In this document: positions 1-64,000 of the stretch, piece by piece
How positions within the stretch are numbered: position 1 is the first letter of the stretch
How the letters are laid out: each line of letters starts with the position of its first letter
Assembly: GCA_946699065.1 (NCBI GenBank)
Contig: CAMPDV010000227.1
Coordinates: 248,001-312,000 of the forward strand
Direction: 5' to 3'
DNA: 64,000 nucleotides
Source of the DNA: Loxodes magnus
Lineage: Eukaryota > Ciliophora > Karyorelictea > Loxodida > Loxodidae
Translations under genes and position numbers: made by a program
Notes under the pieces: model-generated
Database searches by the model: none
The model's input: the letters and a program-made list of their open reading frames with translations, nothing else
What the model was told of the DNA's origin: nothing

Positions 1-1
1 T

Positions 2-208
2 TTAAAAAACTTTTTGAAGCAAGGAAGTATAATATCTCTAAAAATAAATGGTAAAGATGGAACAATAAGCTATTCAAGTGATTTAGAAGAAGGTGGTTTA
101 GCCTTTGATAAAATAGACTTCAAAGAAAATCAATATTTTCCTGTAGTTTATCTTCATAGAAGAAACGAAGAAATAAAGCTATTAGAAGTGAAGAAATCAA
201 GAAAATGA
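2..208 (+). CDS. C-terminal end of a SPRY/lectin-fold-like protein, 5' end outside window
   Basis: The frame is open from the window edge and ends at TGA 206-208, 69 codons in. The segment reads as alternating beta strands and contains 'GGLAFDKIDF' and 'ENQYFPVVYLHRR', the kind of strand-turn pattern seen near the end of SPRY or concanavalin-like domains in ciliate TRIM-like and Kelch-type proteins. It has no TAA or TAG codons and no frameshift, unlike almost everything downstream, so it may be an intact gene. The start is not in the window. The family assignment is an inference from pattern only. A RING/B-box gene on the same strand begins at the other end of the window, so both could belong to one locally amplified family. 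Confidence 0.55.
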   Translation, partial: LKNFLKQGSIISLKINGKDGTISYSSDLEEGGLAFDKIDFKENQYFPVVYLHRRNEEIKLLEVKKSRK

Positions 209-2509
209 ACTAAAAATATTTAAGTTTATTCAGCTATTTGAACTAACTTTAAAAATAATTAACTAATTGAGTTACTAGCATAAATAAAGGCTTAACTATT
301 AAATTGAGATGAGTTAAACTAAATAATATTTGCCTTTAACTTGTTAATCTTATGTATTAATAAACTTAACTAAGAGTATCAGATATTTTATTCATATGTA
401 TGTAATTTTTGATTCCCAGATAAATATTTCATATATTTTACTTCAACAATTCTTATAAATCATTTATAACTTCTAATTTAATGATTAGATTAAAGCTCTT
501 TTATTTGATAATTGGCTTAATTTAAATTTATTTTTACAGTTTAGATTAAGAAAATTTTTAATTATTAACTTAATCTATGAATAAGTAAATGAATGAAGTT
601 AAAGCTAATCCATTTTATTGGAATGTTTGAAAAAAAAGGAATGCAATAAGCCTAAATCTAGATTTTATTATTTTATGTTCCTTATTAAGAATCTAAAATT
701 AAAGAAGGTAACTGATATGTCTCTATAAAGACAAATAAAGGTATACTAGTTAAATAAATAAAAAGGCTATGAAGTATAAGCAACCTTATTTAAACTTAAA
801 ACTATCCCATAATTCTTAATTAATAAGTATAATAAGAAAGTAAATTAAAATAATATCAGTTTAACTAGAATCACTTTATAATTTTAGATGCTTTAAATAA
901 CTAATATATTAAAAATAAAATAATTAACTAAAAAAAGAAATAAATTAGGACTAACTGTAAGATATGAATAGGTAATTTATAAAAATTAAATAGTAACTAA
1001 TGTGCTATAAACCAAATTATTAATAAAAGGTAGGAATGTGAATAAATTTACTTTAGATAGGAAAGAAAAAATAATTTAAACTTAAGATAATTTGTTTAAA
1101 ATATTTAAACTCTATGAATGATTTATATGGAATGATTGCTTTTATACTAAAATTAATTTTAATATAGCTATGCATATAAAATATGCTTCTAAAGATATCA
1201 AACAAATACTGATTTTTAAATTAACCTCAGAAATGTAGAATTATAGAATTATGGAGATTTTTTTTTAAGATATTAAATTAATCATAATTATAAAAGTTTA
1301 ACTAAGAAGAATAATCACTAAAATATAAGTTAAATGTGTATCAGGATTACAATACTAAAATATTTAAAAGATTATCAATTTAGAAATTTGTACATAATGT
1401 AAATTATTTATTCGCTCTAAGCAAAAAAAAGTAATTAGTTGAAAAATATAAGATTAAGAAATTAAAGAAATTGAAGTATCTTGACGATAAAACATTTTGC
1501 GTTTTAATCGTAAATTTTAATTTTATAAAGTTAAATCTGTAATAACTTTGTATATTCTTCATAAATTTGAAAAATAAATATATTAAATAAAATAAAATTA
1601 ATAAATTGAGTTAAAAATAATTAACTTACTAATAATTTTAAAATTAATTTTATTATGAAAAAAAGACTTGAAAGAGAAAAATGGATTGACTAAGAGTATT
1701 GATTAAAATTACAAAGAGATAAAGTTTATAAAAATAATTATTTTTTTTAATTTATGAATAAAAATATATTAAAGATAAAAGAATTATGATTGACTAAGTA
1801 TGTAGAAAGTTTTTAAAAAATTAATTATATTCTATAGTTAATTTGCATTTCGATTTTTAAATGATATAAAAATAAGAAGAACAGCAAAGTGAGAGTTTAT
1901 TTTTAGATTAAGTTATTTTTAATTAAGAATCTTTTTAGAGTTAAAATAATATGTTGTTTTCTATTTTTCATTATGAAAAAAATCAAATCAAAGAAATGCT
2001 AGATCTCTCTGCATAAATATTCTTTTTGTTATTAGATAAACTTAATTTGATTTAAACTATATAGACAAATAATAGTGAATCAATATAAGACATTCTCATT
2101 CTTAAGAATATTACATAATGAAATTAAAAAATTACATAAAATTAAAAATGTGTAAAAAAAGAAATAATATATAAAAAAATATGAAAGGGAATATAAAATT
2201 ATATTTAAGAGAATGTTTAAATAGTAATTTAACTATAAAAGTATATATTAGAAAAATTGGGAACTATTAGAATCATAGGTTCTAATAGTTAACTTTAGAC
2301 TAATATAAAAATTAATTGACAATATCTCAGCTATATAATAAACAGCATTGAATATTATTTAAAATGAAAATAAAAAGGATTAAGAAAAAAATGAAAATTA
2401 AAAAAATTATTATGATTTAATATAATAATTCACTTAAAAAAGAGTTATTGCATAATTCTTTTGATTTAATTTTGATTTTTAATTTTATATAATTTTAAGT
2501 TTATTAATG
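209..2509. other. AT-rich stretch without recognisable genes
   Basis: I see no convincing coding frame, RNA gene or element end here. Composition is extremely A+T rich with short A and T runs. An imperfect inverted pair near 2262-2292 (GGAACTATTAGAAT...GTTCTAATAGTTAAC) could form a small hairpin. Confidence 0.4.
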
Positions 2510-3085
2510 TCAAATTTCTCTTCTCATTTGGTTTCTTACATCTTCTTTCATTTCTTCATCGTTTTTAAAACTTTTTATTTATTCTACCTACAGTTCTATC
2601 TGATTGGTTTTTTGTTTATCTAAATAATAATTGTTTTTTACTTTGTAAATTAATGTGAAAAATTTAATATTAAGGTCTATTTCTGAATATGATTAGAAGT
2701 AAATTGTTAGCTTAAGTAGATTAAGATGAATGTTATAAATCTCTTTACAAATTTTAACCTGTAAATTTATCAGAAAAATTCTATGTAAATCCAAATAATT
2801 GACACTCTCAAAGATCTATATGTCTTTTCCTTCACAATCAGAACTAACTTATGCACAGGATAATGTCACAAAAGTAAATCGTATTTAAAACTATAAAAAT
2901 GAGTTCGCAACTTAAAGATTGAGAAGATTTCTTGCCTATATTATTGTTAAGCTTGGTATAAATTTATTTCTGGAAATTTCTAAAGTCCTTCAAGTTGCTT
3001 TCTGAATATTTGTGCAGTGGGTATGGATTGATAAAGCAAAGTTGCTTCTTAATAGTTCTCACTAGAATGTTAAGATGATTAGAAA
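2510..3085 (-). pseudogene. decayed protein-coding region, unidentified
   Basis: On the minus strand in the ciliate code two overlapping frames carry protein-like sequence. The upstream frame (about 3080 down to a TGA at 2840-2838) includes 'CFINPYPLHKYSESNLK'. The downstream frame is open for 160 codons (2989 to TGA 2512-2510) and includes 'NLLNLQVANSFLQF', 'NLLKLTIYFQSYSEIDL' and a charged C-terminus 'NDEEMKEDVRNQMRRE'. The spacing of leucines vaguely suggests leucine-rich repeats. The frame change near 2980 implies a single indel in a formerly continuous gene. I do not recognise the protein. Confidence 0.4.
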
Positions 3086-3399
3086 TTTATAAATAGTGTA
3101 AATACTATCAATCATTTAACTAATGGAAAAGATAAATACAAAAAGAAAAAACGTATAACTATACTCATTTAATTAATTATTAATTTTAATATTAAGCAAA
3201 TTAGAAATAATAAATTAGATAATCTAATATAAGCACTTTCTAATAAGAAATCTTAAAATATCTAAACGATAGTTAAAAGCTTAAGTATAAAATAATAAAT
3301 GTATATTCAATCTTAACCTTCTAAATATTCAATACTAAGATTAAAAATCTAAAAAGAAGAGTAAATTTATAACTATATTAATAAAATTTATTCAAATAT

Positions 3400-3990
3400 G
3401 ATATAATAGAAAGTATTTAGAAGAGTTTAAATAATAGAAATAGATACTAGAATTATTTATTTTTTTAAGTTTAAATATAATAGTAAAATATAATTGAAAT
3501 ATACACTAATTTAATAGGCTTAATTTGCATTATTTTTTAAAGTAAAATTGTTACTTAAATAATATTTTACTACTTTTAAATATATATCATTTCATGAAGA
3601 TTAGCTCTTTTAATAAATTTAAATTGGTTAAATCGGATATATAAGAGTTAAATGCTGATAATAAAATAGATAAGTAAATCTAGTTATACTAAAGCAATTT
3701 TGATAATTAAAGGATTATAAATTTTCTAATATTTAGTTAATTTTAGATATAAATAGTTTAATTATGTTGATTGAAACTTCGTAAAATATCTTAACATAAG
3801 TTTATAGATTTAAATATTATTTTAAATCTAAATTATTATAGCAGTTTTAAAATTTATCTAAATCGGAATGAAATTATCTATAAATTAATAATTTTTTTAT
3901 TGTGAGAGCTTGAAAACCTTATAAGACATATTTTAAAATCCCAGTTAAGCGATCATTCAATTATGCAAAAGGAATAAACAAATTTCTGAC
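3400..3990. repeat. diverged direct repeat, copy 1 (partner 15690-16190; weaker match 8380-8720)
   Basis: Several ordered blocks match the second copy, for example 'TATATAAGAGTT' followed by 'ATAGATAAGTAAAT', then 'TTAATTATG' and 'CTTATAAG' near the ends. Identity is interrupted by many indels, so this is an old duplication. No protein is evident in the first copy. Confidence 0.45.
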
Positions 3991-4176
3991 TAACTAATTA
4001 AAATAACTTAACATTAAAAAATATTAAACAGTTTGAAAATAATAATAGTAAAATATTACTAAGATACTAGTAAAATTTTTAGTTACTTTTGATTTATCTT
4101 TATATTTTTTTACTTCTTCTGATCAAATTTTTAAAGATTAAAACAGAAATATATTATTGACTATCAAAATTGAAAA

Positions 4177-4922
4177 ATGGAAGACATGAATTTTGGACTT
4201 TTAACATAATAAAACTTTTCTAGCAGGTTTAAAGGGACTTGCGATGGAATAGTAATCCCATTTCTTGATACAACCTCCTAAAATCTTCTCTTGAAATTTA
4301 GCAAATTAGCCATAGTTATTGTATTCAGTGGACACCCTAGTAGCACAGCCAAATTGTTGCACCTCAATTACATCTCTTTTTGTATTTTCGAAAAGAGAAT
4401 GCTATCAGAGCATGGATATTTATTCTATTCCTAATAATTCTAGTTAGGAAAGTTTGATGGTCACTATCAAATCGAGGATATCAATCTTTTTAAATAATTA
4501 TACTATAAGAGTTTTTTTTAATTTGAAAAAGACTGCAAACTCTTTGTAGTTGACGACACCAACAATTGCTTCGTGGACATAGCGAGAGTAACTTTTTTTA
4601 TTAAAAAAATGATATCAGGGAGTTCTGTTTTTATGGGGATAAAGTTATCAAGCCTCTACCATGATTGGAATGGTATAAAAACATTGATCACTTACATAAT
4701 CTTACTCTGAATAGAGATCTTCATATCAAAAGGATAGGAACATGTTCTTAATCAATAGACTTGAAACTTGATCAGACGATTAAAACTAAACTCACGCTAT
4801 CTTTTACCCTATGGGATATCAATCTTATTGGACGGTTTATATCTATAAACACTAAAGCGGGTCCACTTTAGATTGAAGAAGAAACATAATAGAGGAGAAA
4901 AACAGAATCAAGAAATAAGTGA
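4177..4922 (+). pseudogene. PSTK/KTI12-type P-loop kinase pseudogene
   Basis: Starting at ATG 4177 the frame is open for 178 codons to TGA 4708-4710. Protein-like sequence then continues in another frame to TGA 4920-4922, so there is at least one frameshift around 4670-4700. The N-terminal part has a beta strand followed by 'FSGHPSSTAK', which looks like a P-loop of the form GxPSSGKT whose glycine and lysine are displaced. About 65 residues later comes 'CKLFVVDDTNN', the second conserved strand and Asp-Asp pair seen in seryl-tRNA(Sec) kinase and KTI12-like ATPases. The second frame holds 'NLTLNRDLHIKRIGTCS', matching the Arg-rich lid region. Length is close to the 250-300 residues of that family. 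The damaged Walker A motif plus frameshift indicate a dead copy. Choosing between PSTK and KTI12 is not possible by eye. Confidence 0.5.
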
Positions 4923-4964
4923 ACTAAAATATTTTATAAGCTGAAAGGCAATTACAATATAATC

Positions 4965-6520
4965 CAAATTCACTTAATATTATTGATAATCAAGATAATA
5001 GCAGGAAACAGTCGTTGCTTGAATCCTTTTTTTTTATTTTAAAAAGAGCCAATAAATATAAAATATTTTTAAAATCTCATTAAATAAATTCTCTAAAATA
5101 ATCAATTAAAAGTATCTAAATAAGGTATCATATTTAAGATATTCAATAATAATGAAAATCTGAAATTTATGAGTATAATAAAACTATTATAATGTGAAAA
5201 GTTACATTTAAAGCTAATATTTAAATTGATAATTGATGGATAATAATTAGTAATTCTATATTCTTAGGAATAGATTTAATGATTTTAGTATCTAAAATCT
5301 AACAATATTTCTAATGATAACTATTAATTATTCTGTATACAAATAGATTAAGATAAGTATCAAACATATCTATAACCAACATTCACAAATGAAAACATTT
5401 TCTATTTTATACTTTAACATAAAGCTGATTATAAAATGATTTTAGATTAAGATTTAGTTTATTATTATATAATTTGATATTTTCAACTTTAAGGTAAGAA
5501 GAAAAAAGAAATACTTTTAGTGATTAAGCAATTTAAAATTATTTCTTCTATCTGAAGTTTTAAAAATATCTAGTTTAAAAAAACTTAGAGAAAAAGAAGA
5601 AGATGATTATCACTATTAACAACATAATTTATATGTATAAACTGATAAGAAGCTGAAAAATTTAATCTATTTATATTTATAACTTCCTTTTTTAGATCTC
5701 ATTATATAATATACACTATTATATATTGCCATAATAGATGTAGCAAAATGTTTTTGCTTGGTTTTTTCCAATTAGAAAATTAATTTTAATTTCATATTTA
5801 AAAATCAAAACTTCTATAAAACTAATTATTTAAACAGAAGATTTTTATAATAACTTTTAATAAGCTTGTATCTATTTTATTAAGCTAATTTCATCTTTCA
5901 TAAAATTATAAAAAGGATGAATCAATATACTTTAAATGTATAATCTTTTGCATCAAATTTAAAATGAGTTTAGTTAGTTTACTCTTATATTTCTAATACT
6001 CATCATTATTAAATTATAATTCTTGATAATGAGGTTAGAACAACAATTTTAAAACTAATTAAGGAGTAAAATAAAAAATGAGCTAACAAATATGCTAAAT
6101 AATAAGCTATACTTTATATTTATTACCAAGTTATCAAAATTAATTAGTCCTGGGTATATTTTAATCTTGATTTCAATTGAAAATTTAACAAAGTTTAATT
6201 TTGCAAAAGTTCTGTTTTATCTGGAAAATACTAAGCATTTATTTTAGCTATGATACTATAATATGAAGTATAAATAAAATATTTTAGTCAAATATCTTAA
6301 TAAAAAGAAAATAATTTAGTATAGTAATTAGAAATTATTGAAGTTAGATTTTAATTTTGTTATTTATATACTTATTTATAAGTTATAAAAGAGCAAGAAA
6401 TATAACACAAGTGTAAAAATAATATTTGGAGAAAAATTTAATTTATTATCAATTTTTAAGATATAAAGAGTTGGAAAGTATATTGGCTTCATAATTAGAA
6501 AAAAGAAGAAAATTTTTAGG
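4965..6520. repeat. long diverged direct repeat R1, copy A (partner 19805-21175)
   Basis: The copy opens with 'CAGTCGTTGCTTGAAT' (near 5009), matching 'CAATCGTTGCTTGTAT' near 19833, and collinear matches continue for about 1.5 kb to 'TTTTTAAGATATAAAGAG' (near 6455) against 'TTTTTAAGATAAGAAGAT' (near 21125). I see no coding frame. The partner copy is followed by a retroelement insertion that this copy lacks. Confidence 0.6.
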
Positions 6521-6939
6521 AATAGAAGGGGATTCGCAATCAGTTGGATATATTTTCAAAAAGGTTTTAATTTAATAAATAAAAAATTGAAAGTAAATTT
6601 GATGTTTACTAACCATTATACTAAAAATAAATCAGTTAAAAATTAAATCTAAAAATTAAAAATAAGATTACTTCATAAACAAATATTTTTCTGATGAGAA
6701 TAGTATTAGAAAAAGATCTAAAACACGAAGTAAAATTGTTAATAAAAATGAAAAAAAGTTATTAATATTTAATCAAACTAAAGAAGGATTTTTAAAGTTT
6801 TTTAAAAATAAAGAATTAACTAATAATTTTAGATTAAACTGTTTATGCTTAAAATTACTAAGTTATTTTTAGTTTTACATTTTTTTAAATAAAGAAAAAT
6901 CGTTAAATAAATGTAAATGTCTCATTAATTAAATTTCTA

Positions 6940-7240
6940 ATCTTTAATTTATGAAAAATGTAAGATCAGCTTTTATGAGGCTTAAAACCTCTAAAAGTTT
7001 AAGTCCATATTCTTTGTAGATAGGAGAGTTTTGCTTGGTAATCCAACCAGATAAAACTTCTATATAAATCTCAAGATATAATTTTCAGGGAATGAATCTC
7101 CTTTTCAAATTTCATCTCAATACGAGTGGAGTTTTTCGAGTTTCAATGAATTAATTATATGTTTGCATCTACCCTTTTTGAACTTCTGCATTTCCTAATA
7201 CAGCTAATCCACGACTTTTACTAAATTTTTTAGTGACTAC
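6940..7240 (-). pseudogene. fragment of an unidentified cellular gene
   Basis: GC content rises locally and the minus strand carries two protein-like frames. The upstream frame (7240 to TGA 7114-7112, 43 codons) includes 'SKSRGLAVLGNAEVQKGQ'. The downstream frame (about 7072 to 6945) includes 'EVLSGWITKQNSPIYKEYG' followed by 'LKLLEVLSLIKADL', which looks like consecutive amphipathic helices of an ARM/HEAT-type repeat. At least one frameshift separates them. No family is recognised. Confidence 0.35.
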
Positions 7241-7792
7241 TAAGAGATATTTCTAATCTTTTATTTTTCGCAAAAATAATAAAATGCAAATTTTTTACTT
7301 ATAGAGTATTAGCAATACATAATTATTTGTATAATTTTAAATTCATTTGTAGTATAATAACAAATTATAGAAATCAAACACAATAATTTTTATGATATTG
7401 CTTATAGTTAACTTTCTATGATAAATAATCTTCAATAAACTTGAAAATTTAGGTGTTTATTAATTTTTTTAAGTTAATAAAAAGATTGACACTACAATAT
7501 TATTTTATATATAATTATTCTAACATAAAGATGATGATAGTCATTTTTTATTACTTTAATTGCATAATTTTATAGAAAAAACTTTAAAAGATTTTTATGT
7601 TAATTTTTCTTTATTTTCTATAAAAGGGATAAAAAATCATAATAACTAAGTATTTTATGGAAAGTTATAAAGCAAAATTTATTTTAATTAATAATAGTTT
7701 CTTATCAATTCTCAATATAAAAGCAATTTTTCTTCGTTAAACAAGATTCGTAATATCTAAAAAATAAAAATTTAATTAAATTGAAATAGATT

Positions 7793-8007
7793 TGTCTTGT
7801 AGTTTTATTCGACCCACATAAGGTTACAATTTCTTGCTTCTTTCTACGATATCACCTATATAAATTTTTCCTTTCCAAGAAAACCTAAAAATGGTGAGAT
7901 CAGAATGAAATAATTTCGTCCTCAAAGCTGAAAGTTTCAAATTAATGTTGGTGTTCAGTATTAACTGCGCACCTCCGATTACTTTTTTGTGAACTAACGT
8001 AGTCCAC
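7793..8007 (-). pseudogene. BAH-domain-like gene fragment
   Basis: The downstream frame (7898 to about 7793) reads 'FSWKGKIYIGDIVER' followed by 'KLQPYVGRIKLQDK'. This matches the opening of BAH domains, where a strand leads to G-D-x-V and then a P-Y-x-G-R-I strand. The upstream frame (8007 to about 7905) is protein-like and ends in an acidic stretch, 'ETFSFEDEIIS'. The two are in different frames, so this is a broken fragment. BAH proteins read chromatin in ciliates; nothing suggests this copy works. Confidence 0.35.
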
Positions 8008-8049
8008 AGTTAATTTTCAACTGGCCTTCATTTTTTATATGAAAACTAA

Positions 8050-8350
8050 AAATAAAAAAAAATTTAAGTTCATAACAGAAATTAATTTTGAAAAATTGTA
8101 TGAAGAAAATCCTTTAGTAACTTAAGCTCAAAATATTAGAATTTCTAAGATAGTATAAAGATAGGAAAAACTAATGCTAATTTAAAAATTACTATAATTG
8201 TGATATAATTTCACTACTGAAATTTACTCTTTATAAGATAGAAAAAAATTCAGAATAGATAGTTATTGATAAATTGTTCAATAAAGAAAATAAATTTCTA
8301 AAAAAACAATAATCTTAACTTCAAATTCCAATAAGTGTTTATCTGTTTTC
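8050..8350. repeat. direct repeat R7, copy 1 (partner 26300-26610)
   Basis: 'GAAAAATTGTATGAAGAAAA' here matches 'GAAAATTGTATGAAAAAATC' near 26353, followed in both by 'TAACTTAAGCT' and further collinear blocks. No coding signal is seen. Confidence 0.5.
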
Positions 8351-8754
8351 TTTTTTAATATTAAATAAAAATTTATAACGTTTAAATACAATATTATGTG
8401 CTGAAGAAAATTAATGTTTAACTAAGATAACTAAATATTGAAATAATCTAAAAGTAAATATTTTTATATTAAAAATAGGAAAAATTGAGAAAATATATCA
8501 AAATTTAAAGAATAGTTTAAAAATTGTTTATTGTGAAAGTAAAAATCCAACTTAAACAGTTTTTTTACTACCTTTTAAAATATATGTCGTTCTCTAAGAT
8601 CAGAAGTATTTAATAAAATTATGTTGATGAATTGTTTAATACAAGAGTTTAGATTTAGAAGAAAAATAGCATAATTTTGTAAATTAATTTTAGCTATTAA
8701 AGTATTAAAATTATTAATTAGTAGAATTTCTTTCGCTTTAATACTCTTTTTTAC

Positions 8755-8960
8755 ATATATTATTAAATTATTATTCTTTTATAACTTATAAATAAGTATA
8801 TAAATAACACAATTAAAATTTATTTTCCATAATTTCTAATTACTATAAAAACAAGTTTCTTTTTCTCAGATATTTTACTTTAATATTTTAATGGAATTTT
8901 TTATTTTTCTAGTAAATTAAAAAATAAGAACAGATATATTTTATCATTAAATTTTGCTCA
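8755..8960. repeat. dispersed repeat R6 (copies 8755, 25270 direct; 6310-6430, 21030-21100 inverted)
   Basis: 'CTTTTATAACTTATAAAT' followed by 'AGTATATA' and 'ATAATTTCTA' recurs at 25290. The reverse complement occurs at 6370-6400 and 21045-21070. Four copies in both orientations point to a small mobile or duplicated unit of unknown type. Confidence 0.5.
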
Positions 8961-9559
8961 ATTTTTAATTGAAAATAAGAAAAATACATATGCATAACTA
9001 AGTTATTTTTATACACTGGAAATAAATATTCTGTATAGTTTTAGTATTTATCATATTTGTTAACTTATTTTTTATTTTGTTTTAAATAGTTTTCAAATAA
9101 TTATTCTATAATAATTACCGAGTATTAATATTTAATAACTTATAAAAATCATAAATTTAAATATAATTTAACTTTTTATTTCAAATCTAAAAATTTGGCT
9201 TTTTTGATTCATATAAATTAAAATAAATTTCGTAAAGTTATTTGATTTAACTTAATAGTGTAAGATAGCTAAATTCATTTTAAAATTATAATATTAAAAT
9301 TTTAAACAAAAGAAATGAGAGATTAATACCTTTAATTATTGTTTTATAATAAAATTATTGTTAAAGATAAAGGATTTTTTCAAAGCTTAAAATAATCATC
9401 TATTTCAATTAATTTGTATAACAATATTATATTAGTTTTTTTTAAAAGTAAGTTGTTATAATTTTTCACTTTTTTAAATTACCTGATTCGAATATATGTT
9501 TTTTTGCTGCTTTTGGTAATAACTCAGCTCAAGTTTCAAATAAACGCTTATTTAATTAT

Positions 9560-10110
9560 GATTTTCTTAGTGGTAAATATTGTCGTATCATTTGTATTTG
9601 GTTTTCTCTCAAGTATGGATTAAGCATTTTCTTATTCAATAGTTTTATTTTAATATTTTTGCTATTTTTATTCTTCTTTTATTCATTTTGCTTATATTAC
9701 TTTATAATATTTAACTATATTAGTCAAATTTATTATTTTCTTCAATACCTAATAATATTTTCTATTATATCATGTATATAAAAAATAAATTTTTATTTTT
9801 CTATCTAATAAATATTTTTAATAATGTTTAGAATAATAATATACTTTCAGTAGATTAAGATTTAATTTTTGTATTTATTTATGTATATTTAAGCATTTAA
9901 CTATCATTTAAGTATCTTAAATTATTTTACTATTTATAAAAATGTTTTAGTTAATTCATCTTAAGGTCATTTTCTATTTATTTATCTTCAATGTAAGATT
10001 AAATTAAACGAGTATATTGATAAACTTTTATTTTTCTATTTAACTTTTCTATCAGAATAAAGGATTATTAATCCCTTCAATATTAAGAAGATCTTATATC
10101 TTTTTTTTTA
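9560..10110. repeat. direct repeat R4, copy 1 (partner 15180-15650)
   Basis: 'TTTTCTCTCAAGTATGGATT' is shared exactly with 15193, and collinear matches follow for about 500 bp, ending in 'GAATAAAGGATTATTAATCC' in both. This is among the better preserved repeat pairs in the window. No coding frame is apparent. Confidence 0.6.
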
Positions 10111-10539
10111 ATTTGGAAATTCATTTTATACTTTTTTATTTTAAATTGAAAATAGTTCTTATTATTATTTTATTACTATTGGCAATCATTTTTATAAAAA
10201 TCTAAATTTAACTTTAAAATCCATGATCCTAATAGCTAGCATATTTTCTTTACTTATATCTTGACAGTTTAGATATCTATTTTGATATTATCTTTAACAT
10301 AATTTTATATTCTTATTACAATTTTTTATTTCTAATTTCTTTTTAAATAAATAAATTAATTAAATATAAGAGTTTCAATATTTATAAATATTGGGATATA
10401 ATGTAATAATTATAACCTAGATCATAAATATTACAAAATGTTAAAATAATAGTTTAGTAGATTTCATTCAAATATCTTTTCTTCTTTCTTTTTCAGGTAT
10501 TCTTTGCTTAACTTCTTGATAATTATCTTTTCTCTTTGA

Positions 10540-11521
10540 ACTTGGCTCAGTCATTTCATTTAAAATATCATCTTACAACTAAAATAACTAAAAACGCTTT
10601 TTTTATAATTTGGAGAGAATGATTTGATTATTTTTCTATTTTAGAAATTTGGTTTTTTTAAATGATGATTTATATAGTTTTAGTCATATAGTAATAATTT
10701 ATTCTTATCTTTGTTTTTAGAAACTATATTATTTTCAAATTACTAAAAGATATCTTTATAATATTAACAATCAAAAATATGGTTAAATTCATCGAAATCT
10801 AAGCCACATAAACAAATAATGCTTCATTGTACGTTGTAGTGGTGTATACTGAGTTCTTATGTAAAATTATAAGTATAAGTTCTAAGTTTGTAGATAGAAA
10901 TAGTTTCTCTAGCCATATGCCATTTATATTTAGTATATGCTATTTCAGGAAAAACATTTGAATTTCCTATTGACCCAAAATTCTTATTGACGTAGACAAG
11001 ATCAAGTTCCTTTAGAGACATTGCTAGAAAATTTCTGTTTTTATATTTTCCAAGTGTTTATTAAATTCCTTACTTATCCTAGGCCAATTAAATATAAAAA
11101 AGTCTATATATTTATGCATTTGTTTATAAGTTTCTATTTCTTTTTAAATAAGTTAGCTATTTTAAATAATAACTTTTTCATATAAATAGATATTATTCTT
11201 TAGAATTATTGTGTCTTTGTTTGGCTCACCACTAAGATATTTAATAATTTCAATCAGCTGAAGATTATCTATTAAAAAAATAACTTAAATGAGATTATTC
11301 TAAATTTTATTTTCCCACTTTGGTGATTTTTAATTCTACTTAGTTTAAATATGTAAATGGATATTAACTATAGTTAAATTGCTTTCTAAATACTTAATTT
11401 TAATTATATTTATAAACTTTATTTTTTGTAGTTCTAACATAATACTTTAACTTTCTGCTTTTCTCTTTTAATATTCTTTCATTATTAAATATTTTAAAAT
11501 TACTCCTAAGAAGCAATATAT
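10540..11521 (-). pseudogene. LINE ORF2 C-terminal remnant (non-LTR retrotransposon)
   Basis: On the minus strand one frame is open for 317 codons (11521 to TGA 10570-10568). Its first two thirds are protein-like, e.g. 'KWENKIQNNLIQVIFLIDN' and 'KQMHKYIDFFIFNWPRISKE'. From about 11015 the credible frame shifts and includes 'KELDLVYVNKNFG', one in-frame TGA, then 'CLCGLDFDEFNHIFDC' followed by QYYKD. A C-x-C...H-x3-C cluster is typical of the zinc motif at the C-terminus of non-LTR ORF2 proteins. The same 'HIFDC-x-YY' signature is in the inserted LINE at 28360-29259. The reverse transcriptase core with its Y-x-D-D box is not visible, so only the C-terminal part remains. Confidence 0.5.
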
Positions 11522-11599
11522 TCATTTAGCAAAAACATTATGAAAATTTATAAATTACATTCAGACTAATAAAACCTTAATAATTAGAATAACACTAAT

Positions 11600-12790
11600 C
11601 TTAGGAGTATTTTACACATTCAGTGCATTAAAGAATAGTTAAATAGTAATAAGAACTAAAATAATTAAAATAGATACTATAGAATATTGGCTAAAAACTA
11701 AACCTTTAATTATATATAGATAAAACTATTAATAAGATAAAAGCTAAATGAGATTAATTAATAAATCAATCAAAATACTAAAATATTTTAAATTTATTTT
11801 CTTAATCCTAATAATAAATATAAGAAATACAGAAAAATAGATATTATAATTGGGATTATTTAAAGAACGAATATATAATAAAGATATGTATCTAGAGACA
11901 TTAAACAAACATATTATGGTAAGACATGAGAAGAAAAATATTGATTATTTTGTTTGAAGCTAAATTATTATAAAAGAAGCTGAAAGAATATAGAAACTTA
12001 TAATAATATAAATAAACCATTTTAAAATATTTTTAAAAAATTTACTCAATATAAACTAAATTAGTCTATAGGAAGGAGCTCTAATTTCAAGATTTAATTA
12101 ACCTAAAAGAGTGTTTTAGGCACTGGGTTATACTTAATAAATTAATTTTGAAAAGTAAGTATAGTTTTTTTTAGTCTTAAGTTCTCCTTTAGTTTAGGAG
12201 TATACAAATACAAGATTTGGTTACTTTCAAAACTTTATCTTTAATCTTGAAACTTTTGTTCTTTAACTTAAATACTTAGACTTATTACCTTAAAATTAAA
12301 GTTGTAAGATTTATTTATCCCATATCTTTACGTTGTTCCTTTCAAGCATTTATCCGAGTATATTTCACAATATTAACTTAAGTATTATTTTTAAACTTAT
12401 TTTGTTTAGAACTCTTTTTAATAGACTAAAGTTAGTTATTATGGTTTTTAACCTTTCTGTAAAAAACATGAATTATCTTAGAGACTTTTTAAAGGTTTTA
12501 TCTATAAATATTATGAAATTGAGGATAATAAAAAATAATCTATATCGTTTAAGTTATTAGTATAATTACAAAATATATAATATGCTAATTAACTTTTATA
12601 TATAGAAATAAATACTTTTAGCTAAGAATAAATTTTTAGAGTATTTAAGCTAAGTACTATAAATATAAAGAAGTTCTTGGTGTTGTTGTTTCTTTATTAT
12701 ACTAAAAATTAAAATAAAGTATTTATAAAAGTAACTATGTAGAATTACATATTCTACACTATATAAAACTACATTTTTTAGTAAGAGTTA
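11600..12790. repeat. long repeat R2, copy 1 (direct partner 41730-43060; inverted 22490-23260; diverged direct 24100-24800)
   Basis: 'TATATAGATAAAACTATTA' and 'TCAATCAAAATACTAAAATA' are shared with 41835-41885. 'CTAATTTCAAGATTTAATTA' is shared by 12080 and 42160. The downstream part recurs reverse-complemented at 22.5-23.26 kb, including a conserved 'TATAGTACTTAGCTTAAATA'. Short open frames inside it on the plus strand are not conserved between copies, so I treat it as non-coding. Confidence 0.65.
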
Positions 12791-12839
12791 TTACTATAAG
12801 CAATTTATATTTTTGAAATTAACTGTTAAATTTAAGTAA

Positions 12840-13200
12840 TTTTTATTCCACTGAGTTTTAGATGCTTTTGATATTAATTGCCAAATAGTTATTACTTTTT
12901 CTAATTTTGCTACTTTCTAAGCAAGATATCTTTAATAATAAAATATTTTATCTGTTTGTATATTATTTTTATTTAATTTCCTGAAGGCAGATTTTAGAAT
13001 TGTTAATGCTCATCGTACCATTCTTGCATCTAATATTTTTCCATGTTATAGTGTACACATTTTTAGTTTTTATAAGAGTTCCCTGTTTGTTTGGTAAAAT
13101 TGTGTTATTTCTTAGAAGTATATTTTATAATATAAAAGATGAAATCAGCTTAATACAAAAGAGTAGAATTGGCTAAAAGTTGTTATATAATATATAATTA
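12840..13200 (-). pseudogene. family C remnant (unidentified protein), copy 1
   Basis: This segment is a direct repeat of 25690-26010, both ending in 'AATATAAAAGATGAAATCAG'. Read on the minus strand it contains 'GTLIKTKNVYTITWKNIRC' then 'NGTMSINNSK'. The partner contains 'GKLFQKLKSVDYTIEESWI' then 'NTMNINNSK'. Residues are conserved between copies at the protein level, which supports a real former gene. I do not recognise it. Confidence 0.4.
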
Positions 13201-14540
13201 ATCTTTTGAATAGCTTTCTTTCAATATTTTAAATATTAGATAAAATTAAATTTCCAATTGTAAAACAAACAAATCAAAATAATTTTTGCTAAATCCTTTA
13301 TTAAAAATATATATTAGATATTTAAATCAATATTTGAAAAGGAAGCTACAAATAAAAAGGGATTATTTTTGAATTTCTTATATATTTTAGTAATCTATTT
13401 TGTAAATAGTTTTATTTTTTTGTCTAAACCTTTTTAAAACTAGAGATTTAAATCAAATTTTAGATAGAAGAAAATCATGTTAAGCATGGAAACACTATAA
13501 TAAGGAATTTTTCTATTTACCTAAAGTTTAAATAGAGACTTATTTAGTAGAAAGAAATAATAATGGTATTAATTTGCTTTTGAAATATATATAGGAAATC
13601 TTTTATTTTATATTAATCCATAAATATCTATTATAATCTATTTCTATATTTCATTATTAACTTTTAAAATTAGAACCATATTTTTATATTTTTTGTTTGA
13701 TCAATTTAAATTTTTATATAACACACATTATTGTTTAAAATGTAAAAATAGCTATAATCAGTTATCATAATGATTTACTTTTAAATAAAGCATATTTTCC
13801 TAAAGGTATTTATATAAACTTAATAGTTTTTTATTATTTTATTAAACTTTCTTAGACTATTTGCTTTTAATTATCTGAGTATTTAATAAAGAAGAGCTAC
13901 TTTTAGAAATAAATTTAGAAATTAAAATAGATTATATATAAAAAACTCTTTCTAGTTTCTCACTTTAATGTAAAAAGTTTATTTCTGTTGTAATCCATCA
14001 AATTCTTTCATTATTATAAGGCAAAAGATTAATTAATTTAAGTTAAAATATTAGATTAATATCATTTTTGCTTATATATTATTTTCTAGCTTTTAAATTG
14101 TTTAGCTAGTATAACTTTAATCATATTATCAAATAATCATCGTTTAAATAAAGCTTTAAAATAATTATTCTAAAATTTTAAAGCTCTAGCAAGAAGAAAT
14201 AATTATTCTCTTATAAATTAACTTAAAAGTGTGTACTTAACATAATTAATAATTATTTACTAAACAAAAATTAGAAATAGTTTTATACTTTAATTATTAA
14301 TTCTTTCTTTATAACTATTTATTTATCACTTTTCCTTACTAGTTTTAACTCTTATATGTAATCTTTTAATTTATTAAGATAGTTAATCCTTAAGTGAGTC
14401 ACATATATTTTATAATGATAGTAAAAAGCTTTTTAATTAATCATTTTTACTATTATAAAATAACTATTTTTATACTTTACTATCTAATACTTTTAAATTC
14501 GTTTCTTATATTTTCTTATTTTGCTAATAAATTTTGTCTT
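13200..14540. other. AT-rich stretch without recognisable genes
   Basis: No coherent frame, RNA gene or element end is visible. Runs of A and T dominate on both strands. Confidence 0.35.
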
Positions 14541-14830
14541 TAAATACTTAAAAAGATAAAAGGCTATATAGATTATTAAAGTTTTCATAGTTTTTATCCT
14601 ACCTAATCTGTCAGTTTGTCTTCATTAATCTGATTGAAATCCTACTTAACTTTGATAGACGATATAGTACTATTTTGAGTAGTTATTTTCTTGTTTCGTT
14701 TATAAAAAGCTTTTTTAATGTAAAGATTTGTAAGTTGAGTTATAAAATTTTTCCCTGCATATTTTGTAGATTATAAGTTAAATCATTCTAAACAGATTTC
14801 TATAAATAATATTTTAAATTATTTTAAAAT
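14540..14830 (-). pseudogene. family C remnant, second domain
   Basis: On the minus strand one frame includes 'VKQDFNQINEDKLTDQVG', which aligns with 'PSRIFNQVNGDKLIEQIR' of the copy at 37.8-38.1 kb. Both are preceded at the same distance by a lysine-rich 'YKRNKK' or 'YKQNIK'. Conservation of this block at protein level while the DNA has diverged suggests a once-functional domain. Function unknown. Confidence 0.4.
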
Positions 14831-15179
14831 CGCAGCTATCTATTACAATATTTTCAATTGTGTGGCTGATAGCAAACATAATATTATATCCTTCTACTTT
14901 TGTGCTATTAATATGGTTATTCCCGTTATTTAGCTATTAATAAATTATTACTTTAAGTTTATGCTTAATTATTATTTTAAATTTAGATATCATTATTAGC
15001 TTAAATTTACTCTTCCTTTTCTACGTCCATTGGCACCGATTTATTTTGTTCAAAAGAAATAGGCAATATCTATGTTTATTATATTTAAAAAAATAATATA
15101 TTTCAATTAATTTTGCATATCAATAGTATATTAATTTTTAAAATAAAATTGAAGTAGTTTTATCTAATGATTAATTTCA

Positions 15180-15650
15180 TTAATGCATTTAGTTTTCTCT
15201 CAAGTATGGATTAAGTATTCTTCTTATTCAATAGTTTTATTATTTTCGCTATTTTTATTATTTTTTTATCCATTTTGTTTATATTATTTTATAATATTTA
15301 ACTATATTAATCAAATTTATTATTTCTTATACACTTAACAATATTTTCTATTATATCATATATAAGAAAAAATTAATGTTTTAATAATGTATAGAATAGT
15401 AATTAAATTTTATTAGATTAAGATTAAATTTTGTATTTATTTATGTATATTTAAACATTAAGCATTCATTTAAGTATTTTAAATAATTTTACTATTTATA
15501 AATGTTTGAGTTAATTTATCTAATTTAGTGATTTTAATTAATTTATCTTAAATGTAAGATTAAATTAAATGAGTATATTGATAAACTTTTTATTTTTCTA
15601 TTAGAATAAAGGATTATTAATCCCTATAATATTAAAGAAGATCTCTAATA
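15180..15650. repeat. direct repeat R4, copy 2 (partner 9560-10110)
   Basis: Shares the exact 20-mer 'TTTTCTCTCAAGTATGGATT' and the closing block 'GAATAAAGGATTATTAATCC' with copy 1, and is shortened by several small deletions. Confidence 0.6.
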
Positions 15651-15689
15651 ATTTTTATTATTTCAATTATATTTTCTATTTATACTTGC

Positions 15690-16190
15690 TTAACTAAACT
15701 CTATCTAAAAATAGTTTTAAATATTAAAATGAAGAAACTAAGTTAAATGCTTAAATATATTGTAAACTATTATAATTAATTCTTAAAATTCTTAATATAA
15801 AATAATAAACTAGACATTGCATACAAACATTTGTTATCTTATAAATTTAAATATCTCTTGAACAATAACTATTTTAATTAATTAAGCTAAGAAAAATATA
15901 TATAAGAGTTGAAGGTAGTTATGAATATAGATAAGTAAATTTTATTATGATTAAAGACTTTTTAAGTTAAAGTGATATAATTTTTTAATATTAAGCTAGT
16001 TTTTAATATAAGTTGCTTAATTATGCTGAATTAAATCTCATAAGATAGCATAATTTTATAGATTTAAACATAGAATTTATATAAATAATCATAGTATTTT
16101 GAAAATAATATTCATTAGTAACTTATAAAAGAATATTCTTTATTATAATTGAAAATCTTATAAGCAATATATTAAAGGTTTAGTTAAAAG
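15690..16190. repeat. diverged direct repeat, copy 2 (partner 3400-3990)
   Basis: Matches the first copy in ordered short blocks. A minus-strand frame covering 16371-16180 and beyond lacks TGA and is partly hydrophobic, but it runs into this repeat and is not conserved in the partner, so I do not call a gene. Confidence 0.4.
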
Positions 16191-16989
16191 ATGATACATT
16201 TTGTAATAGGATTAAATAAATGTTTAATAATAAATTTAAACTATTTAATATTATCAAAGCTATAAAATAATTATATCCAAAAATTACTAGCATATTAGTA
16301 TATTTTCTAACTTTATTTAGTTTATCTTTATCTTTGTTTATCTCTTCAAACGCTGAACTAATAAGAAGCATAACAGAAATTTATTGATGTCAATCAAGTA
16401 ATAATAATATACTTAAAGCTAATAAAGTTGCTTATGAAATTTCAGAATATATTTATGTCTATTAGAGTCAAATAAAGCTAAACTTGTAAGTTTAGAACTT
16501 AGCAAAGTAATTAAAATTTAAGGAAATAGGAAAATTAGGCATTAGAACTTTTATAAAGACAAGAAGAGTAAGTAACGCAGTTCTTAACGGATATTTAAAT
16601 TTAATCTTTTATTTATAAGTGACAAGCACCTAAAAATAAATGGCGAATTGAAAGCTTATAATACTTTTAATATCAATCCGCATTCTTAACGTATTTTGAG
16701 CTATTTTTTACTTAGAATTCACATAAGATAATTGAACAAATAACTAGAAATAACATCTATAATTTTATAATAAGAGCAGTAATTTTAATTAATAGATTAC
16801 TCAAAATAATGAAAAGGTTCTATAATAAACTGTAGAAATTTTATATATGGCTAATTAGTAACCTTTTAAAAGCGAGTTTTTAATTAATTTACCAAATGAA
16901 AAATAATTTATTGTTTATGGTCCTTTAAATGCCTTTTATTTTCCTGAACTTATATAATAATAATAATTAATTTACGTGATTTCAACTTT

Positions 16990-17710
16990 ATTTGGTTAAT
17001 CACAAATAAAAAGATTAATGTTAAATAAAAGAAATTTCACATTTGCTTGGATTTTGTTTATCATAAGTCCTGAAGATTTTTAATTTGTTTTTTCTGAGAG
17101 TTTCCGATAGGTTGATTCCTATTAATTTTTATTGAATTTTTTAATTGCCTGCTGTATATTTGGAGCTTCTTTGCATAGTTGGAGTATTTTTCTCCGATAG
17201 AGTAACCTTCACTTGTGCAGTATATTCTAAATATATCTTAACATTTATTTTATATTAATCTCTTTTATTTATATTAAAATTGGTAGCAATTTCTTACTTA
17301 TTTCCTGAACGCTTGCAATGTCAGCATATCATTATTTTTCTAATCGGAATATATTTTGCCTCATGTTGCTATTCTATTTCCATTGGGTCATTTTGTATTT
17401 AGGACTTTTCATTCAAATATTTTAGAGTTTTTAATTTCTCTTATTTGTTCTGTCTGTAAAATTTTACCCTAAATTTGTTGCAAATACGGATTTAGAACTA
17501 ATTCCTATCATAGTGTTGAATTTCCATAGAGTTTAATAATTTATTAGTTCGTTGATAAAGATCTTTAATAGCATTTACTAATTCTTAATTCTCTATCTAA
17601 AGAAGGTAGAGATTATGGATACATATTGCTAAGTGTTATTAGAATTTGTAAGTAAATTCTGTTGTTTCTTATGTGCCATTTTTATAATTCCAGTTTGAAT
17701 AAAGTTCAAT
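16990..17710 (-). mobile_element. ORF1-only retroelement remnant, locus 17 kb
   Basis: The gag-like protein starts at ATG 17679 on the minus strand ('MAHKKQQNLLTNSN') and shifts frame early. It continues with a coiled coil ('QELVNAIKDLYQRTNKLL'), the family motif 'NDPMEIEQQ', and a zinc-knuckle remnant read as Cys-[TGA]-His-Cys-Lys-Arg-Ser-Gly-Asn, where the TGA is 17323-17321 and the knuckle histidine is now asparagine. After a further shift comes 'FRIYCTSEGYSIGEKYSNY', the conserved C-terminal block of the family. At least two frameshifts make it non-functional. Flanks are too diverged to define target duplications. Confidence 0.65.
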
Positions 17711-17989
17711 TTGACTTATTGAAAATCATAAATGCCAACTAGCAATACACCGAATATAAATCAATAAATAACTACAAACAAGTAAAGATGCTTTGCAATA
17801 TTTAGAAATAAAGTACAGGGATTCAGTCCTTTACATTAGAACTGGGCTACTTTCTTTATCTTGTTCAAAATTAAGAATCTACATAAGATTTAAAAATTAT
17901 TTTTAGAACTTGGTTCAGATAAGATTGCCAATATATAAGCCAAAGTGTAGAACTATAAGCAGATAAATGATTTAATATCTAGCTTCTCT

Positions 17990-19060
17990 TGACCGCTTTA
18001 GGAACCTCTTTATACTAAAAAGAAGAAAACCAATAAATGCCCTACGCTCAACTTAAAATTAACAATAAACTGATTTCGGTTATTGATAATAAATACTACA
18101 GACTACGCAAATAAGAATACCTTTCAGAATAGGAGCTCAAATTATTTATAAGCTACCTATTATAGAAAGACAAAAGAATGTAATAGGAAATCTTAACTCT
18201 TTTGAATTCTAGAATTTTTATATTAAAAATGAATATTCCATATTGCAAGCCATTTCTAATAGCATTGCTTTAGATAATGTTATAATTTATTTCCATAAAA
18301 GAGTACAACTATAAGGTTTTCATTGAAATATAATTAAGCTTAAAAAAGAAGGAAACAATTTACTATTTATAATACCTATTAAATCTAGAAGCATCATTAT
18401 GGAGAAATCGTAGATCTAAATAACTCTCGAGTAGATTATTTTTATTATTGTAATTATGATCATATTGAGTTTGAGGAATTTTATCCAGATATATATTCAA
18501 AAGTTTTAAAGGAATACAACTCATTCGCCAATAAACTAAACATAAATGTATAAAATATTTATCCTATAATTTTACCAGTTTATAAAGGACTGAAATTCTA
18601 AGCCATGTATTAGAATAATTAGAAAAGTTATATGGAATAAAGGGATCTGTTTTAATAATTTCTTAAGATGGAAACTTTGAGTAAGTTACTAGAATTATTA
18701 ACCCCTTAAAATAAAGAGGTATTTTAAATATAATACATATCTAACATCCTGAACTAAAAGTACTTAAATCTTATTAAAATCCTTAAAAAGTTAAAGAATT
18801 TAAATTAGCTTCTAATGCCTTTTTTTATTTAATATTACCTTTGAGTAATTAAAAGCAAAATCTGTTATCTATGGGTCAGATGATGTGTTTATGTCTTTAG
18901 ACTTTTATGAGTATGATAAATGAGTAAAAGCTTAATTTATTCATAATCCTTTATATGGTAAAAGAACTGGATTTATTTAACTAACAAATATAGCTAAAAA
19001 TGTGAGTCGATGGGGATAACTATTTTATTTTAGATTAGCCATTTACTGCTGGCATTCTTT
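17990..19060 (+). pseudogene. GnT-I (GT13)-like N-acetylglucosaminyltransferase pseudogene
   Basis: In the ciliate code the plus strand carries protein-like sequence in successive frames. From about 18410: 'YYCNYDHIEFEEFYPDIY' then 'NIYPIILPVYKG'. In the next frame: 'KGSVLIISQDGNFEQV' and 'ILNIIHIQHPE'. In another: 'KAKSVIYGSDDVFMSLDFYE'. This order matches the GnT-I/POMGNT1 catalytic fold: an I-P-V strand, then I-[IV]-S-Q-D-G/C, a V-x-H-I-x-[QH]-P strand, and the Mn-binding E-D-D loop followed by D-F-[FY]-E-Y. Here the first acidic residue is serine. Frameshifts (at least three) and in-frame TGAs show that it is dead. The region before 18400 may be the N-terminal part. Confidence 0.6.
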
Positions 19061-19074
19061 TTAACTTTGATTTG

Positions 19075-19800
19075 TATCATAATCGATGTGTACCATAACC
19101 TTTTATATAAATAGGAAATTTCCTATGTCGTCGCTAAAGTGTTTTTGCGAATATTTTCTATTTGCAGACCCCAGTTTTCATTATCCATATTTTATTAAGT
19201 TACCTCCATGTCCCTTCTGCTCTTATATATGCTTATTTTCCTTCGTTATCTACAATTCCTTAAATAATGAATATTTTATTAGCAATATCAGTAGAATTTA
19301 TTTTATTTTCTTTATTTCATTCTTTTTTATTTTTTATAATCTTAAAATAAAGTTCATATCAATCGTTTCTTTTTCTGTTTTTATTCTACTTTTGAGTGTA
19401 ATGTTATTTTTCTATTTTCATTTTTGTGTCTATTTAAAATTTATTGTTACTATGTTCTGAGTTGTTCTTCATTATCATTTGCTTTAAATGAGTTTTCTTC
19501 TAAATATCAAAATCTCATTGTTCAATCATCTATATTATTCATTAGTTCCCGTATTTATTCGCTTTAGTTATAAGTTGTTTCATTCTTTGAGATTGATTTA
19601 TACATTTTACCTAATTAAGCTTAAAATTTTCATCAGATTCATTCTTAAGTTATCTTATTTCTACAGATCCGATTATATTTTTACCTTCAGATGAAGAACT
19701 TGACTCCTTTAATTTCTATTGCTTTTCTTCATTTATTTCTACTTTTCTCCTTAATTTTTTAAGTTAGTTCTTTGAGAGGCCATCAGTTTATTCCATTTTT
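19075..19800 (-). mobile_element. ORF1-only retroelement remnant, locus 19 kb
   Basis: Minus strand from about 19795: 'GLSKNQLKKLRRKVEINEEK' followed by 'KESSSSEGKNIIGSVEI'. This aligns residue for residue with the element at 47.0 kb ('NLKRKAAKEI', 'EESSSSEGKVMVGQIEI'). The frame runs about 100 codons to a TGA. Downstream coding is scrambled and no clear zinc knuckle survives. The plus-strand open frame across 19086-19460 is a shadow of this. The element abuts the glycosyltransferase pseudogene to its left. Confidence 0.55.
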
Positions 19801-19804
19801 AATT

Positions 19805-21175
19805 GGCTATAAAGTAAATAGTAGGAAGCAATCGTTGCTTGTATTGATTGGTTTAAAATAGTTACCAATAGCCAATAAATGTAATTTCTTTTTAAAAATA
19901 TCATACAATAAACTCTCTAAAAATAATGTTTAAAAGTATCTAAAAAATCTATTACATTTTAGATATTAAACAATAATAAAAAATATAAAATTTATTATAA
20001 TATATAGATATTTAAATATAAAAGTTACATTTAAAGCTAGCTTTAATATTTATAATTCATATATAATAATTGGTAACTTTTAATCTAAGCAATAAATTAA
20101 TCTATTTAGATATCTAAAACATAAAGTATAATAGTAATTCTTAATTATTCTATATAAAAATAGATTTAAATAAATATTAAACATATCTATACCAAACATT
20201 CTATAGATTACCTTAAATTTTATATTTTACTTTTTAAATTTCAAAAAAGCTACTAATATAAGGATTTAGACTAAAATATTTATTTATTTATACATATTTC
20301 GTTATTTTAAACTTTAAAATAAAATGGAAAATATCCCTACTTTTAGCGATTCCATTTTTTAAAACTATATTCCTCTATCTGAAATTTGAAAAAAAATCAA
20401 GTTTTAAAAAGCTTAGAGAAAAAGAGGAAAGGAGATGATTACTATTTCTTACAAATAATTTATTAGTTTAAATTGATAAAAATTTTAAATACCATAATTC
20501 ATTTTATTTATACCTTCCTGTTTTTAATATTTTTAAATACTAAACTTTTTTAAATTTTTGTCATGAAAGATATAGAAAAATCTTTTTGTAGCTTATTTTT
20601 AATTAGAAAATATAATTTTTATCTCCTATTTTAAATAATGATTGAAAGTTATTAAAATTATTAATTATGCAACAGATGATTTTTATAAGAACTATTAACT
20701 AACTAAATAAAATCCTTTTTGTATTAGCTATTTTCATCTTTCATAAAATTATAAAATGATGAATTAATTATTATAATTTTAAAACTGATTTAGTTAATTT
20801 ATGCTATTAATTTAAATATTTTATATTAAGCTTATTTTAATCTATTTGAATCAAAAAATCATTAAAATTTAAATAAGAATGAAATATATAATTTATACTT
20901 AAATTTCTGATACTTATCAACTATTAAATATAATCCCTGTTGATAAAAAAGAAAAATACATGCAAAACTAATTTAAACATAAAATAAATAAAAATTAGTA
21001 AAAATGCTAATTAATAAAACTAGTCAATATATTTTATTATTTATTTATAAGTTATAAAAGAGAAAGAAATGTATCATAGGTGTAAAAAATAATATAAATG
21101 TGAAAGAAATTATTTTATTGATGTTTTTAAGATAAGAAGATATGAAAGTGATTATGGTTTCTTGAATAGAAATGT
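19805..21175. repeat. long diverged direct repeat R1, copy B (partner 4965-6520)
   Basis: Collinear with copy A for about 1.4 kb. Its last 150 bp and the following 100 bp are also found reverse-complemented at 25.1-25.35 kb, where the sequence continues without the retroelement present here at 21.3-22.1 kb. Confidence 0.6.
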
Positions 21176-21304
21176 ACTATATTTTTAGATATAGTAGTGA
21201 ATTTATCAATCATTAAATTATATTTTTATTAAATTTTTACGTTTGAGTTGTCAAATAAACAAGTGAGAACTAAATTTTAAGTTAATAATAAAAAAGAATA
21301 AAAT

Positions 21305-22145
21305 TAAGTTTATAGACTTAGAAAAGTTTCACAGTTAACTTCTATTTGTTCCCGTTCTTTCCTAAACTAAAGGATGTAGTAGGACTTCATTAGTCCGCCA
21401 TCTTTGTCTCTCCCCAAAAGCTATTTCTCCTTCTGGCTTATTTTTTCAGTTTTATTTTATTCGTTGATTCTCAAACTATAAAAATTTTTCTTTATATTTA
21501 TACTTTTCTTGTTGGTAAAATGCAGAAAAGTTCTTCTAATATTAATTTCTTTTATTATTTTCAATTTCTGTTTTCTTTCAACATTTGCTCAGTAGTTCTT
21601 CTAACATATGTAGCATCAGATATTTCTAGAATAGAAATTTATCTTGTTTGAATCTTTTATTGATATTCAGATTCGATTTCCATTAGAAAACTTGACTAAT
21701 AAAATTATTCTTTTTAAATTATACTTATTATTATTCTTACTTTTCTTAGAGTTCTTTTATTTGCTATTTAGAAAATTGAATTTAAAACATTTGCGTAACT
21801 TAATTGAATTATTTGTTAATCTCTTCCATTTTAATTACTATTTATGATTAGATCCTATTAAAAGTTTATTCCATAGATGGAAATTATAAATCTACTTATT
21901 CAGTCAGATTTTTTAGCATTTTTCAAGTTTTTTTATCCTTTATCTTGTTATTTTAATTCGTATTATATGATGCTTATTCGTTGTTACACCGATTATGATT
22001 ATGCTACTTAGAATATATTTCTTAAACTTATTTAAGCTATTATTCAGTTAGATTATATTATTATTCTTGTTCTTAACGATTGAGTCAAAAGAGGACTATT
22101 TCTTATATGCCATTTTATTAGATATTAATAATATTAAATTATTCT
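21305..22145 (-). mobile_element. ORF1-only retroelement inserted in a repeat, locus 21 kb
   Basis: The gag-like frame starts at ATG 21829 ('MEEINKQFNQVTQMF') with a glutamine-rich coiled coil and stays in one frame to about 21340, interrupted only by TGAs. One follows a cysteine ('LLSKC-[TGA]-KKTEIENN', TGA 21580-21578). The C-terminus 'KNKPEGEIAFGERQRW' matches the family's SPEG-type block. The inverted repeat at 24.99-25.35 kb is an empty-site paralogue, giving an insert of about 840 bp. The flanks 'AAAAAAGAATAAAATT' (21290) and 'AAAAAATGGAATAAATT' (22146) look like a degraded target duplication. Confidence 0.6.
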
Positions 22146-22489
22146 AAAAAATGGAATAAATTGAAAATAAAATTATAAAAATAAGATAAAATTTATTAAA
22201 TTAAATCGTTTTCTGATCAGAATACTATTTAGAAAAACTTTTAAAGAAGAAATTAAAAAAGTAAATAAAAAAGAAAAACTAAAGATTTAAAATTTAACCA
22301 AATAAAAGAAAAATAAATAAATTTTAAATTATTTAATACCTAATATTTTAAGAACATTTATTTAGCTTTAAAATTACTATTGGATTTTAAATGAATTATA
22401 AACTTTTGTAAGTAAAGGAGAATTTTTGCTGAAAAATAGATTTTTCAATAATAAATTTTCTATCATTAAGATTCTTAGTAAAAAGTGAG

Positions 22490-23260
22490 TTTTATAAGTA
22501 TGTAGAGTATGTAATTCTACATAATTACTTTTATTTAATATTTAGTATAATAAAGAAATAATAATATTAAGAATTTCTTTATATTTATAGTACTTAGCTT
22601 AAATACTCTAAAAATTTATTCTTAACAAAAAATATTTTTTTCTATATATAAAAGTTAATCACTTTCTAAAAAGTGAAACATTTCTAACTATCATCATAAT
22701 TTTAGATTATTTTAATAAACTTAAAGTCTCAAAAAGTTTTAAAAATACAGCCAAATCTAAAGCAAAATGAGTCTAATTTATGAAGAATAACTATAAATTA
22801 TTAATATATAAACATAATAATTTTAAAGTATTATGATAGTACTTGTAATTTATTTTCAAATATTAATCTATCTATTTAAAATAATTTTAATAAGTTTAGA
22901 TTAATTTTTTATTTTTAAGTAAATTAAAATAATTATCATTTTATATATTTCGCAATTATACTAATAATTTAAACGATATAGATCATTTTTTATTATTCTC
23001 AATTTCATAATATTTATAGATAAAACCTTTAAAAAGTCTCTAAGATAATTCATGCTTTTTTACAGGAAAGTTAAAAACCATAAGAACTAACTTTTTCTAC
23101 TAAAAGAGTTCTAAACAAAATGGGTTCAAAAATAATACTTAAGTTAATATTGTGAAATATACTCGGATAAATGTTTGAAAGGAACTCTATAAAAATCTGG
23201 AATAAATAAATTATACAACTTAATTTAAGGTGATAACTTGAAACCTAAAGTCATTCTAAA
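22490..23260. repeat. repeat R2, inverted copy
   Basis: Reverse complement of 12060-12790, e.g. 'TATAGTACTTAGCTTAAATA' near 22587 against its complement at 12640, and 'GTGAAATATACTCGGATAAA' near 23151 against its complement near 12353. Together with the copy at 11.6 kb it forms an inverted pair 10 kb apart. Confidence 0.65.
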
Positions 23261-24099
23261 TAAATGCCTTTCATCGAAGTGAATTCGTATATTTACACTA
23301 AAAACTTTTGCTTAAATGAGTCTTTTTTTCTTTTAAGAATATAGATAAACATTTTAAAAACATTTGAGATAAATTTCTAAGTTCTTCCTATTATTAGTTC
23401 AATTTTTCTTAATTATTAGAAAATTAAAATATTCTAAGATATTTTTATAAGCTAAGCTTGAAATTAAACTTAATTAGAATTTTAAATTGTTTAAAAATAA
23501 GCAGTTAAAAGCTAGCTATGTCAAAGTATTTATATAACAATCCTTAAATTTTTTTTAATTTATAGGGAAAATAAAGTTTAGTATTAAAGTCTAAATATAA
23601 CTATGAATAATCTTATAATTATTTGTGAAATAACTTAGTTATCTTTATTTTTTCAATTTACATTCTCTTTTTAACTTTTTCTTATTTACATTATTTAGTA
23701 TCTAGATTTTAAATAACTAGTAAAGTTTTAATTTAACTATTTGTAATCCTTTCCGATTTTTAAATAATCTATTTTGTTTTATTTTTCTTCTTTTTGACCT
23801 TTAGAAGATGATAAAATATCGAATTAAGTAAAACCTTTAATTTTGATAGTAAACTTAATAAAAATACCTATTAAAAAAATATTTCATCCAGTTTTTTATT
23901 TCCATTTACTATATAAAAGAATAAAAATACAGAATTAAAGATAATTTATAAAAAATAAATATTTCATTCAAAATTATAAAAACTAAGAGCATCCCTTAAA
24001 AAATCAATTCCATTTCGTTATATTCCAATATCCGAAATACCAATATCAAGATAAAAATAAAACGAATGATAAACGATAATATTACTAGTTAAAGATATG

Positions 24100-25470
24100 A
24101 TTTAATGCTTTTTAGCTTTACATAATAGTTTCTCTTTAATATATAAAACCGCTCATTTACTAAGTCTAGTTCTTGGTTTTATAACTGTCTTTTTACCTAT
24201 TAAAATAAGTATGAATTGCAGTAAACTAAAATATTACTAAACACTATTTAAAATAATTCTACTTTAAATTTTATAGCAAAACCTAGTCATTTTGATTTTT
24301 ATAACCCTTCATAAGAAAATACAGATAGATTATATTAGATATTTCTATAAAGGCTTTTTATAAAAATAATGAAATTGAAGATAATAAAAAATTGTTTCAT
24401 AATTTTAAGGATATGAAATAATTATAAAAATACTGTAGCAAATATTAATTTTTTACTTTAAAATGTACATCTGAATTGAAACCTAATCATTTAAGATATT
24501 TTTTGAATAGATTAGTTATTATATGAAAATACACTATAAAAATTATCATAAAAAATACCTTAAAAGTATAGTTATAAGTAAGAAATTTATTTCACTTTTA
24601 GAAAATTATAGCTTTTTATATAAAAATAAACATGGCTTTTTAAAGAAAAATTATAGAACATTTAAACTCAATGGTTCAATAAGAATGAATAACTTGATAT
24701 TTATGAATTCTTTAATAAACTACAAATAAAATAATAAATATAAAAGTAATTATGTAAAGTTAAAGACTATACTATACCATAGAACTACAAAGTTATGCAA
24801 AATTATTACGATCCTAATATTATAAATGAAAATGCATTTCTTTAAATTTTCCTTTATTTACAAAAATTTGTGACTCTAGTCTATATTTTTAGTTTATAAA
24901 TATAAAATAATACTTTATTTTTAAATATAATATTTTTTATTTTAAATAGTTTGATTAAGCATAAAGAATTTTTACATTTTAATTTCATTATTTTTTAATT
25001 TTTCAAATAGTATTCTGATCAGATAAAAGATGGGATTTATAAATTTAATCTAATTTTTATATTTTATTTTAATTTATTTCAATAATGTATTATTAACTTC
25101 AAATTTTAGCTCTCACTTGCTTATTTGTCAACTCAAATTAAAAAATTTAAATAAAAATATAATTAACAGATTGCAAATATCACTTATATGCATTAAAATT
25201 CTTTTTTAATGTCTAATCAAGAACCATAAATAATTATACTTTCTTTCACTTTAATTTTTTTTACACTATGTATAAAATATTACTCTTTTATAACTTATAA
25301 ATTAGTATATAGATAGCACGATTAAAATTTGCTTTCAATAATTTCTAGTTACTATACTTAATCATTTTCATTTTTTCAGATAGCTGTTAAAATATTTTAA
25401 TTGGATTTTTTTATTTAGTAAACTAAAGAATGCTAATTTATAAAGTTAGAACAGATATATTGTATCATTA
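24100..25470. repeat. mosaic of R2 (diverged), the inverted R1 tail and R6
   Basis: 24100-24800 resembles R2 in direct orientation ('ATGAAATTGAAGATAATAAA'). 24990-25350 is the inverted equivalent of 21000-21300 joined to 22150-22290, including a shared 'CTGATCAGAATACTATTT' motif. 25270-25460 is an R6 copy. The open plus-strand frame at 24523-24729 lies in R2 and is not conserved in other copies. Confidence 0.5.
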
Positions 25471-25479
25471 AATTTGGTA

Positions 25480-26010
25480 AAGTAGAAGAGAATTCAGCTG
25501 TTTCTGAATAGTTTCTCCCTTGCATTTAGCAATCATAATTATTCTTTACCCAAGGATTGAAATTTAAGTTATAGAAATTCTTTTCTATAGATCTTCCCTC
25601 TTTACGTTGGATATATTCTTAATAGATTTTTATAAATATCTTTTCAACTTATTGTTTATTCCAGTTACTTTACAAGTCTTAAGTTGATTGTTATTATTTC
25701 TCAAGTAATTAGTTATCATTTTTTTTCAGGAGATATATGGTTTTAATTATAAAATCTATTAATTACTTTTATATTATTTCTATTTATCTTTCTATTGGTC
25801 ATTTTTTTAATTTTGGGTTTCGAATTGTTAATGTTCATCGTATTAGTCTGTATCCAACTTTCTTCAATTGTATAGTCTACGCTTTTTAGTTTTTAGAAAA
25901 GCTTTCCTATTTTAGTGTATTGTAAAAATCACATTATTTCTTAGAAGGTATATTATAATATAAAAGATGAAATCAGCTAATTACAAAAGAGTAGAATTCT
26001 CTAATTAATT
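25480..26010 (-). pseudogene. family C remnant, copy with both domains
   Basis: Minus strand contains 'GKLFQKLKSVDYTIEESWI' (shared with 13 kb) and, downstream, 'EGRSIEKNFYNLNFNPW' then 'VKNNYD', which aligns with 'LNFNLWKKNNYD' at 38 kb. The two blocks lie in different frames. This locus links the N-terminal and C-terminal parts seen separately elsewhere, so the ancestral protein probably contained both. Function unknown. Confidence 0.45.
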
Positions 26011-26299
26011 TATATAAAAATCCTCTTGAATGCTTAGATTTCGAATTAATTTATAGTTTTTAACTATGAAAACTGAAATCATTCAAATAAAGCAATCTAG
26101 TTCTTCAAGCAAATTTATATTATTAATTAAAAATGTAAACTAGTAAATTCTTTTCTTTTTCAGATCATTTTTTCGAAAATATTTGAAGTAAAACCTCTTT
26201 TTATTTCCCAATATAAAATTACCCTCTCTTAATTATTTAATATATAAAATTCAAAATACCTAAAAAAATAGTAATTTTAATTAGTTCTGAATAATAAAA

Positions 26300-26610
26300 A
26301 AATTAAAACTAAAACTTAAAAAAAATTAAGTTTATAACAAAATTTAATTTTGGAAAATTGTATGAAAAAATCCTATGGTAACTTAAGCTGAAAATATAGG
26401 AAACTTCTATAGTTTTATAAAGATCGATATTATAAATGCAAATTAAATAATTACTACAATTTTGATAAATTTTGACTACAAAAATTTTCTTCGAGAATAA
26501 AAAAAGCATTATATAATTATTTATATATTTTATAATAGTGAAAGTAAAATTTAAAACTTTCTAGAAAAGAACAATAATCTTAACTTCAAACTTTAATAAT
26601 TTTTTTTTCT
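26300..26610. repeat. direct repeat R7, copy 2 (partner 8050-8350)
   Basis: Matches copy 1 in order over about 300 bp. The minus-strand open frame at 26509-26309 lies in this repeat and is not conserved in the partner. Confidence 0.5.
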
Positions 26611-26839
26611 TTTAATATTCAAATAAAATTTTTAAAATAATGCATTTAAAAAACTTTGGATAAAAAATAATAATAAAATAACAAAATAACATAATAGATT
26701 AATGAGAAGTCTCTTTATTATCATTTTGTTACAAATTAGAGTTTATAAAAGTTTCAAATAATCAATATGTTTAAAAATCGTATTTTTCTTCTTTCTTGGG
26801 TTTTAATTTATAATTTTTTGCTTTTCCTCTTGATAAAGA

Positions 26840-27445
26840 TTGGAAATCAAGTCCACAATATCATTTCTTAAATTGTCTTAGGGCATCTATAATCATTGTA
26901 GCTTCTAAATAAGGTTAAAATCTTTTTCTAATAAAGTCTTCCATTTGACGAGTAATAAATCTTAAATAGGTTGTAAATTCCTTTTTCTGCTACTATGTCT
27001 ACTTTATTAAAGTTTGTGGCAATTTCTTATCTTGTGAACATATTTTTTGTAATATAAAAATATAACTTTTCTTTTTTCATCGATGAAATCTAAGGATGAT
27101 TTTCTTGCCCTCTTAACTCTAGATAATTCGTTAGTTAATCTAGATACGCTCTAATTAGTTAATTCTCTGATCCAAATTATGTCTTAAACTTCTTTCGACT
27201 ACATTAAATTACGTTTTCATCTATTAGGAGAGTGGATATTAGTTAATTTCCTATTTAAGGTTTATTCATTGATTAATTTGTTGATAGTTATAAAAGGTTA
27301 AGTTCTTAATTAAAATCTTAGACTTTTTTGTTGGTTTTTAATATTTAGTTGTAGCATAAAGAAATCATTATTTAAGTCTTAATAGTTGCTGAATATTTCG
27401 CAACGATACTTATTTCTTCTTCGGAGGTATATTTATAAATATAAT
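26840..27445 (-). mobile_element. ORF1-only retroelement remnant, locus 27 kb
   Basis: Minus strand holds a degenerate knuckle 'FLYYKKYVHKIRNCHK', which keeps the His and final Cys of C-x2-C-x4-H-x4-C while both leading cysteines appear replaced (Phe/Tyr). It is followed in another frame by 'FYYSSNGRLYQKKILTLF', the conserved C-terminal block. The upstream coiled-coil part is broken into several frames. Among the most decayed members of the family. Confidence 0.5.
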
Positions 27446-28029
27446 AAAAATCACTAAAATTGCAAGTTTTCTACTCATAAAAAAATATATTTATCTATCC
27501 AATATAATCTTAGCATCAGTATATATTTAATAATTTTTAAATTATACCTTTTTTATTTTATAATTATTCATCTAATTCCACTTTACATTGTTTACGATAG
27601 TAAATATATCATTAGCTAAAATAAGAAAAGTTTATAAAGTTCTTATATAATAAATGAAGTTAAATTTTCTATTATTTTGATATTAGTCTCATATTAATTA
27701 GCGATTTAATTTAATTTATTTTTACCTTAATATTAGTATTTTATATTTTGCATATAAAACAGTTTTATTAGACACATTCTTATTTTACAGAATTTTGAAT
27801 GAAATATTTAACATTTATAAATACTCTTGATGTATTACAAACATACTTAAAGTTGCTAGAATAAATTTAAATATTAGAAAAAAATTGTTCAATTTGATAG
27901 TTTCTTATACTAAATAGTTGCATTTATAGAACTTTTAAAAGTACCATTAATGTTCTCTTAATAAATTCACTTTATAATTTTTGTATATTAGTCAACCTAA
28001 AATTAAATTATTTTTAGGATTTTTTATTT

Positions 28030-28286
28030 TATTTTCAAGAAATTATTAATATATATGCATAAATAAAATGGACAATTTCTTGCAAAATCTTCTTAGAGAA
28101 AGGATAATTCTCTCTTAAATAGTGATAAAAAAAAAACCCATCAAGAACTTCAAAAAGTGTAAAATTAAATGATAAGCTTTAATGCAAAGTACAAGAAATT
28201 GAAGGAAAAAATTAGAAACTTATTTTAAACACCTTAAATCCAAAAACGAAAATTCATAGTCAGATAAGTTCAAAATTGAACAAATT
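28030..28286 (+). mobile_element. ORF1-only retroelement, 5' part, interrupted by a LINE
   Basis: Near-identical to the reverse complement of 32070-32315. The plus-strand frames encode a lysine- and glutamine-rich coiled coil. The sequence stops matching its sister exactly at the 15-bp block 28272-28286, which is repeated at 29607-29621. The rest of the element resumes there. Confidence 0.7.
28272..28286. repeat. target site duplication, left
   Basis: AAAATTGAACAAATT, identical to 29607-29621. The uninterrupted sister element has this 15-mer only once (reverse complement within 32080-32100). Confidence 0.85.
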
Positions 28287-29606
28287 CATTAAATTAAATT
28301 AAAAAATAAATATTAGCTTAAAAGCTTTCAAGTCTATGGTTCTCATTCATTTCTTATTTTCAGTTTTCTAAGGTTTTTTTCTACTTAAAAATATTTATCG
28401 AATAAATTTTCTATTTCCTTGTTATCTTGATTCTTTCAATGCATATTTTCTGAATGTAGTATTTCTTAAAATTTTATTATTGTCTTGTTTTTGAACTAAA
28501 TTTAACTTCAACTTTATTTTACTATTTTATCTATTTCTTCAATTTGATTTTTATTATTCTTTGTTATTTTGTTAATTTAAATTTGATTATATTCTAAATA
28601 TTCTCTTATGTTAGTATTGCTTATTTGATTTTGTTTTTAATTTTTTTTAATATAATTTTTAATTTTTTTTCTATTTATAATATTTCTTCATAGTAGTATT
28701 TACAATCAAATATATGTTTATATATCTCTTCCTTTTTGTAAATACATTAAATTTCTTATTATATAATATTTCTACTATTTAAATCGCCTCTGAATGATAA
28801 TAATTAAGTTCTTAGTTTGAAAATTATTTTTTGTTGCTTAATTTTATGTTTGTTTTTAATCGTGTAAGTAATTTTTGGTAAATATAATTCATTTTAAAAT
28901 TACTTATACACTATTTATGCTTTTTTTAATCCTTTTTTATTACTTTCCTCATCCGTTCTTATCCTTTCTATGGTATTTTAAAAGAATTTCATTTTTACTT
29001 TTTTCATAATAAAATCATTATACATAGAAAAGTTTTTTTCTTTAATTTAATCAATTTCCAGCGTCGAAATATCATAAAACTTTAGCATTTTTTGAAGGTT
29101 TTTTTTGTAAGAAGATTTTTTCTTTTAGCTAGATTCGAATAATTGTATAAATTAAGAATCTTATCTCATTCTACTTTGATTTATTTAGGTTCTATATTAT
29201 TCATATAATTTTTTATAAAATTTAGAGTATCTTAACGCTGTCATTTATTCAAATTATAGTCAATTAAAATCTATATGTTATAGTTCATCTCAGGAGGATT
29301 GTGTTATTTTCATAAATTTTCTTATTACTTATCTTTAAGTTGTGTGAATTCTATTTTTAATTTATATTATTCCTGGCAATATGCTATAAGGTATTATTTC
29401 AGAGCAATATTCAAGTTTCGGTAAACAGAAGAGCCTATACAAATTTTTAAAATTAATTGGGTAAGTTTTTTAGAATTTCTTATAGAACTGAGCTTAAAAT
29501 AAAAAAGTTGTTTTTTAGAATTTGTTATACATTTCTAGTAAATGGCTTTTTAGCAGTTATTTTTCATTTATAGAAATCCCAAATAAATAACTTCTTATTT
29601 TTATTA
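28287..29606 (-). mobile_element. 5'-truncated LINE (non-LTR retrotransposon) inserted in an ORF1-only element
   Basis: About 1.32 kb bounded by perfect 15-bp duplications, so this is a genuine insertion. On the minus strand it carries the C-terminal portion of ORF2 and then a short 3' end, 'TTGAAAGCTTTTAAGCTAAT', followed by an A/T-rich tail with 'TTTTTTAATTTAATTTAATG'. That 3' end resembles 'TTGAAAGCCCAAAAAAAGCT' of the ORF1-only element at 40.1 kb. The region upstream of 29260 is coding-like but out of frame. The 5' end lacks ORF1 and the reverse transcriptase core, as in typical 5'-truncated LINE copies. Confidence 0.75.
28360..29259 (-). CDS. LINE ORF2 C-terminal segment
   Basis: An uninterrupted 299-codon frame in the ciliate code, ending at TGA 28362-28360. 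It is rich in Lys, Ile and Gln. About halfway it has 'IQCIYKKEEIYKHIFDC' followed by KYYYEE, equivalent to the C-x-C...HIFDC-x-YY zinc-like motif of the remnant at 10.8 kb. Here one of the leading cysteines appears replaced (Tyr). The frame opens after a TGA at 29262-29260, so it is not a natural start. Being open over 900 bp suggests a recent insertion, but without the polymerase domain it cannot act alone. Confidence 0.6.
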
Positions 29607-29621
29607 AAAATTGAACAAATT
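29607..29621. repeat. target site duplication, right
   Basis: AAAATTGAACAAATT, identical to 28272-28286, at the right junction of the LINE insertion. Confidence 0.85.
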
Positions 29622-29775
29622 GAAATAAAATTTTATTAATTAGCGAGTTGACTGAAAGTTTACTTCTTAAAATATATCATCGAAAGAATCCAAAGAACAT
29701 GGAACCGAATGCTCAACCAGCTAAAATTTCTCTACTAAAGAGAAGAAATAATGTTGATATTGCAGGAAATGCATT
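29607..29775 (+). mobile_element. ORF1-only retroelement, 3' part after the LINE
   Basis: Continues the element broken at 28286 and matches the reverse complement of 31925-32090 almost perfectly until about 29770. It includes the start of the zinc knuckle read as Cys-[TGA]-Tyr-Cys (TGA at 29755-29757). The match to the sister then stops abruptly inside the knuckle, so the distal third has been lost or replaced by AT-rich DNA. Confidence 0.7.
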
Positions 29776-30639
29776 TTTTTATTTTAATTAAATTATATAT
29801 ATCTTTAAGCTGTAGGTATCTTTGCATTCCCTAAAAGAAATTTTTATAAAAATTTTTCTTTAACTCATAGAATAATAAACTAATTAAAATATTTTGATTT
29901 ATGAAGCCTTCAATATCAATTTTATATAATTTAAGGCTTTTATTTATGTATTCCACACATTGTAAACTGTATTATTTACATATAGAAAAAAAAACTATAT
30001 CAAAATTCAGATTTTTTCTACTTATTTATCCTAATTTACAATAAAAGCACATTAATTTTATTATTGCTATACGTATAGATGGAAGTCAAATAAGATCATT
30101 GAAGCTGATTCATTGAATGTTGATTAAGGAGATTTATGTGTTAAAAATAAAAAAACTCCTCATCTGACTTTCCTTTCTGTAAGGGGTAATATTTACTATT
30201 CTTGTAAAAAAATAATAATTATAAAATTTTAAATTTTTTAAGATTGATCTAATTTATTGTATTATCCTATTCTAGGCAATAATTAGAGCTAATACCTCAA
30301 ATAAAATAAATAGTTAGAAATTTTTTAAATAATAATTTAAACAAGAAGAATAATTTTATTATTTAAAGTAATAAGTATATTAGTTAGTTTAGTTTCAATA
30401 TATCTTTTAATTCTTTTTACTCATTGAATCATTTTTTTCCCGAGTTTCCCTACGATTCCAATAGTCAGGGGATTCTTGATTATCATTTAATTTAAATTAA
30501 TGGTGATTGCCTACATTGTGCTTACACTAGTTGTATCTTAGATAGTTGATTTATGAACTTTCTTTAGAAGATTTACAAAATTAATATTTATGTATTATAA
30601 GCTTCCAATTGCCAATCCATAAAAAATTTTATATTTTTT

Positions 30640-31485
30640 GACATAGCCTAATTTAATATATTAACATTTTAATGATATATATTTTACTAAAATTTATAAT
30701 TGCGACTAACTCTGGATTTTCATCTGGTGCCTATATACAAATTTTTTTGCGTGGTTGCATTCTATAAATCTTTATTTGATAATGGAAGGTTACTACTTTG
30801 TGTTTCCATATAGCATAATGGAAATTTTTACTTTTATATAACATTTTCCATTATTCAAAGTTGATTTAGTTTGATTCAAGTTCTAAGTTGTTCTTTTTCA
30901 TTTAACTATCTCAATTTTAAGTAGTTTCGAAGAAAATGTTACCAATTATTACAATATCAGCATTTTTTACTGTAAGTATTATTAAGTGATGGATTGGAAA
31001 TAATTTTTTCTATTTTTGTAATCCCTATTCAAATTTTAAATCACCAATTTAAGATTGTGCTTTCTATTCTTTCTAAAATTAAAGTTAAATATTTTAAATT
31101 TCCACAATTTAAATTCTTTTTGTTTACTATTGAGATTTTAGTCATAGTTGTTGATGGATTACAAACTTATTTTAGATTAATTGCATTTTAAGACTATCCA
31201 TCTTGTTATTATTCTCATTAATGTTAACGCTTAATTCGCATATTTGATGACTTTAGATGCAAATTGCCTCTTCTTGCTGTTTAATTATTCTTTTCAAGTC
31301 CTCAGTTATTTTTTATATTTCTGTGGGAAATTCTGTAATATCTTTTTCTGTTTCGACAATACCTGTCATAACTTTACCTTATGATTCTGAACTAGAACTT
31401 TCTTGCTTCTTTTCGGTTTTATGTAGTTCTATAACTGCTATCTCCTAGCCTTCCTAATAGCTTTTTTGAGAGTCTAATGTTCTAC
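30640..31485 (-). mobile_element. ORF1-only retroelement, locus 31 kb
   Basis: The 5' end 'GACTCTCAAAAAAGCTATTA' (31476 downward) matches the 5' end at 47.0 kb. The gag-like protein reads 'KTEKKQESSSSESQGKVM', then a coiled coil ('EDLKRIIKQQEEA'), and after one TGA stays in frame for about 75 more codons. The knuckle lies in a shifted frame: 'NNTYSKKC-[TGA]-YCNNWQHFLRNY', with TGA 30959-30957 and the last cysteine now tyrosine. The plus-strand open frames at 30994-31191 and 31257-31448 are shadows of this gene. Confidence 0.65.
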
Positions 31486-31564
31486 TCCATATTTTATTCT
31501 TCTATTTTATTAAAATTTTAATGATTTATACTATTTAATTAATTAATTCAAGCTATACAAACAT

Positions 31565-32320
31565 AATAATAACGAATTATAGTGATTCCACCTGTATTAG
31601 GTTCATCATTACTTTAAAGTTTATATTTTGTTCAAATATTAAATTTCCAACCTTCTTCTTTGAATGCAAATCTGTCACTACAGTGCCAACCTTTTTAATT
31701 ATAAGTATCTTGCTTCAGTCAAGTTCGTTTTCAATCGTATTTCGATTCCTTCTTTATTGAGGAAGGCGATGCTCATCAAGATTTAATTTCGCTTTTACAT
31801 CTTTTTGAATATATTAGTCCTTCTAAAATACAGTATAGACTACTTAATGACTGCCATAACTTGAGAATTTCTAATTCTTATTACTGTTAGAATCTTCAGC
31901 ATTATCTTAAAATGTGTCCATATTTCCTGCAATATCAACATTATTTCTTCTCTTTAGTAGAGAAATTTTAGCTGGTTGAGCATTCGGTTCCATGTTCTTT
32001 GGATTCTTTCGATGATATATTTTAAGAAGTAAGCTTTCAGCCAACTCGCTAATTAATAAAATTTTATTTCAATTTGTTCAATTTTGAACTTATCTGACTA
32101 TGAATTTTCGTTTTTGGATTTAAGGTGTTTAAAATAAGTTTCTAATTTTTTCCTTCAATTTCTTGTACTTTGCATTAAAGCTTATCATTTAATTTTACAC
32201 TTTTTGAAGTTCTTGATAGGTTTTTTGTTTATCACTATTTAATAGAGAATTATCCTTTTTCTAAGAAGATTTTGCAAGAAATTGTCCATTTTATTTATGC
32301 ATATATATTAATAATTTACC
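31565..32320 (-). mobile_element. ORF1-only retroelement, uninterrupted sister of the 28-29.8 kb copy
   Basis: Minus strand. The coiled-coil frame ('LNDKLQCKVQEIEGKNQ') continues to 'KKQC-[TGA]-YCRKYGHILRQC-[TGA]', a complete C-x2-C-x4-H-x4-C knuckle with TGA at 31937-31935 and again right after the last cysteine at 31898-31896. A second frame through the same DNA ('KISLLKRRNNVDIAGNMD') is also open. The 3' end 'GGTGGAATCACTATAAT' followed by TTATTATTATG matches ends at 36.5 and 44.5 kb, defining a second 3'-end type. The insertion site used by the LINE in its sister is intact here. Confidence 0.65.
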
Positions 32321-32329
32321 CTTCGGCCC

Positions 32330-33440
32330 TAGTTTGCTACTAGCACCTTGAAACTTTACCTTGCAAGACTTCATTTTTCAAGATTTTTTCGAATAGCTCT
32401 GGAATTTACATTTCTTCTTGCAAACTTTGTTATCGATGCCGAAAATATGGATACTATCTCCTCTCAACTTTGTTAGCTCAGGATTTGTTCATCAATTTTT
32501 CTATATTTTATTTCCTTCTCAATATTTCTCTTATTAATGTCCAAACTTATTGCAATTTATACATTTCAATTGCTTTTTTTTTCATATTTTAATTTTTTTA
32601 AACTTGTTTGAGACTATTCAATTTCAACGGGATAGCTCAATTTTGAAATTCTTGTTCTTTTTTGTATAAATTTTGAAAGATTGGTAAAATAAAGCAAGCG
32701 CAAAAAATATAAGTAAACTCATGATAAATCACTAAACGAACTATAGATCTGATAATATAAAAGAAAATAGCTTAGAAGCATATATATCTCAATATGAATT
32801 TATATTTTAAAGGAATATTAAGAAGTTTCGTAGTTTTAGGTTTATATATTTTAAGGAATTAATATTTTTATAAGATCTAACCATAACTAATAAAGAATCT
32901 AAAATTATTATACCAAGTACTAATGTAAAAGCTTTTAAGCGCTATAAAGTTAAAACTAAACATAAATATTTTATATAAATACGAAGAAATAATAAGAAAA
33001 ATGTTAAAATTAACTATAAATAAGAAGTATCTAAGAATACTATACATTAGATTTAAAAAAATAATTAAAAAATAAACAAAATGAATAGTTAAAGGACAAT
33101 TTAAGCTACGTTAATTTTAATTAAGATTTATTTAGCTTAATAAAATTTTAATTATTTAAATTAATTGATTTGATACATTTAAACGAAATTGCTAATAAAA
33201 TAGAGCATATCTTTTTTTTAATTTTTATATAAGAAAAAACATAGTGTTTATTATTTCAAAAAAAGGAAATTAAGATAGTTAAAAAATCTTCTTGAAGTCA
33301 AATAGAATTATTTAAAATTTAGTAACATTATAGATGTAAAATTTGCAAAGTTTCTTGGAGATAATTTCTATAATTTAGATTTATGAAAATTAAAAAATTT
33401 AAATAAAAATAAAAATGTTAATTAAAAAATTAATTAATTT
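32330..33440. other. AT-rich stretch, no gene recognised
   Basis: 32330-32700 has slightly higher GC ('CCCTTCGGCCCTAG') and may be the 5' flank of the element to its left or a degraded gene on the minus strand. I could not extract a coherent protein. The rest is simple AT-rich DNA. Confidence 0.3.
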
Positions 33441-34350
33441 TAAATTTAATATGACATAACATTAAACAACGTAAAATAACTCAATTTATTGATGTGGCTT
33501 CATCTTTATTTAGTTTGCTACGAATCAAGGAGTTTAAATGTTGTTGTGTAATTTAAATCCCCTATTTTTGGATTTTTATTGGTTCCAGTTTTTCTATGAA
33601 ATATCTACTTGAGCATATTTGTTTTTTAACTGATTGAATTCTGCTTAAATCTCAGCTTTTGCTAATTTTTTTATTTCTCTACTTTTTATATATTAATGAT
33701 TTCTAAAAATAATTAATCCCAACAAAATAATTTCTTCCTACAAACGTTTATTTCTGGATTTCATTATTTTTAGCTATATTTTTTCATAATTTTTCACTTT
33801 CATATTTATATTTTCTATTAAAGTATCAATAATTTTTATATATACCCAATCCTTTCACAAAATACTCATTTTTTTTGCAATTTCTAGAGATATATCTGAG
33901 TTTTCTGCATAAATAGCAATTTTTTTATTTCATATTAGTGATTAGAAAATATGTTTTAATCTACAGTTTTATATCCATAAGATCTTGTTTAGAATTAGGA
34001 AAATATTATGCATTTTTACAGTGCTTTTAAAATCACTTTATTTCTTTAGTTCTTACTTAAGCTAGTTGATTTAGATGCTTTATGCAATTTATTTCTTTTG
34101 AGTCATTTTATATATAATCTATCAGGATTGGCAATTAGATTTATCCATTTAGAAAATGTTTTTGTAAATAATTATTTCGAAAAGCAATAATTAAGAAAAT
34201 TATAAAAAGGAACTTAATAAAAAGGAATATAAGTATTAAAATTAAAATAAGCAAAATATCCAGACTATAATTCCTTTTATAATATTGTTTAACTAACTGT
34301 GTAAGACTGATGATGTAATTTACAATTTTAGTAATTAATTTCATATTAAA
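33440..34350 (-). mobile_element. ORF1-only retroelement remnant, locus 34 kb
   Basis: The 3' end (33560 to 33440, minus) matches that of the 44.5 kb element: 'AGCAAACTAAATAAAGATGA' against 'GGCAAACCAAATAAAGGTGA', both followed by TTATGT-type repeats. Upstream, the knuckle reads 'NCYLCRKLRYISRNCKKNE', i.e. C-x2-C-x4-[Tyr for His]-x4-C. Then come several in-frame TGAs and a basic tail 'SLIYKKQRNKK'. The minus-strand frame 34344-34141 probably derives from its N-terminal part but is unlike other copies. Confidence 0.55.
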
Positions 34351-35930
34351 ATAAAAGCAATATAATGATCATTCAATCTAATAATTACAATTATTAAAAG
34401 TATTATTGCCATTCTTCAATTTCTTTACAAATTCTGATAATATTAAAATTATTGCCAAAGTATAGTCTTAAGAAATTTAGATCTTTTATGAAAAATAATA
34501 TTTAGATTATCAAGCATATGAGTTTAGAGATTTAAAGTCTGTTACTTACGTTCTAAAGAAAAGTTTTTAATGGATATTAAAAACTTCTAAAAAATCACAT
34601 ATTCGCGATTTATCAAGAGTTATTATTCAATATTTCACTCTTGCATTTTTTATTGCAAAAATAAAGTTCAGACTTAATTTTATTTTTGAATTAACCTTGT
34701 TAATTTCAATATATTTTTTCTGCACTACTTATAATTTTCCAAAAATTAGCTCATTTAAATTATCGAGATCTTTTATAGATTAGATATGATATTAGCTTTA
34801 ACAGAGTTAGATTGCTTAATTTTTTTAATTTTTAGTACTACTATACGAATACTATCGGTATTTGCAGTTAAAGTGAGTTTTTTAATTTTTTAATTTATAA
34901 TGTAATTAACAAAAAATTAATTCTATTACCATTTACAATATTATTTTTGGCGTTAATGTTGAGATTTCAAATAACGACATTATTTCCCTAATTATTTAAA
35001 TGCTTAAAATGTTCTTAAATATGTTAAAAGATTGATAGAACAACGTTTAACTATTGTATACATTTTTCTGATAGCATTTTTCTTAAAAATACCATTAAGT
35101 AAAAAAATTTAATAATTTTTACTAATGGACTTTATTTTCCTTTTAATGTAAGTTTCTTCTTTTTTAAACATTTTTGCTATTTTAGCATAAATAACTCGAA
35201 TTTAATTTAAAATTGATTTTACTTTTTTATCCAAAATTGCTAATAACTTATGTTTTTACTTTTAATTTAATAACTTTAAATTACATTATTATTTTTAAAA
35301 TTATCTAAGAATTTCAATTCTCAGTAATATTTTTAGTGTGCTATTTTATTATATCTATCCAGTATTTAATATAACTATATTAATTTTATATTTTGAGTAA
35401 ATTTCTCTAATAGTATATTTATAGAATTCTAACTAAGTTATACAAAAACAATTAAAATTTGTAGAGATTTACTTAAAACAAGATTCGCTATATGTTTATA
35501 TAATAATTAAAATAATTACTCTTTAAACTTATAAAATAATGCTTTTAAATATTTGGAAGCTAATTTAATTCTGTTATGAGCTGTATAATTACTAAAAATG
35601 AAATTAATAAAAGAATTTCTTAATTTTATCTAAGTTATTTACTAAAATATACAATAATGCTCTTACTTTTTATCCATTAAATCAAAAGTTTGAGATTTAC
35701 CTAGAAGTATGAAGCGCTAATTTTATACATTGTTCTAATATTAAAGGTTCTTTTAACTTTTTTTTGTAATATACTATTAATTAAAGCTAAGATAAAGCTT
35801 TATTGGTCTAATAATTTCCTTCAGTTTATGATTAATCTGATTTAGTCTTTTTTTACCTTGGATAATTTAGGATATTTTATCTAATATTAGTGTATATTGA
35901 TATTAAATAAATTTATCTCAAGGCTAATTT
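34350..35930. other. AT-rich stretch without recognisable genes
   Basis: No coherent frame or element end could be read on either strand. Confidence 0.35.
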
Positions 35931-36510
35931 TAGATACAAGCTAAAAATATACAAATTGAATTAATGGAGCAGAAATTAAAATAAATCAAAGAAATACCAA
36001 AAAGTTTGCTTTTTAGAATGCAGTCTTTCAACAATCCAATGGACACTGAACTAAAGATCGAACTAGCAATAAATTATTCACCAAAAAGAATAAGAAAATG
36101 CTGATTTTGATATAGATCTTAACATTTTGGGAGATAAAATCAAAAATTCTTAAAGAAACAAGAAATTAAAAGCTTGAAATAATGATAAAAACTCAACAAA
36201 TTATTCATTATACCGTAATAAAAAATATTTAGAAAAGAGATATTGGTCAGAAGGGATGTACCACAGATCTTTATATAGAACCAAGAAAAAGATTTAAGTA
36301 AATATTTAGTAACAGGTTTGGTTTAAATAAAAGTACTATTATAAAGAAAGGAGAAAAGAATGACAGTTGCTTTGTTATAATCTAGCATAGGAATGAGGAA
36401 GATCTTAAGGCCTATTAGAAACAAAATTTTTTTTGAAACTCTAAAACTCTAATACAATGATGAACTTAATTGAAAATGGTATCACTATAATTTATTATTA
36501 TTATATAATT
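35930..36510 (+). mobile_element. ORF1-only retroelement, 5'-truncated, locus 36 kb
   Basis: The frame starts near 35952 with 'MEQKLKQIKEIPKSLLF', then the family motif 'NNPMDTELK' and a knuckle 'KRIRKC-[TGA]-F-[TGA]-YRSQHFGRQN'. The first TGA (36102-36104) is at the recurrent position. The second (36108-36110) replaces the second cysteine, and the last cysteine is Asn. In another frame a basic tail follows ('YRNKKYLEKRYWSEGMYH'), similar to the 61.6 kb copy. The 3' end 'GGTATCACTATAATTTATTA' with a TTA tail matches the 31.6 kb type. Confidence 0.65.
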
Positions 36511-36539
36511 TAGATTAAATTGGGTAGACCTTACCTTTT

Positions 36540-36820
36540 AAGTTCGAGAGAAGAATTCCCCAGAGATGAACTGACTGTGAAGCAACCTTGTTCTAAATGT
36601 TGAATCCGACTAATCTCTTTATCATGGGTTGGAAATCTACCTGTAATCGCCTGTTGGCGTCCTGTACTTTGGAGATTTTGAACCGCAACCTTGCCCGCAA
36701 TTATAAGAGAGAATTCTTTGGGAATATTTGAGACTGAAGAGAATTATAATTGACTTTTTTAAAGAGATGCGTCCTATTGTAGGGCTACGCTCTCTATAAT
36801 ATCATTTTTTTAATAAAAAA
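36540..36820. other. GC-rich island A, nature unknown
   Basis: About 280 bp of markedly higher GC than its surroundings, just downstream of a retroelement tail. It contains 'CTGTAATCGCCTGTTGGCG' and an imperfect hairpin 'GCGTCCTA-TTG-TAGGGCTACGC' near 36771-36792. Neither strand gives a long protein frame. I could not match it to rRNA, tRNA, snRNA or SRP RNA by eye. It could be a structured RNA or a fragment of foreign or duplicated DNA. Confidence 0.35.
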
Positions 36821-37329
36821 ATAGCAAATTGAAAATATAGCAATAAGAATAAATATCCTTTTCTAAATTTAAGTGTTAAATTATTTTAACTTATTAAATA
36901 AATAAACACAAGTAAATAATGATTTTAATTGATTAAAATATAGATAAACTATTTATTTATTTTTAATATATCTAATATACATTTATAAATCTAAAATATG
37001 TAGTTACATTTAGATAAATTTTATACCATGTTATTTATCAAAATATGTAGAACAATTTTTATTTCCATTAACTAATAAAATGTAGTAAGTACTGTATGCT
37101 AAAATATTAAGTTAAATCAAAAAATGTAATATTTATTTATAATTATGTATTATAAAAATTATTTTGCTTATTATAAATATTATATTTACTAAATTTAATT
37201 ACAGTTATCTTTTTATTTCATCCTAATTATAAGATTGATATTGATAAATCTAAGGTCTCTATTAGTATAAGAGTTTAAAATTTACAAGTTTAATTATAAT
37301 TCCTTATTAGGATTTATAGCATGATATTC

Positions 37330-37790
37330 TAATTTAGTTATATGTTAAAGCAATCCGAAAAATTCAAATAATAGGTATAACAGCTAAAGAAATAAATTGG
37401 AAAAAATTCACACTACTGAAACACCGGCAACAGAAGAGAAATATAGGAAGCAAGTAAAATACGTTATATATCAAGAAAATAAAGAATTCATTTTTGGAAA
37501 GGATATATTAGCATAAATAAGCTTGCAATTATGGTAACTAATTTATAGGACGAAGAAAAAAAACTATAAATGGAAAATGAGGAACTCAAATACTAATTGG
37601 AATAAAAAATTGATTAAATAAGAATCATTACTATGAAAGAGAAATTTAGTCTTTTAAATGTAAAGAAAGAGCAGAAGAAGAACTCAGATTAGCTCTCGAA
37701 AGGATTTAAGAATAGGAAAAACTACTTGAAAAATTCCTGACATTGGAACAAATATCAAATAAAAAAAGTTAAATAATTTTTTAAAAAATG
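37330..37790 (+). pseudogene. coiled-coil protein gene fragment
   Basis: Three frames in succession: 'TPATEEKYRKQVKYVIYQEN' with 'KEFIFGKDILA', then 'KKLQMENEELKYQLEQKID', then 'AEEELRLALERIQEQEKLLE'. The last two form a continuous heptad pattern typical of a long coiled coil. Frameshifts near 37530 and 37670 break it. The composition, with acidic and charged helices and few glutamine stop-type codons, is more like a cellular gene than a retroelement gag. No family is recognised. Confidence 0.4.
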
Positions 37791-37799
37791 TTAGTAGAT

Positions 37800-38240
37800 A
37801 ATTATCTGATCTATTCTATCAGCTTGTCTCCATTTACTTGGTTAAAAATCCTACTAGGCTTATGTAGGCAGTGCAGCATTTCATTATCGCCCCATCTTTT
37901 AATATTCTGCTTGTAGAGATCATAATTATTCTTTTTCCAAAGATTAAAATTTAACTTATATAGTTTTTTTATAGATCTACCACTTTATGTTGGACATATT
38001 CTTAATAAAATTTTATAAATATCTTTTTTTCTCAAAATGCTTTTATTTAGTTACATTATTTCAATAGTGTTGTTTACTGTACACGTAGCATTTTATTCTT
38101 CTTTTGAACTCTTATTCCCATTCCTTTTTTTAACTTGAATTTTGTGACTATTTTAAATTTATTTTTACTGTTTATTTTAAATTGAGGCTTTATTTTCAAT
38201 TTAAATAAGATTTTATTGGTTCTTGAAAAAAAGAAAATGG
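37800..38240 (-). pseudogene. family C remnant, best preserved C-terminal domain
   Basis: Minus strand, one frame without TGA: 'LNFNLWKKNNYDLYKQNIK' then 'RWGDNEMLHCLHKPSRIF' and 'NQVNGDKLIEQIRQLSTN'. The first block matches 25.6 kb and the last matches 14.6 kb. The nucleotide match to 25.52-25.67 kb is direct and about 170 bp long. Upstream frames ('GMGIRVQKKNKMLRV') are lysine-rich. A nucleic-acid-binding role would fit the composition, but nothing diagnostic is visible. Confidence 0.45.
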
Positions 38241-40030
38241 CGTTACCTGAATTAATTTAAGATTAGAAATAAAATATCATTAACAAATTTTGAATATCTG
38301 CCTAAATTTTTAATTACTATAAGTAATTATTTTTTCTAATAAGCATTAGTTCTAAAAGAAGCTTAAAATATTTATGATTAAATTTTAGCTAATTAATTAG
38401 CTTTTTGTTTGCATGCATTTAGCTATTCCTATTTATTTTATAAGTAGGATATTAATTGCTATATTTCTAAATCATAATTCAGATTAATTATAGATGGTTC
38501 TGAAGCATTTTCTTTCTCATTTTATAAAATGTTTACATTTCGATTATTTTAGCTATTATAAATTATTTAATTTGTAATAAACATCCATAATAGGAGGATT
38601 ATAAAAATAAAATGAAACATTAGTTTTAAAGTATACAATAATTTTCTTATTTGATTAATACTGAACTTAGTAGAAAAAATCTATAGATTTGATAAAAATA
38701 GATAGTTAAGTAGCATTAATGTATATAAGAGGATTATAATTAAGTAAATACCTAATAAAATTTAGCTAGTAAAGTAAATATTTATTGATTTATATGAAAG
38801 CTTTAGTGATATTCAATTGTATATTATGCTATTACGCTATTTAATTACTTAATTTAAACCATTTTATTTTTTAATCTGTTTTATTTAAGGTAGGAAAAGT
38901 AAAAATATTGAAATATTATTAATTATCTTACTTTTGTAAGTTAATATTCTTTATAATAGTAAATAAGGTTTAAAATTTAAAGAGACTAAAAATTTAAATT
39001 TTACTGTCATAGAATATTTAAGAAGTAATGTCACAAAATCTTTAAAAGTTCAAATTTATAAACATTTATATAAATTTAGATTTATTTAAAGAAAAACACT
39101 AAGCTGAAGTAAATATTTAGATATATTTATGAACTACACCCAAATCTAAATTATTTTTAATATTGAACTGGCTTAGTCAAATATCTTATTTCATTAAATG
39201 AGAATAAATTATTTAAACTGTTAAATAATTTAGGTATTTTAGATAAGTATATAAAATATTATATACCTATTTTAAATTAATTAAATCAAAATTAGTTATA
39301 TTTTATTTTATATTTTAGACACTAATTTATATTCTACATTTAAAATGATTAAATATTTAGAAAATCTCTAAATTATAGGAATTTTAATTTGTAAAATAAT
39401 AATTAAAAATTATAAAGAGATAGTTAATGGAGATTAGGTTACGTATGCTAAAAATAAAAAATTTATATTTTTTTAATTTATTTAAAAATTGGAGAACTTT
39501 AAAATAATCATTAAAGGAAATAAAATTGTAAAGCAAAATGAATAATAGAAAAAATTATTTAAATCTTTAATTTAAATAAGTGAAAACCCTTAATTTAAAT
39601 TTATAAAAATAAGACTTAAAATTTATTTATAACTGATGATTAGATATTCTTATAAATAAGTAATTATAATATTAAAATTCAAGTAAAATAGAATTGAATT
39701 AAATTCTATACAAAGATATTGAAATTAAAAAATTTATTCAATATTTTTTATATTTGCAGCTTTATAAAAAATTAGTTATAATAATAGTCTAGAGACTAAT
39801 TGATTTAATTATTAAACTTAAGCTTTATAACCATTATTGCTTTTAATATCTATTTACTAAAACCATTTATAGATTACTCTATTAATTTGAAAAAGTTTAA
39901 AATAATATAAATTAAAGACTATTGTATATTGGAGAAATATTTTAGACAAAAAGCTAATTTTTAGTAAAATAAATAAAAATTTAATAATTAAAAATTATGC
40001 GATTGTAACAAGATTTACTTTCTATTTGTA
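38240..40030. other. very AT-rich stretch without recognisable genes
   Basis: Mostly mononucleotide-like A/T DNA. No credible frame, RNA or element end was found. Confidence 0.4.
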
Positions 40031-40880
40031 ATATAAATTGATAATATAATAATTATTATAATATACTTAAAAATTTAAGTTTTAGCTTTTTTTGGGCTTT
40101 CAACCAGATACCTGCTAGAATTTTTTTAAGTGGAAAGCCTTTTTTATATGAGTTAGGTTACTGCTAATAATTTTCTTCATTTCTTAATTAAATTTTCTAT
40201 TTAAAAACTATATTTTCAGTTATTCAGAGTTCGCTATTAATCTATCATGTTCTTAATTATTCTTTTAACAAAAAAAGTTATTTTCAAGAACAACATTGCC
40301 GTAAAACATGATTAATTAAATAGCAGTATCAGCAGTTTTTGGCATATTTTCTGGATTTGTATCATAAAACACTTTCATTCCAATTTGTCTGTTCTCTTTT
40401 GTAAATTAGATTCATTTTTTCCTTCTGGTTTCTACTTAATCGATTAATTTAATTAAGTCTCTTTTTATAATCACGTCTTTTTAATTGAAAAACTATCGGT
40501 TGTGATTGCTCATAAAGATACTATTCTGTAACTAAGTTATTTTAGATTAGCTGATGAAGTAGTATTAATAACTCATTATTTTAGTCGTCAATATGTTCAC
40601 TAATTCTCTGATATTTAACTCTTAATTGGGATTATTTCTTCATATTTTTAGATTAGTTTTTACATTCAGTCTAGTTCATTTTATATTTTTTTTGGTCAAT
40701 TTCATTTTAAGATTTCTCTATCTCTTAGGTTCCTATACCTTCTAATGAAGAACTTGATTCCTCATATTTCTATTGCTTTTTCTCCATTTCTTTAATCGTT
40801 TTTCTTCTTTAGTTTCTAATTAAATTCTTCGAGGGACGAACAGATTATCTATTTTTTCATAATATGCTAGTATTTAAATT
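40030..40880 (-). mobile_element. ORF1-only retroelement, locus 40 kb
   Basis: From about 40868 on the minus strand a single frame runs for nearly 200 codons interrupted only by TGAs: 'NLIRNQRRKTIKEMEKK', 'KYEESSSSLEGIGTQEIEKS', a long coiled coil ('DDQNNELLILLHQLIQNN'), then 'TNWNESVL-[TGA]-YKSRKYAKNC-[TGA]-YCYLINHVLRQCCS'. The last part is a full C-x2-C-x4-H-x4-C knuckle with TGA 40331-40329 after its first cysteine. The 3' end 'GGTTGAAAGCCC' and 'TTTAAGTATATTATAATAAT' matches the 47.8 kb element. No frameshift is needed up to the knuckle. Confidence 0.7.
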
Positions 40881-41729
40881 TAAATACTATTTTATTAAAA
40901 ATAATTAAAAAAAATAGGATTTCTTTAAAATAAAAATGTATCAAAATTGCACAATTTTTAAAAGAAAGAATGAACTATAAGAATCCTTATTAAAAATAAT
41001 ATAAACTTAATATAAAAGAAATAAATAATTAAATATTATATAAATTTAACTATAGTAATAGAAATTAAAATTTTTAGTTATATAATCTAATTTTTTAACT
41101 CTGCTTTTGAACAAGTTATTTTTATAGATTTGAAGGAATTATATAAAATTATGATTGATTCTTATGCAATCAGAATTCGATTAGATAAAAATGGATAAAA
41201 TAAAAGAAAGTGGTAATACTAAGCAAACTGATTATGCTAAGTATAATATTTATTTTTCAGAAATTGTTTTAAAATAAGTTTCTTGAATATTTTAAGTATC
41301 TTAATTTAGATTTGAAACTCTTTACAATATGATTATATTAAAAATTTAGAAAGATTTCTCAAACATAAGAAATAGGAAGAAGGTTAATAGAACACAAAAC
41401 AAATTAAAATAAATTAATATTATAGTAGTAATTAATTTTAAACGAAAGGGATTTTAGCCTATAAATATTTAATAAACTAAAGATTTTCACTTCAAAATAA
41501 TAGACTATAAAGCAAATTAGAGACTAATAAAAAATGTACATTTGATCTCGTGATTACTAATGAATAATATAGATTATTTTAAATTAATATTAAATATTTA
41601 AAGTATATTTAATATCAAACAATTACAAAATCTTATTATTTTTCCATCATTCTATCCTTGAAACTTTTGCTTTTTTACATTATTTAAATTAACAAAATTT
41701 ATTTTATAAATTTTCAACTTTAGTCAAAA

Positions 41730-43060
41730 TTGTCATAATAACTAAAATAATTAAAATAGAAATATTAAAAATAGACACTACAGAATATAGTCTAAAAATT
41801 AAAAGTTTATTTTCCATATATAGATAAAACTATTAGTAAGATATAAGCTAGATTAGCTAATATATCAATCAAAATACTAAAATATTTTTAATTTTACTTT
41901 TTCTTATTTCTAATAGTAAATATAATAAATATATAAAAAGCTATATTATAATAAAGAATTATTTAAAGAAATAATCAATAATAAGGATATAGAAGCATTA
42001 ACAAAACATATCCTAAATTAATATAAGAATAAAAAAACAGATATATATGTTTAAAAATATTATTATAAAAGATACTTAAATAATATATAAATTCATTAAA
42101 AAAATAAACCATTTTTAATTATTTTTTAAACATTTAATGAACGTATAGTCTATAGGTAGAAGCTCTAATTTCAAGATTTAATTAACCTTAAAAGAGTAAA
42201 GCACTGGGTACATTTAATAAATTACTATTAAAAAAAGGGATGGTTTATTATTAAATCCTAAGGAATTCTTTAGTTTAGGAGAATACAGATACAAGATTTG
42301 GTACCTGTCAAGTCTTATCTTAAATCTTGTAGCTTAATTCAAATTTTACTTAAACTCTTCGAATTATCACCTTAAAATTAATTTTGTACGATTTATTTAT
42401 CCCAGACTTTTCGATCCTCGCAATCATTTTACTCAAACACATTTCACACTATTAACTTCATCATATTGCTGAACTAAGTTAGCTAAGTTCTTTTTTACTA
42501 GACTAACTATGTTACTATGTTTTTTAATCTTTCTTTAGAAAGCATAAATTAACTTAGAAAATCTTATAAAGTTTTTTCTATAAGATAATGAAATGACGAT
42601 AATAAGAGCCTAATGATTTTATATGATGATTATAATTACAATATAATGTGGTAATAATTTGAATTTACTTAACAATAAATCTAAACTTAATAGATGATAA
42701 ATAATTAGAAAATAAATTATAAATACTATCAGAATACTTTAAAATAATTGTACTTAGATATTAATAATTTATAGTTAATACTCATAATTTTATTGCTTTT
42801 AATTGATAGAATTATTTTAGCTTTTTGAATCTACTTATTAGATAATCTAAAATTATAGTTAATGTAGAAAATGTTTAACTTTTTAGAAAATGATATACTT
42901 TTATACATCAAAATAAATATAATTGATTTAAAGAAGAAAATATACAAGATTAGTACTATAAATATCAAGAATTTCTTAATATTTATTATTTCTTTATTAT
43001 ACGTAAAATTAAATTAAAACACTTATTATTTAAAATTACTTACTAAATCATAAAGCTACA
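41730..43060. repeat. repeat R2, copy 4 (direct partner 11600-12790)
   Basis: Collinear with the first copy for about 1.2 kb, including 'CTAATTTCAAGATTTAATTA' and 'CACTGGGT', and ending in 'TTTCTTTATTATAC'. Internal deletions differ between copies. Confidence 0.65.
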
Positions 43061-43329
43061 GTTATATTAACTAAAAACTACCTAAACTAAAATTTAGAAC
43101 TTCTGTTAAGAACATCAAATAGTATTCTAATTAATATCTTCTAAACATCATTAAATTATATGTAATACCTGCTTAATAACTAATCACAATCATGAGTTTT
43201 AGCTAATTTAGAAAAAAATAACAACCTTACAGAAGGAAAATAGATCAAGATTCAATAATTATGTTTCTTCCATAAGTATATTTCCCATGTTTTTCCTACA
43301 ATTAATTACTTACTTTTTCTGTTTTATCT

Positions 43330-44440
43330 ACCAAATGTCTGCTAAATTGATCAAATTTGCTAGCAAAGTTACTGATATCCTCATTATTTTCTTCTTCCTT
43401 TCTGTTGCTCCTTTGTTCAAGATCCTAGGTATTAAAAAGTAATGAGGCTTTGAATGTACTATCACAATCTCAAAGCTAATTATCTGACACATTTTCAAAG
43501 CTTTCAATACTCTTTTTTCTCTTATAACTCTTCTTAATTAACCAAAGTACTTTACTTAAGACAGAGAAAGCTTTTCTAGATTAGCTGAAGGAACTGTAAG
43601 AATCTTGATAGGTAGGGATTATTCTAAAGGACTAAGGGTATCTAAAGTCTCAAAGATTATTGGAGAGTTACTAATGCTCATTTAGAACGTGAATTTAATA
43701 TCAAAGAGAGTGATACTAGAGTTATCGTAACCCTTGAGTATCGAAATACATACTGACTAGTAATTAGAAATAGTTAATCAACGTTAAAAGGAATTTAGGA
43801 GGTGATTCAGCTATAAGTTTCTGATGGGATTTAAAAACTAGAAATTAGAGTCCAGTAAGTAGAATATCTAACTACTGATTCTTAGAACCTAAAAGTTATA
43901 AAATAAAGATACAAATATTAGAGGTTCAAATTTAATACTTTGGAACTGTAATTTTTGACCTAGAGAAAAAGAGAAATTTCTATCATAGAGGATAAGTGGA
44001 TTGTATCTTTATTAGTTACTTAATTCTTTATACTATTTATTATAAACTTAGGATATTTAATATTTCAAATCATTTTATGTCTTACTATTACTTAAATAAA
44101 ACTATACCATTACTATTCATAAGAGAAGCTACTTTATATGCTAATTACCTTATTTAAGAAAGCTCTATGAAGAAGGATGAGAATATTTGCGGATGAGAAT
44201 AAGCCTATTAATTACAAGTGGAGAGAGGAATACGAAATTGTCTATGTAACGGAAGAAAAGTGTTTTAAAGTCATTAGATAACTAGATGGTACTATCTAAT
44301 AATTCTAGATCAGAGGAGTAATACATATAGATAGAAAACTTAGTAGCAGACTCAGATGAAACCATATTGGAGGTCATAAACAGTTAGTTATTTATATTGG
44401 AGTTAAGCAAATAAAACAATTTTATCTTTAAATTATTTTC
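43330..44440 (+). pseudogene. decayed multi-frame coding region, unidentified
   Basis: Plus strand carries a chain of protein-like blocks in changing frames: 'FSRLAEGTVRILIGRDYSKG' then 'LRVSKVSKIIGELLMLIQN' (43560-43800), a 180-codon stretch with one TGA including 'DYWRVTNAHLEREFNIKES', and finally ATG 44177 'MRIFADENKPINYKWREEYE' then 'EKCFKVIRQLDGTIQQF' to a TGA near 44353. After that TGA the same frame continues 'NHIGGHKQLVIYIGVKQI'. I recognise no domain. It faces the retroelement at 44.45 kb tail to tail. Confidence 0.35.
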
Positions 44441-44449
44441 TAATATATC

Positions 44450-45310
44450 ATTGAACAATAACATAACATAACATAATTTATTAAAGTGACTTCACCTTTA
44501 TTTGGTTTGCCACTAATTAGTTTATAAGTTTTAAGATGTAAATGAATCGTTCATGTCTTCTTCAGAGCTTGCTTCTTCTATTGCATATCGTGTTGTACAG
44601 ATTTAACTTTTCTTGATCTTAGGAATTTTTCTTCAATCTCAATTAGGTCCCAACATCTTCCTCGTCCTTCTTTTTTGAGCATTTACTATATCCAATAGTA
44701 ATTAATCTCCACTGTATAATTTTTTCTTGTAAACTCTTCCTTCTGGAGAGCAGTATAATTTTGTCATACTATTTCCTATCTATCAATTATTAGATTCTTG
44801 CTTCTTCTGAAAATACCAGCATCTTCTAAAGATGTGTCCTACTTTTTAGCAATAAAAACATCTTGTTTTACAATATTTCGAGTTATGTCCTATTTTTAAG
44901 CATTCTTAGCATTTTTGGAATTTTTGGAATTTTAAAAAATTGACAATTTTTTTCGATCCGAAAAAGAATTTAAATTTGCTCTTCTATTACCATAGGATCA
45001 TTATTAAGATTACAATTGTATGTTTTATTAATTTCTACTATTTTTTGCTCCGTTTTTCCAGTTTTTTATTACCTTGCAACATCAAGGCTTTAGTGCTTAT
45101 TTCCGTTTTTAGCATTAATTTTCGTTTTATAATTATTGCACAGTAAAAGTTAGAGAATCTAATCGTTAAATCAAGTCTAGAAGTGATTGTTGCATTTTTT
45201 GTTTTTCTCTTCTAGGGAGTATATTTCGATTAGAGAGTTTCAATTTTTCGATTTTCTGCTAGTTTTTAGTCGATTATTTCTTAGGAGTCATTTTATTTTT
45301 CATATATATA
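44450..45310 (-). mobile_element. ORF1-only retroelement with two intact zinc knuckles, locus 45 kb
   Basis: Minus strand from ATG near 45296: 'MTPKKQSTKNQQKIEKLKL', then a coiled coil. After a shift comes the family motif 'NNDPMVIEEQI'. In another frame follow two consecutive CCHC knuckles, 'KCQECLKIGHNSKYC' and 'RCFYCQKVGHIFRRCW', both complete. Then comes 'MTKLYCSPEGRVYKKKLY', the clearest form of the C-terminal block. It ends with 'GGCAAACCAAATAAAGGTGA' and a TTATG pentamer run (44461-44475). Two frameshifts and a TGA (in 'ESNN-[TGA]-QIGNS') indicate decay, but the nucleic-acid-binding domain is intact. Confidence 0.7.
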
Positions 45311-45558
45311 GTAAGTAGTATATTATTTGACTTTGAATAAGCATTTAAATGTGTTCTAATAGTTATACTTGATTTAGCTATTCTGCTTTACCTATTTTAT
45401 AATTGTTTTTTGAAGCCATTTGAAGAGCAATCTTTCCTCAGTGGTTTAAAGAATTGGTTCAATCTATTAATTGCTGCTCTTATCTAATCGTAGTTATTTA
45501 CTGTTAATCTTAAACTAACCTAACACATTTTATATTTTCTCCTTAGATTTAAATATGA

Positions 45559-45945
45559 TAAAACCAAGAATTGATCATACAGGATATAAATGCTACTAAT
45601 AAATTAACTATTTAAACACGGAAGCAAAAATTTAGTTTTAAAGATGATAATTTGTTAGATCTATTTAGTACAAGGTGTCAAATCAATCGAAAGATAAGAT
45701 CTTTGACAACATTATTCTTAAAATTTTAACAATCACAAACAAATTACTTTATCTGCTTATCATTAGTACTTTTTCAACTTCTGCTATATTAACCATTTCT
45801 ACCTTAAATTAAACGTTTTAGCGACAAATCATCCAAATAAGCAATTCATTACATTTCATATACAAGTTAACTATTCTATTTCAAAATCATGAATCACTTC
45901 AGCTTTTTTCCTTAATCATTATGTGAGCCATTTATTTAATTCTGA
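45559..45945 (+). CDS. open frame, hypothetical
   Basis: 128 codons between TGAs in the ciliate code, including 'QELIIQDINATNKL' and 'KDDNLLDLFSTRCQINRKI'. The second half turns hydrophobic. There is no start codon at the open end and no homologue in the window, so it may be a fragment or chance. Confidence 0.2.
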
Positions 45946-46014
45946 TGGGATTTCGGTCAAAACTAACCTTAAATCATGTATACTATATTTTTAAAGAACT
46001 CTAGAACAAAATTG

Positions 46015-46295
46015 GAGGACTTGCTCTCCAGTGGGCTCTCGCTAACACTTTTACGTTGTGATAATTCCAACCACCGAGACGAAGTCCGGTGTTGTTATTT
46101 CTTTTCACTATCTCTCTTAGTAAGGATTAGATAATTTGTGCGCCTACTGCCTTCTTTAATGTTGAGATGTGGTAGCCATCTCTCAGATTTTCTCTCCAGA
46201 ATCGAACCCTAATTCTCCGTTATCCGTCACTGCCATGATTGTCCAATACACTACAATCGAAAGCTGATAGGGAATAAACTTGAATGACCTGCCAT
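46015..46295 (-). rRNA. small-subunit (18S) rRNA gene fragment, diverged
   Basis: On the minus strand the sequence follows the 5' domain of eukaryotic SSU rRNA in order: 'CATTCAAGTTTATTCCC', 'CTATCAGCTTTCGATTGTAG', 'TGTATTGGACAATCATGGCA', 'GGATAACGGAGAATTAGGGT', 'TCGATTCTGGAGAG', 'GGCTACCACATCT', 'AAGGCAGTAGGCGC', 'AAGAAATAACAACACCGG', and finally 'TGGAGAGCAAGTC'. This corresponds to roughly positions 250-540 of the molecule. Many substitutions occur at universally conserved positions (e.g. GGCAGCAGGCGCG has become GGCAGTAGGCGCA), so it is a pseudogene fragment. The B-box-like 'GGTTCGATTC' inside it is part of the rRNA and not a tRNA. Confidence 0.85.
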
Positions 46296-46990
46296 ACTCC
46301 CCAGTATGATTTTCATGTATTATAATTCCCACACAGACGATATCTAATAAACATCTTGCATGTTTTAGCTCTTTAAATTAATTATCCTTTTTATAATTAT
46401 CTATAGTGTGATGTTCTACCCAATTATTACTACTATTTCAACCAATCAAATATAATAACACTAATCCCTTTTAAATAATTACCATTATTATTTTCAATCA
46501 CTTCTATATATTCAAAACACTATTATTCAGTTATTAATCATTTTACATTCACTTATTATTTTAACATTCGATTTATCACTATTGTACACATATCAAATCT
46601 ATGCTTTCTGGAGTTCTTAACTTAATCTGCTGAAGAATTCCAGATTAACTCTAGCTTTCCCTGCTGAGAAGAGATTTCCTCTAGAAGTTAAATTTCAAAA
46701 CTATAAATGTTGATTTGTTAGTTATTTCTGCTTCTTTCCTTACAGAATTGCTATTTATTACTATACTCTTCTATAATCCAAATCACTTCAAACTACATAC
46801 TTATTCCCAATTTTAGGTTCCAACAACATTTCCTCAATAATTAATCCTTAAACCTTAAGTGACTTAACTGCTTTTAATCAAAGTAATACCTACCTCATTC
46901 TTATGATACCTTACTAAATTGTAGCGGCTAAGCCATTTTAAAAATATTAACCGCAAATACTTAATCACAAGGTATAGATATTCTATTATA
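46296..46990. other. C/T-skewed stretch without recognisable genes
   Basis: The plus strand has far more C than G, a skew also seen at 50.9-51.95 kb. No coherent protein was found on either strand. Confidence 0.3.
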
Positions 46991-47003
46991 ACATCTAGAC
47001 ACA
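46991..47003. repeat. target site duplication, left (ACATCTAGACACA)
   Basis: Identical to 47821-47833 and immediately followed by the conserved 5' end of the retroelement. Confidence 0.8.
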
Positions 47004-47820
47004 CTTCGACTCTCAAAAAATTAACTTAGAAACCTAAAGAGAAAAGCGGCAAAAGAAATTTAGAAAAAATAATAACAATAGGAGGAGTCAAGCTCTTCTT
47101 CAGAAGGTAAAGTTATGGTAGGATAAATAGAGATAAGTTAACCTAAAAACGAAACTAATCAAAAACTTTAAATTTAATTAGACCAAATGTAAAAAGTAAT
47201 CTCAAATTATGAAGAAACAACTTACAACTTAGGCGAAAAAATACGGGAACTAATGAGTAATATAGAAGATTAGAACAACGAATTACTAATACTTAGAAGA
47301 TAACTTATTTGTAGCAAATTAATAACGGAAGAATAACTCTGAACTTAATCATAATAAAATTTTAAATATGACACAAAAATGGAAATAGAAAAAATACCAA
47401 TAGAATTAAAAACAGAATTGAATCCAGAAAAAGAAATGATTGATACAAGTTTCATTAAAAGATTAGAAAATATAGAAAATAAATTATCATAAAAAAGAAC
47501 GAAATAAAGACAATAATACAAACTTTGTTGATGTTGCAAATCAAATCAACATATTTTAAAAAACTGTTGATAGTGAAAGAAAATAAACGAATAAGAGCAG
47601 AAAAGAACATGGAGACAACTCAATAAACTATGAATAACTCCAACAGGGATCTACAAATAAAAGCTTTTTGCAAGACCACTTGAACGGTTACAGTGGTAAC
47701 CTTCCACTTAATAAAAAGGTCGTGGATCACGCCCACGTTAAAAAAGCTGTCCGCAGGAACTGGTTGCAATTCCAGAGAATGCAAAACTCTACTAACTTTA
47801 AGTATATTATTATTATTATT
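47004..47820 (+). mobile_element. complete ORF1-only retroelement with target duplication, locus 47 kb
   Basis: 817 bp between perfect 13-bp repeats, with a 3' tail 'TATATTATTATTATTATT' as in non-LTR elements. The 5' end is 'CTTCGACTCTCAAAAAATTA'. Coding (plus): 'RNLKRKAAKEIQKK', 'QEESSSSEGKVMVGQIEI', a coiled coil ('YEETTYNLGEKIRELMSN') to a TGA at 47340-47342. The same frame continues with 'KYDTKMEIEKIPIELKTEL' and the knuckle 'KLC-[TGA]-CCKSNQHILKNC-[TGA]' (TGAs 47529-47531 and 47568-47570). A GC-rich 3' region (47690-47790) with complementary segments follows. There is no room for ORF2, so the unit must be moved by another element's enzyme. Confidence 0.8.
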
Positions 47821-47833
47821 ACATCTAGACACA
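47821..47833. repeat. target site duplication, right (ACATCTAGACACA)
   Basis: Identical to 46991-47003 and directly follows the ATT tail. Confidence 0.8.
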
Positions 47834-48389
47834 TTTAAAGTTCCAATCTTAATACCTACCTAGACTGTACTAATATAGTTAGACTTCTCTTAGAAACTCA
47901 GAGCTTTAATACTTTATTTGCTATCTTCTAAGAAATATATGGAATAGCTATAAGGTATAAAAACTTAACCTTAATAGTAAGATATAAAGAATAAAGATAA
48001 TAGTAGATAATAAAGCTTAGGATAATAAAGAGACTAGTTTTAATAAATGATTATATAATAACTATTAGCTTTTCTTTATTAGCAATAACTAGTTACTACT
48101 TATATATTAGATACTATACTTCCATTATCTTTAATTCTCTTAGTTCATTATTAAGCTAATTAATATCATTAGTCTCATCTATTTCTCTGCTGGGCATTTG
48201 ATGCTATTTATATTCTAGCTATATACTAGCAATAGGTAAAGTTATCTATCATGATCAATCCTTTTTCTTTATTTATATCTATGATATCTTTAATATCTTA
48301 AAGTGATATTAGTTAATTAAACGTTTGTTAGTCAAATCTTGTAATAAAAAGTTCTTAAGATATAGTAACTGGATTAAAGATCTATCGGC

Positions 48390-48953
48390 ATAGAAGATAG
48401 AACGATGAAGTAGCTAAAATAGTATAAAGAAAAATAATCTTGTAAAGCCAGCAAGAAGCTGAATAAACTAGTATTAGATTGGGTGTGGATAAGCGCAAGT
48501 GGATAATGATAACTAGGAAATGTGTCTGATTATATAAGAAACTGAGCTAAATTTTGATTTAACTTAGTTGAGAAATATATAGATTAAAATGCTGCTTCGG
48601 CTTAAGACTTGAGTAGCTGAACTAATCATATCAATGTATTTGGTAATCTTAAACTTCAAGTTTGTAGGTTTTAACCAAGCAACACTGGCAATTTATAAAA
48701 ATTTTAAAGTAGATAAATCTGGAGATTTAGACAAGAATTATATGAAAGGTAAAGATAAAGCTTAATAGAATGCAAAGCTCGATTTAGAGATAAATTTAAA
48801 AGGGAATTAGCTGGTACTGAAAGAGTAAAAGTGAAGTTAATAATGTAAAGCTGAGAGTAGAAAATGAGATCTTAGGACTTATCGTTACCAAACTGTATAA
48901 AAAAACTACATCACTAAAATTGAACGCTCTACAACAAGCATTTTCTCTTTCTT
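48390..48953 (+). pseudogene. family D upstream region, copy 1
   Basis: Contains 'QEMCLIIQETELNFDL' in one frame and 'VEKYIDQNAASAQDLSS' then 'INVFGNLKLQV' in another. The first corresponds to 'LEKCQIIQEVIARLSS' at 59.3 kb. The second corresponds to 'FKALDNLQLKLNSQ' at 59.4 kb and 'KTFDNFSLKFASQ' at 56.1 kb. After a TGA the first frame also continues as 'DKSGDLDKNYMKGKDKAQ'. Further on, 'VENEILGLIVTKLYKK' matches 'GENEILGFIDNRLYQK' at 52.0 kb. Confidence 0.45.
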
Positions 48954-50081
48954 ATGTCTATTCTTAACTTCTAGAAACGTGCTACAACTAATAATTTACT
49001 GAGATCTTTTCAATTAAGAAGATTAATATATAATAGAGGTAAATCTCACCAAGTAATTAACTTCAGTAATATTTAGAAAAGCAGCTCAAGGGGATAGATA
49101 AGGAAGAATTATAGTGATAAATTATCAAGAAGTAGCTTTTCTAAGTTAATAGTCTTACCGACTCCATTAGCTTTAAATTTAAATATTATTAATCCTAAAA
49201 AACTTAAAAAAGCAGCAATCATCAAAGTACTTTTATCTTAAAGTTAGTTCGATTATATAGCTATTAATAATTATTTTAGATTATAGAGTAGCAATCTACA
49301 GTAGCTCACTAGTCTCTCAATTGAGTTTGCATTCCAATCCTATAAAAAAGAGAGTTTGAAGGAACATTCAACTTAGCGACTATATGGATTCACTTCAGAA
49401 GATCAACTAGAATACTAATCTTAACAGAAGCAGATATAGAAGAATTATCCCCACCACTTTGAAACAGTTAGCTTATAAAGAAAAGATTATTTGCTTGGGA
49501 CAATTGGATATACTAATAATATAGGATGTAGCTATATTGTCAGGAAATACTCTAAATTTTATCTTTAGAGGGGACAGAAAATAAGATCTAGCTTTAGTTT
49601 TATTGCCTCTGACAAAAATCCCTTTAAGAAAAATGGATTTAGAAGCTTGAATCACCCAGATTATTTAGGGCTAAAAGCAAAATTAGAAGAAAATTTAAGA
49701 AAAAAGCAGGGTTATTTGCATTAAGATCTTAAAAAGATATAAAAAGGACTAACACCTTATAAAAACCTGCTTTTAAAAGATAAAGAAATTATACTAGTTT
49801 AAGGATGTAATTAATAAGAAGTTCATCCAAAAAAGATTATGATCAATGAAAACATCAATAGTTTATGGATATATATGTTTACCAAATCCAATTTGATAGT
49901 TTAAGACTAAACCTTTAGAATAAACTGTTTAATAGTTCTATAAAGATAGATTAATTAATCAAAATTTGGTATCTTAAGCTAGACTTATCATAATTATTTT
50001 TAATTTAAAGATCTTATTAGTAAAGATTTATCTTCTCTCTATATAATTTTTAAGAAGATTATTATTTTTCAATAAATTTGA
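48954..50081 (+). CDS. family D protein, uninterrupted 375-codon frame
   Basis: ATG 48954 to TGA 50079-50081 in the ciliate code, 375 residues without interruption. It starts 'MSILNFQKRATTNNLLRSF' and includes 'SRSSFSKLIVLPTPLALN', 'YLLGTIGYTNNIGCSYIV' and 'KNGFRSLNHPDYLGLK', a lysine-rich helix and a hydrophobic C-terminus. The first 75 residues align with the copy at 52.15-52.35 kb ('QKCVATNDLLRSF', 'QRSSFSKVFVLSTSL'), so the frame is evolutionarily real in that part. No known domain is recognised. Absence of TGA over 1.1 kb is unlikely by chance at this composition, but the true start may lie elsewhere because upstream homology is in other frames. Confidence 0.45.
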
Positions 50082-50110
50082 ATCATAAACTATTATATCT
50101 TTAGTAAAAT

Positions 50111-50452
50111 ATAAAAAAGGGAAATATTTTGGTATGGCTGGTAAGATAATGGTAATATTTGAAATTAGATTAGAATGATGAAATATAGTAATTAACTTAA
50201 AGCTACTCTATTGATTTAAATAATATCTTATCTTTTTCTATTTTATTCTATGGTAATTATTAGTTATTAATTTAGATTTAAGGTAGCACTTAGGTTGATA
50301 TTTTAATAAGGTTTGATAAAAATGATGATTGATTAGTGTTATTTGAATAAGAAGCAGAGAGGTATAACAATAAAGATGGTTTAGTTAAATTAATAAATAA
50401 CTACTTAATAAAGGGTTGATATTCCTTTCTCTCTTTAAATTAATCTCTCTGA
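50111..50452 (+). pseudogene. coding remnant with two in-frame TGAs, unidentified
   Basis: A single frame runs 113 codons to TGA 50450-50452: 'GNILVWLVRQWQYLKLDQND', 'LIQIQGSTQVDILIRFDKND' then D-[TGA], 'LVLFEQEAERYNNKDGLVK', 'LINNYLIKG-[TGA]-YSFLSLN'. The TGAs are at 50330-50332 and 50417-50419, both where a tryptophan would fit. No frameshift is needed. It lies 30 bp after the family D frame on the same strand, so both may belong to one former element. No domain recognised. Confidence 0.4.
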
Positions 50453-51959
50453 ATTCTATAATTTAGATATTAGGCTCTAATCTGCTTAATCTTGTGTAGC
50501 TTAATTTCTTAAATAAGATTTAAAGTTGTTGTTCTATAATTGAGCATTTTAGTTTTTCAGCTGTAAGTTTGAGTTTGTTTAGAAGAAATTAGACTTAATT
50601 TGTATGTTGACTCAAAGGTTCGTTGTAAGGTAAATCTGATTGAATAAATAGTTAGGATTTAGATAGATAGTAAGTATGTATTGATGATTATTACTTTAGG
50701 TTTGTATATGATTAAGCCTGATTATTGATATGATGCTATATGGTGTTTTAGAATGGTATATTTAATTTAGAATTAACTACTAGACAATTTAACTAAAACC
50801 TTTATTTTCTTATAAGTTTAAGTTTATTATTCTAATGTATAAATAGCTCTTTTAGTCATTATGCTTGCTATACATCAACTACAGAGCTAACTTATTATAC
50901 CATATCTTCCATAAACCTATCCACAATCTTAAGGCCTTCTAAGTTTTTACTTTTAAATTCAAAAAATAAAATGCAAGAATTTTCCCTACTATTATACTTA
51001 TGAAATATATAGGAATAAATGATCATTTATGAAATATACCTATGGCTAACATAGATACAAAATCATAATAACCTTAATCAAATCCATAAAAGCTAAAACT
51101 AATTCATTATTTCAATTAACACTACTAAAACACCTTCAAAAAACCATTATTTAGTAGTAAGTACAACTATTTATCAAAATCAATCCCATACATTTCAAAA
51201 GTCCTAGTAGAGACGCTATCTTTAATTTAATAGTCATTCAAAAAATTAGCATAATTGCTCATAATTAAGCTTAAGATTATTAAAGCACTAATTTTAATCT
51301 AAGGCTTACACTATACTAATTCATTTCTCTTTTTTAATCAACATCAACTAGTTATATAGATATCATTATCTAATCTTATTGCCTTCAATTCTCCTTTTTA
51401 ATAACTCAATATTCTAAACTATTATCTTCATTCCTAACTAAATAATACATAGTCTTCCTATACCAATATTATCTCTTTAATCATCATCAGCTTAAGTCAT
51501 CAATCATCATACCACTCCTTATTCTTGCTTCAGTTTAACATACTCCTTATCAGTCATCTGCTAATTGTCATAGCCATATCCATCATACTCATTCATACTA
51601 ATATATCATACTATCTTTAATATCTTTAAAATTCTATTCTAGTTTCAACTTTTAGCCAATCCTTTAAAAAACCCATCATAACCTTAAAAACCAAGCTAAA
51701 ACTAAAGCTTCTACAAATATAAAGTCTTGATTTAAGTTAGTCACTAGATTATGTGCAGACGTAGATAATCATAATTACCAATAATATAACAAACTGTCAC
51801 TACATTTAAAGGGATATTTAAATTCTACATATCCAAACTATAACTATCACTAACCAACCCCATTCCACTCTCAACCATTTCATATGATCTAATCCTTTAA
51901 ATATCAAACCTAAACTATTTACTATCTCCACTCTTATATTCACATTATATCAAACCTAA
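50453..51959. other. low-coding stretch; short minus-strand remnant at 51360-51606
   Basis: The plus strand is C/T skewed from about 50900. On the minus strand an ATG near 51606 begins 'MNEYDGYGYDNQQMTDKEY' then 'VKLKQEQGVV', followed by two consecutive TGAs and 'LMTQADDDQRDNIGIGRL' in the same frame. Related patches on the minus strand near 48.2 and 54.25 kb share 'GATATTAAAGATAT'-type sequence. Function unknown. Confidence 0.25.
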
Positions 51960-52370
51960 ATTATTTAACAGAGATTAAAAGCTAGACACAAAGGGAAAAA
52001 GTGAAGCTAAAACAGAAAGCTGAAGGAGAAAATGAAATCTTAGGATTTATTGATAATAGACTGTACCAGAAGCTGAATCCACAAAATTAAGACTCTTAAA
52101 CATAGTTTTGTTTATTCATATAACTACTTCTTACCTGCTCTAGAAATGTGTTGCAACTAATGATCTACTGAGGTCTTTTAAAGAAGAAGATTAGTCCCTA
52201 ATGAGGAGAAAGCAATATCAAGTAATTAAAATAGTAAGACTAAAACAATCAGATAAGCAGTGCAAACGAATAACTTAAGAAGACTTAAAGAATAGCTCTG
52301 ATCTATAAAGAAGTAGCTTTTCTAAGGTGTTTGTCTTATCAACTTCATTATTTAAAAATTTTTTATTTAA
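51960..52370 (+). pseudogene. family D remnant, copy 2
   Basis: Nucleotide-level repeat of 48.78-49.17 kb. Protein-like blocks 'KVKLKQKAEGENEILGF' followed by 'IDNRLYQKLNPQ', then in another frame 'KCVATNDLLRSFKEED' and 'LQRSSFSKVFVLSTSL'. A frameshift lies near 52150. It breaks off before the rest of the family D frame and is followed by the GC-rich island. Confidence 0.45.
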
Positions 52371-52529
52371 TTTAATACTAAGAAACATAAATAATTCCAA
52401 TTATAAAATTTCTTTAAACCTAAAATTCCTCTATCACATAATTAGTGAAAACTACTTTAGATTTATAGAATATTAGTCTAATAGTAACTTAATAATTAAT
52501 TTAATTTTAAACTTAAAGAGTTTTGGACT

Positions 52530-52792
52530 TCAACTTCTTGCAGTTTAACGACCCCAACACTCCCTTCATGGGATAACGGGGATATCCTGTTGCTTTCGAA
52601 AAGCAGCTGCCAGGGAGATCCATCGCTATGGGCAGCCAGGCTTCAAGCCCCTACCAGGAGTGGATAATCAAAAGGAAGGCGTTCCCTTGCAAAGGTTTAC
52701 TTTGACCAGGGAGTTTCTCAGCGACAGGAAAGGAACTTGTTCCTAGCCATAAAACCAGAAAGTATGATTCAGAAGGTTAATCTCAGCTCCCA
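52530..52792. other. GC-rich island B, nature unknown
   Basis: About 260 bp near 50% GC in an 80% AT setting. The plus strand has a 60-codon frame with 'FNDPNTPFMGQRGYPVAF' and 'GSQASSPYQEWIIKRKA'. The minus strand has an equally open frame ('LEAWLPIAMDLPGSCFS'). Complementary pairs such as 'GCTGCC'/'GGCAGC' and 'TTGCTTT'/'AAAGCAG' would fold the RNA. It directly follows the 3' end of the minus-strand gene at 52793-53755, so it could be that element's 3' region or a transferred fragment. I could not match it to rRNA. Confidence 0.35.
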
Positions 52793-54260
52793 TCATCTTT
52801 TTAATTATTTTGGTAAGCTTAATTTATTCTTTAGTATCTAATTCCTAAATCTATTACACTTCAATAATTATAAATCTGTTTTATCTTAGATATTATTAAT
52901 CTTTATACCTTCTTACTAACAATCATCACATAAATTAGTTATTAAAATTCCTTTTAGCTTAACTCTAATGTGAATAGAACGATATCTTTTGTCATGTTAG
53001 ACTAGCACTTATTCATTTATAGCTTTTTTAATACTAAGAGTTTTAATTCTTTATAGATCTTTCATTTATTCATTTTATGAACTAAAGAATTTAAAGAATT
53101 TAAAGAATTAAGCTGTATTTTTATTAAATTGGCTACAGTCTTAATTTGCTATTTCTTTTTGTTATAAGTCTTAAATTCAAATCTTCTGCTTTTTTCTTAT
53201 CTTTTCAAGGTTATATTATTCTAAAAGGTATTTTTCCTTTCCAAGCTAATCTAAACCCTTTTATTTTAAAATTCACTTAATTATCCTTTATCTCTAGTTT
53301 ATTATTATAAATTCTAAAATTTATTTGGACGCTCCAAGTTTTTAATTAGTTGTCTAAGTAAGTTTATCGTCTGAAGTGTAATAAGCCATAAAACCCACTT
53401 TCATACTTTTTCTCTTTTCTAACTATAGATAGGCAAGTTTTGTCTTAACATATAGAGTTTAGCCTATCTGCTATAACTAGTGATTTGGCTTTCCTATCTA
53501 AACTTATTCTCCAAACTGCAATATAGAGTTTTTTATTTCTTATTTTAGCTTAGCTTTAATATCCTTTTTTAGTTACTATTAGATTTAAGTTACAACAATT
53601 ATACTTTAGTTTATAGCTATAATAGCAGGTATTAGGAAAGGAGAAATAACTAATACTTGGAATAAAAATTAGCTTTAGGTTAGTTAAACTTGGTAATTAT
53701 CTTCCAGTGGTGTTCGAAATTCTATATAGAGCAAACTTGTAATACTATCTATTATTCATAAATCATATTATTCTATAACAATAAGAGCTAGAAGTAAGAT
53801 ACTAGATTTAATAAACTGTTCTGAAAAAGGCTTTTGCTATGACTCATAATTAATTGAAAAGCTAAGATAAAAAGTAATCTCTTAATAATTATTAATTTTA
53901 GCAAAGCAGTAAGTATATAACTTATAAATAAAAGATTATACTAATCCCTTTAAATAATTCTTTTATTAAATCTATTTTTATAAGAGTATTCAATTTACTA
54001 AATAATAATACTAGTATTAATTTATTTCTGCAAATCTATTTACTTCTTAATATCTAATTTTCTTCCTTATTATTTCCTATTTTGATCTATATTCTTTCTC
54101 TTAGTAGCTGAGCTTAAATATTATAAACATTAATTTTTTAAAATGAACGCCCAGTCTTGTAATGCTAGGATGAATATGCCTTTCTCTTTTATTATGTTTC
54201 CTTCTGAGCTATCTGCTTCATATCTATTAATAAGATCCTTGGCTTATGCTATAACAGACT
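52793..54260 (-). pseudogene. long decayed coding region with in-frame TGAs, unidentified
   Basis: From 53755 to TGA 52795-52793 one minus-strand frame spans 320 codons with two internal TGAs and no frameshift. Blocks include 'IEFRTPLEDNYQVQLTQSQ', 'RKSMKVGFMAYYTSDDKL', 'LDQLGKEKYLLEQYNLEK', 'HDKRYRSIHIRVKLKGILI' and 'TNLCDDCQQEGIKINN'. Upstream, another frame open from about 54245 ('KDLINRYEADSSEGNIIK', 'GIFILALQDWAFILKNQ') overlaps it. The pattern suggests one gene with an indel near 53.8 kb. No family is recognised. The C-D-D-C pair could be half a metal site. Confidence 0.4.
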
Positions 54261-55689
54261 ATGTTTGTTGCTTAGTCTAATTACTAATTATACTTCTTTG
54301 ATATCTTTAATATCTAAGACTATTACTAATAAAAATTTACTAGTTTGCTTATTAATGAAAAGATCTAACTTAACGATATGATAAAATAGTTAAAATAGTT
54401 AAAAGAAGATTAAGAGAACTTAGAACTAGACCAAGCAGATTAAAAATAGAGTCAAGTAAAGTATGATTTTCATGCTAATCATAATTACCCAATTTGTCTA
54501 AGAAATTTTCCAGATATTAAGTTTAAATAACTGAAATTAAGCTTAGATATAAAATGAAGCTTATGAGAAGACTCTGAAACTAAATATTTATACTAGTGCA
54601 AACTTAAAGTACTGTTATCGTATATGCTGGCTGATAGTTAAAGCCTCTAAAATAATTATTTAATTAAGATAATATTTCTACTTATTTATTAGCTAGCTAA
54701 AGAGAAATCAGGTTAATATTGCTATATATTACGACTATTTTAATAAAAATTGTTTAGGAAATATCTTTAGAAACTACTTCTATAATGTTGGTGAGCTTTA
54801 TAGACCATTTACTCTTAAGACTTTTATAAGATTAAGTTTCAGTAGTATTTTCTATTTAAATCTAATTCTTTTTCTTTTTAATTTCCTAGTTAAGTTAATA
54901 AGTTGGATACTCATAGCTTGACTCTATAATCTAATGCATGTTTGCATATCTCTTTTTTTTATTTTTAATTATATTATGATATTAGAATATTCGATGGCTT
55001 TATTTCTCCCAAATATAAGTTTAAGAATGCACTAGTTAAAGCAATATTTAATATTATAGATATTTAGGATTAGTACATATAATTAACTAGATATCTATCA
55101 AAGGCCTTTAACATCACAAGCTAACTTAAGTTCTTTTAGTATTTCAAACAAAAGTAATTGACCTAATAACTTGGTGAATGAAGTTCAATTAATATAAATA
55201 TCTTTTGATTTTTAGCTTTCTTTATTTAAGTTACTTAAATCATTCTAACTTTGATAATGTTAATACTTAAGATGCTTATCATTTAGATAGTTAGCTCTTC
55301 AATAATACAGCTCTTAGCTTGATGCTTATATCACTCTATTAGCTAAACTAGAAACATAAAAGATTCAATATTACTCTTTTATAGAAGCATGCTTAATGAT
55401 ATATCTCTACTACCCTTATTAGTCTAAAGTTCTTCTCTTAATAACTAGAAAGCTTTCAATCCCTATCTATTTTATCTTTAAACTTGTAAAATAGTAAGTT
55501 ACTTAAATCTTACTATAGTTAGCATTTTATATGCTACAGGTTTAGTATCATTGATAGCTAATTTTTTTATAATAGCTTGTCTTTTGTTATTATATTAATA
55601 GCTTCCCTTTCTATCTAACTAGCTTGTATAATTAGATACTAAGATTTCTTCTTAATTAAGCTAAAATTATTAATTAATCATATTCATTT
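54261..55689. other. mixed AT-rich stretch, no gene resolved
   Basis: Short protein-like scraps occur on both strands (e.g. plus 54.35-54.6 kb, charged), but none extends far enough or has a partner elsewhere in the window. Confidence 0.25.
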
Positions 55690-56745
55690 TAAATGAGAGA
55701 CTATAAAAAGAAAAGAGATTAAAAGAGAACGAAATAAAATCAAGAGTCAGAGTGCTAATGATCTATAAGTAGAAAATGCGTTAATAATCCTTAAGTATAG
55801 GAATAGGATATGGATAAGGCTGATAAATATAGGTATTTGAAGTATTAGAAGCAGAAAAATTTGGAGGTAACATAAAAGATGGATCCTATAAGAAAGAATA
55901 CATAGATATAATAAATTTAAATATAACAAAAGAGAAATAACAAAATGCATTATTAGCTAGTTTAATGATAAGAGAGATTATTTGTTTCAGAAATACTTTA
56001 ATGTCTAAGATAATGCTAACTAGCGATTGTGTCAGATTATAAAAGAGGTTGCAATAAGATGTAGTCTAGGTAATTGATAAATATGTTTGCTTAAAGAACA
56101 CTTCAGTATAAGAAACAATTAGCAGAACCAATATTTAAAGACGTTTGACAACTTTTCTCTCAAATTTGCAAGCTAAAATTCAAATAATATATTACTATTG
56201 AAAGTAGAATATGTAAGCAAATTAGAATAGTTTTGAATAACCAATTCTTCTTACTATAGAAAAACTATTACTCAGTATATTTAGTATAAAAAGAAACTAT
56301 TGGATTTTTAAACTACTTCTTTACTATATTTCAGCAAATTAAGTAGGAAAAGAATAATATAAGAACGTAATTTAAGGTGGCGATACCTAAGAGTATAAGA
56401 AGTTTTGTAGCAAGGTTTTATACTAAGCCATACATAATCCTAGAATCTGTTTTATTTAATAAAGAAAGAAGTATACAAAGATGTAAAATAAGTATAACCA
56501 GAATCTAGATTAAGAAAGTCAAAGAATATCAAGATTGAGAACCAAGATTCAAAAGAGATTAAGTTTTAAGGGAAATATAAGCTAAATTTAAAAAAATAAA
56601 AAGCGAAGTAAAAATGGAATAGCTGAGAATGAAGAAACGAGATCTTGAACTTAGTGGTAGAAAGCTTTATATTTAAGAAACCAAAATGAAAACGATATTA
56701 AAAGCTAATAAGTATCACAAGTGATTAGCTAAAGAAGATATTTAA
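55690..56745 (+). pseudogene. family D remnant, copy 3
   Basis: Protein-like in several overlapping frames: 'VFEVLEAEKFGGNIKDGSYK' with 'KEYIDIINLNITKEK'; 'KRDYLFQKYFNVQDNAN' with 'RLCQIIKEVAIRC'; 'LKTFDNFSLKFASQNSN'; and a 110-codon frame with 'KVAIPKSIRSFVARFYTKP'. The motifs C-[QL]-I-I-[QK]-E and [FL]-D-N-x-x-L-K-x-x-S-Q are shared with the 48 and 59 kb copies. The end ('SEVKMEQLRMKKRDLEL') matches 48.83 and 52.0 kb. Heavily frameshifted. Confidence 0.45.
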
Positions 56746-57029
56746 AGAAATAGCTATTCAAAGTAATTTTTCCTTATAAATAGTTTTCATTTATTTTGTA
56801 TATATACTAAGGAATTCAAAAAAGTATCAAGTAATAAAGTTACTTTTAGTTAAAAATTATTCTTTTAAAAGTTATATTATTTCCTCATATAAGCATATTT
56901 ACTTTAAAAATCTTGCTTAGGATTTATTATACTACCATTAAAGCTTATTTTTACCTCAGAACTTAAATGTGAGGAAATGTAAATTACACTGGTTTCTTAT
57001 ATCAAAATACTCTGTCTTATCATATAAAA

Positions 57030-57600
57030 TGTTTGCATTAATAACTATAACTATACAATTATTATATTTAAAAAAGTGAAGAGAAGGAATATTAATACAG
57101 TATCAGCTTATTAAAAATCAAAAAAGGAATTCCTCTATTATTTTTATGTTAAGAAATCAAGGTTAATTGACTATCCCTCTAATGCGATAGAAGAGATTGG
57201 TATTATCTCGATTATTAAAAAGAAAAATGACCTAAGAATCTTCCATCTAGAATAGTCTTAAACAAAATAATAGTTATTATCCTTCTTTGATACTAATTAT
57301 CTTTAATGATAAAGGCAGATTTAAGAATTTTGGATAGTAACAGTTCTGAATAACTATGGAATATGTAGAAAGATAAAAAAGTAGTTTTTTATTTCCCAAA
57401 TTAACGAGCATCAAGAATTGTAAGATGCTTGATACTCTCTAGAGTCAGTTCATCCGTTCTTATACATAGTAATATCTTAGACTCTAAATATTAATTTTAT
57501 AGCAATCTTAAGCTATCTGTTTCTATATCAGATGCTACTTATTTGCTATTAGCAGATTATATTATCCATTATAACTTTAGTGTTAGTGTGAGTTTTTTGC
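57030..57600 (+). pseudogene. coding remnant with in-frame TGAs, unidentified
   Basis: One frame: 'RRNINTVSAYQKSKKEFLYY' with 'FYVKKSRLIDYPSNAIEE', 'IGIISIIKKKNDLRIFHLE', then TGA near 57307, 'QEFWIVTVLNNYGICRK' and 'FFISQINEHQELQDA', a second TGA, and 'YSLESVHPFLYIVISQ'. As elsewhere, only TGAs interrupt it. The acidic/basic alternation looks like a globular protein. No family is recognised. Confidence 0.35.
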
Positions 57601-59290
57601 AAAATATGTAATTAAAAATATACCTAAAGAATTTCATAGTGTTCGCTAACACTTAGTATTAAGTATTCTTATTTAATTGTTAATCAAAGTAAATTATCTA
57701 ATTAGCTTGCTTTCTTCTTAAAATAAAATTAGAACATCATTTTTAATTAAATATTGATAAATGAAATTTGCTTATTAAGTATCTTTAGAAGCATCTTCTA
57801 TTTAAATATTAAGATTTTATAAGCTTTCTACTCATAAGACTTCACAGAAATTTACTATTATAGTCTTATTTAAATAATTTAATTTTTTTATTTGTCTTAG
57901 TTTTAGAGAATGAGTAAGGTAAGCTCTATCAGAACAATAAAGTTTAAGTTTTATGGATGTTACTATTATCTCTTTTATTTATTTAATTAATGAATCACTT
58001 AGTTTCTACCTTATATAAGTTAAATTATTTGCTTATTGATAAAGAATCATATTTTTAAAATATCTAATCTAAAGAATGACAAAAGCAAGACTTTTAATTA
58101 TCTGATTTTATCTATTAACTTAGAGAAGCCTCTAGGTGTATTCAGGTTCTAAAGGAAAGTTTTCAAATAATTATTCTATTTAGGTAGGTTTTTGAAGTAT
58201 TTGACTATCAAGCAAACATTCATAACATATATTAATCCCTGTTTGAAGAAGAAGATCGACAAATTATCTTATCTCTATACATTAAGACATCGTTCTGAGT
58301 TGTTTTAGACCAGTCCAATTTAATCTTTAGAAATATCTGTTTATTAGAATACAAGGACTAAATAAAAAACTAAGGGTTAGCACTTTAGTGTAATGATTAA
58401 ATTGCTTTGTGAAAGTTTATATTTATTTGAGTTTTCTTCAGAAAGTAAATTTTTATTGTTTATTGACACTATCAATTCCTTTTTTTGTCTCTTTACTTAG
58501 ATAAAATAGTATTAATAGCTTCGATTACCTAATTAAGTTAAGGTTTACAAATATTTAATCTTAGATAGAGATTTATCGTTCTCTTTAATATAGAGATATC
58601 CTTAAAGATATTTATTTTGTTACTTTTTATTGTATTATTAATTTGAATTATAAGAAACTCTTCAATTACCTTTATTTTATATCCTTAAACATTAAAAATT
58701 GTAATGTTACTTATATCTGACTAGAGTAGGTATTAGTTATGATACAATTAAAGTTTAAGCAAAAACTGATTTTATTATTATCCTTTACCTTTGAATTCTC
58801 TATTTGATACCCTTTTCTTTTTATTTTTTGCTAATACTGATGATGAAATTGAAAGAGCTAGTCTTTAATTTTCTAACCTTATAGTTTATTTGTACTTATA
58901 ATCTTATTCGCTAATTATATGACTTAAGAGGTACTATCATTAATTAAGATCTGCTACTTTTAAAAACTAACTTTTACTATTTATTAAATTGCAAAATTTA
59001 TAAGAGAAATCTAGAAAATCAAGCAAATTAGACTTTTAGCTTTTTATGAGCGAAAAAGGTTGAAGACTCATTTATAATAGAGATGGACGTACACAAGATG
59101 ACTATTAACAATTTGAAGAATGAGAAGAAATTAGTGATGATAGGTAAATAAAAGATACAATTAAAAAGGAATAAAAGTAGGAAAATATTAAAGTTTAAGT
59201 TTATAGAAGAGAAGTAGTAAGATATAACTCTAGAAAGCGTATAGATTAGAAGATTGTTTGATATATAAAGAATATTAATATATGAAGATG
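57600..59290. other. AT-rich stretch, no gene resolved
   Basis: T-rich on the plus strand at 57.85-58.9 kb, which would suit minus-strand coding, but I could not read a coherent protein. Nothing else noted. Confidence 0.25.
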
Positions 59291-59291
59291 A

Positions 59292-60398
59292 TACTTATTA
59301 GAAAAGTGTCAGATCATATAAGAGGTTATAGCTAGACTGAGTTCTAATAAATTGACGGATTACCTTAATTCTAAGCGCTATTTAAGCTAAACAAACTGTC
59401 AATAGAACTATCCCTTTTAAAGCATTAGACAATTTACAACTCAAGCTTAATAGCTAAAGGTTAAAAAATATTATCAATAATAGAAGACCAATAAATAGCA
59501 AAGACTGGATAAAACTCGAGCAATCAGCATTTCCTATAATCATTATAATAACTCTAAGGATATTTAACCTTTGCAAGTACTAATGATATCCTAAACTTCC
59601 TCTGTACTATAATTTGGTACTTAAATATTGTAAATATATTAGAAGGATATAAAATAAACTGAAGTTAGTTAATTATCTATGAAGTTTTGTAAGAAAGTAC
59701 TACGTTAAGTTGCAAAAAAGTTTAAAATTTTTATTTGTAAAGTAACTAAGAAACATACAATGAGGCATAAATGTAAGAATCGGAGTAAAAAGATAATAAA
59801 GTTGAAAACTAAATTAAAGAAAACTGTTATGATTAATTAAGAGATGAAGCTATTTGGAATCTGTAAGTTATTTGGAATCTGTTAGTTACTGTGAAGCAAA
59901 TAGGAAAATATTCAATAGTCTTTATTAAGAAGGAAGAGAAAAAATGAAATAGAACTTTAAATTTCAACCACTCCAGATTATGAACTTTCAGAGAAATCTG
60001 AATCTACAGCTTGGATAGTAGCGATATTTAGAGTTAATATTAAAAAATAGTAAAAAGAAAAAGAGACAACTTAGACATCAGAATAACTTTATTTTAAATT
60101 ATTAATAATTGATAAATATCTAATACGAAAACAAAGCGAGAAAGCTAATGAAATATTGAAAACCCATTTAAATAATGATAATGGATTTTCAAATTAAGAT
60201 TTATAAGCCTAGGAGATCATTAGTAAAATAAAAAGCAAATCTTAAATTTCTAAACAATTAATTAATCATTTGAGTATAAACCTTAATTTTAGTTAAATAG
60301 ACAAAATATTCTAATATTAAATAAGTAATTTTACATCTTACATAATAGAAGATAATTTTTTATTTCAATTTTAAATAGATCTTAAAAAAATATTATGA
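59292..60398 (+). pseudogene. family D protein, copy 4, one in-frame TGA
   Basis: A single frame runs from 59292 to TGA 60396-60398, 369 codons interrupted once (TGA 59892-59894). It begins with the family motif 'LEKCQIIQEVIARLSSNKL' and ends with a convincing stretch, 'SEKSESTAWIVAIFRVNIKK', 'KLLIIDKYLIRKQSEKANEI', 'SNQDLQAQEIISKIKSKSQ' and 'FTSYIIEDNFLFQFQIDL'. In the overlapping frame 'FKALDNLQLKLNSQRLKN' matches other copies, so a shift exists near 59.4 kb. A tandem duplication of 17 bp (TTATTTGGAATCTGT unit, near 59850-59885) lies just before the TGA. Length is close to the 375-residue frame at 49 kb. Function unknown. Confidence 0.45.
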
Positions 60399-60545
60399 GA
60401 TAGTTGTTAAATTAGTTAGCTATGAACTACTAGATTTATTATTTTTTATCAATTCTTCCTTTTAAACATAAAATGGAAGAATTTTCCCTATTTTTTAAAG
60501 AATTACGTCTTAATTGTTTTTCTTTCTTTCTATTTTTGCTTTAGC

Positions 60546-60938
60546 TCAGCTGGATAAGTATTTTCTCCTTTTCTCTTAATATTATACTTTAATTAGTTCT
60601 TGTATAGATCTTAGGTTAATTATTTAGGGAACAGAAATCAGATAGTCTAGCCTTAGGTTTTTCTCATCTTCACATATTCTTTCAGGTCCCAAAGCTTGTA
60701 ATTTAGCAAATAGGGTTATAAATTTTATTTAACTACCTCCAGGATACCTCTCTAAAATACTGCTACTAGCTTTTTATAACGATATGGCATAAAAAAATTT
60801 TCAGCTGAATATAGTCTTCTATTTTTTAAGATTTTTGATAACTAAGCATTTCTGCTTTTACTCTGATTAAATGCAAAGTATTAAAATTTCAGATTGTTAT
60901 TTTAGTTATTTATTTTCTAATTATTCCATGCTTTCCAT
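60546..60938 (-). pseudogene. coding remnant with one in-frame TGA, unidentified
   Basis: ATG 60938 to TGA 60548-60546, 130 codons with one internal TGA: 'MESMEQLENKQLKQQSEI', 'KQKTIFS-[TGA]-KFFYAISLQK', 'SSSILERYPGGSQIKFITL', 'FAKLQALGPERICEDEKNL', 'RLDYLISVPQIINLRSIQE', ending with a basic 'YQEKRRKYLSS'. It starts with a short coiled coil and continues as a helical, charged protein. It may be the remains of a gag or accessory protein. No family is recognised. Confidence 0.4.
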
Positions 60939-61439
60939 CAGTTAATTGAACTTTCCTTTAGTTGAATTATTCCTCCTTTATATTTTTTATTATTTTCTTG
61001 CTTTTCTTTATTTTGCTAGATATATCCTTTATCTTAGATGTGAAATAGTTTAAAAATTAATTATTAGATTTATTATTGGCTAATTTAGAAGTTACTTTAT
61101 CTAGCTCCTGTTAAAAAATTATAAAATGTCTAATTCATTTTATTTATCTTACAGAAAGGTTTAGCTTTTTGAGATTAGATTAAGTAAATAATATAATTAT
61201 TTTTTATATAACTAGTCAGGTAAAAAGAATTAATCTTAAGATCATCAAGGAACTTGCTTTTAGAAAATACTTCTCTCATTTAAATAAAATCTCTATGTAT
61301 TCAATTACTCCATTATAGCTTTACTGTTATCCTTGCTTATTTATAAATAATAATAAATGTTTATTATTTAATTCAGCTTTACTATCTCTTCTGCTTTAAT
61401 TAAATAATCTAATATATCATCTATTATAAAAAAAATAGT

Positions 61440-62380
61440 AGAAGGGTACAAGAAAGGCTTTTATACCACCTCCTAAAAAGGGGAGAGAAAGTAAGAACCC
61501 TCATCTTTAACTCACACATCTTCTTCCTAGAAATAATCTTCTTCTCAAAACCTTCAAGAATAATAGACTCAACTAGGAACTTCCAGGCCAACCTAAAAGA
61601 TGGGACGAAAGCGCCAAAAGGCTACCCCGATGACACCAACTGAAGAGGAAGGACCTAGAAAGGTGCTGGAGACGCAAGAAGCAGCAGCCGTGCGAGAGTT
61701 TGCGATGCCACAGTTCCAGGAAGAATAGGCATAAATTTTAGTCGCATTCTCTGACCTGAAGGAGGAAGTAAAGAAGCTACGATTAGAGAATAGAGCTCTA
61801 AAAAATCAAGTTACTGAGCTCAAGAAATGGAAAGAAAGCTTCTGGGAAGTCTACGATCGAGAGCAAAACATTTTCTTCGGGGAAATGGGATTGCTGCAGC
61901 AGAGAACAACTGTGCTTGAAGAGAACAGCAAGTAGCAACAGTAGTAGGAATTCAAAGTTAGGACAATTCAAGATCCAATGGACATAGAAGGAGCTACTAA
62001 TTTACCGAGGAGTCCAGACAAGAAATGAATTAGGAATAAACCAAGATGTTTTGTATGGAAACAAACTGGACATAAATATAGACAATGTTAGAAATTGAAA
62101 TTAATTAAATAATAGTACTGGAATAGAAAATAATAAGAAAAATAATAGTACTAATATTAGGATAAGATTAGACGAGAATTCTGTAACTAATTTTATCCGT
62201 CAGGAGGTCAAATCTACAAACCGAAGTGGTACACAATCCAAGGAGACTGAAGAAAGAGTTCTGAAGGGAGCTGGTTCCAGCCAGGTTATCAAACTGGTCC
62301 TGTGAACGCGAGGTTGAAAGTCCTCCAAGTTCACTAAACTCCAATTTAAACTTTTTAATTTAGTAATATATATATCCTCT
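61440..62380 (+). mobile_element. youngest-looking ORF1-only retroelement, with 5' leader and GC-rich 3' end
   Basis: A block of conspicuously higher GC than its surroundings. About 160 bp of leader (including 'AAAAAGGGGAGAG') precede ORF1. After ORF1 a 3' region with 'AGCTGGTTCCAGCC' and 'AGGTTGAAAGTCC' matches the type I 3' ends at 40.1 and 47.8 kb, then 'AACTTTTTAATTTAGTAATA'. The absence of ORF2 between ORF1 and the 3' end makes it an ORF1-only unit like the others. High GC and the intact frame suggest it inserted latest. Exact ends and target duplication were not resolved. Confidence 0.7.
61600..62250 (+). CDS. ORF1/gag-like protein with one in-frame TGA
   Basis: ATG 61600, 216 codons to TGA 62248-62250, interrupted only by TGA 62026-62028 (codon 143). 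Residues 1-45 are basic then acidic ('MGRKRQKATPMTPTEEEGPR'). Residues 50-110 form a coiled coil ('KEEVKKLRLENRALKNQV'). Residues 120-140 hold the motif 'IQDPMDIEGATNLP'. After the TGA come 'RCFVWKQTGHKYRQCQK', a CCHC knuckle whose second cysteine is Trp, and 'NQFYPSGGQIYKPKW', the family's C-terminal block. TAA and TAG occur as Gln codons. The product likely coats the element RNA. A stop at codon 143 would give a form without the knuckle, while readthrough would give the full protein. Confidence 0.65.
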
Positions 62381-62812
62381 ATTTTATCTTTTTATCTAAA
62401 AATAGTACATTTGCTTTATGTGTTTACTATAATTTGAAAAACTTTTTATTAAATCAATTTTATGATATTGGTTAGATATCTATTTATATCTATATTTAGT
62501 TTATATGATGTTTACTTAATAAGATTATAATAATATAGCTATTATTAGTTTTAAAAGCATCTAATGTTTCTTTTCTGTTTGTTCTTTTTATTAGTTAAAT
62601 ATATTTCTAAGTATTTACATTTATAAGTAATTTATTATTTTAGAGGTTATTTTCTTCCATTTTATGTAATAATTTTAAAAGTAGCTAATTTTTCTATTTA
62701 ATGTAATAACTATTTCCATTCAATTAGTTTAATTTACATTCTTTTCTTAAGTTATTTCTATCCAATCAAATATTAAGTAGCATTTCTATTTTTTACTCAA
62801 TCAAAAAATTAA
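62381..62812. other. AT-rich intergenic region upstream of the RING/B-box gene
   Basis: T-rich DNA without coding signal. It should hold the promoter of the gene at 62813 if that gene is expressed, but no specific element can be named. Confidence 0.4.
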
Positions 62813-64000
62813 ATGTCAGCGGCCAAGTGTGAAGCATGTGAAGCATGTGAAGAAGAATACAACTAAGAGCTTAGAAAGCCTAGGCAGTTGGACTGTGGAT
62901 GTATTCTCTGTGAGAAATGCTTGAAAGGATTTTATAAGATTCATAAAAACTTCAAATGTAACACTCACAACGTCATAACTGAAAAACCAATTGAGTCATT
63001 ACCAATTATGAATTTAGTAAGGCAATAGGTATAGAACCCCACCAATCCTTAGGACATCTGCCCTATTCATAGATAGTATTCCTTAACTCTATATTGCGTA
63101 TAGGATAGTATTAGAATCTGTGTACAATGTTAGTAGATATCGCATCAAGGACATAAATGTATTACTACATAGGAAGCAATCTAGCAAATGAAGAGTTTTT
63201 TGGAATCTATCTATAGAACTATCAAGTAGAGACTGGTCTAATACATATCTACATTGAATTAATGGTATAGTCAGATAAGTTAGTTGTAGATATCCAGAAT
63301 GGCTAATATGGTTTAGGTATAGCAATCTGTCAAGTAGAGTATCAAGTAGGCATGTTAGGAGATGGTGAATGATTAATAATACTAAATAAAGAAGTAAATG
63401 TAGCTAATTAAAGATACATCTGATTACTATCAGGTGATAGGTAGCTAGATAGATGCTATCTCCGATATCTCTTAGGACAGTATCGTTTCATGTGAGAACA
63501 AGAAGAGACAGTTAAATCAATTTGAGTTATCAGTCTAGGATAAATTCTAGAGTATCTCCTAATCATTCTCTATTGTATGTAGAGAGAATTTAAGTATATA
63601 GGCACTCTAGAACTAAATTGTTTCTCATCTAATGCAGTAGCTTTAACCTAACCAAGTTTACTAGAGTTACAAGGCCTAAGCTAACTAGATCAAGCAACTA
63701 TAGTTAGCAATAAAGCGTTTATACTAAGACATTTAATAATAATACCTCTAATACGAAAATAAATAATAAGCATATCGCAATCAAATCACCTCTTTAGAGC
63801 AATAGATTTCCTTTTGTTTTAATCAGATTAATTATCTAAATACTTAAATAATGGGCAGATTAAGACAATTTAGGATCTAACTGATTAGCTAGCAAGAACG
63901 AAATAGGAAAATACTTAAGTCCTCTAGCAAAAGGCATATGAGTATCAGCTTTAGTTGAAGAATAACGACAACTAACGTTAGGACTAATAACTATAATATG
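62813..64000 (+). CDS. RING/B-box/coiled-coil (TRIM-like) protein, 3' end beyond window, probable frameshift
   Basis: ATG 62813 opens a frame of 381 codons to TGA 63956-63958. Residues 6-45 form a RING-like cluster: C-x2-C pairs, then 'RQLDCGCILCEKCLKGFY' and a later C-N-T-H. Residues about 80-115 form a B-box: 'CPIHRQYSLTLYCVQD' followed by 'CVQCQQISHQGHKC' (C-x2-H-x8-C-x2-D-x4-C-x2-C-x3-H). From residue 120 on it is a long glutamine-rich coiled coil. From about 63850 the better coiled-coil frame shifts ('GQIKTIQDLTDQLARTKQEN', 'AYEYQLQLKNNDNQ') and stays open to the window edge, implying a one-base indel or sequence error. TAA and TAG codons for Gln are abundant. It probably acts as a ubiquitin ligase or scaffold. 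Confidence 0.75.

Follow-up and report, generated by a model that had tools for sequence, protein, structure and literature searches.

The 64,000-nt stretch of Loxodes magnus DNA analysed here (the window) carries copies of short gag-only retroelements, listed in Table 1 and named below by their position in kb; Loxodes magnus belongs to Karyorelictea. Elements of this kind are about 0.7-0.83 kb long, and their predicted product is a basic protein that contains a CCHC knuckle. The second residue of the knuckle is predicted to be aromatic, either Trp or Phe, and the Trp would be spelled TGA in some families and TGG in others. The site studied here is the codon right after the first knuckle Cys.

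Table 1. Gag-only retroelement copies and codons of interest in the window.
Feature	Positions	Strand	Details
Target-site duplication ACATCTAGACACA, left copy	46991..47003	+	13-bp exact direct repeat
Gag-only retroelement, young abundant family (47 kb copy)	47004..47820	+	12 nt missing at 5' end
Target-site duplication, right copy	47821..47833	+	Immediately past (TAT)n tail
In-frame TGA, codon 117 of full-length ORF	47340..47342	+	TGA 28, CGA 1 (n=29 covering loci)
Site TGA, codon 180, taken as Trp	47529..47531	+	TGA in 30/30 fetched loci
TGA past last knuckle Cys	47568-47570	+	30/30 loci
TGA two codons further	47574-47576	+	30/30 loci
Trp codon TGG	47610..47612	+	TGA in 40 and 31 kb copies
TGA, codon 214, final in-frame TGA of element	47631..47633	+	TGG in 19 kb copy
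Probable gag copy, strongly decayed (17 kb)		-	Site TGA 17323-17321; C-TGA-H-C, NDPMEIE stretch upstream
Older relative of 47 kb element (19 kb)	19098..19778	-	Site TGA 19290-19288, homologous codon
Partial sister of 32 kb copy (30 kb)	29604..29770	+	Site TGA 29755-29757; 98% identity
Related gag-only copy (31 kb)	30561..31487	-	Site TGA 30959-30957; aligned stretch, ends approximate
Second gag family, knuckle part (32 kb)	31713..32003	-	Site TGA 31937-31935; also TGA past last Cys
Decayed gag copy, knuckle part (36 kb)	36036..36314	+	Site TGA 36102-36104
Related gag-only copy (40 kb)	39961..40875	-	Site TGA 40331-40329; aligned stretch, ends approximate
Two-knuckle gag copy (44.9 kb)	44641..44923	-	Homologous codon TTT (Phe) 44857-44855, in second knuckle
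Gag copy (62 kb)	61984..62244	+	Site TTT (Phe) 62050-62052; TGA 62026-62028

An earlier note on this DNA had reported TGA directly after the first knuckle Cys at a series of loci, and we read TGA after a Cys at 7/7 of its positive positions. The list was correct in these positives but missed the TGA of the 19 kb copy, and at its possible seventh case, 21580-21578 (-), a Cys-TGA is present but no knuckle follows downstream. The knuckle (CX2CX4HX4C) is complete in the 32, 40 and 47 kb copies; the last Cys is lost in the 31 kb copy and two Cys in the 36 kb copy, and the 30 kb copy stops after the second Cys. The 17 kb site is the weakest case of the set: neither its His nor its last Cys can be recognised, and the copy is absent from the knuckle-profile matches, which list the 30, 31, 32, 36, 40 and 47 kb copies. 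The TGA that follows the last Cys, claimed for two copies, is indeed found in the 47 and 32 kb copies, with TGG in the 44.9 kb copy. The TGA of the 62 kb copy (61.6 kb in that note), described as nine codons before the knuckle, actually lies seven codons before the first knuckle Cys.

The recurrence of TGA at the site in the window exceeds chance, because all of the copies that can be aligned as DNA (4/4) have TGA there despite a difference of about 26% of sites between the 47 and 19 kb copies (73.7% identity). Repeat pairs of the window, assumed to be neutral, served as reference: of their 98 aligned TGG triplets, counted in both directions and on either strand, 10 stood opposite TGA, 9 opposite TAA and 8 opposite TAG. 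The alignment of the 19, 31, 40 and 47 kb copies has further TGA columns in common, two of which alternate with TGG.

The 47 kb element was followed through the genome (assembly of 705,730,643 bases). Among the 29 other fetched copies, 27 align from 47004 to 47819-47824 with 93.0-99.9% identity, and the sequence flanking the loci of this family (L173-L202) differs from copy to copy. All of the other full-length copies (27/27) have an ATG 12 nt upstream of the point corresponding to 47004, the window copy being without the ATG GAT TAA TCT present in other copies, and 24/27 have flanking repeats of 11-18 bp, a count made without a chance control. The full-length element is about 0.83 kb long, with an ORF that begins at the 5' ATG and contains five in-frame TGAs; with TGA read as Trp, the frame is kept near the 3' end in 23 of the 27 full-length copies. 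The 47 kb copy is not a degenerate element but a slightly shortened member of a young family. The proposal that a source copy already carried TGA is borne out by the 30/30 fetched loci, the window's own included. Beyond codon 214 the young element has no in-frame TGA up to its 3' end (about 188 nt) and so no clear stop, a point against the Trp reading.

We then counted codons across genomic knuckle copies (150 scored matches, 113 of them distinct, the site being countable in 112). At the site we found TGG 57, TGA 33, TTT 6, TAA 3 and TAG 0 times, and at the third Trp column (n=113) TGG 58, TGA 46 and TAG 2 times; these copies were selected by how closely their protein matched a query carrying W in those columns, so that TGG is favoured and conservation inflated. 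The earlier remark that TAG does not occur at the site holds for the genomic copies as well (0/112). The codon past the last Cys (n=113) was TGA 84, TAA 11, TGG 10 and TAG 0 times. Two features of the counts sit uneasily with a Trp reading: TAA (11) is as frequent as TGG (10) past the last Cys, and some columns have TGA but no TGG, namely column 75 (n=51: TGA 35, TAA 6, TGG 0), column 94 (n=29: CGA 15, TGA 10, TGG 0) and the second Cys (n=113: TGA 11, TGG 0). We considered whether the TGA of column 75 might be the real stop of the gag ORF, but protein likeness between copies continues downstream of it, which makes this less probable.

If the copies were dead, TGG could have decayed to TGA independently in each of them. 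Some copies are indeed decayed, with frameshifts and Cys codons gone, Cys columns also have TGA (11/113 at the second Cys), and independent decay may still apply to the single decayed copies at 17 kb and 36 kb. For the 47 kb family it is ruled out by the presence of TGA in young, near-identical copies. Parsimony on a tree over the three Trp columns gave 16 changes of TGG to TGA, 7 of TGA to TGG and 2 of TGG to TAG; the 16 to 2 excess of TGA over TAG is to be compared with 10 to 8 in the neutral window repeats. As a general explanation, independent decay is hardly credible.

Downstream of the TGA, the older copies of the window show frame-specific codon conservation in 4/6 pairs. The frame-0 z values were 3.9 (47k/40k), 3.3 (47k/31k), 3.2 (19k/31k) and 4.4 (40k/31k), and just 1.7 (47k/19k) and 1.5 (19k/40k) in the remaining two; with a substitution score, the other two frames downstream of the TGA did not exceed z = 1.3 in any pair. 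In the segment 47343-47528 the frame preference was not clear. These data bear on the idea that the elements are untranslated SINE-like RNAs in which an in-frame TGA has no meaning. This idea would fit a young family without a terminal in-frame stop, as well as the failure to find reverse transcriptase (RT) or endonuclease (EN) near 30 loci of other families. It is nevertheless very improbable, given the frame-0 codon conservation on both sides of the TGA in older copies, the 5'-end ATG in 27/27 other full-length copies and the knuckle preserved across families.

The L. magnus MAC assembly (706 Mbp) is described as using code 27, in which UGA is Trp inside genes and stop near the 3' end (PMC11441545). 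We looked at the actins of the same assembly, where 16 divergent loci gave 21 aligned TGAs, 10 of them at four conserved Trp positions (L097, L102 and L103, 2 each; L098, L104, L107 and L112, 1 each). The 59 codons at these four positions were TGG 30, TGA 10 and other 19. The remaining 11 TGAs are off Trp, six being scattered and five lying at one Phe position, which probably represent one gene group; among the matches listed, the main actins had no TGA. Full-length actin frames also contain several in-frame TAG and TAA codons, indicating that UAA and UAG are read as amino acid. Compared with code 27 (Loxodes, Parduczia), no difference was found either in the use of in-frame UAA/UAG as sense or in UGA at Trp positions, the latter seen in host genes and in the gag ORF of the same assembly.

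Taken together, TGA at conserved actin Trp positions and the alternation of TGA with TGG in the gag Trp columns, along with frame-specific codon conservation downstream of the TGA and the five TGAs of a young ORF, argue that the site TGA is almost certainly a Trp codon under the karyorelict code, in which UGA means Trp inside a gene but stop close to the 3' end of the mRNA. Since this ciliate genome reads TGA as Trp inside genes, the knuckle TGA is most likely an ordinary Trp codon with no dedicated recoding site, and UGA in the gag element would be translated as Trp in the cell. The earlier note had called TGA the only stop, which is true of the code except that TGA is also Trp in it, and had offered Trp decoding as a property of this element; the Trp reading stands, but it is genome-wide, as the actins show, and special neither to the element nor to the codon.

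The same note favoured recoding at the knuckle, with readthrough at a dedicated site yielding a short and a long form of gag. Such a site would account for the constancy of TGA in the young family (30/30 loci) and for its presence in the older copies at 19, 31 and 40 kb. The idea fails by the refuting condition that the note itself set, since sense codons are not excluded at the site: TGG is the most frequent codon there in related families (57/112). TGA also occurs four other times in the same ORF and at actin Trp positions, which leaves readthrough very unlikely. Selenocysteine, also raised, has a precedent in Condylostoma and in a karyorelict, where UGA doubles as a Sec codon (PMC4967479); the interchange with TGG in the same column and the several TGAs per ORF reduce its probability to next to nothing. 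Besides ordinary Trp decoding, there is a slight chance that the young family exploits the ambiguous code, UGA being read sometimes as stop and sometimes as Trp to give nested gag products with or without the knuckle or the C-terminus. The five in-frame UGAs lie at graded distances from the 3' end, none within about 188 nt of it.

With target-site duplications and a 3' tail, the elements have traits of non-autonomous ORF1-only non-LTR elements. Mammalian HAL1 is an ORF1-only non-autonomous LINE derivative. The Loxodes element resembles the HAL1 type in its short length, putatively ORF1-like CCHC protein, flanking direct repeats and lack of RT/EN near the scanned loci; it differs in its (TAT)n tail and in the ATG at its extreme 5' end. 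Three simple RT/EN patterns were absent from the 30 loci L001-L030 of the other families, scanned up to 1.5 kb per side, and sequence read downstream of L006, L008 and L019 in three frames and of L025 in one frame gave no Pfam RT/EN. Three RT/endonuclease-like motif matches in the window stood in no context that would support them and were attributed to chance. In Tca2 of Candida albicans, described as making gag-pol by UGA readthrough (PMC2194720), the UGA likewise falls within the gag region of a retroelement; there, however, it stands between gag and pol, whereas no pol turned up in Loxodes, where TGA and TGG alternate at this codon.

UGA read as Trp is already known from publication (PMC11441545, the sole Loxodes genome paper among the matches listed), and with it the apparent recoding anomaly is removed. 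Repeat ORFs in the Loxodes genome need code 27, otherwise live elements appear dead. The gag families offer many natural TGA/TGG pairs to study an ambiguous code, and these short gag-only elements, which include one abundant young family, may mark recent retroposition in Loxodes.

A 15-mer chromosome-breakage pattern was looked for and was absent. Protein database searches with the gag piece and with the B-box gene gave no relatives at the cut-offs used. Pfam, run on 20 ORFs and four long read-through stretches of the window, assigned a B-box and, below threshold, a RING to the 62.4-64 kb gene and gave one more sub-threshold match.

The TGA codons that directly follow the first knuckle cysteine in the gag-only retroelement copies (the site), where the earlier note had favoured a recoding site, are very probably ordinary Trp codons of an already known ambiguous code. 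According to PMC11441545, karyorelicts use translation table 27, in which UGA is the only stop and is also Trp at a sufficient distance from the poly(A) tail; the earlier note's statement that TGA is the only stop holds for this code but leaves out its reading as Trp. In PMC4967479, mass spectrometry and ribosome profiling demonstrate UGA as Trp in Condylostoma, and the same reading is predicted for a karyorelict. A search of the Loxodes assembly for actin listed 96 matches, and we examined 16 divergent loci, mostly picked for a listed internal TGA and therefore giving no estimate of TGA usage. Ten of their 21 aligned TGAs, in seven loci, fell on four conserved Trp positions, which read TGG 30 times, TGA 10 times and other codons 19 times. 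The loci with TGA on Trp include full-length frames (L097, L098, L102 and L103) that are 67–74% identical to the main actin; L102 and L103 lie near each other and may be one duplication. Among the remaining 11 TGAs, five occupied one Phe position (L099, L100, L101, L105 and L106); in these genes a Trp position three codons away reads TTT. The other six were scattered (two each in L097 and L107, one each in L108 and L112). Dozens of full-length actin genes had near-equal scores, many on a few contigs of the assembly (C266, C437, C524, C707, C711, C1162, C1812 and others of G000), which reads as an array or repeat.

Within the window, TGA lies straight after the Cys codon at all seven positions that the earlier note had called positive. 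The knuckle is complete in the 32, 40 and 47 kb copies (named by window position), partly decayed in the 30, 31 and 36 kb copies, and hardly recognisable in the 17 kb copy, which is absent from the knuckle-profile matches; no knuckle is present at 21580, which the earlier note had listed as a seventh possible case. A further copy at 19 kb had been overlooked; it shares 73.7% identity with the 47 kb copy and likewise reads TGA at the site. The 44.9 kb copy carries two knuckles, with TTT at the codon homologous to the site and, as had been said, TGG behind the last Cys. The site codon of the 61.6 kb copy is also TTT, and its TGA precedes the first knuckle Cys by seven codons rather than nine.

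Features of the window (positions relative to it)
Feature	Position	Remark
Site in the 47 kb copy	47529-47531(+)	codon 180
47 kb copy		flanking 13-bp repeat; 12 nt missing at 5' end
19 kb copy	19778-19098(-)	
Other repeat pair	11659-12589/41760-42655	
Other repeat pair	4989-5926/19809-20768	
Other repeat pair	12282-12818/23236-22443	
Other repeat pair	28040-28302/32317-32053	

The 19, 31, 40 and 47 kb copies could be aligned at the DNA level. Each of the four reads TGA at the site, column 47610 has TGG in two and TGA in two, column 47631 has TGA in three and TGG in one, and no column of this alignment held both TGA and TAG. Two columns of poor conservation (47472 and 47694) paired TAG with TGG, and TGA faced a non-Trp codon once at 47184 and once at 47490. 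Other repeat pairs in the window were treated as neutral; in them TGG was opposed to TGA 10 times, to TAA 9 times and to TAG 8 times (n=98), so that TAG would be expected from plain decay. Judged from its sequence, the window by itself already pointed to a sense codon at the site. Codon conservation was evaluated for pairs of these copies by a permutation preserving base-to-base counts. Upstream of TGA, the knuckle frame gave z values of 3.7–4.2 (47/40, 47/31, 19/40 and 40/31 kb), 1.7 (47/19) and 1.9 (19/31); downstream, they were 3.9 (47/40), 3.3 (47/31), 3.2 (19/31), 4.4 (40/31), 1.7 (47/19) and 1.5 (19/40). On both sides, the two other frames stayed at or below 1.6 in every pair. The stretch from codon 117 to the site was weak (0.9–1.7, other frames equally high), and in the tail the knuckle frame did not exceed 1.7, with 2.4 in another frame for one pair.

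Using the 32 kb knuckle piece as query, we scored and fetched 150 of 7392 first-look candidates; 37 were removed for codon strings identical to another, leaving 113 that are still mutually related. Because the query carried W in the Trp columns and the search tool makes no distinction among TGA, TAA and TAG, scoring each as a stop, the selection of copies is biased towards TGG but does not prefer TGA to TAG. The lack of TAG at the site held across these copies and TGA recurred, but TGG was the commonest codon (TGG 57, TGA 33, TTT 6, CTG 4, TAA 3, TAG 0, other 9; n=112). The third Trp column gave TGG 58, TGA 46, TAG 2 and other 7, and the codon after the last Cys TGA 84, TAA 11, TGG 10, TAG 0 and other 8 (n=113 for both). 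Columns 75 (TGA 35, TAA 6, TGG 0 of 51) and 94 (CGA 15, TGA 10, TGG 0 of 29) deviated. By parsimony on a tree built without the three Trp columns, whose midpoint root and assignment of ties to TGG make directions rough, TGG to TGA changes numbered 9 at the site, 2 after the last Cys and 5 at the third column, the reverse 2, 1 and 4, and TGG to TAG 0, 0 and 2. Downstream of the site, codons were conserved more than expected by chance in pairs of TGA-bearing copies differing at 30–60% of bases (median z 3.1 and 3.6, inflated by the choice of copies by protein similarity); closer pairs showed less conservation. TGA made up 163/288 of TGG plus TGA at the three gag columns versus 10/40 in the chosen actins, a difference that may come only from AT-biased change in repeats.

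A search with the 47 kb knuckle piece gave 9807 candidates, and each of the 150 scored matches has four TGAs in 97 codons. The 30 best, all with TGA at the site, comprise the window copy, two partial copies and 27 full-length ones that are 93.0–99.9% identical. At the 5' end, where the window copy lacks 12 nt, the 27 have ATGGATTAATCT (26 copies) or ATGTATTAATCT (one), mostly with an A-rich leader directly ahead; 24 have flanking repeats of 11–18 bp, some low-complexity, some at mutually duplicated loci, and counted with no chance control. If TGA is Trp, the frame from the 5' ATG is intact near the 3' end in 23 of the 27, and four fail; 22 of the 23 share five TGAs, at codons 117, 180 (the site), 193, 195 and 214, the first of which is absent from the remaining copy. 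Since these young copies carry TGA, the amplified source itself bears it, as the earlier note's option of a master copy with TGA had it. Under code 27 this requires no special device, and the 47 kb copy is not degenerate.

The last in-frame TGA of this family, codon 214, lies about 188 nt short of the element end; none follows in frame up to the 3' end (window 47634-47820; fetched loci L173-L202), and the next is in flanking DNA, 31 to 1426 nt beyond. The 3' UTRs of Loxodes are short, with a mean of 53 nt (PMC11441545), so either codon 214 terminates the ORF unusually early or the ORF lacks its own stop. In-frame codon conservation appears to extend slightly past codon 214 (z 3.0, 1.1 and 2.1). 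Only here might the element interact with the ambiguous code, and this seems highly improbable.

The elements themselves are new members of a known element type. The unit is about 0.83 kb in the 47 kb family and about 0.7 kb in the 32 kb family and its relatives, the ends of the latter being estimated from between-group matches since longer stretches are shared within groups. Each unit contains a single gag-like ORF encoding a CCHC knuckle with an aromatic second residue, like the Phe or Trp at the equivalent position of HIV nucleocapsid, and behind the knuckle a conserved stretch with an IYK/IYRK end. For reverse transcriptase (RT) or endonuclease, there was no match to three simple patterns in 30 loci of families other than the 47 kb one (L001-L030), nor any Pfam match in the downstream reads of four loci. 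PMC11441545 describes many Loxodes LINEs having RT and endonuclease, which could mobilise gag-only elements in trans. In four loci of the second gag family (L002, L003, L007 and L008), a stretch near the 3' end, at about 1880-1960, is of the GTGAT...ACC...GGT...ATCAC type and leads into ATTATT repeats, and this stretch is less well preserved in L019 and L025; by eye it looks like a hairpin plus tail. A B-box/RING gene (window 62438-63955(+)) adjoins the 61.6 kb gag copy; in L019 (about 3070-3150), a RING domain is encoded downstream of a different gag copy, possibly by coincidence or segmental copying.
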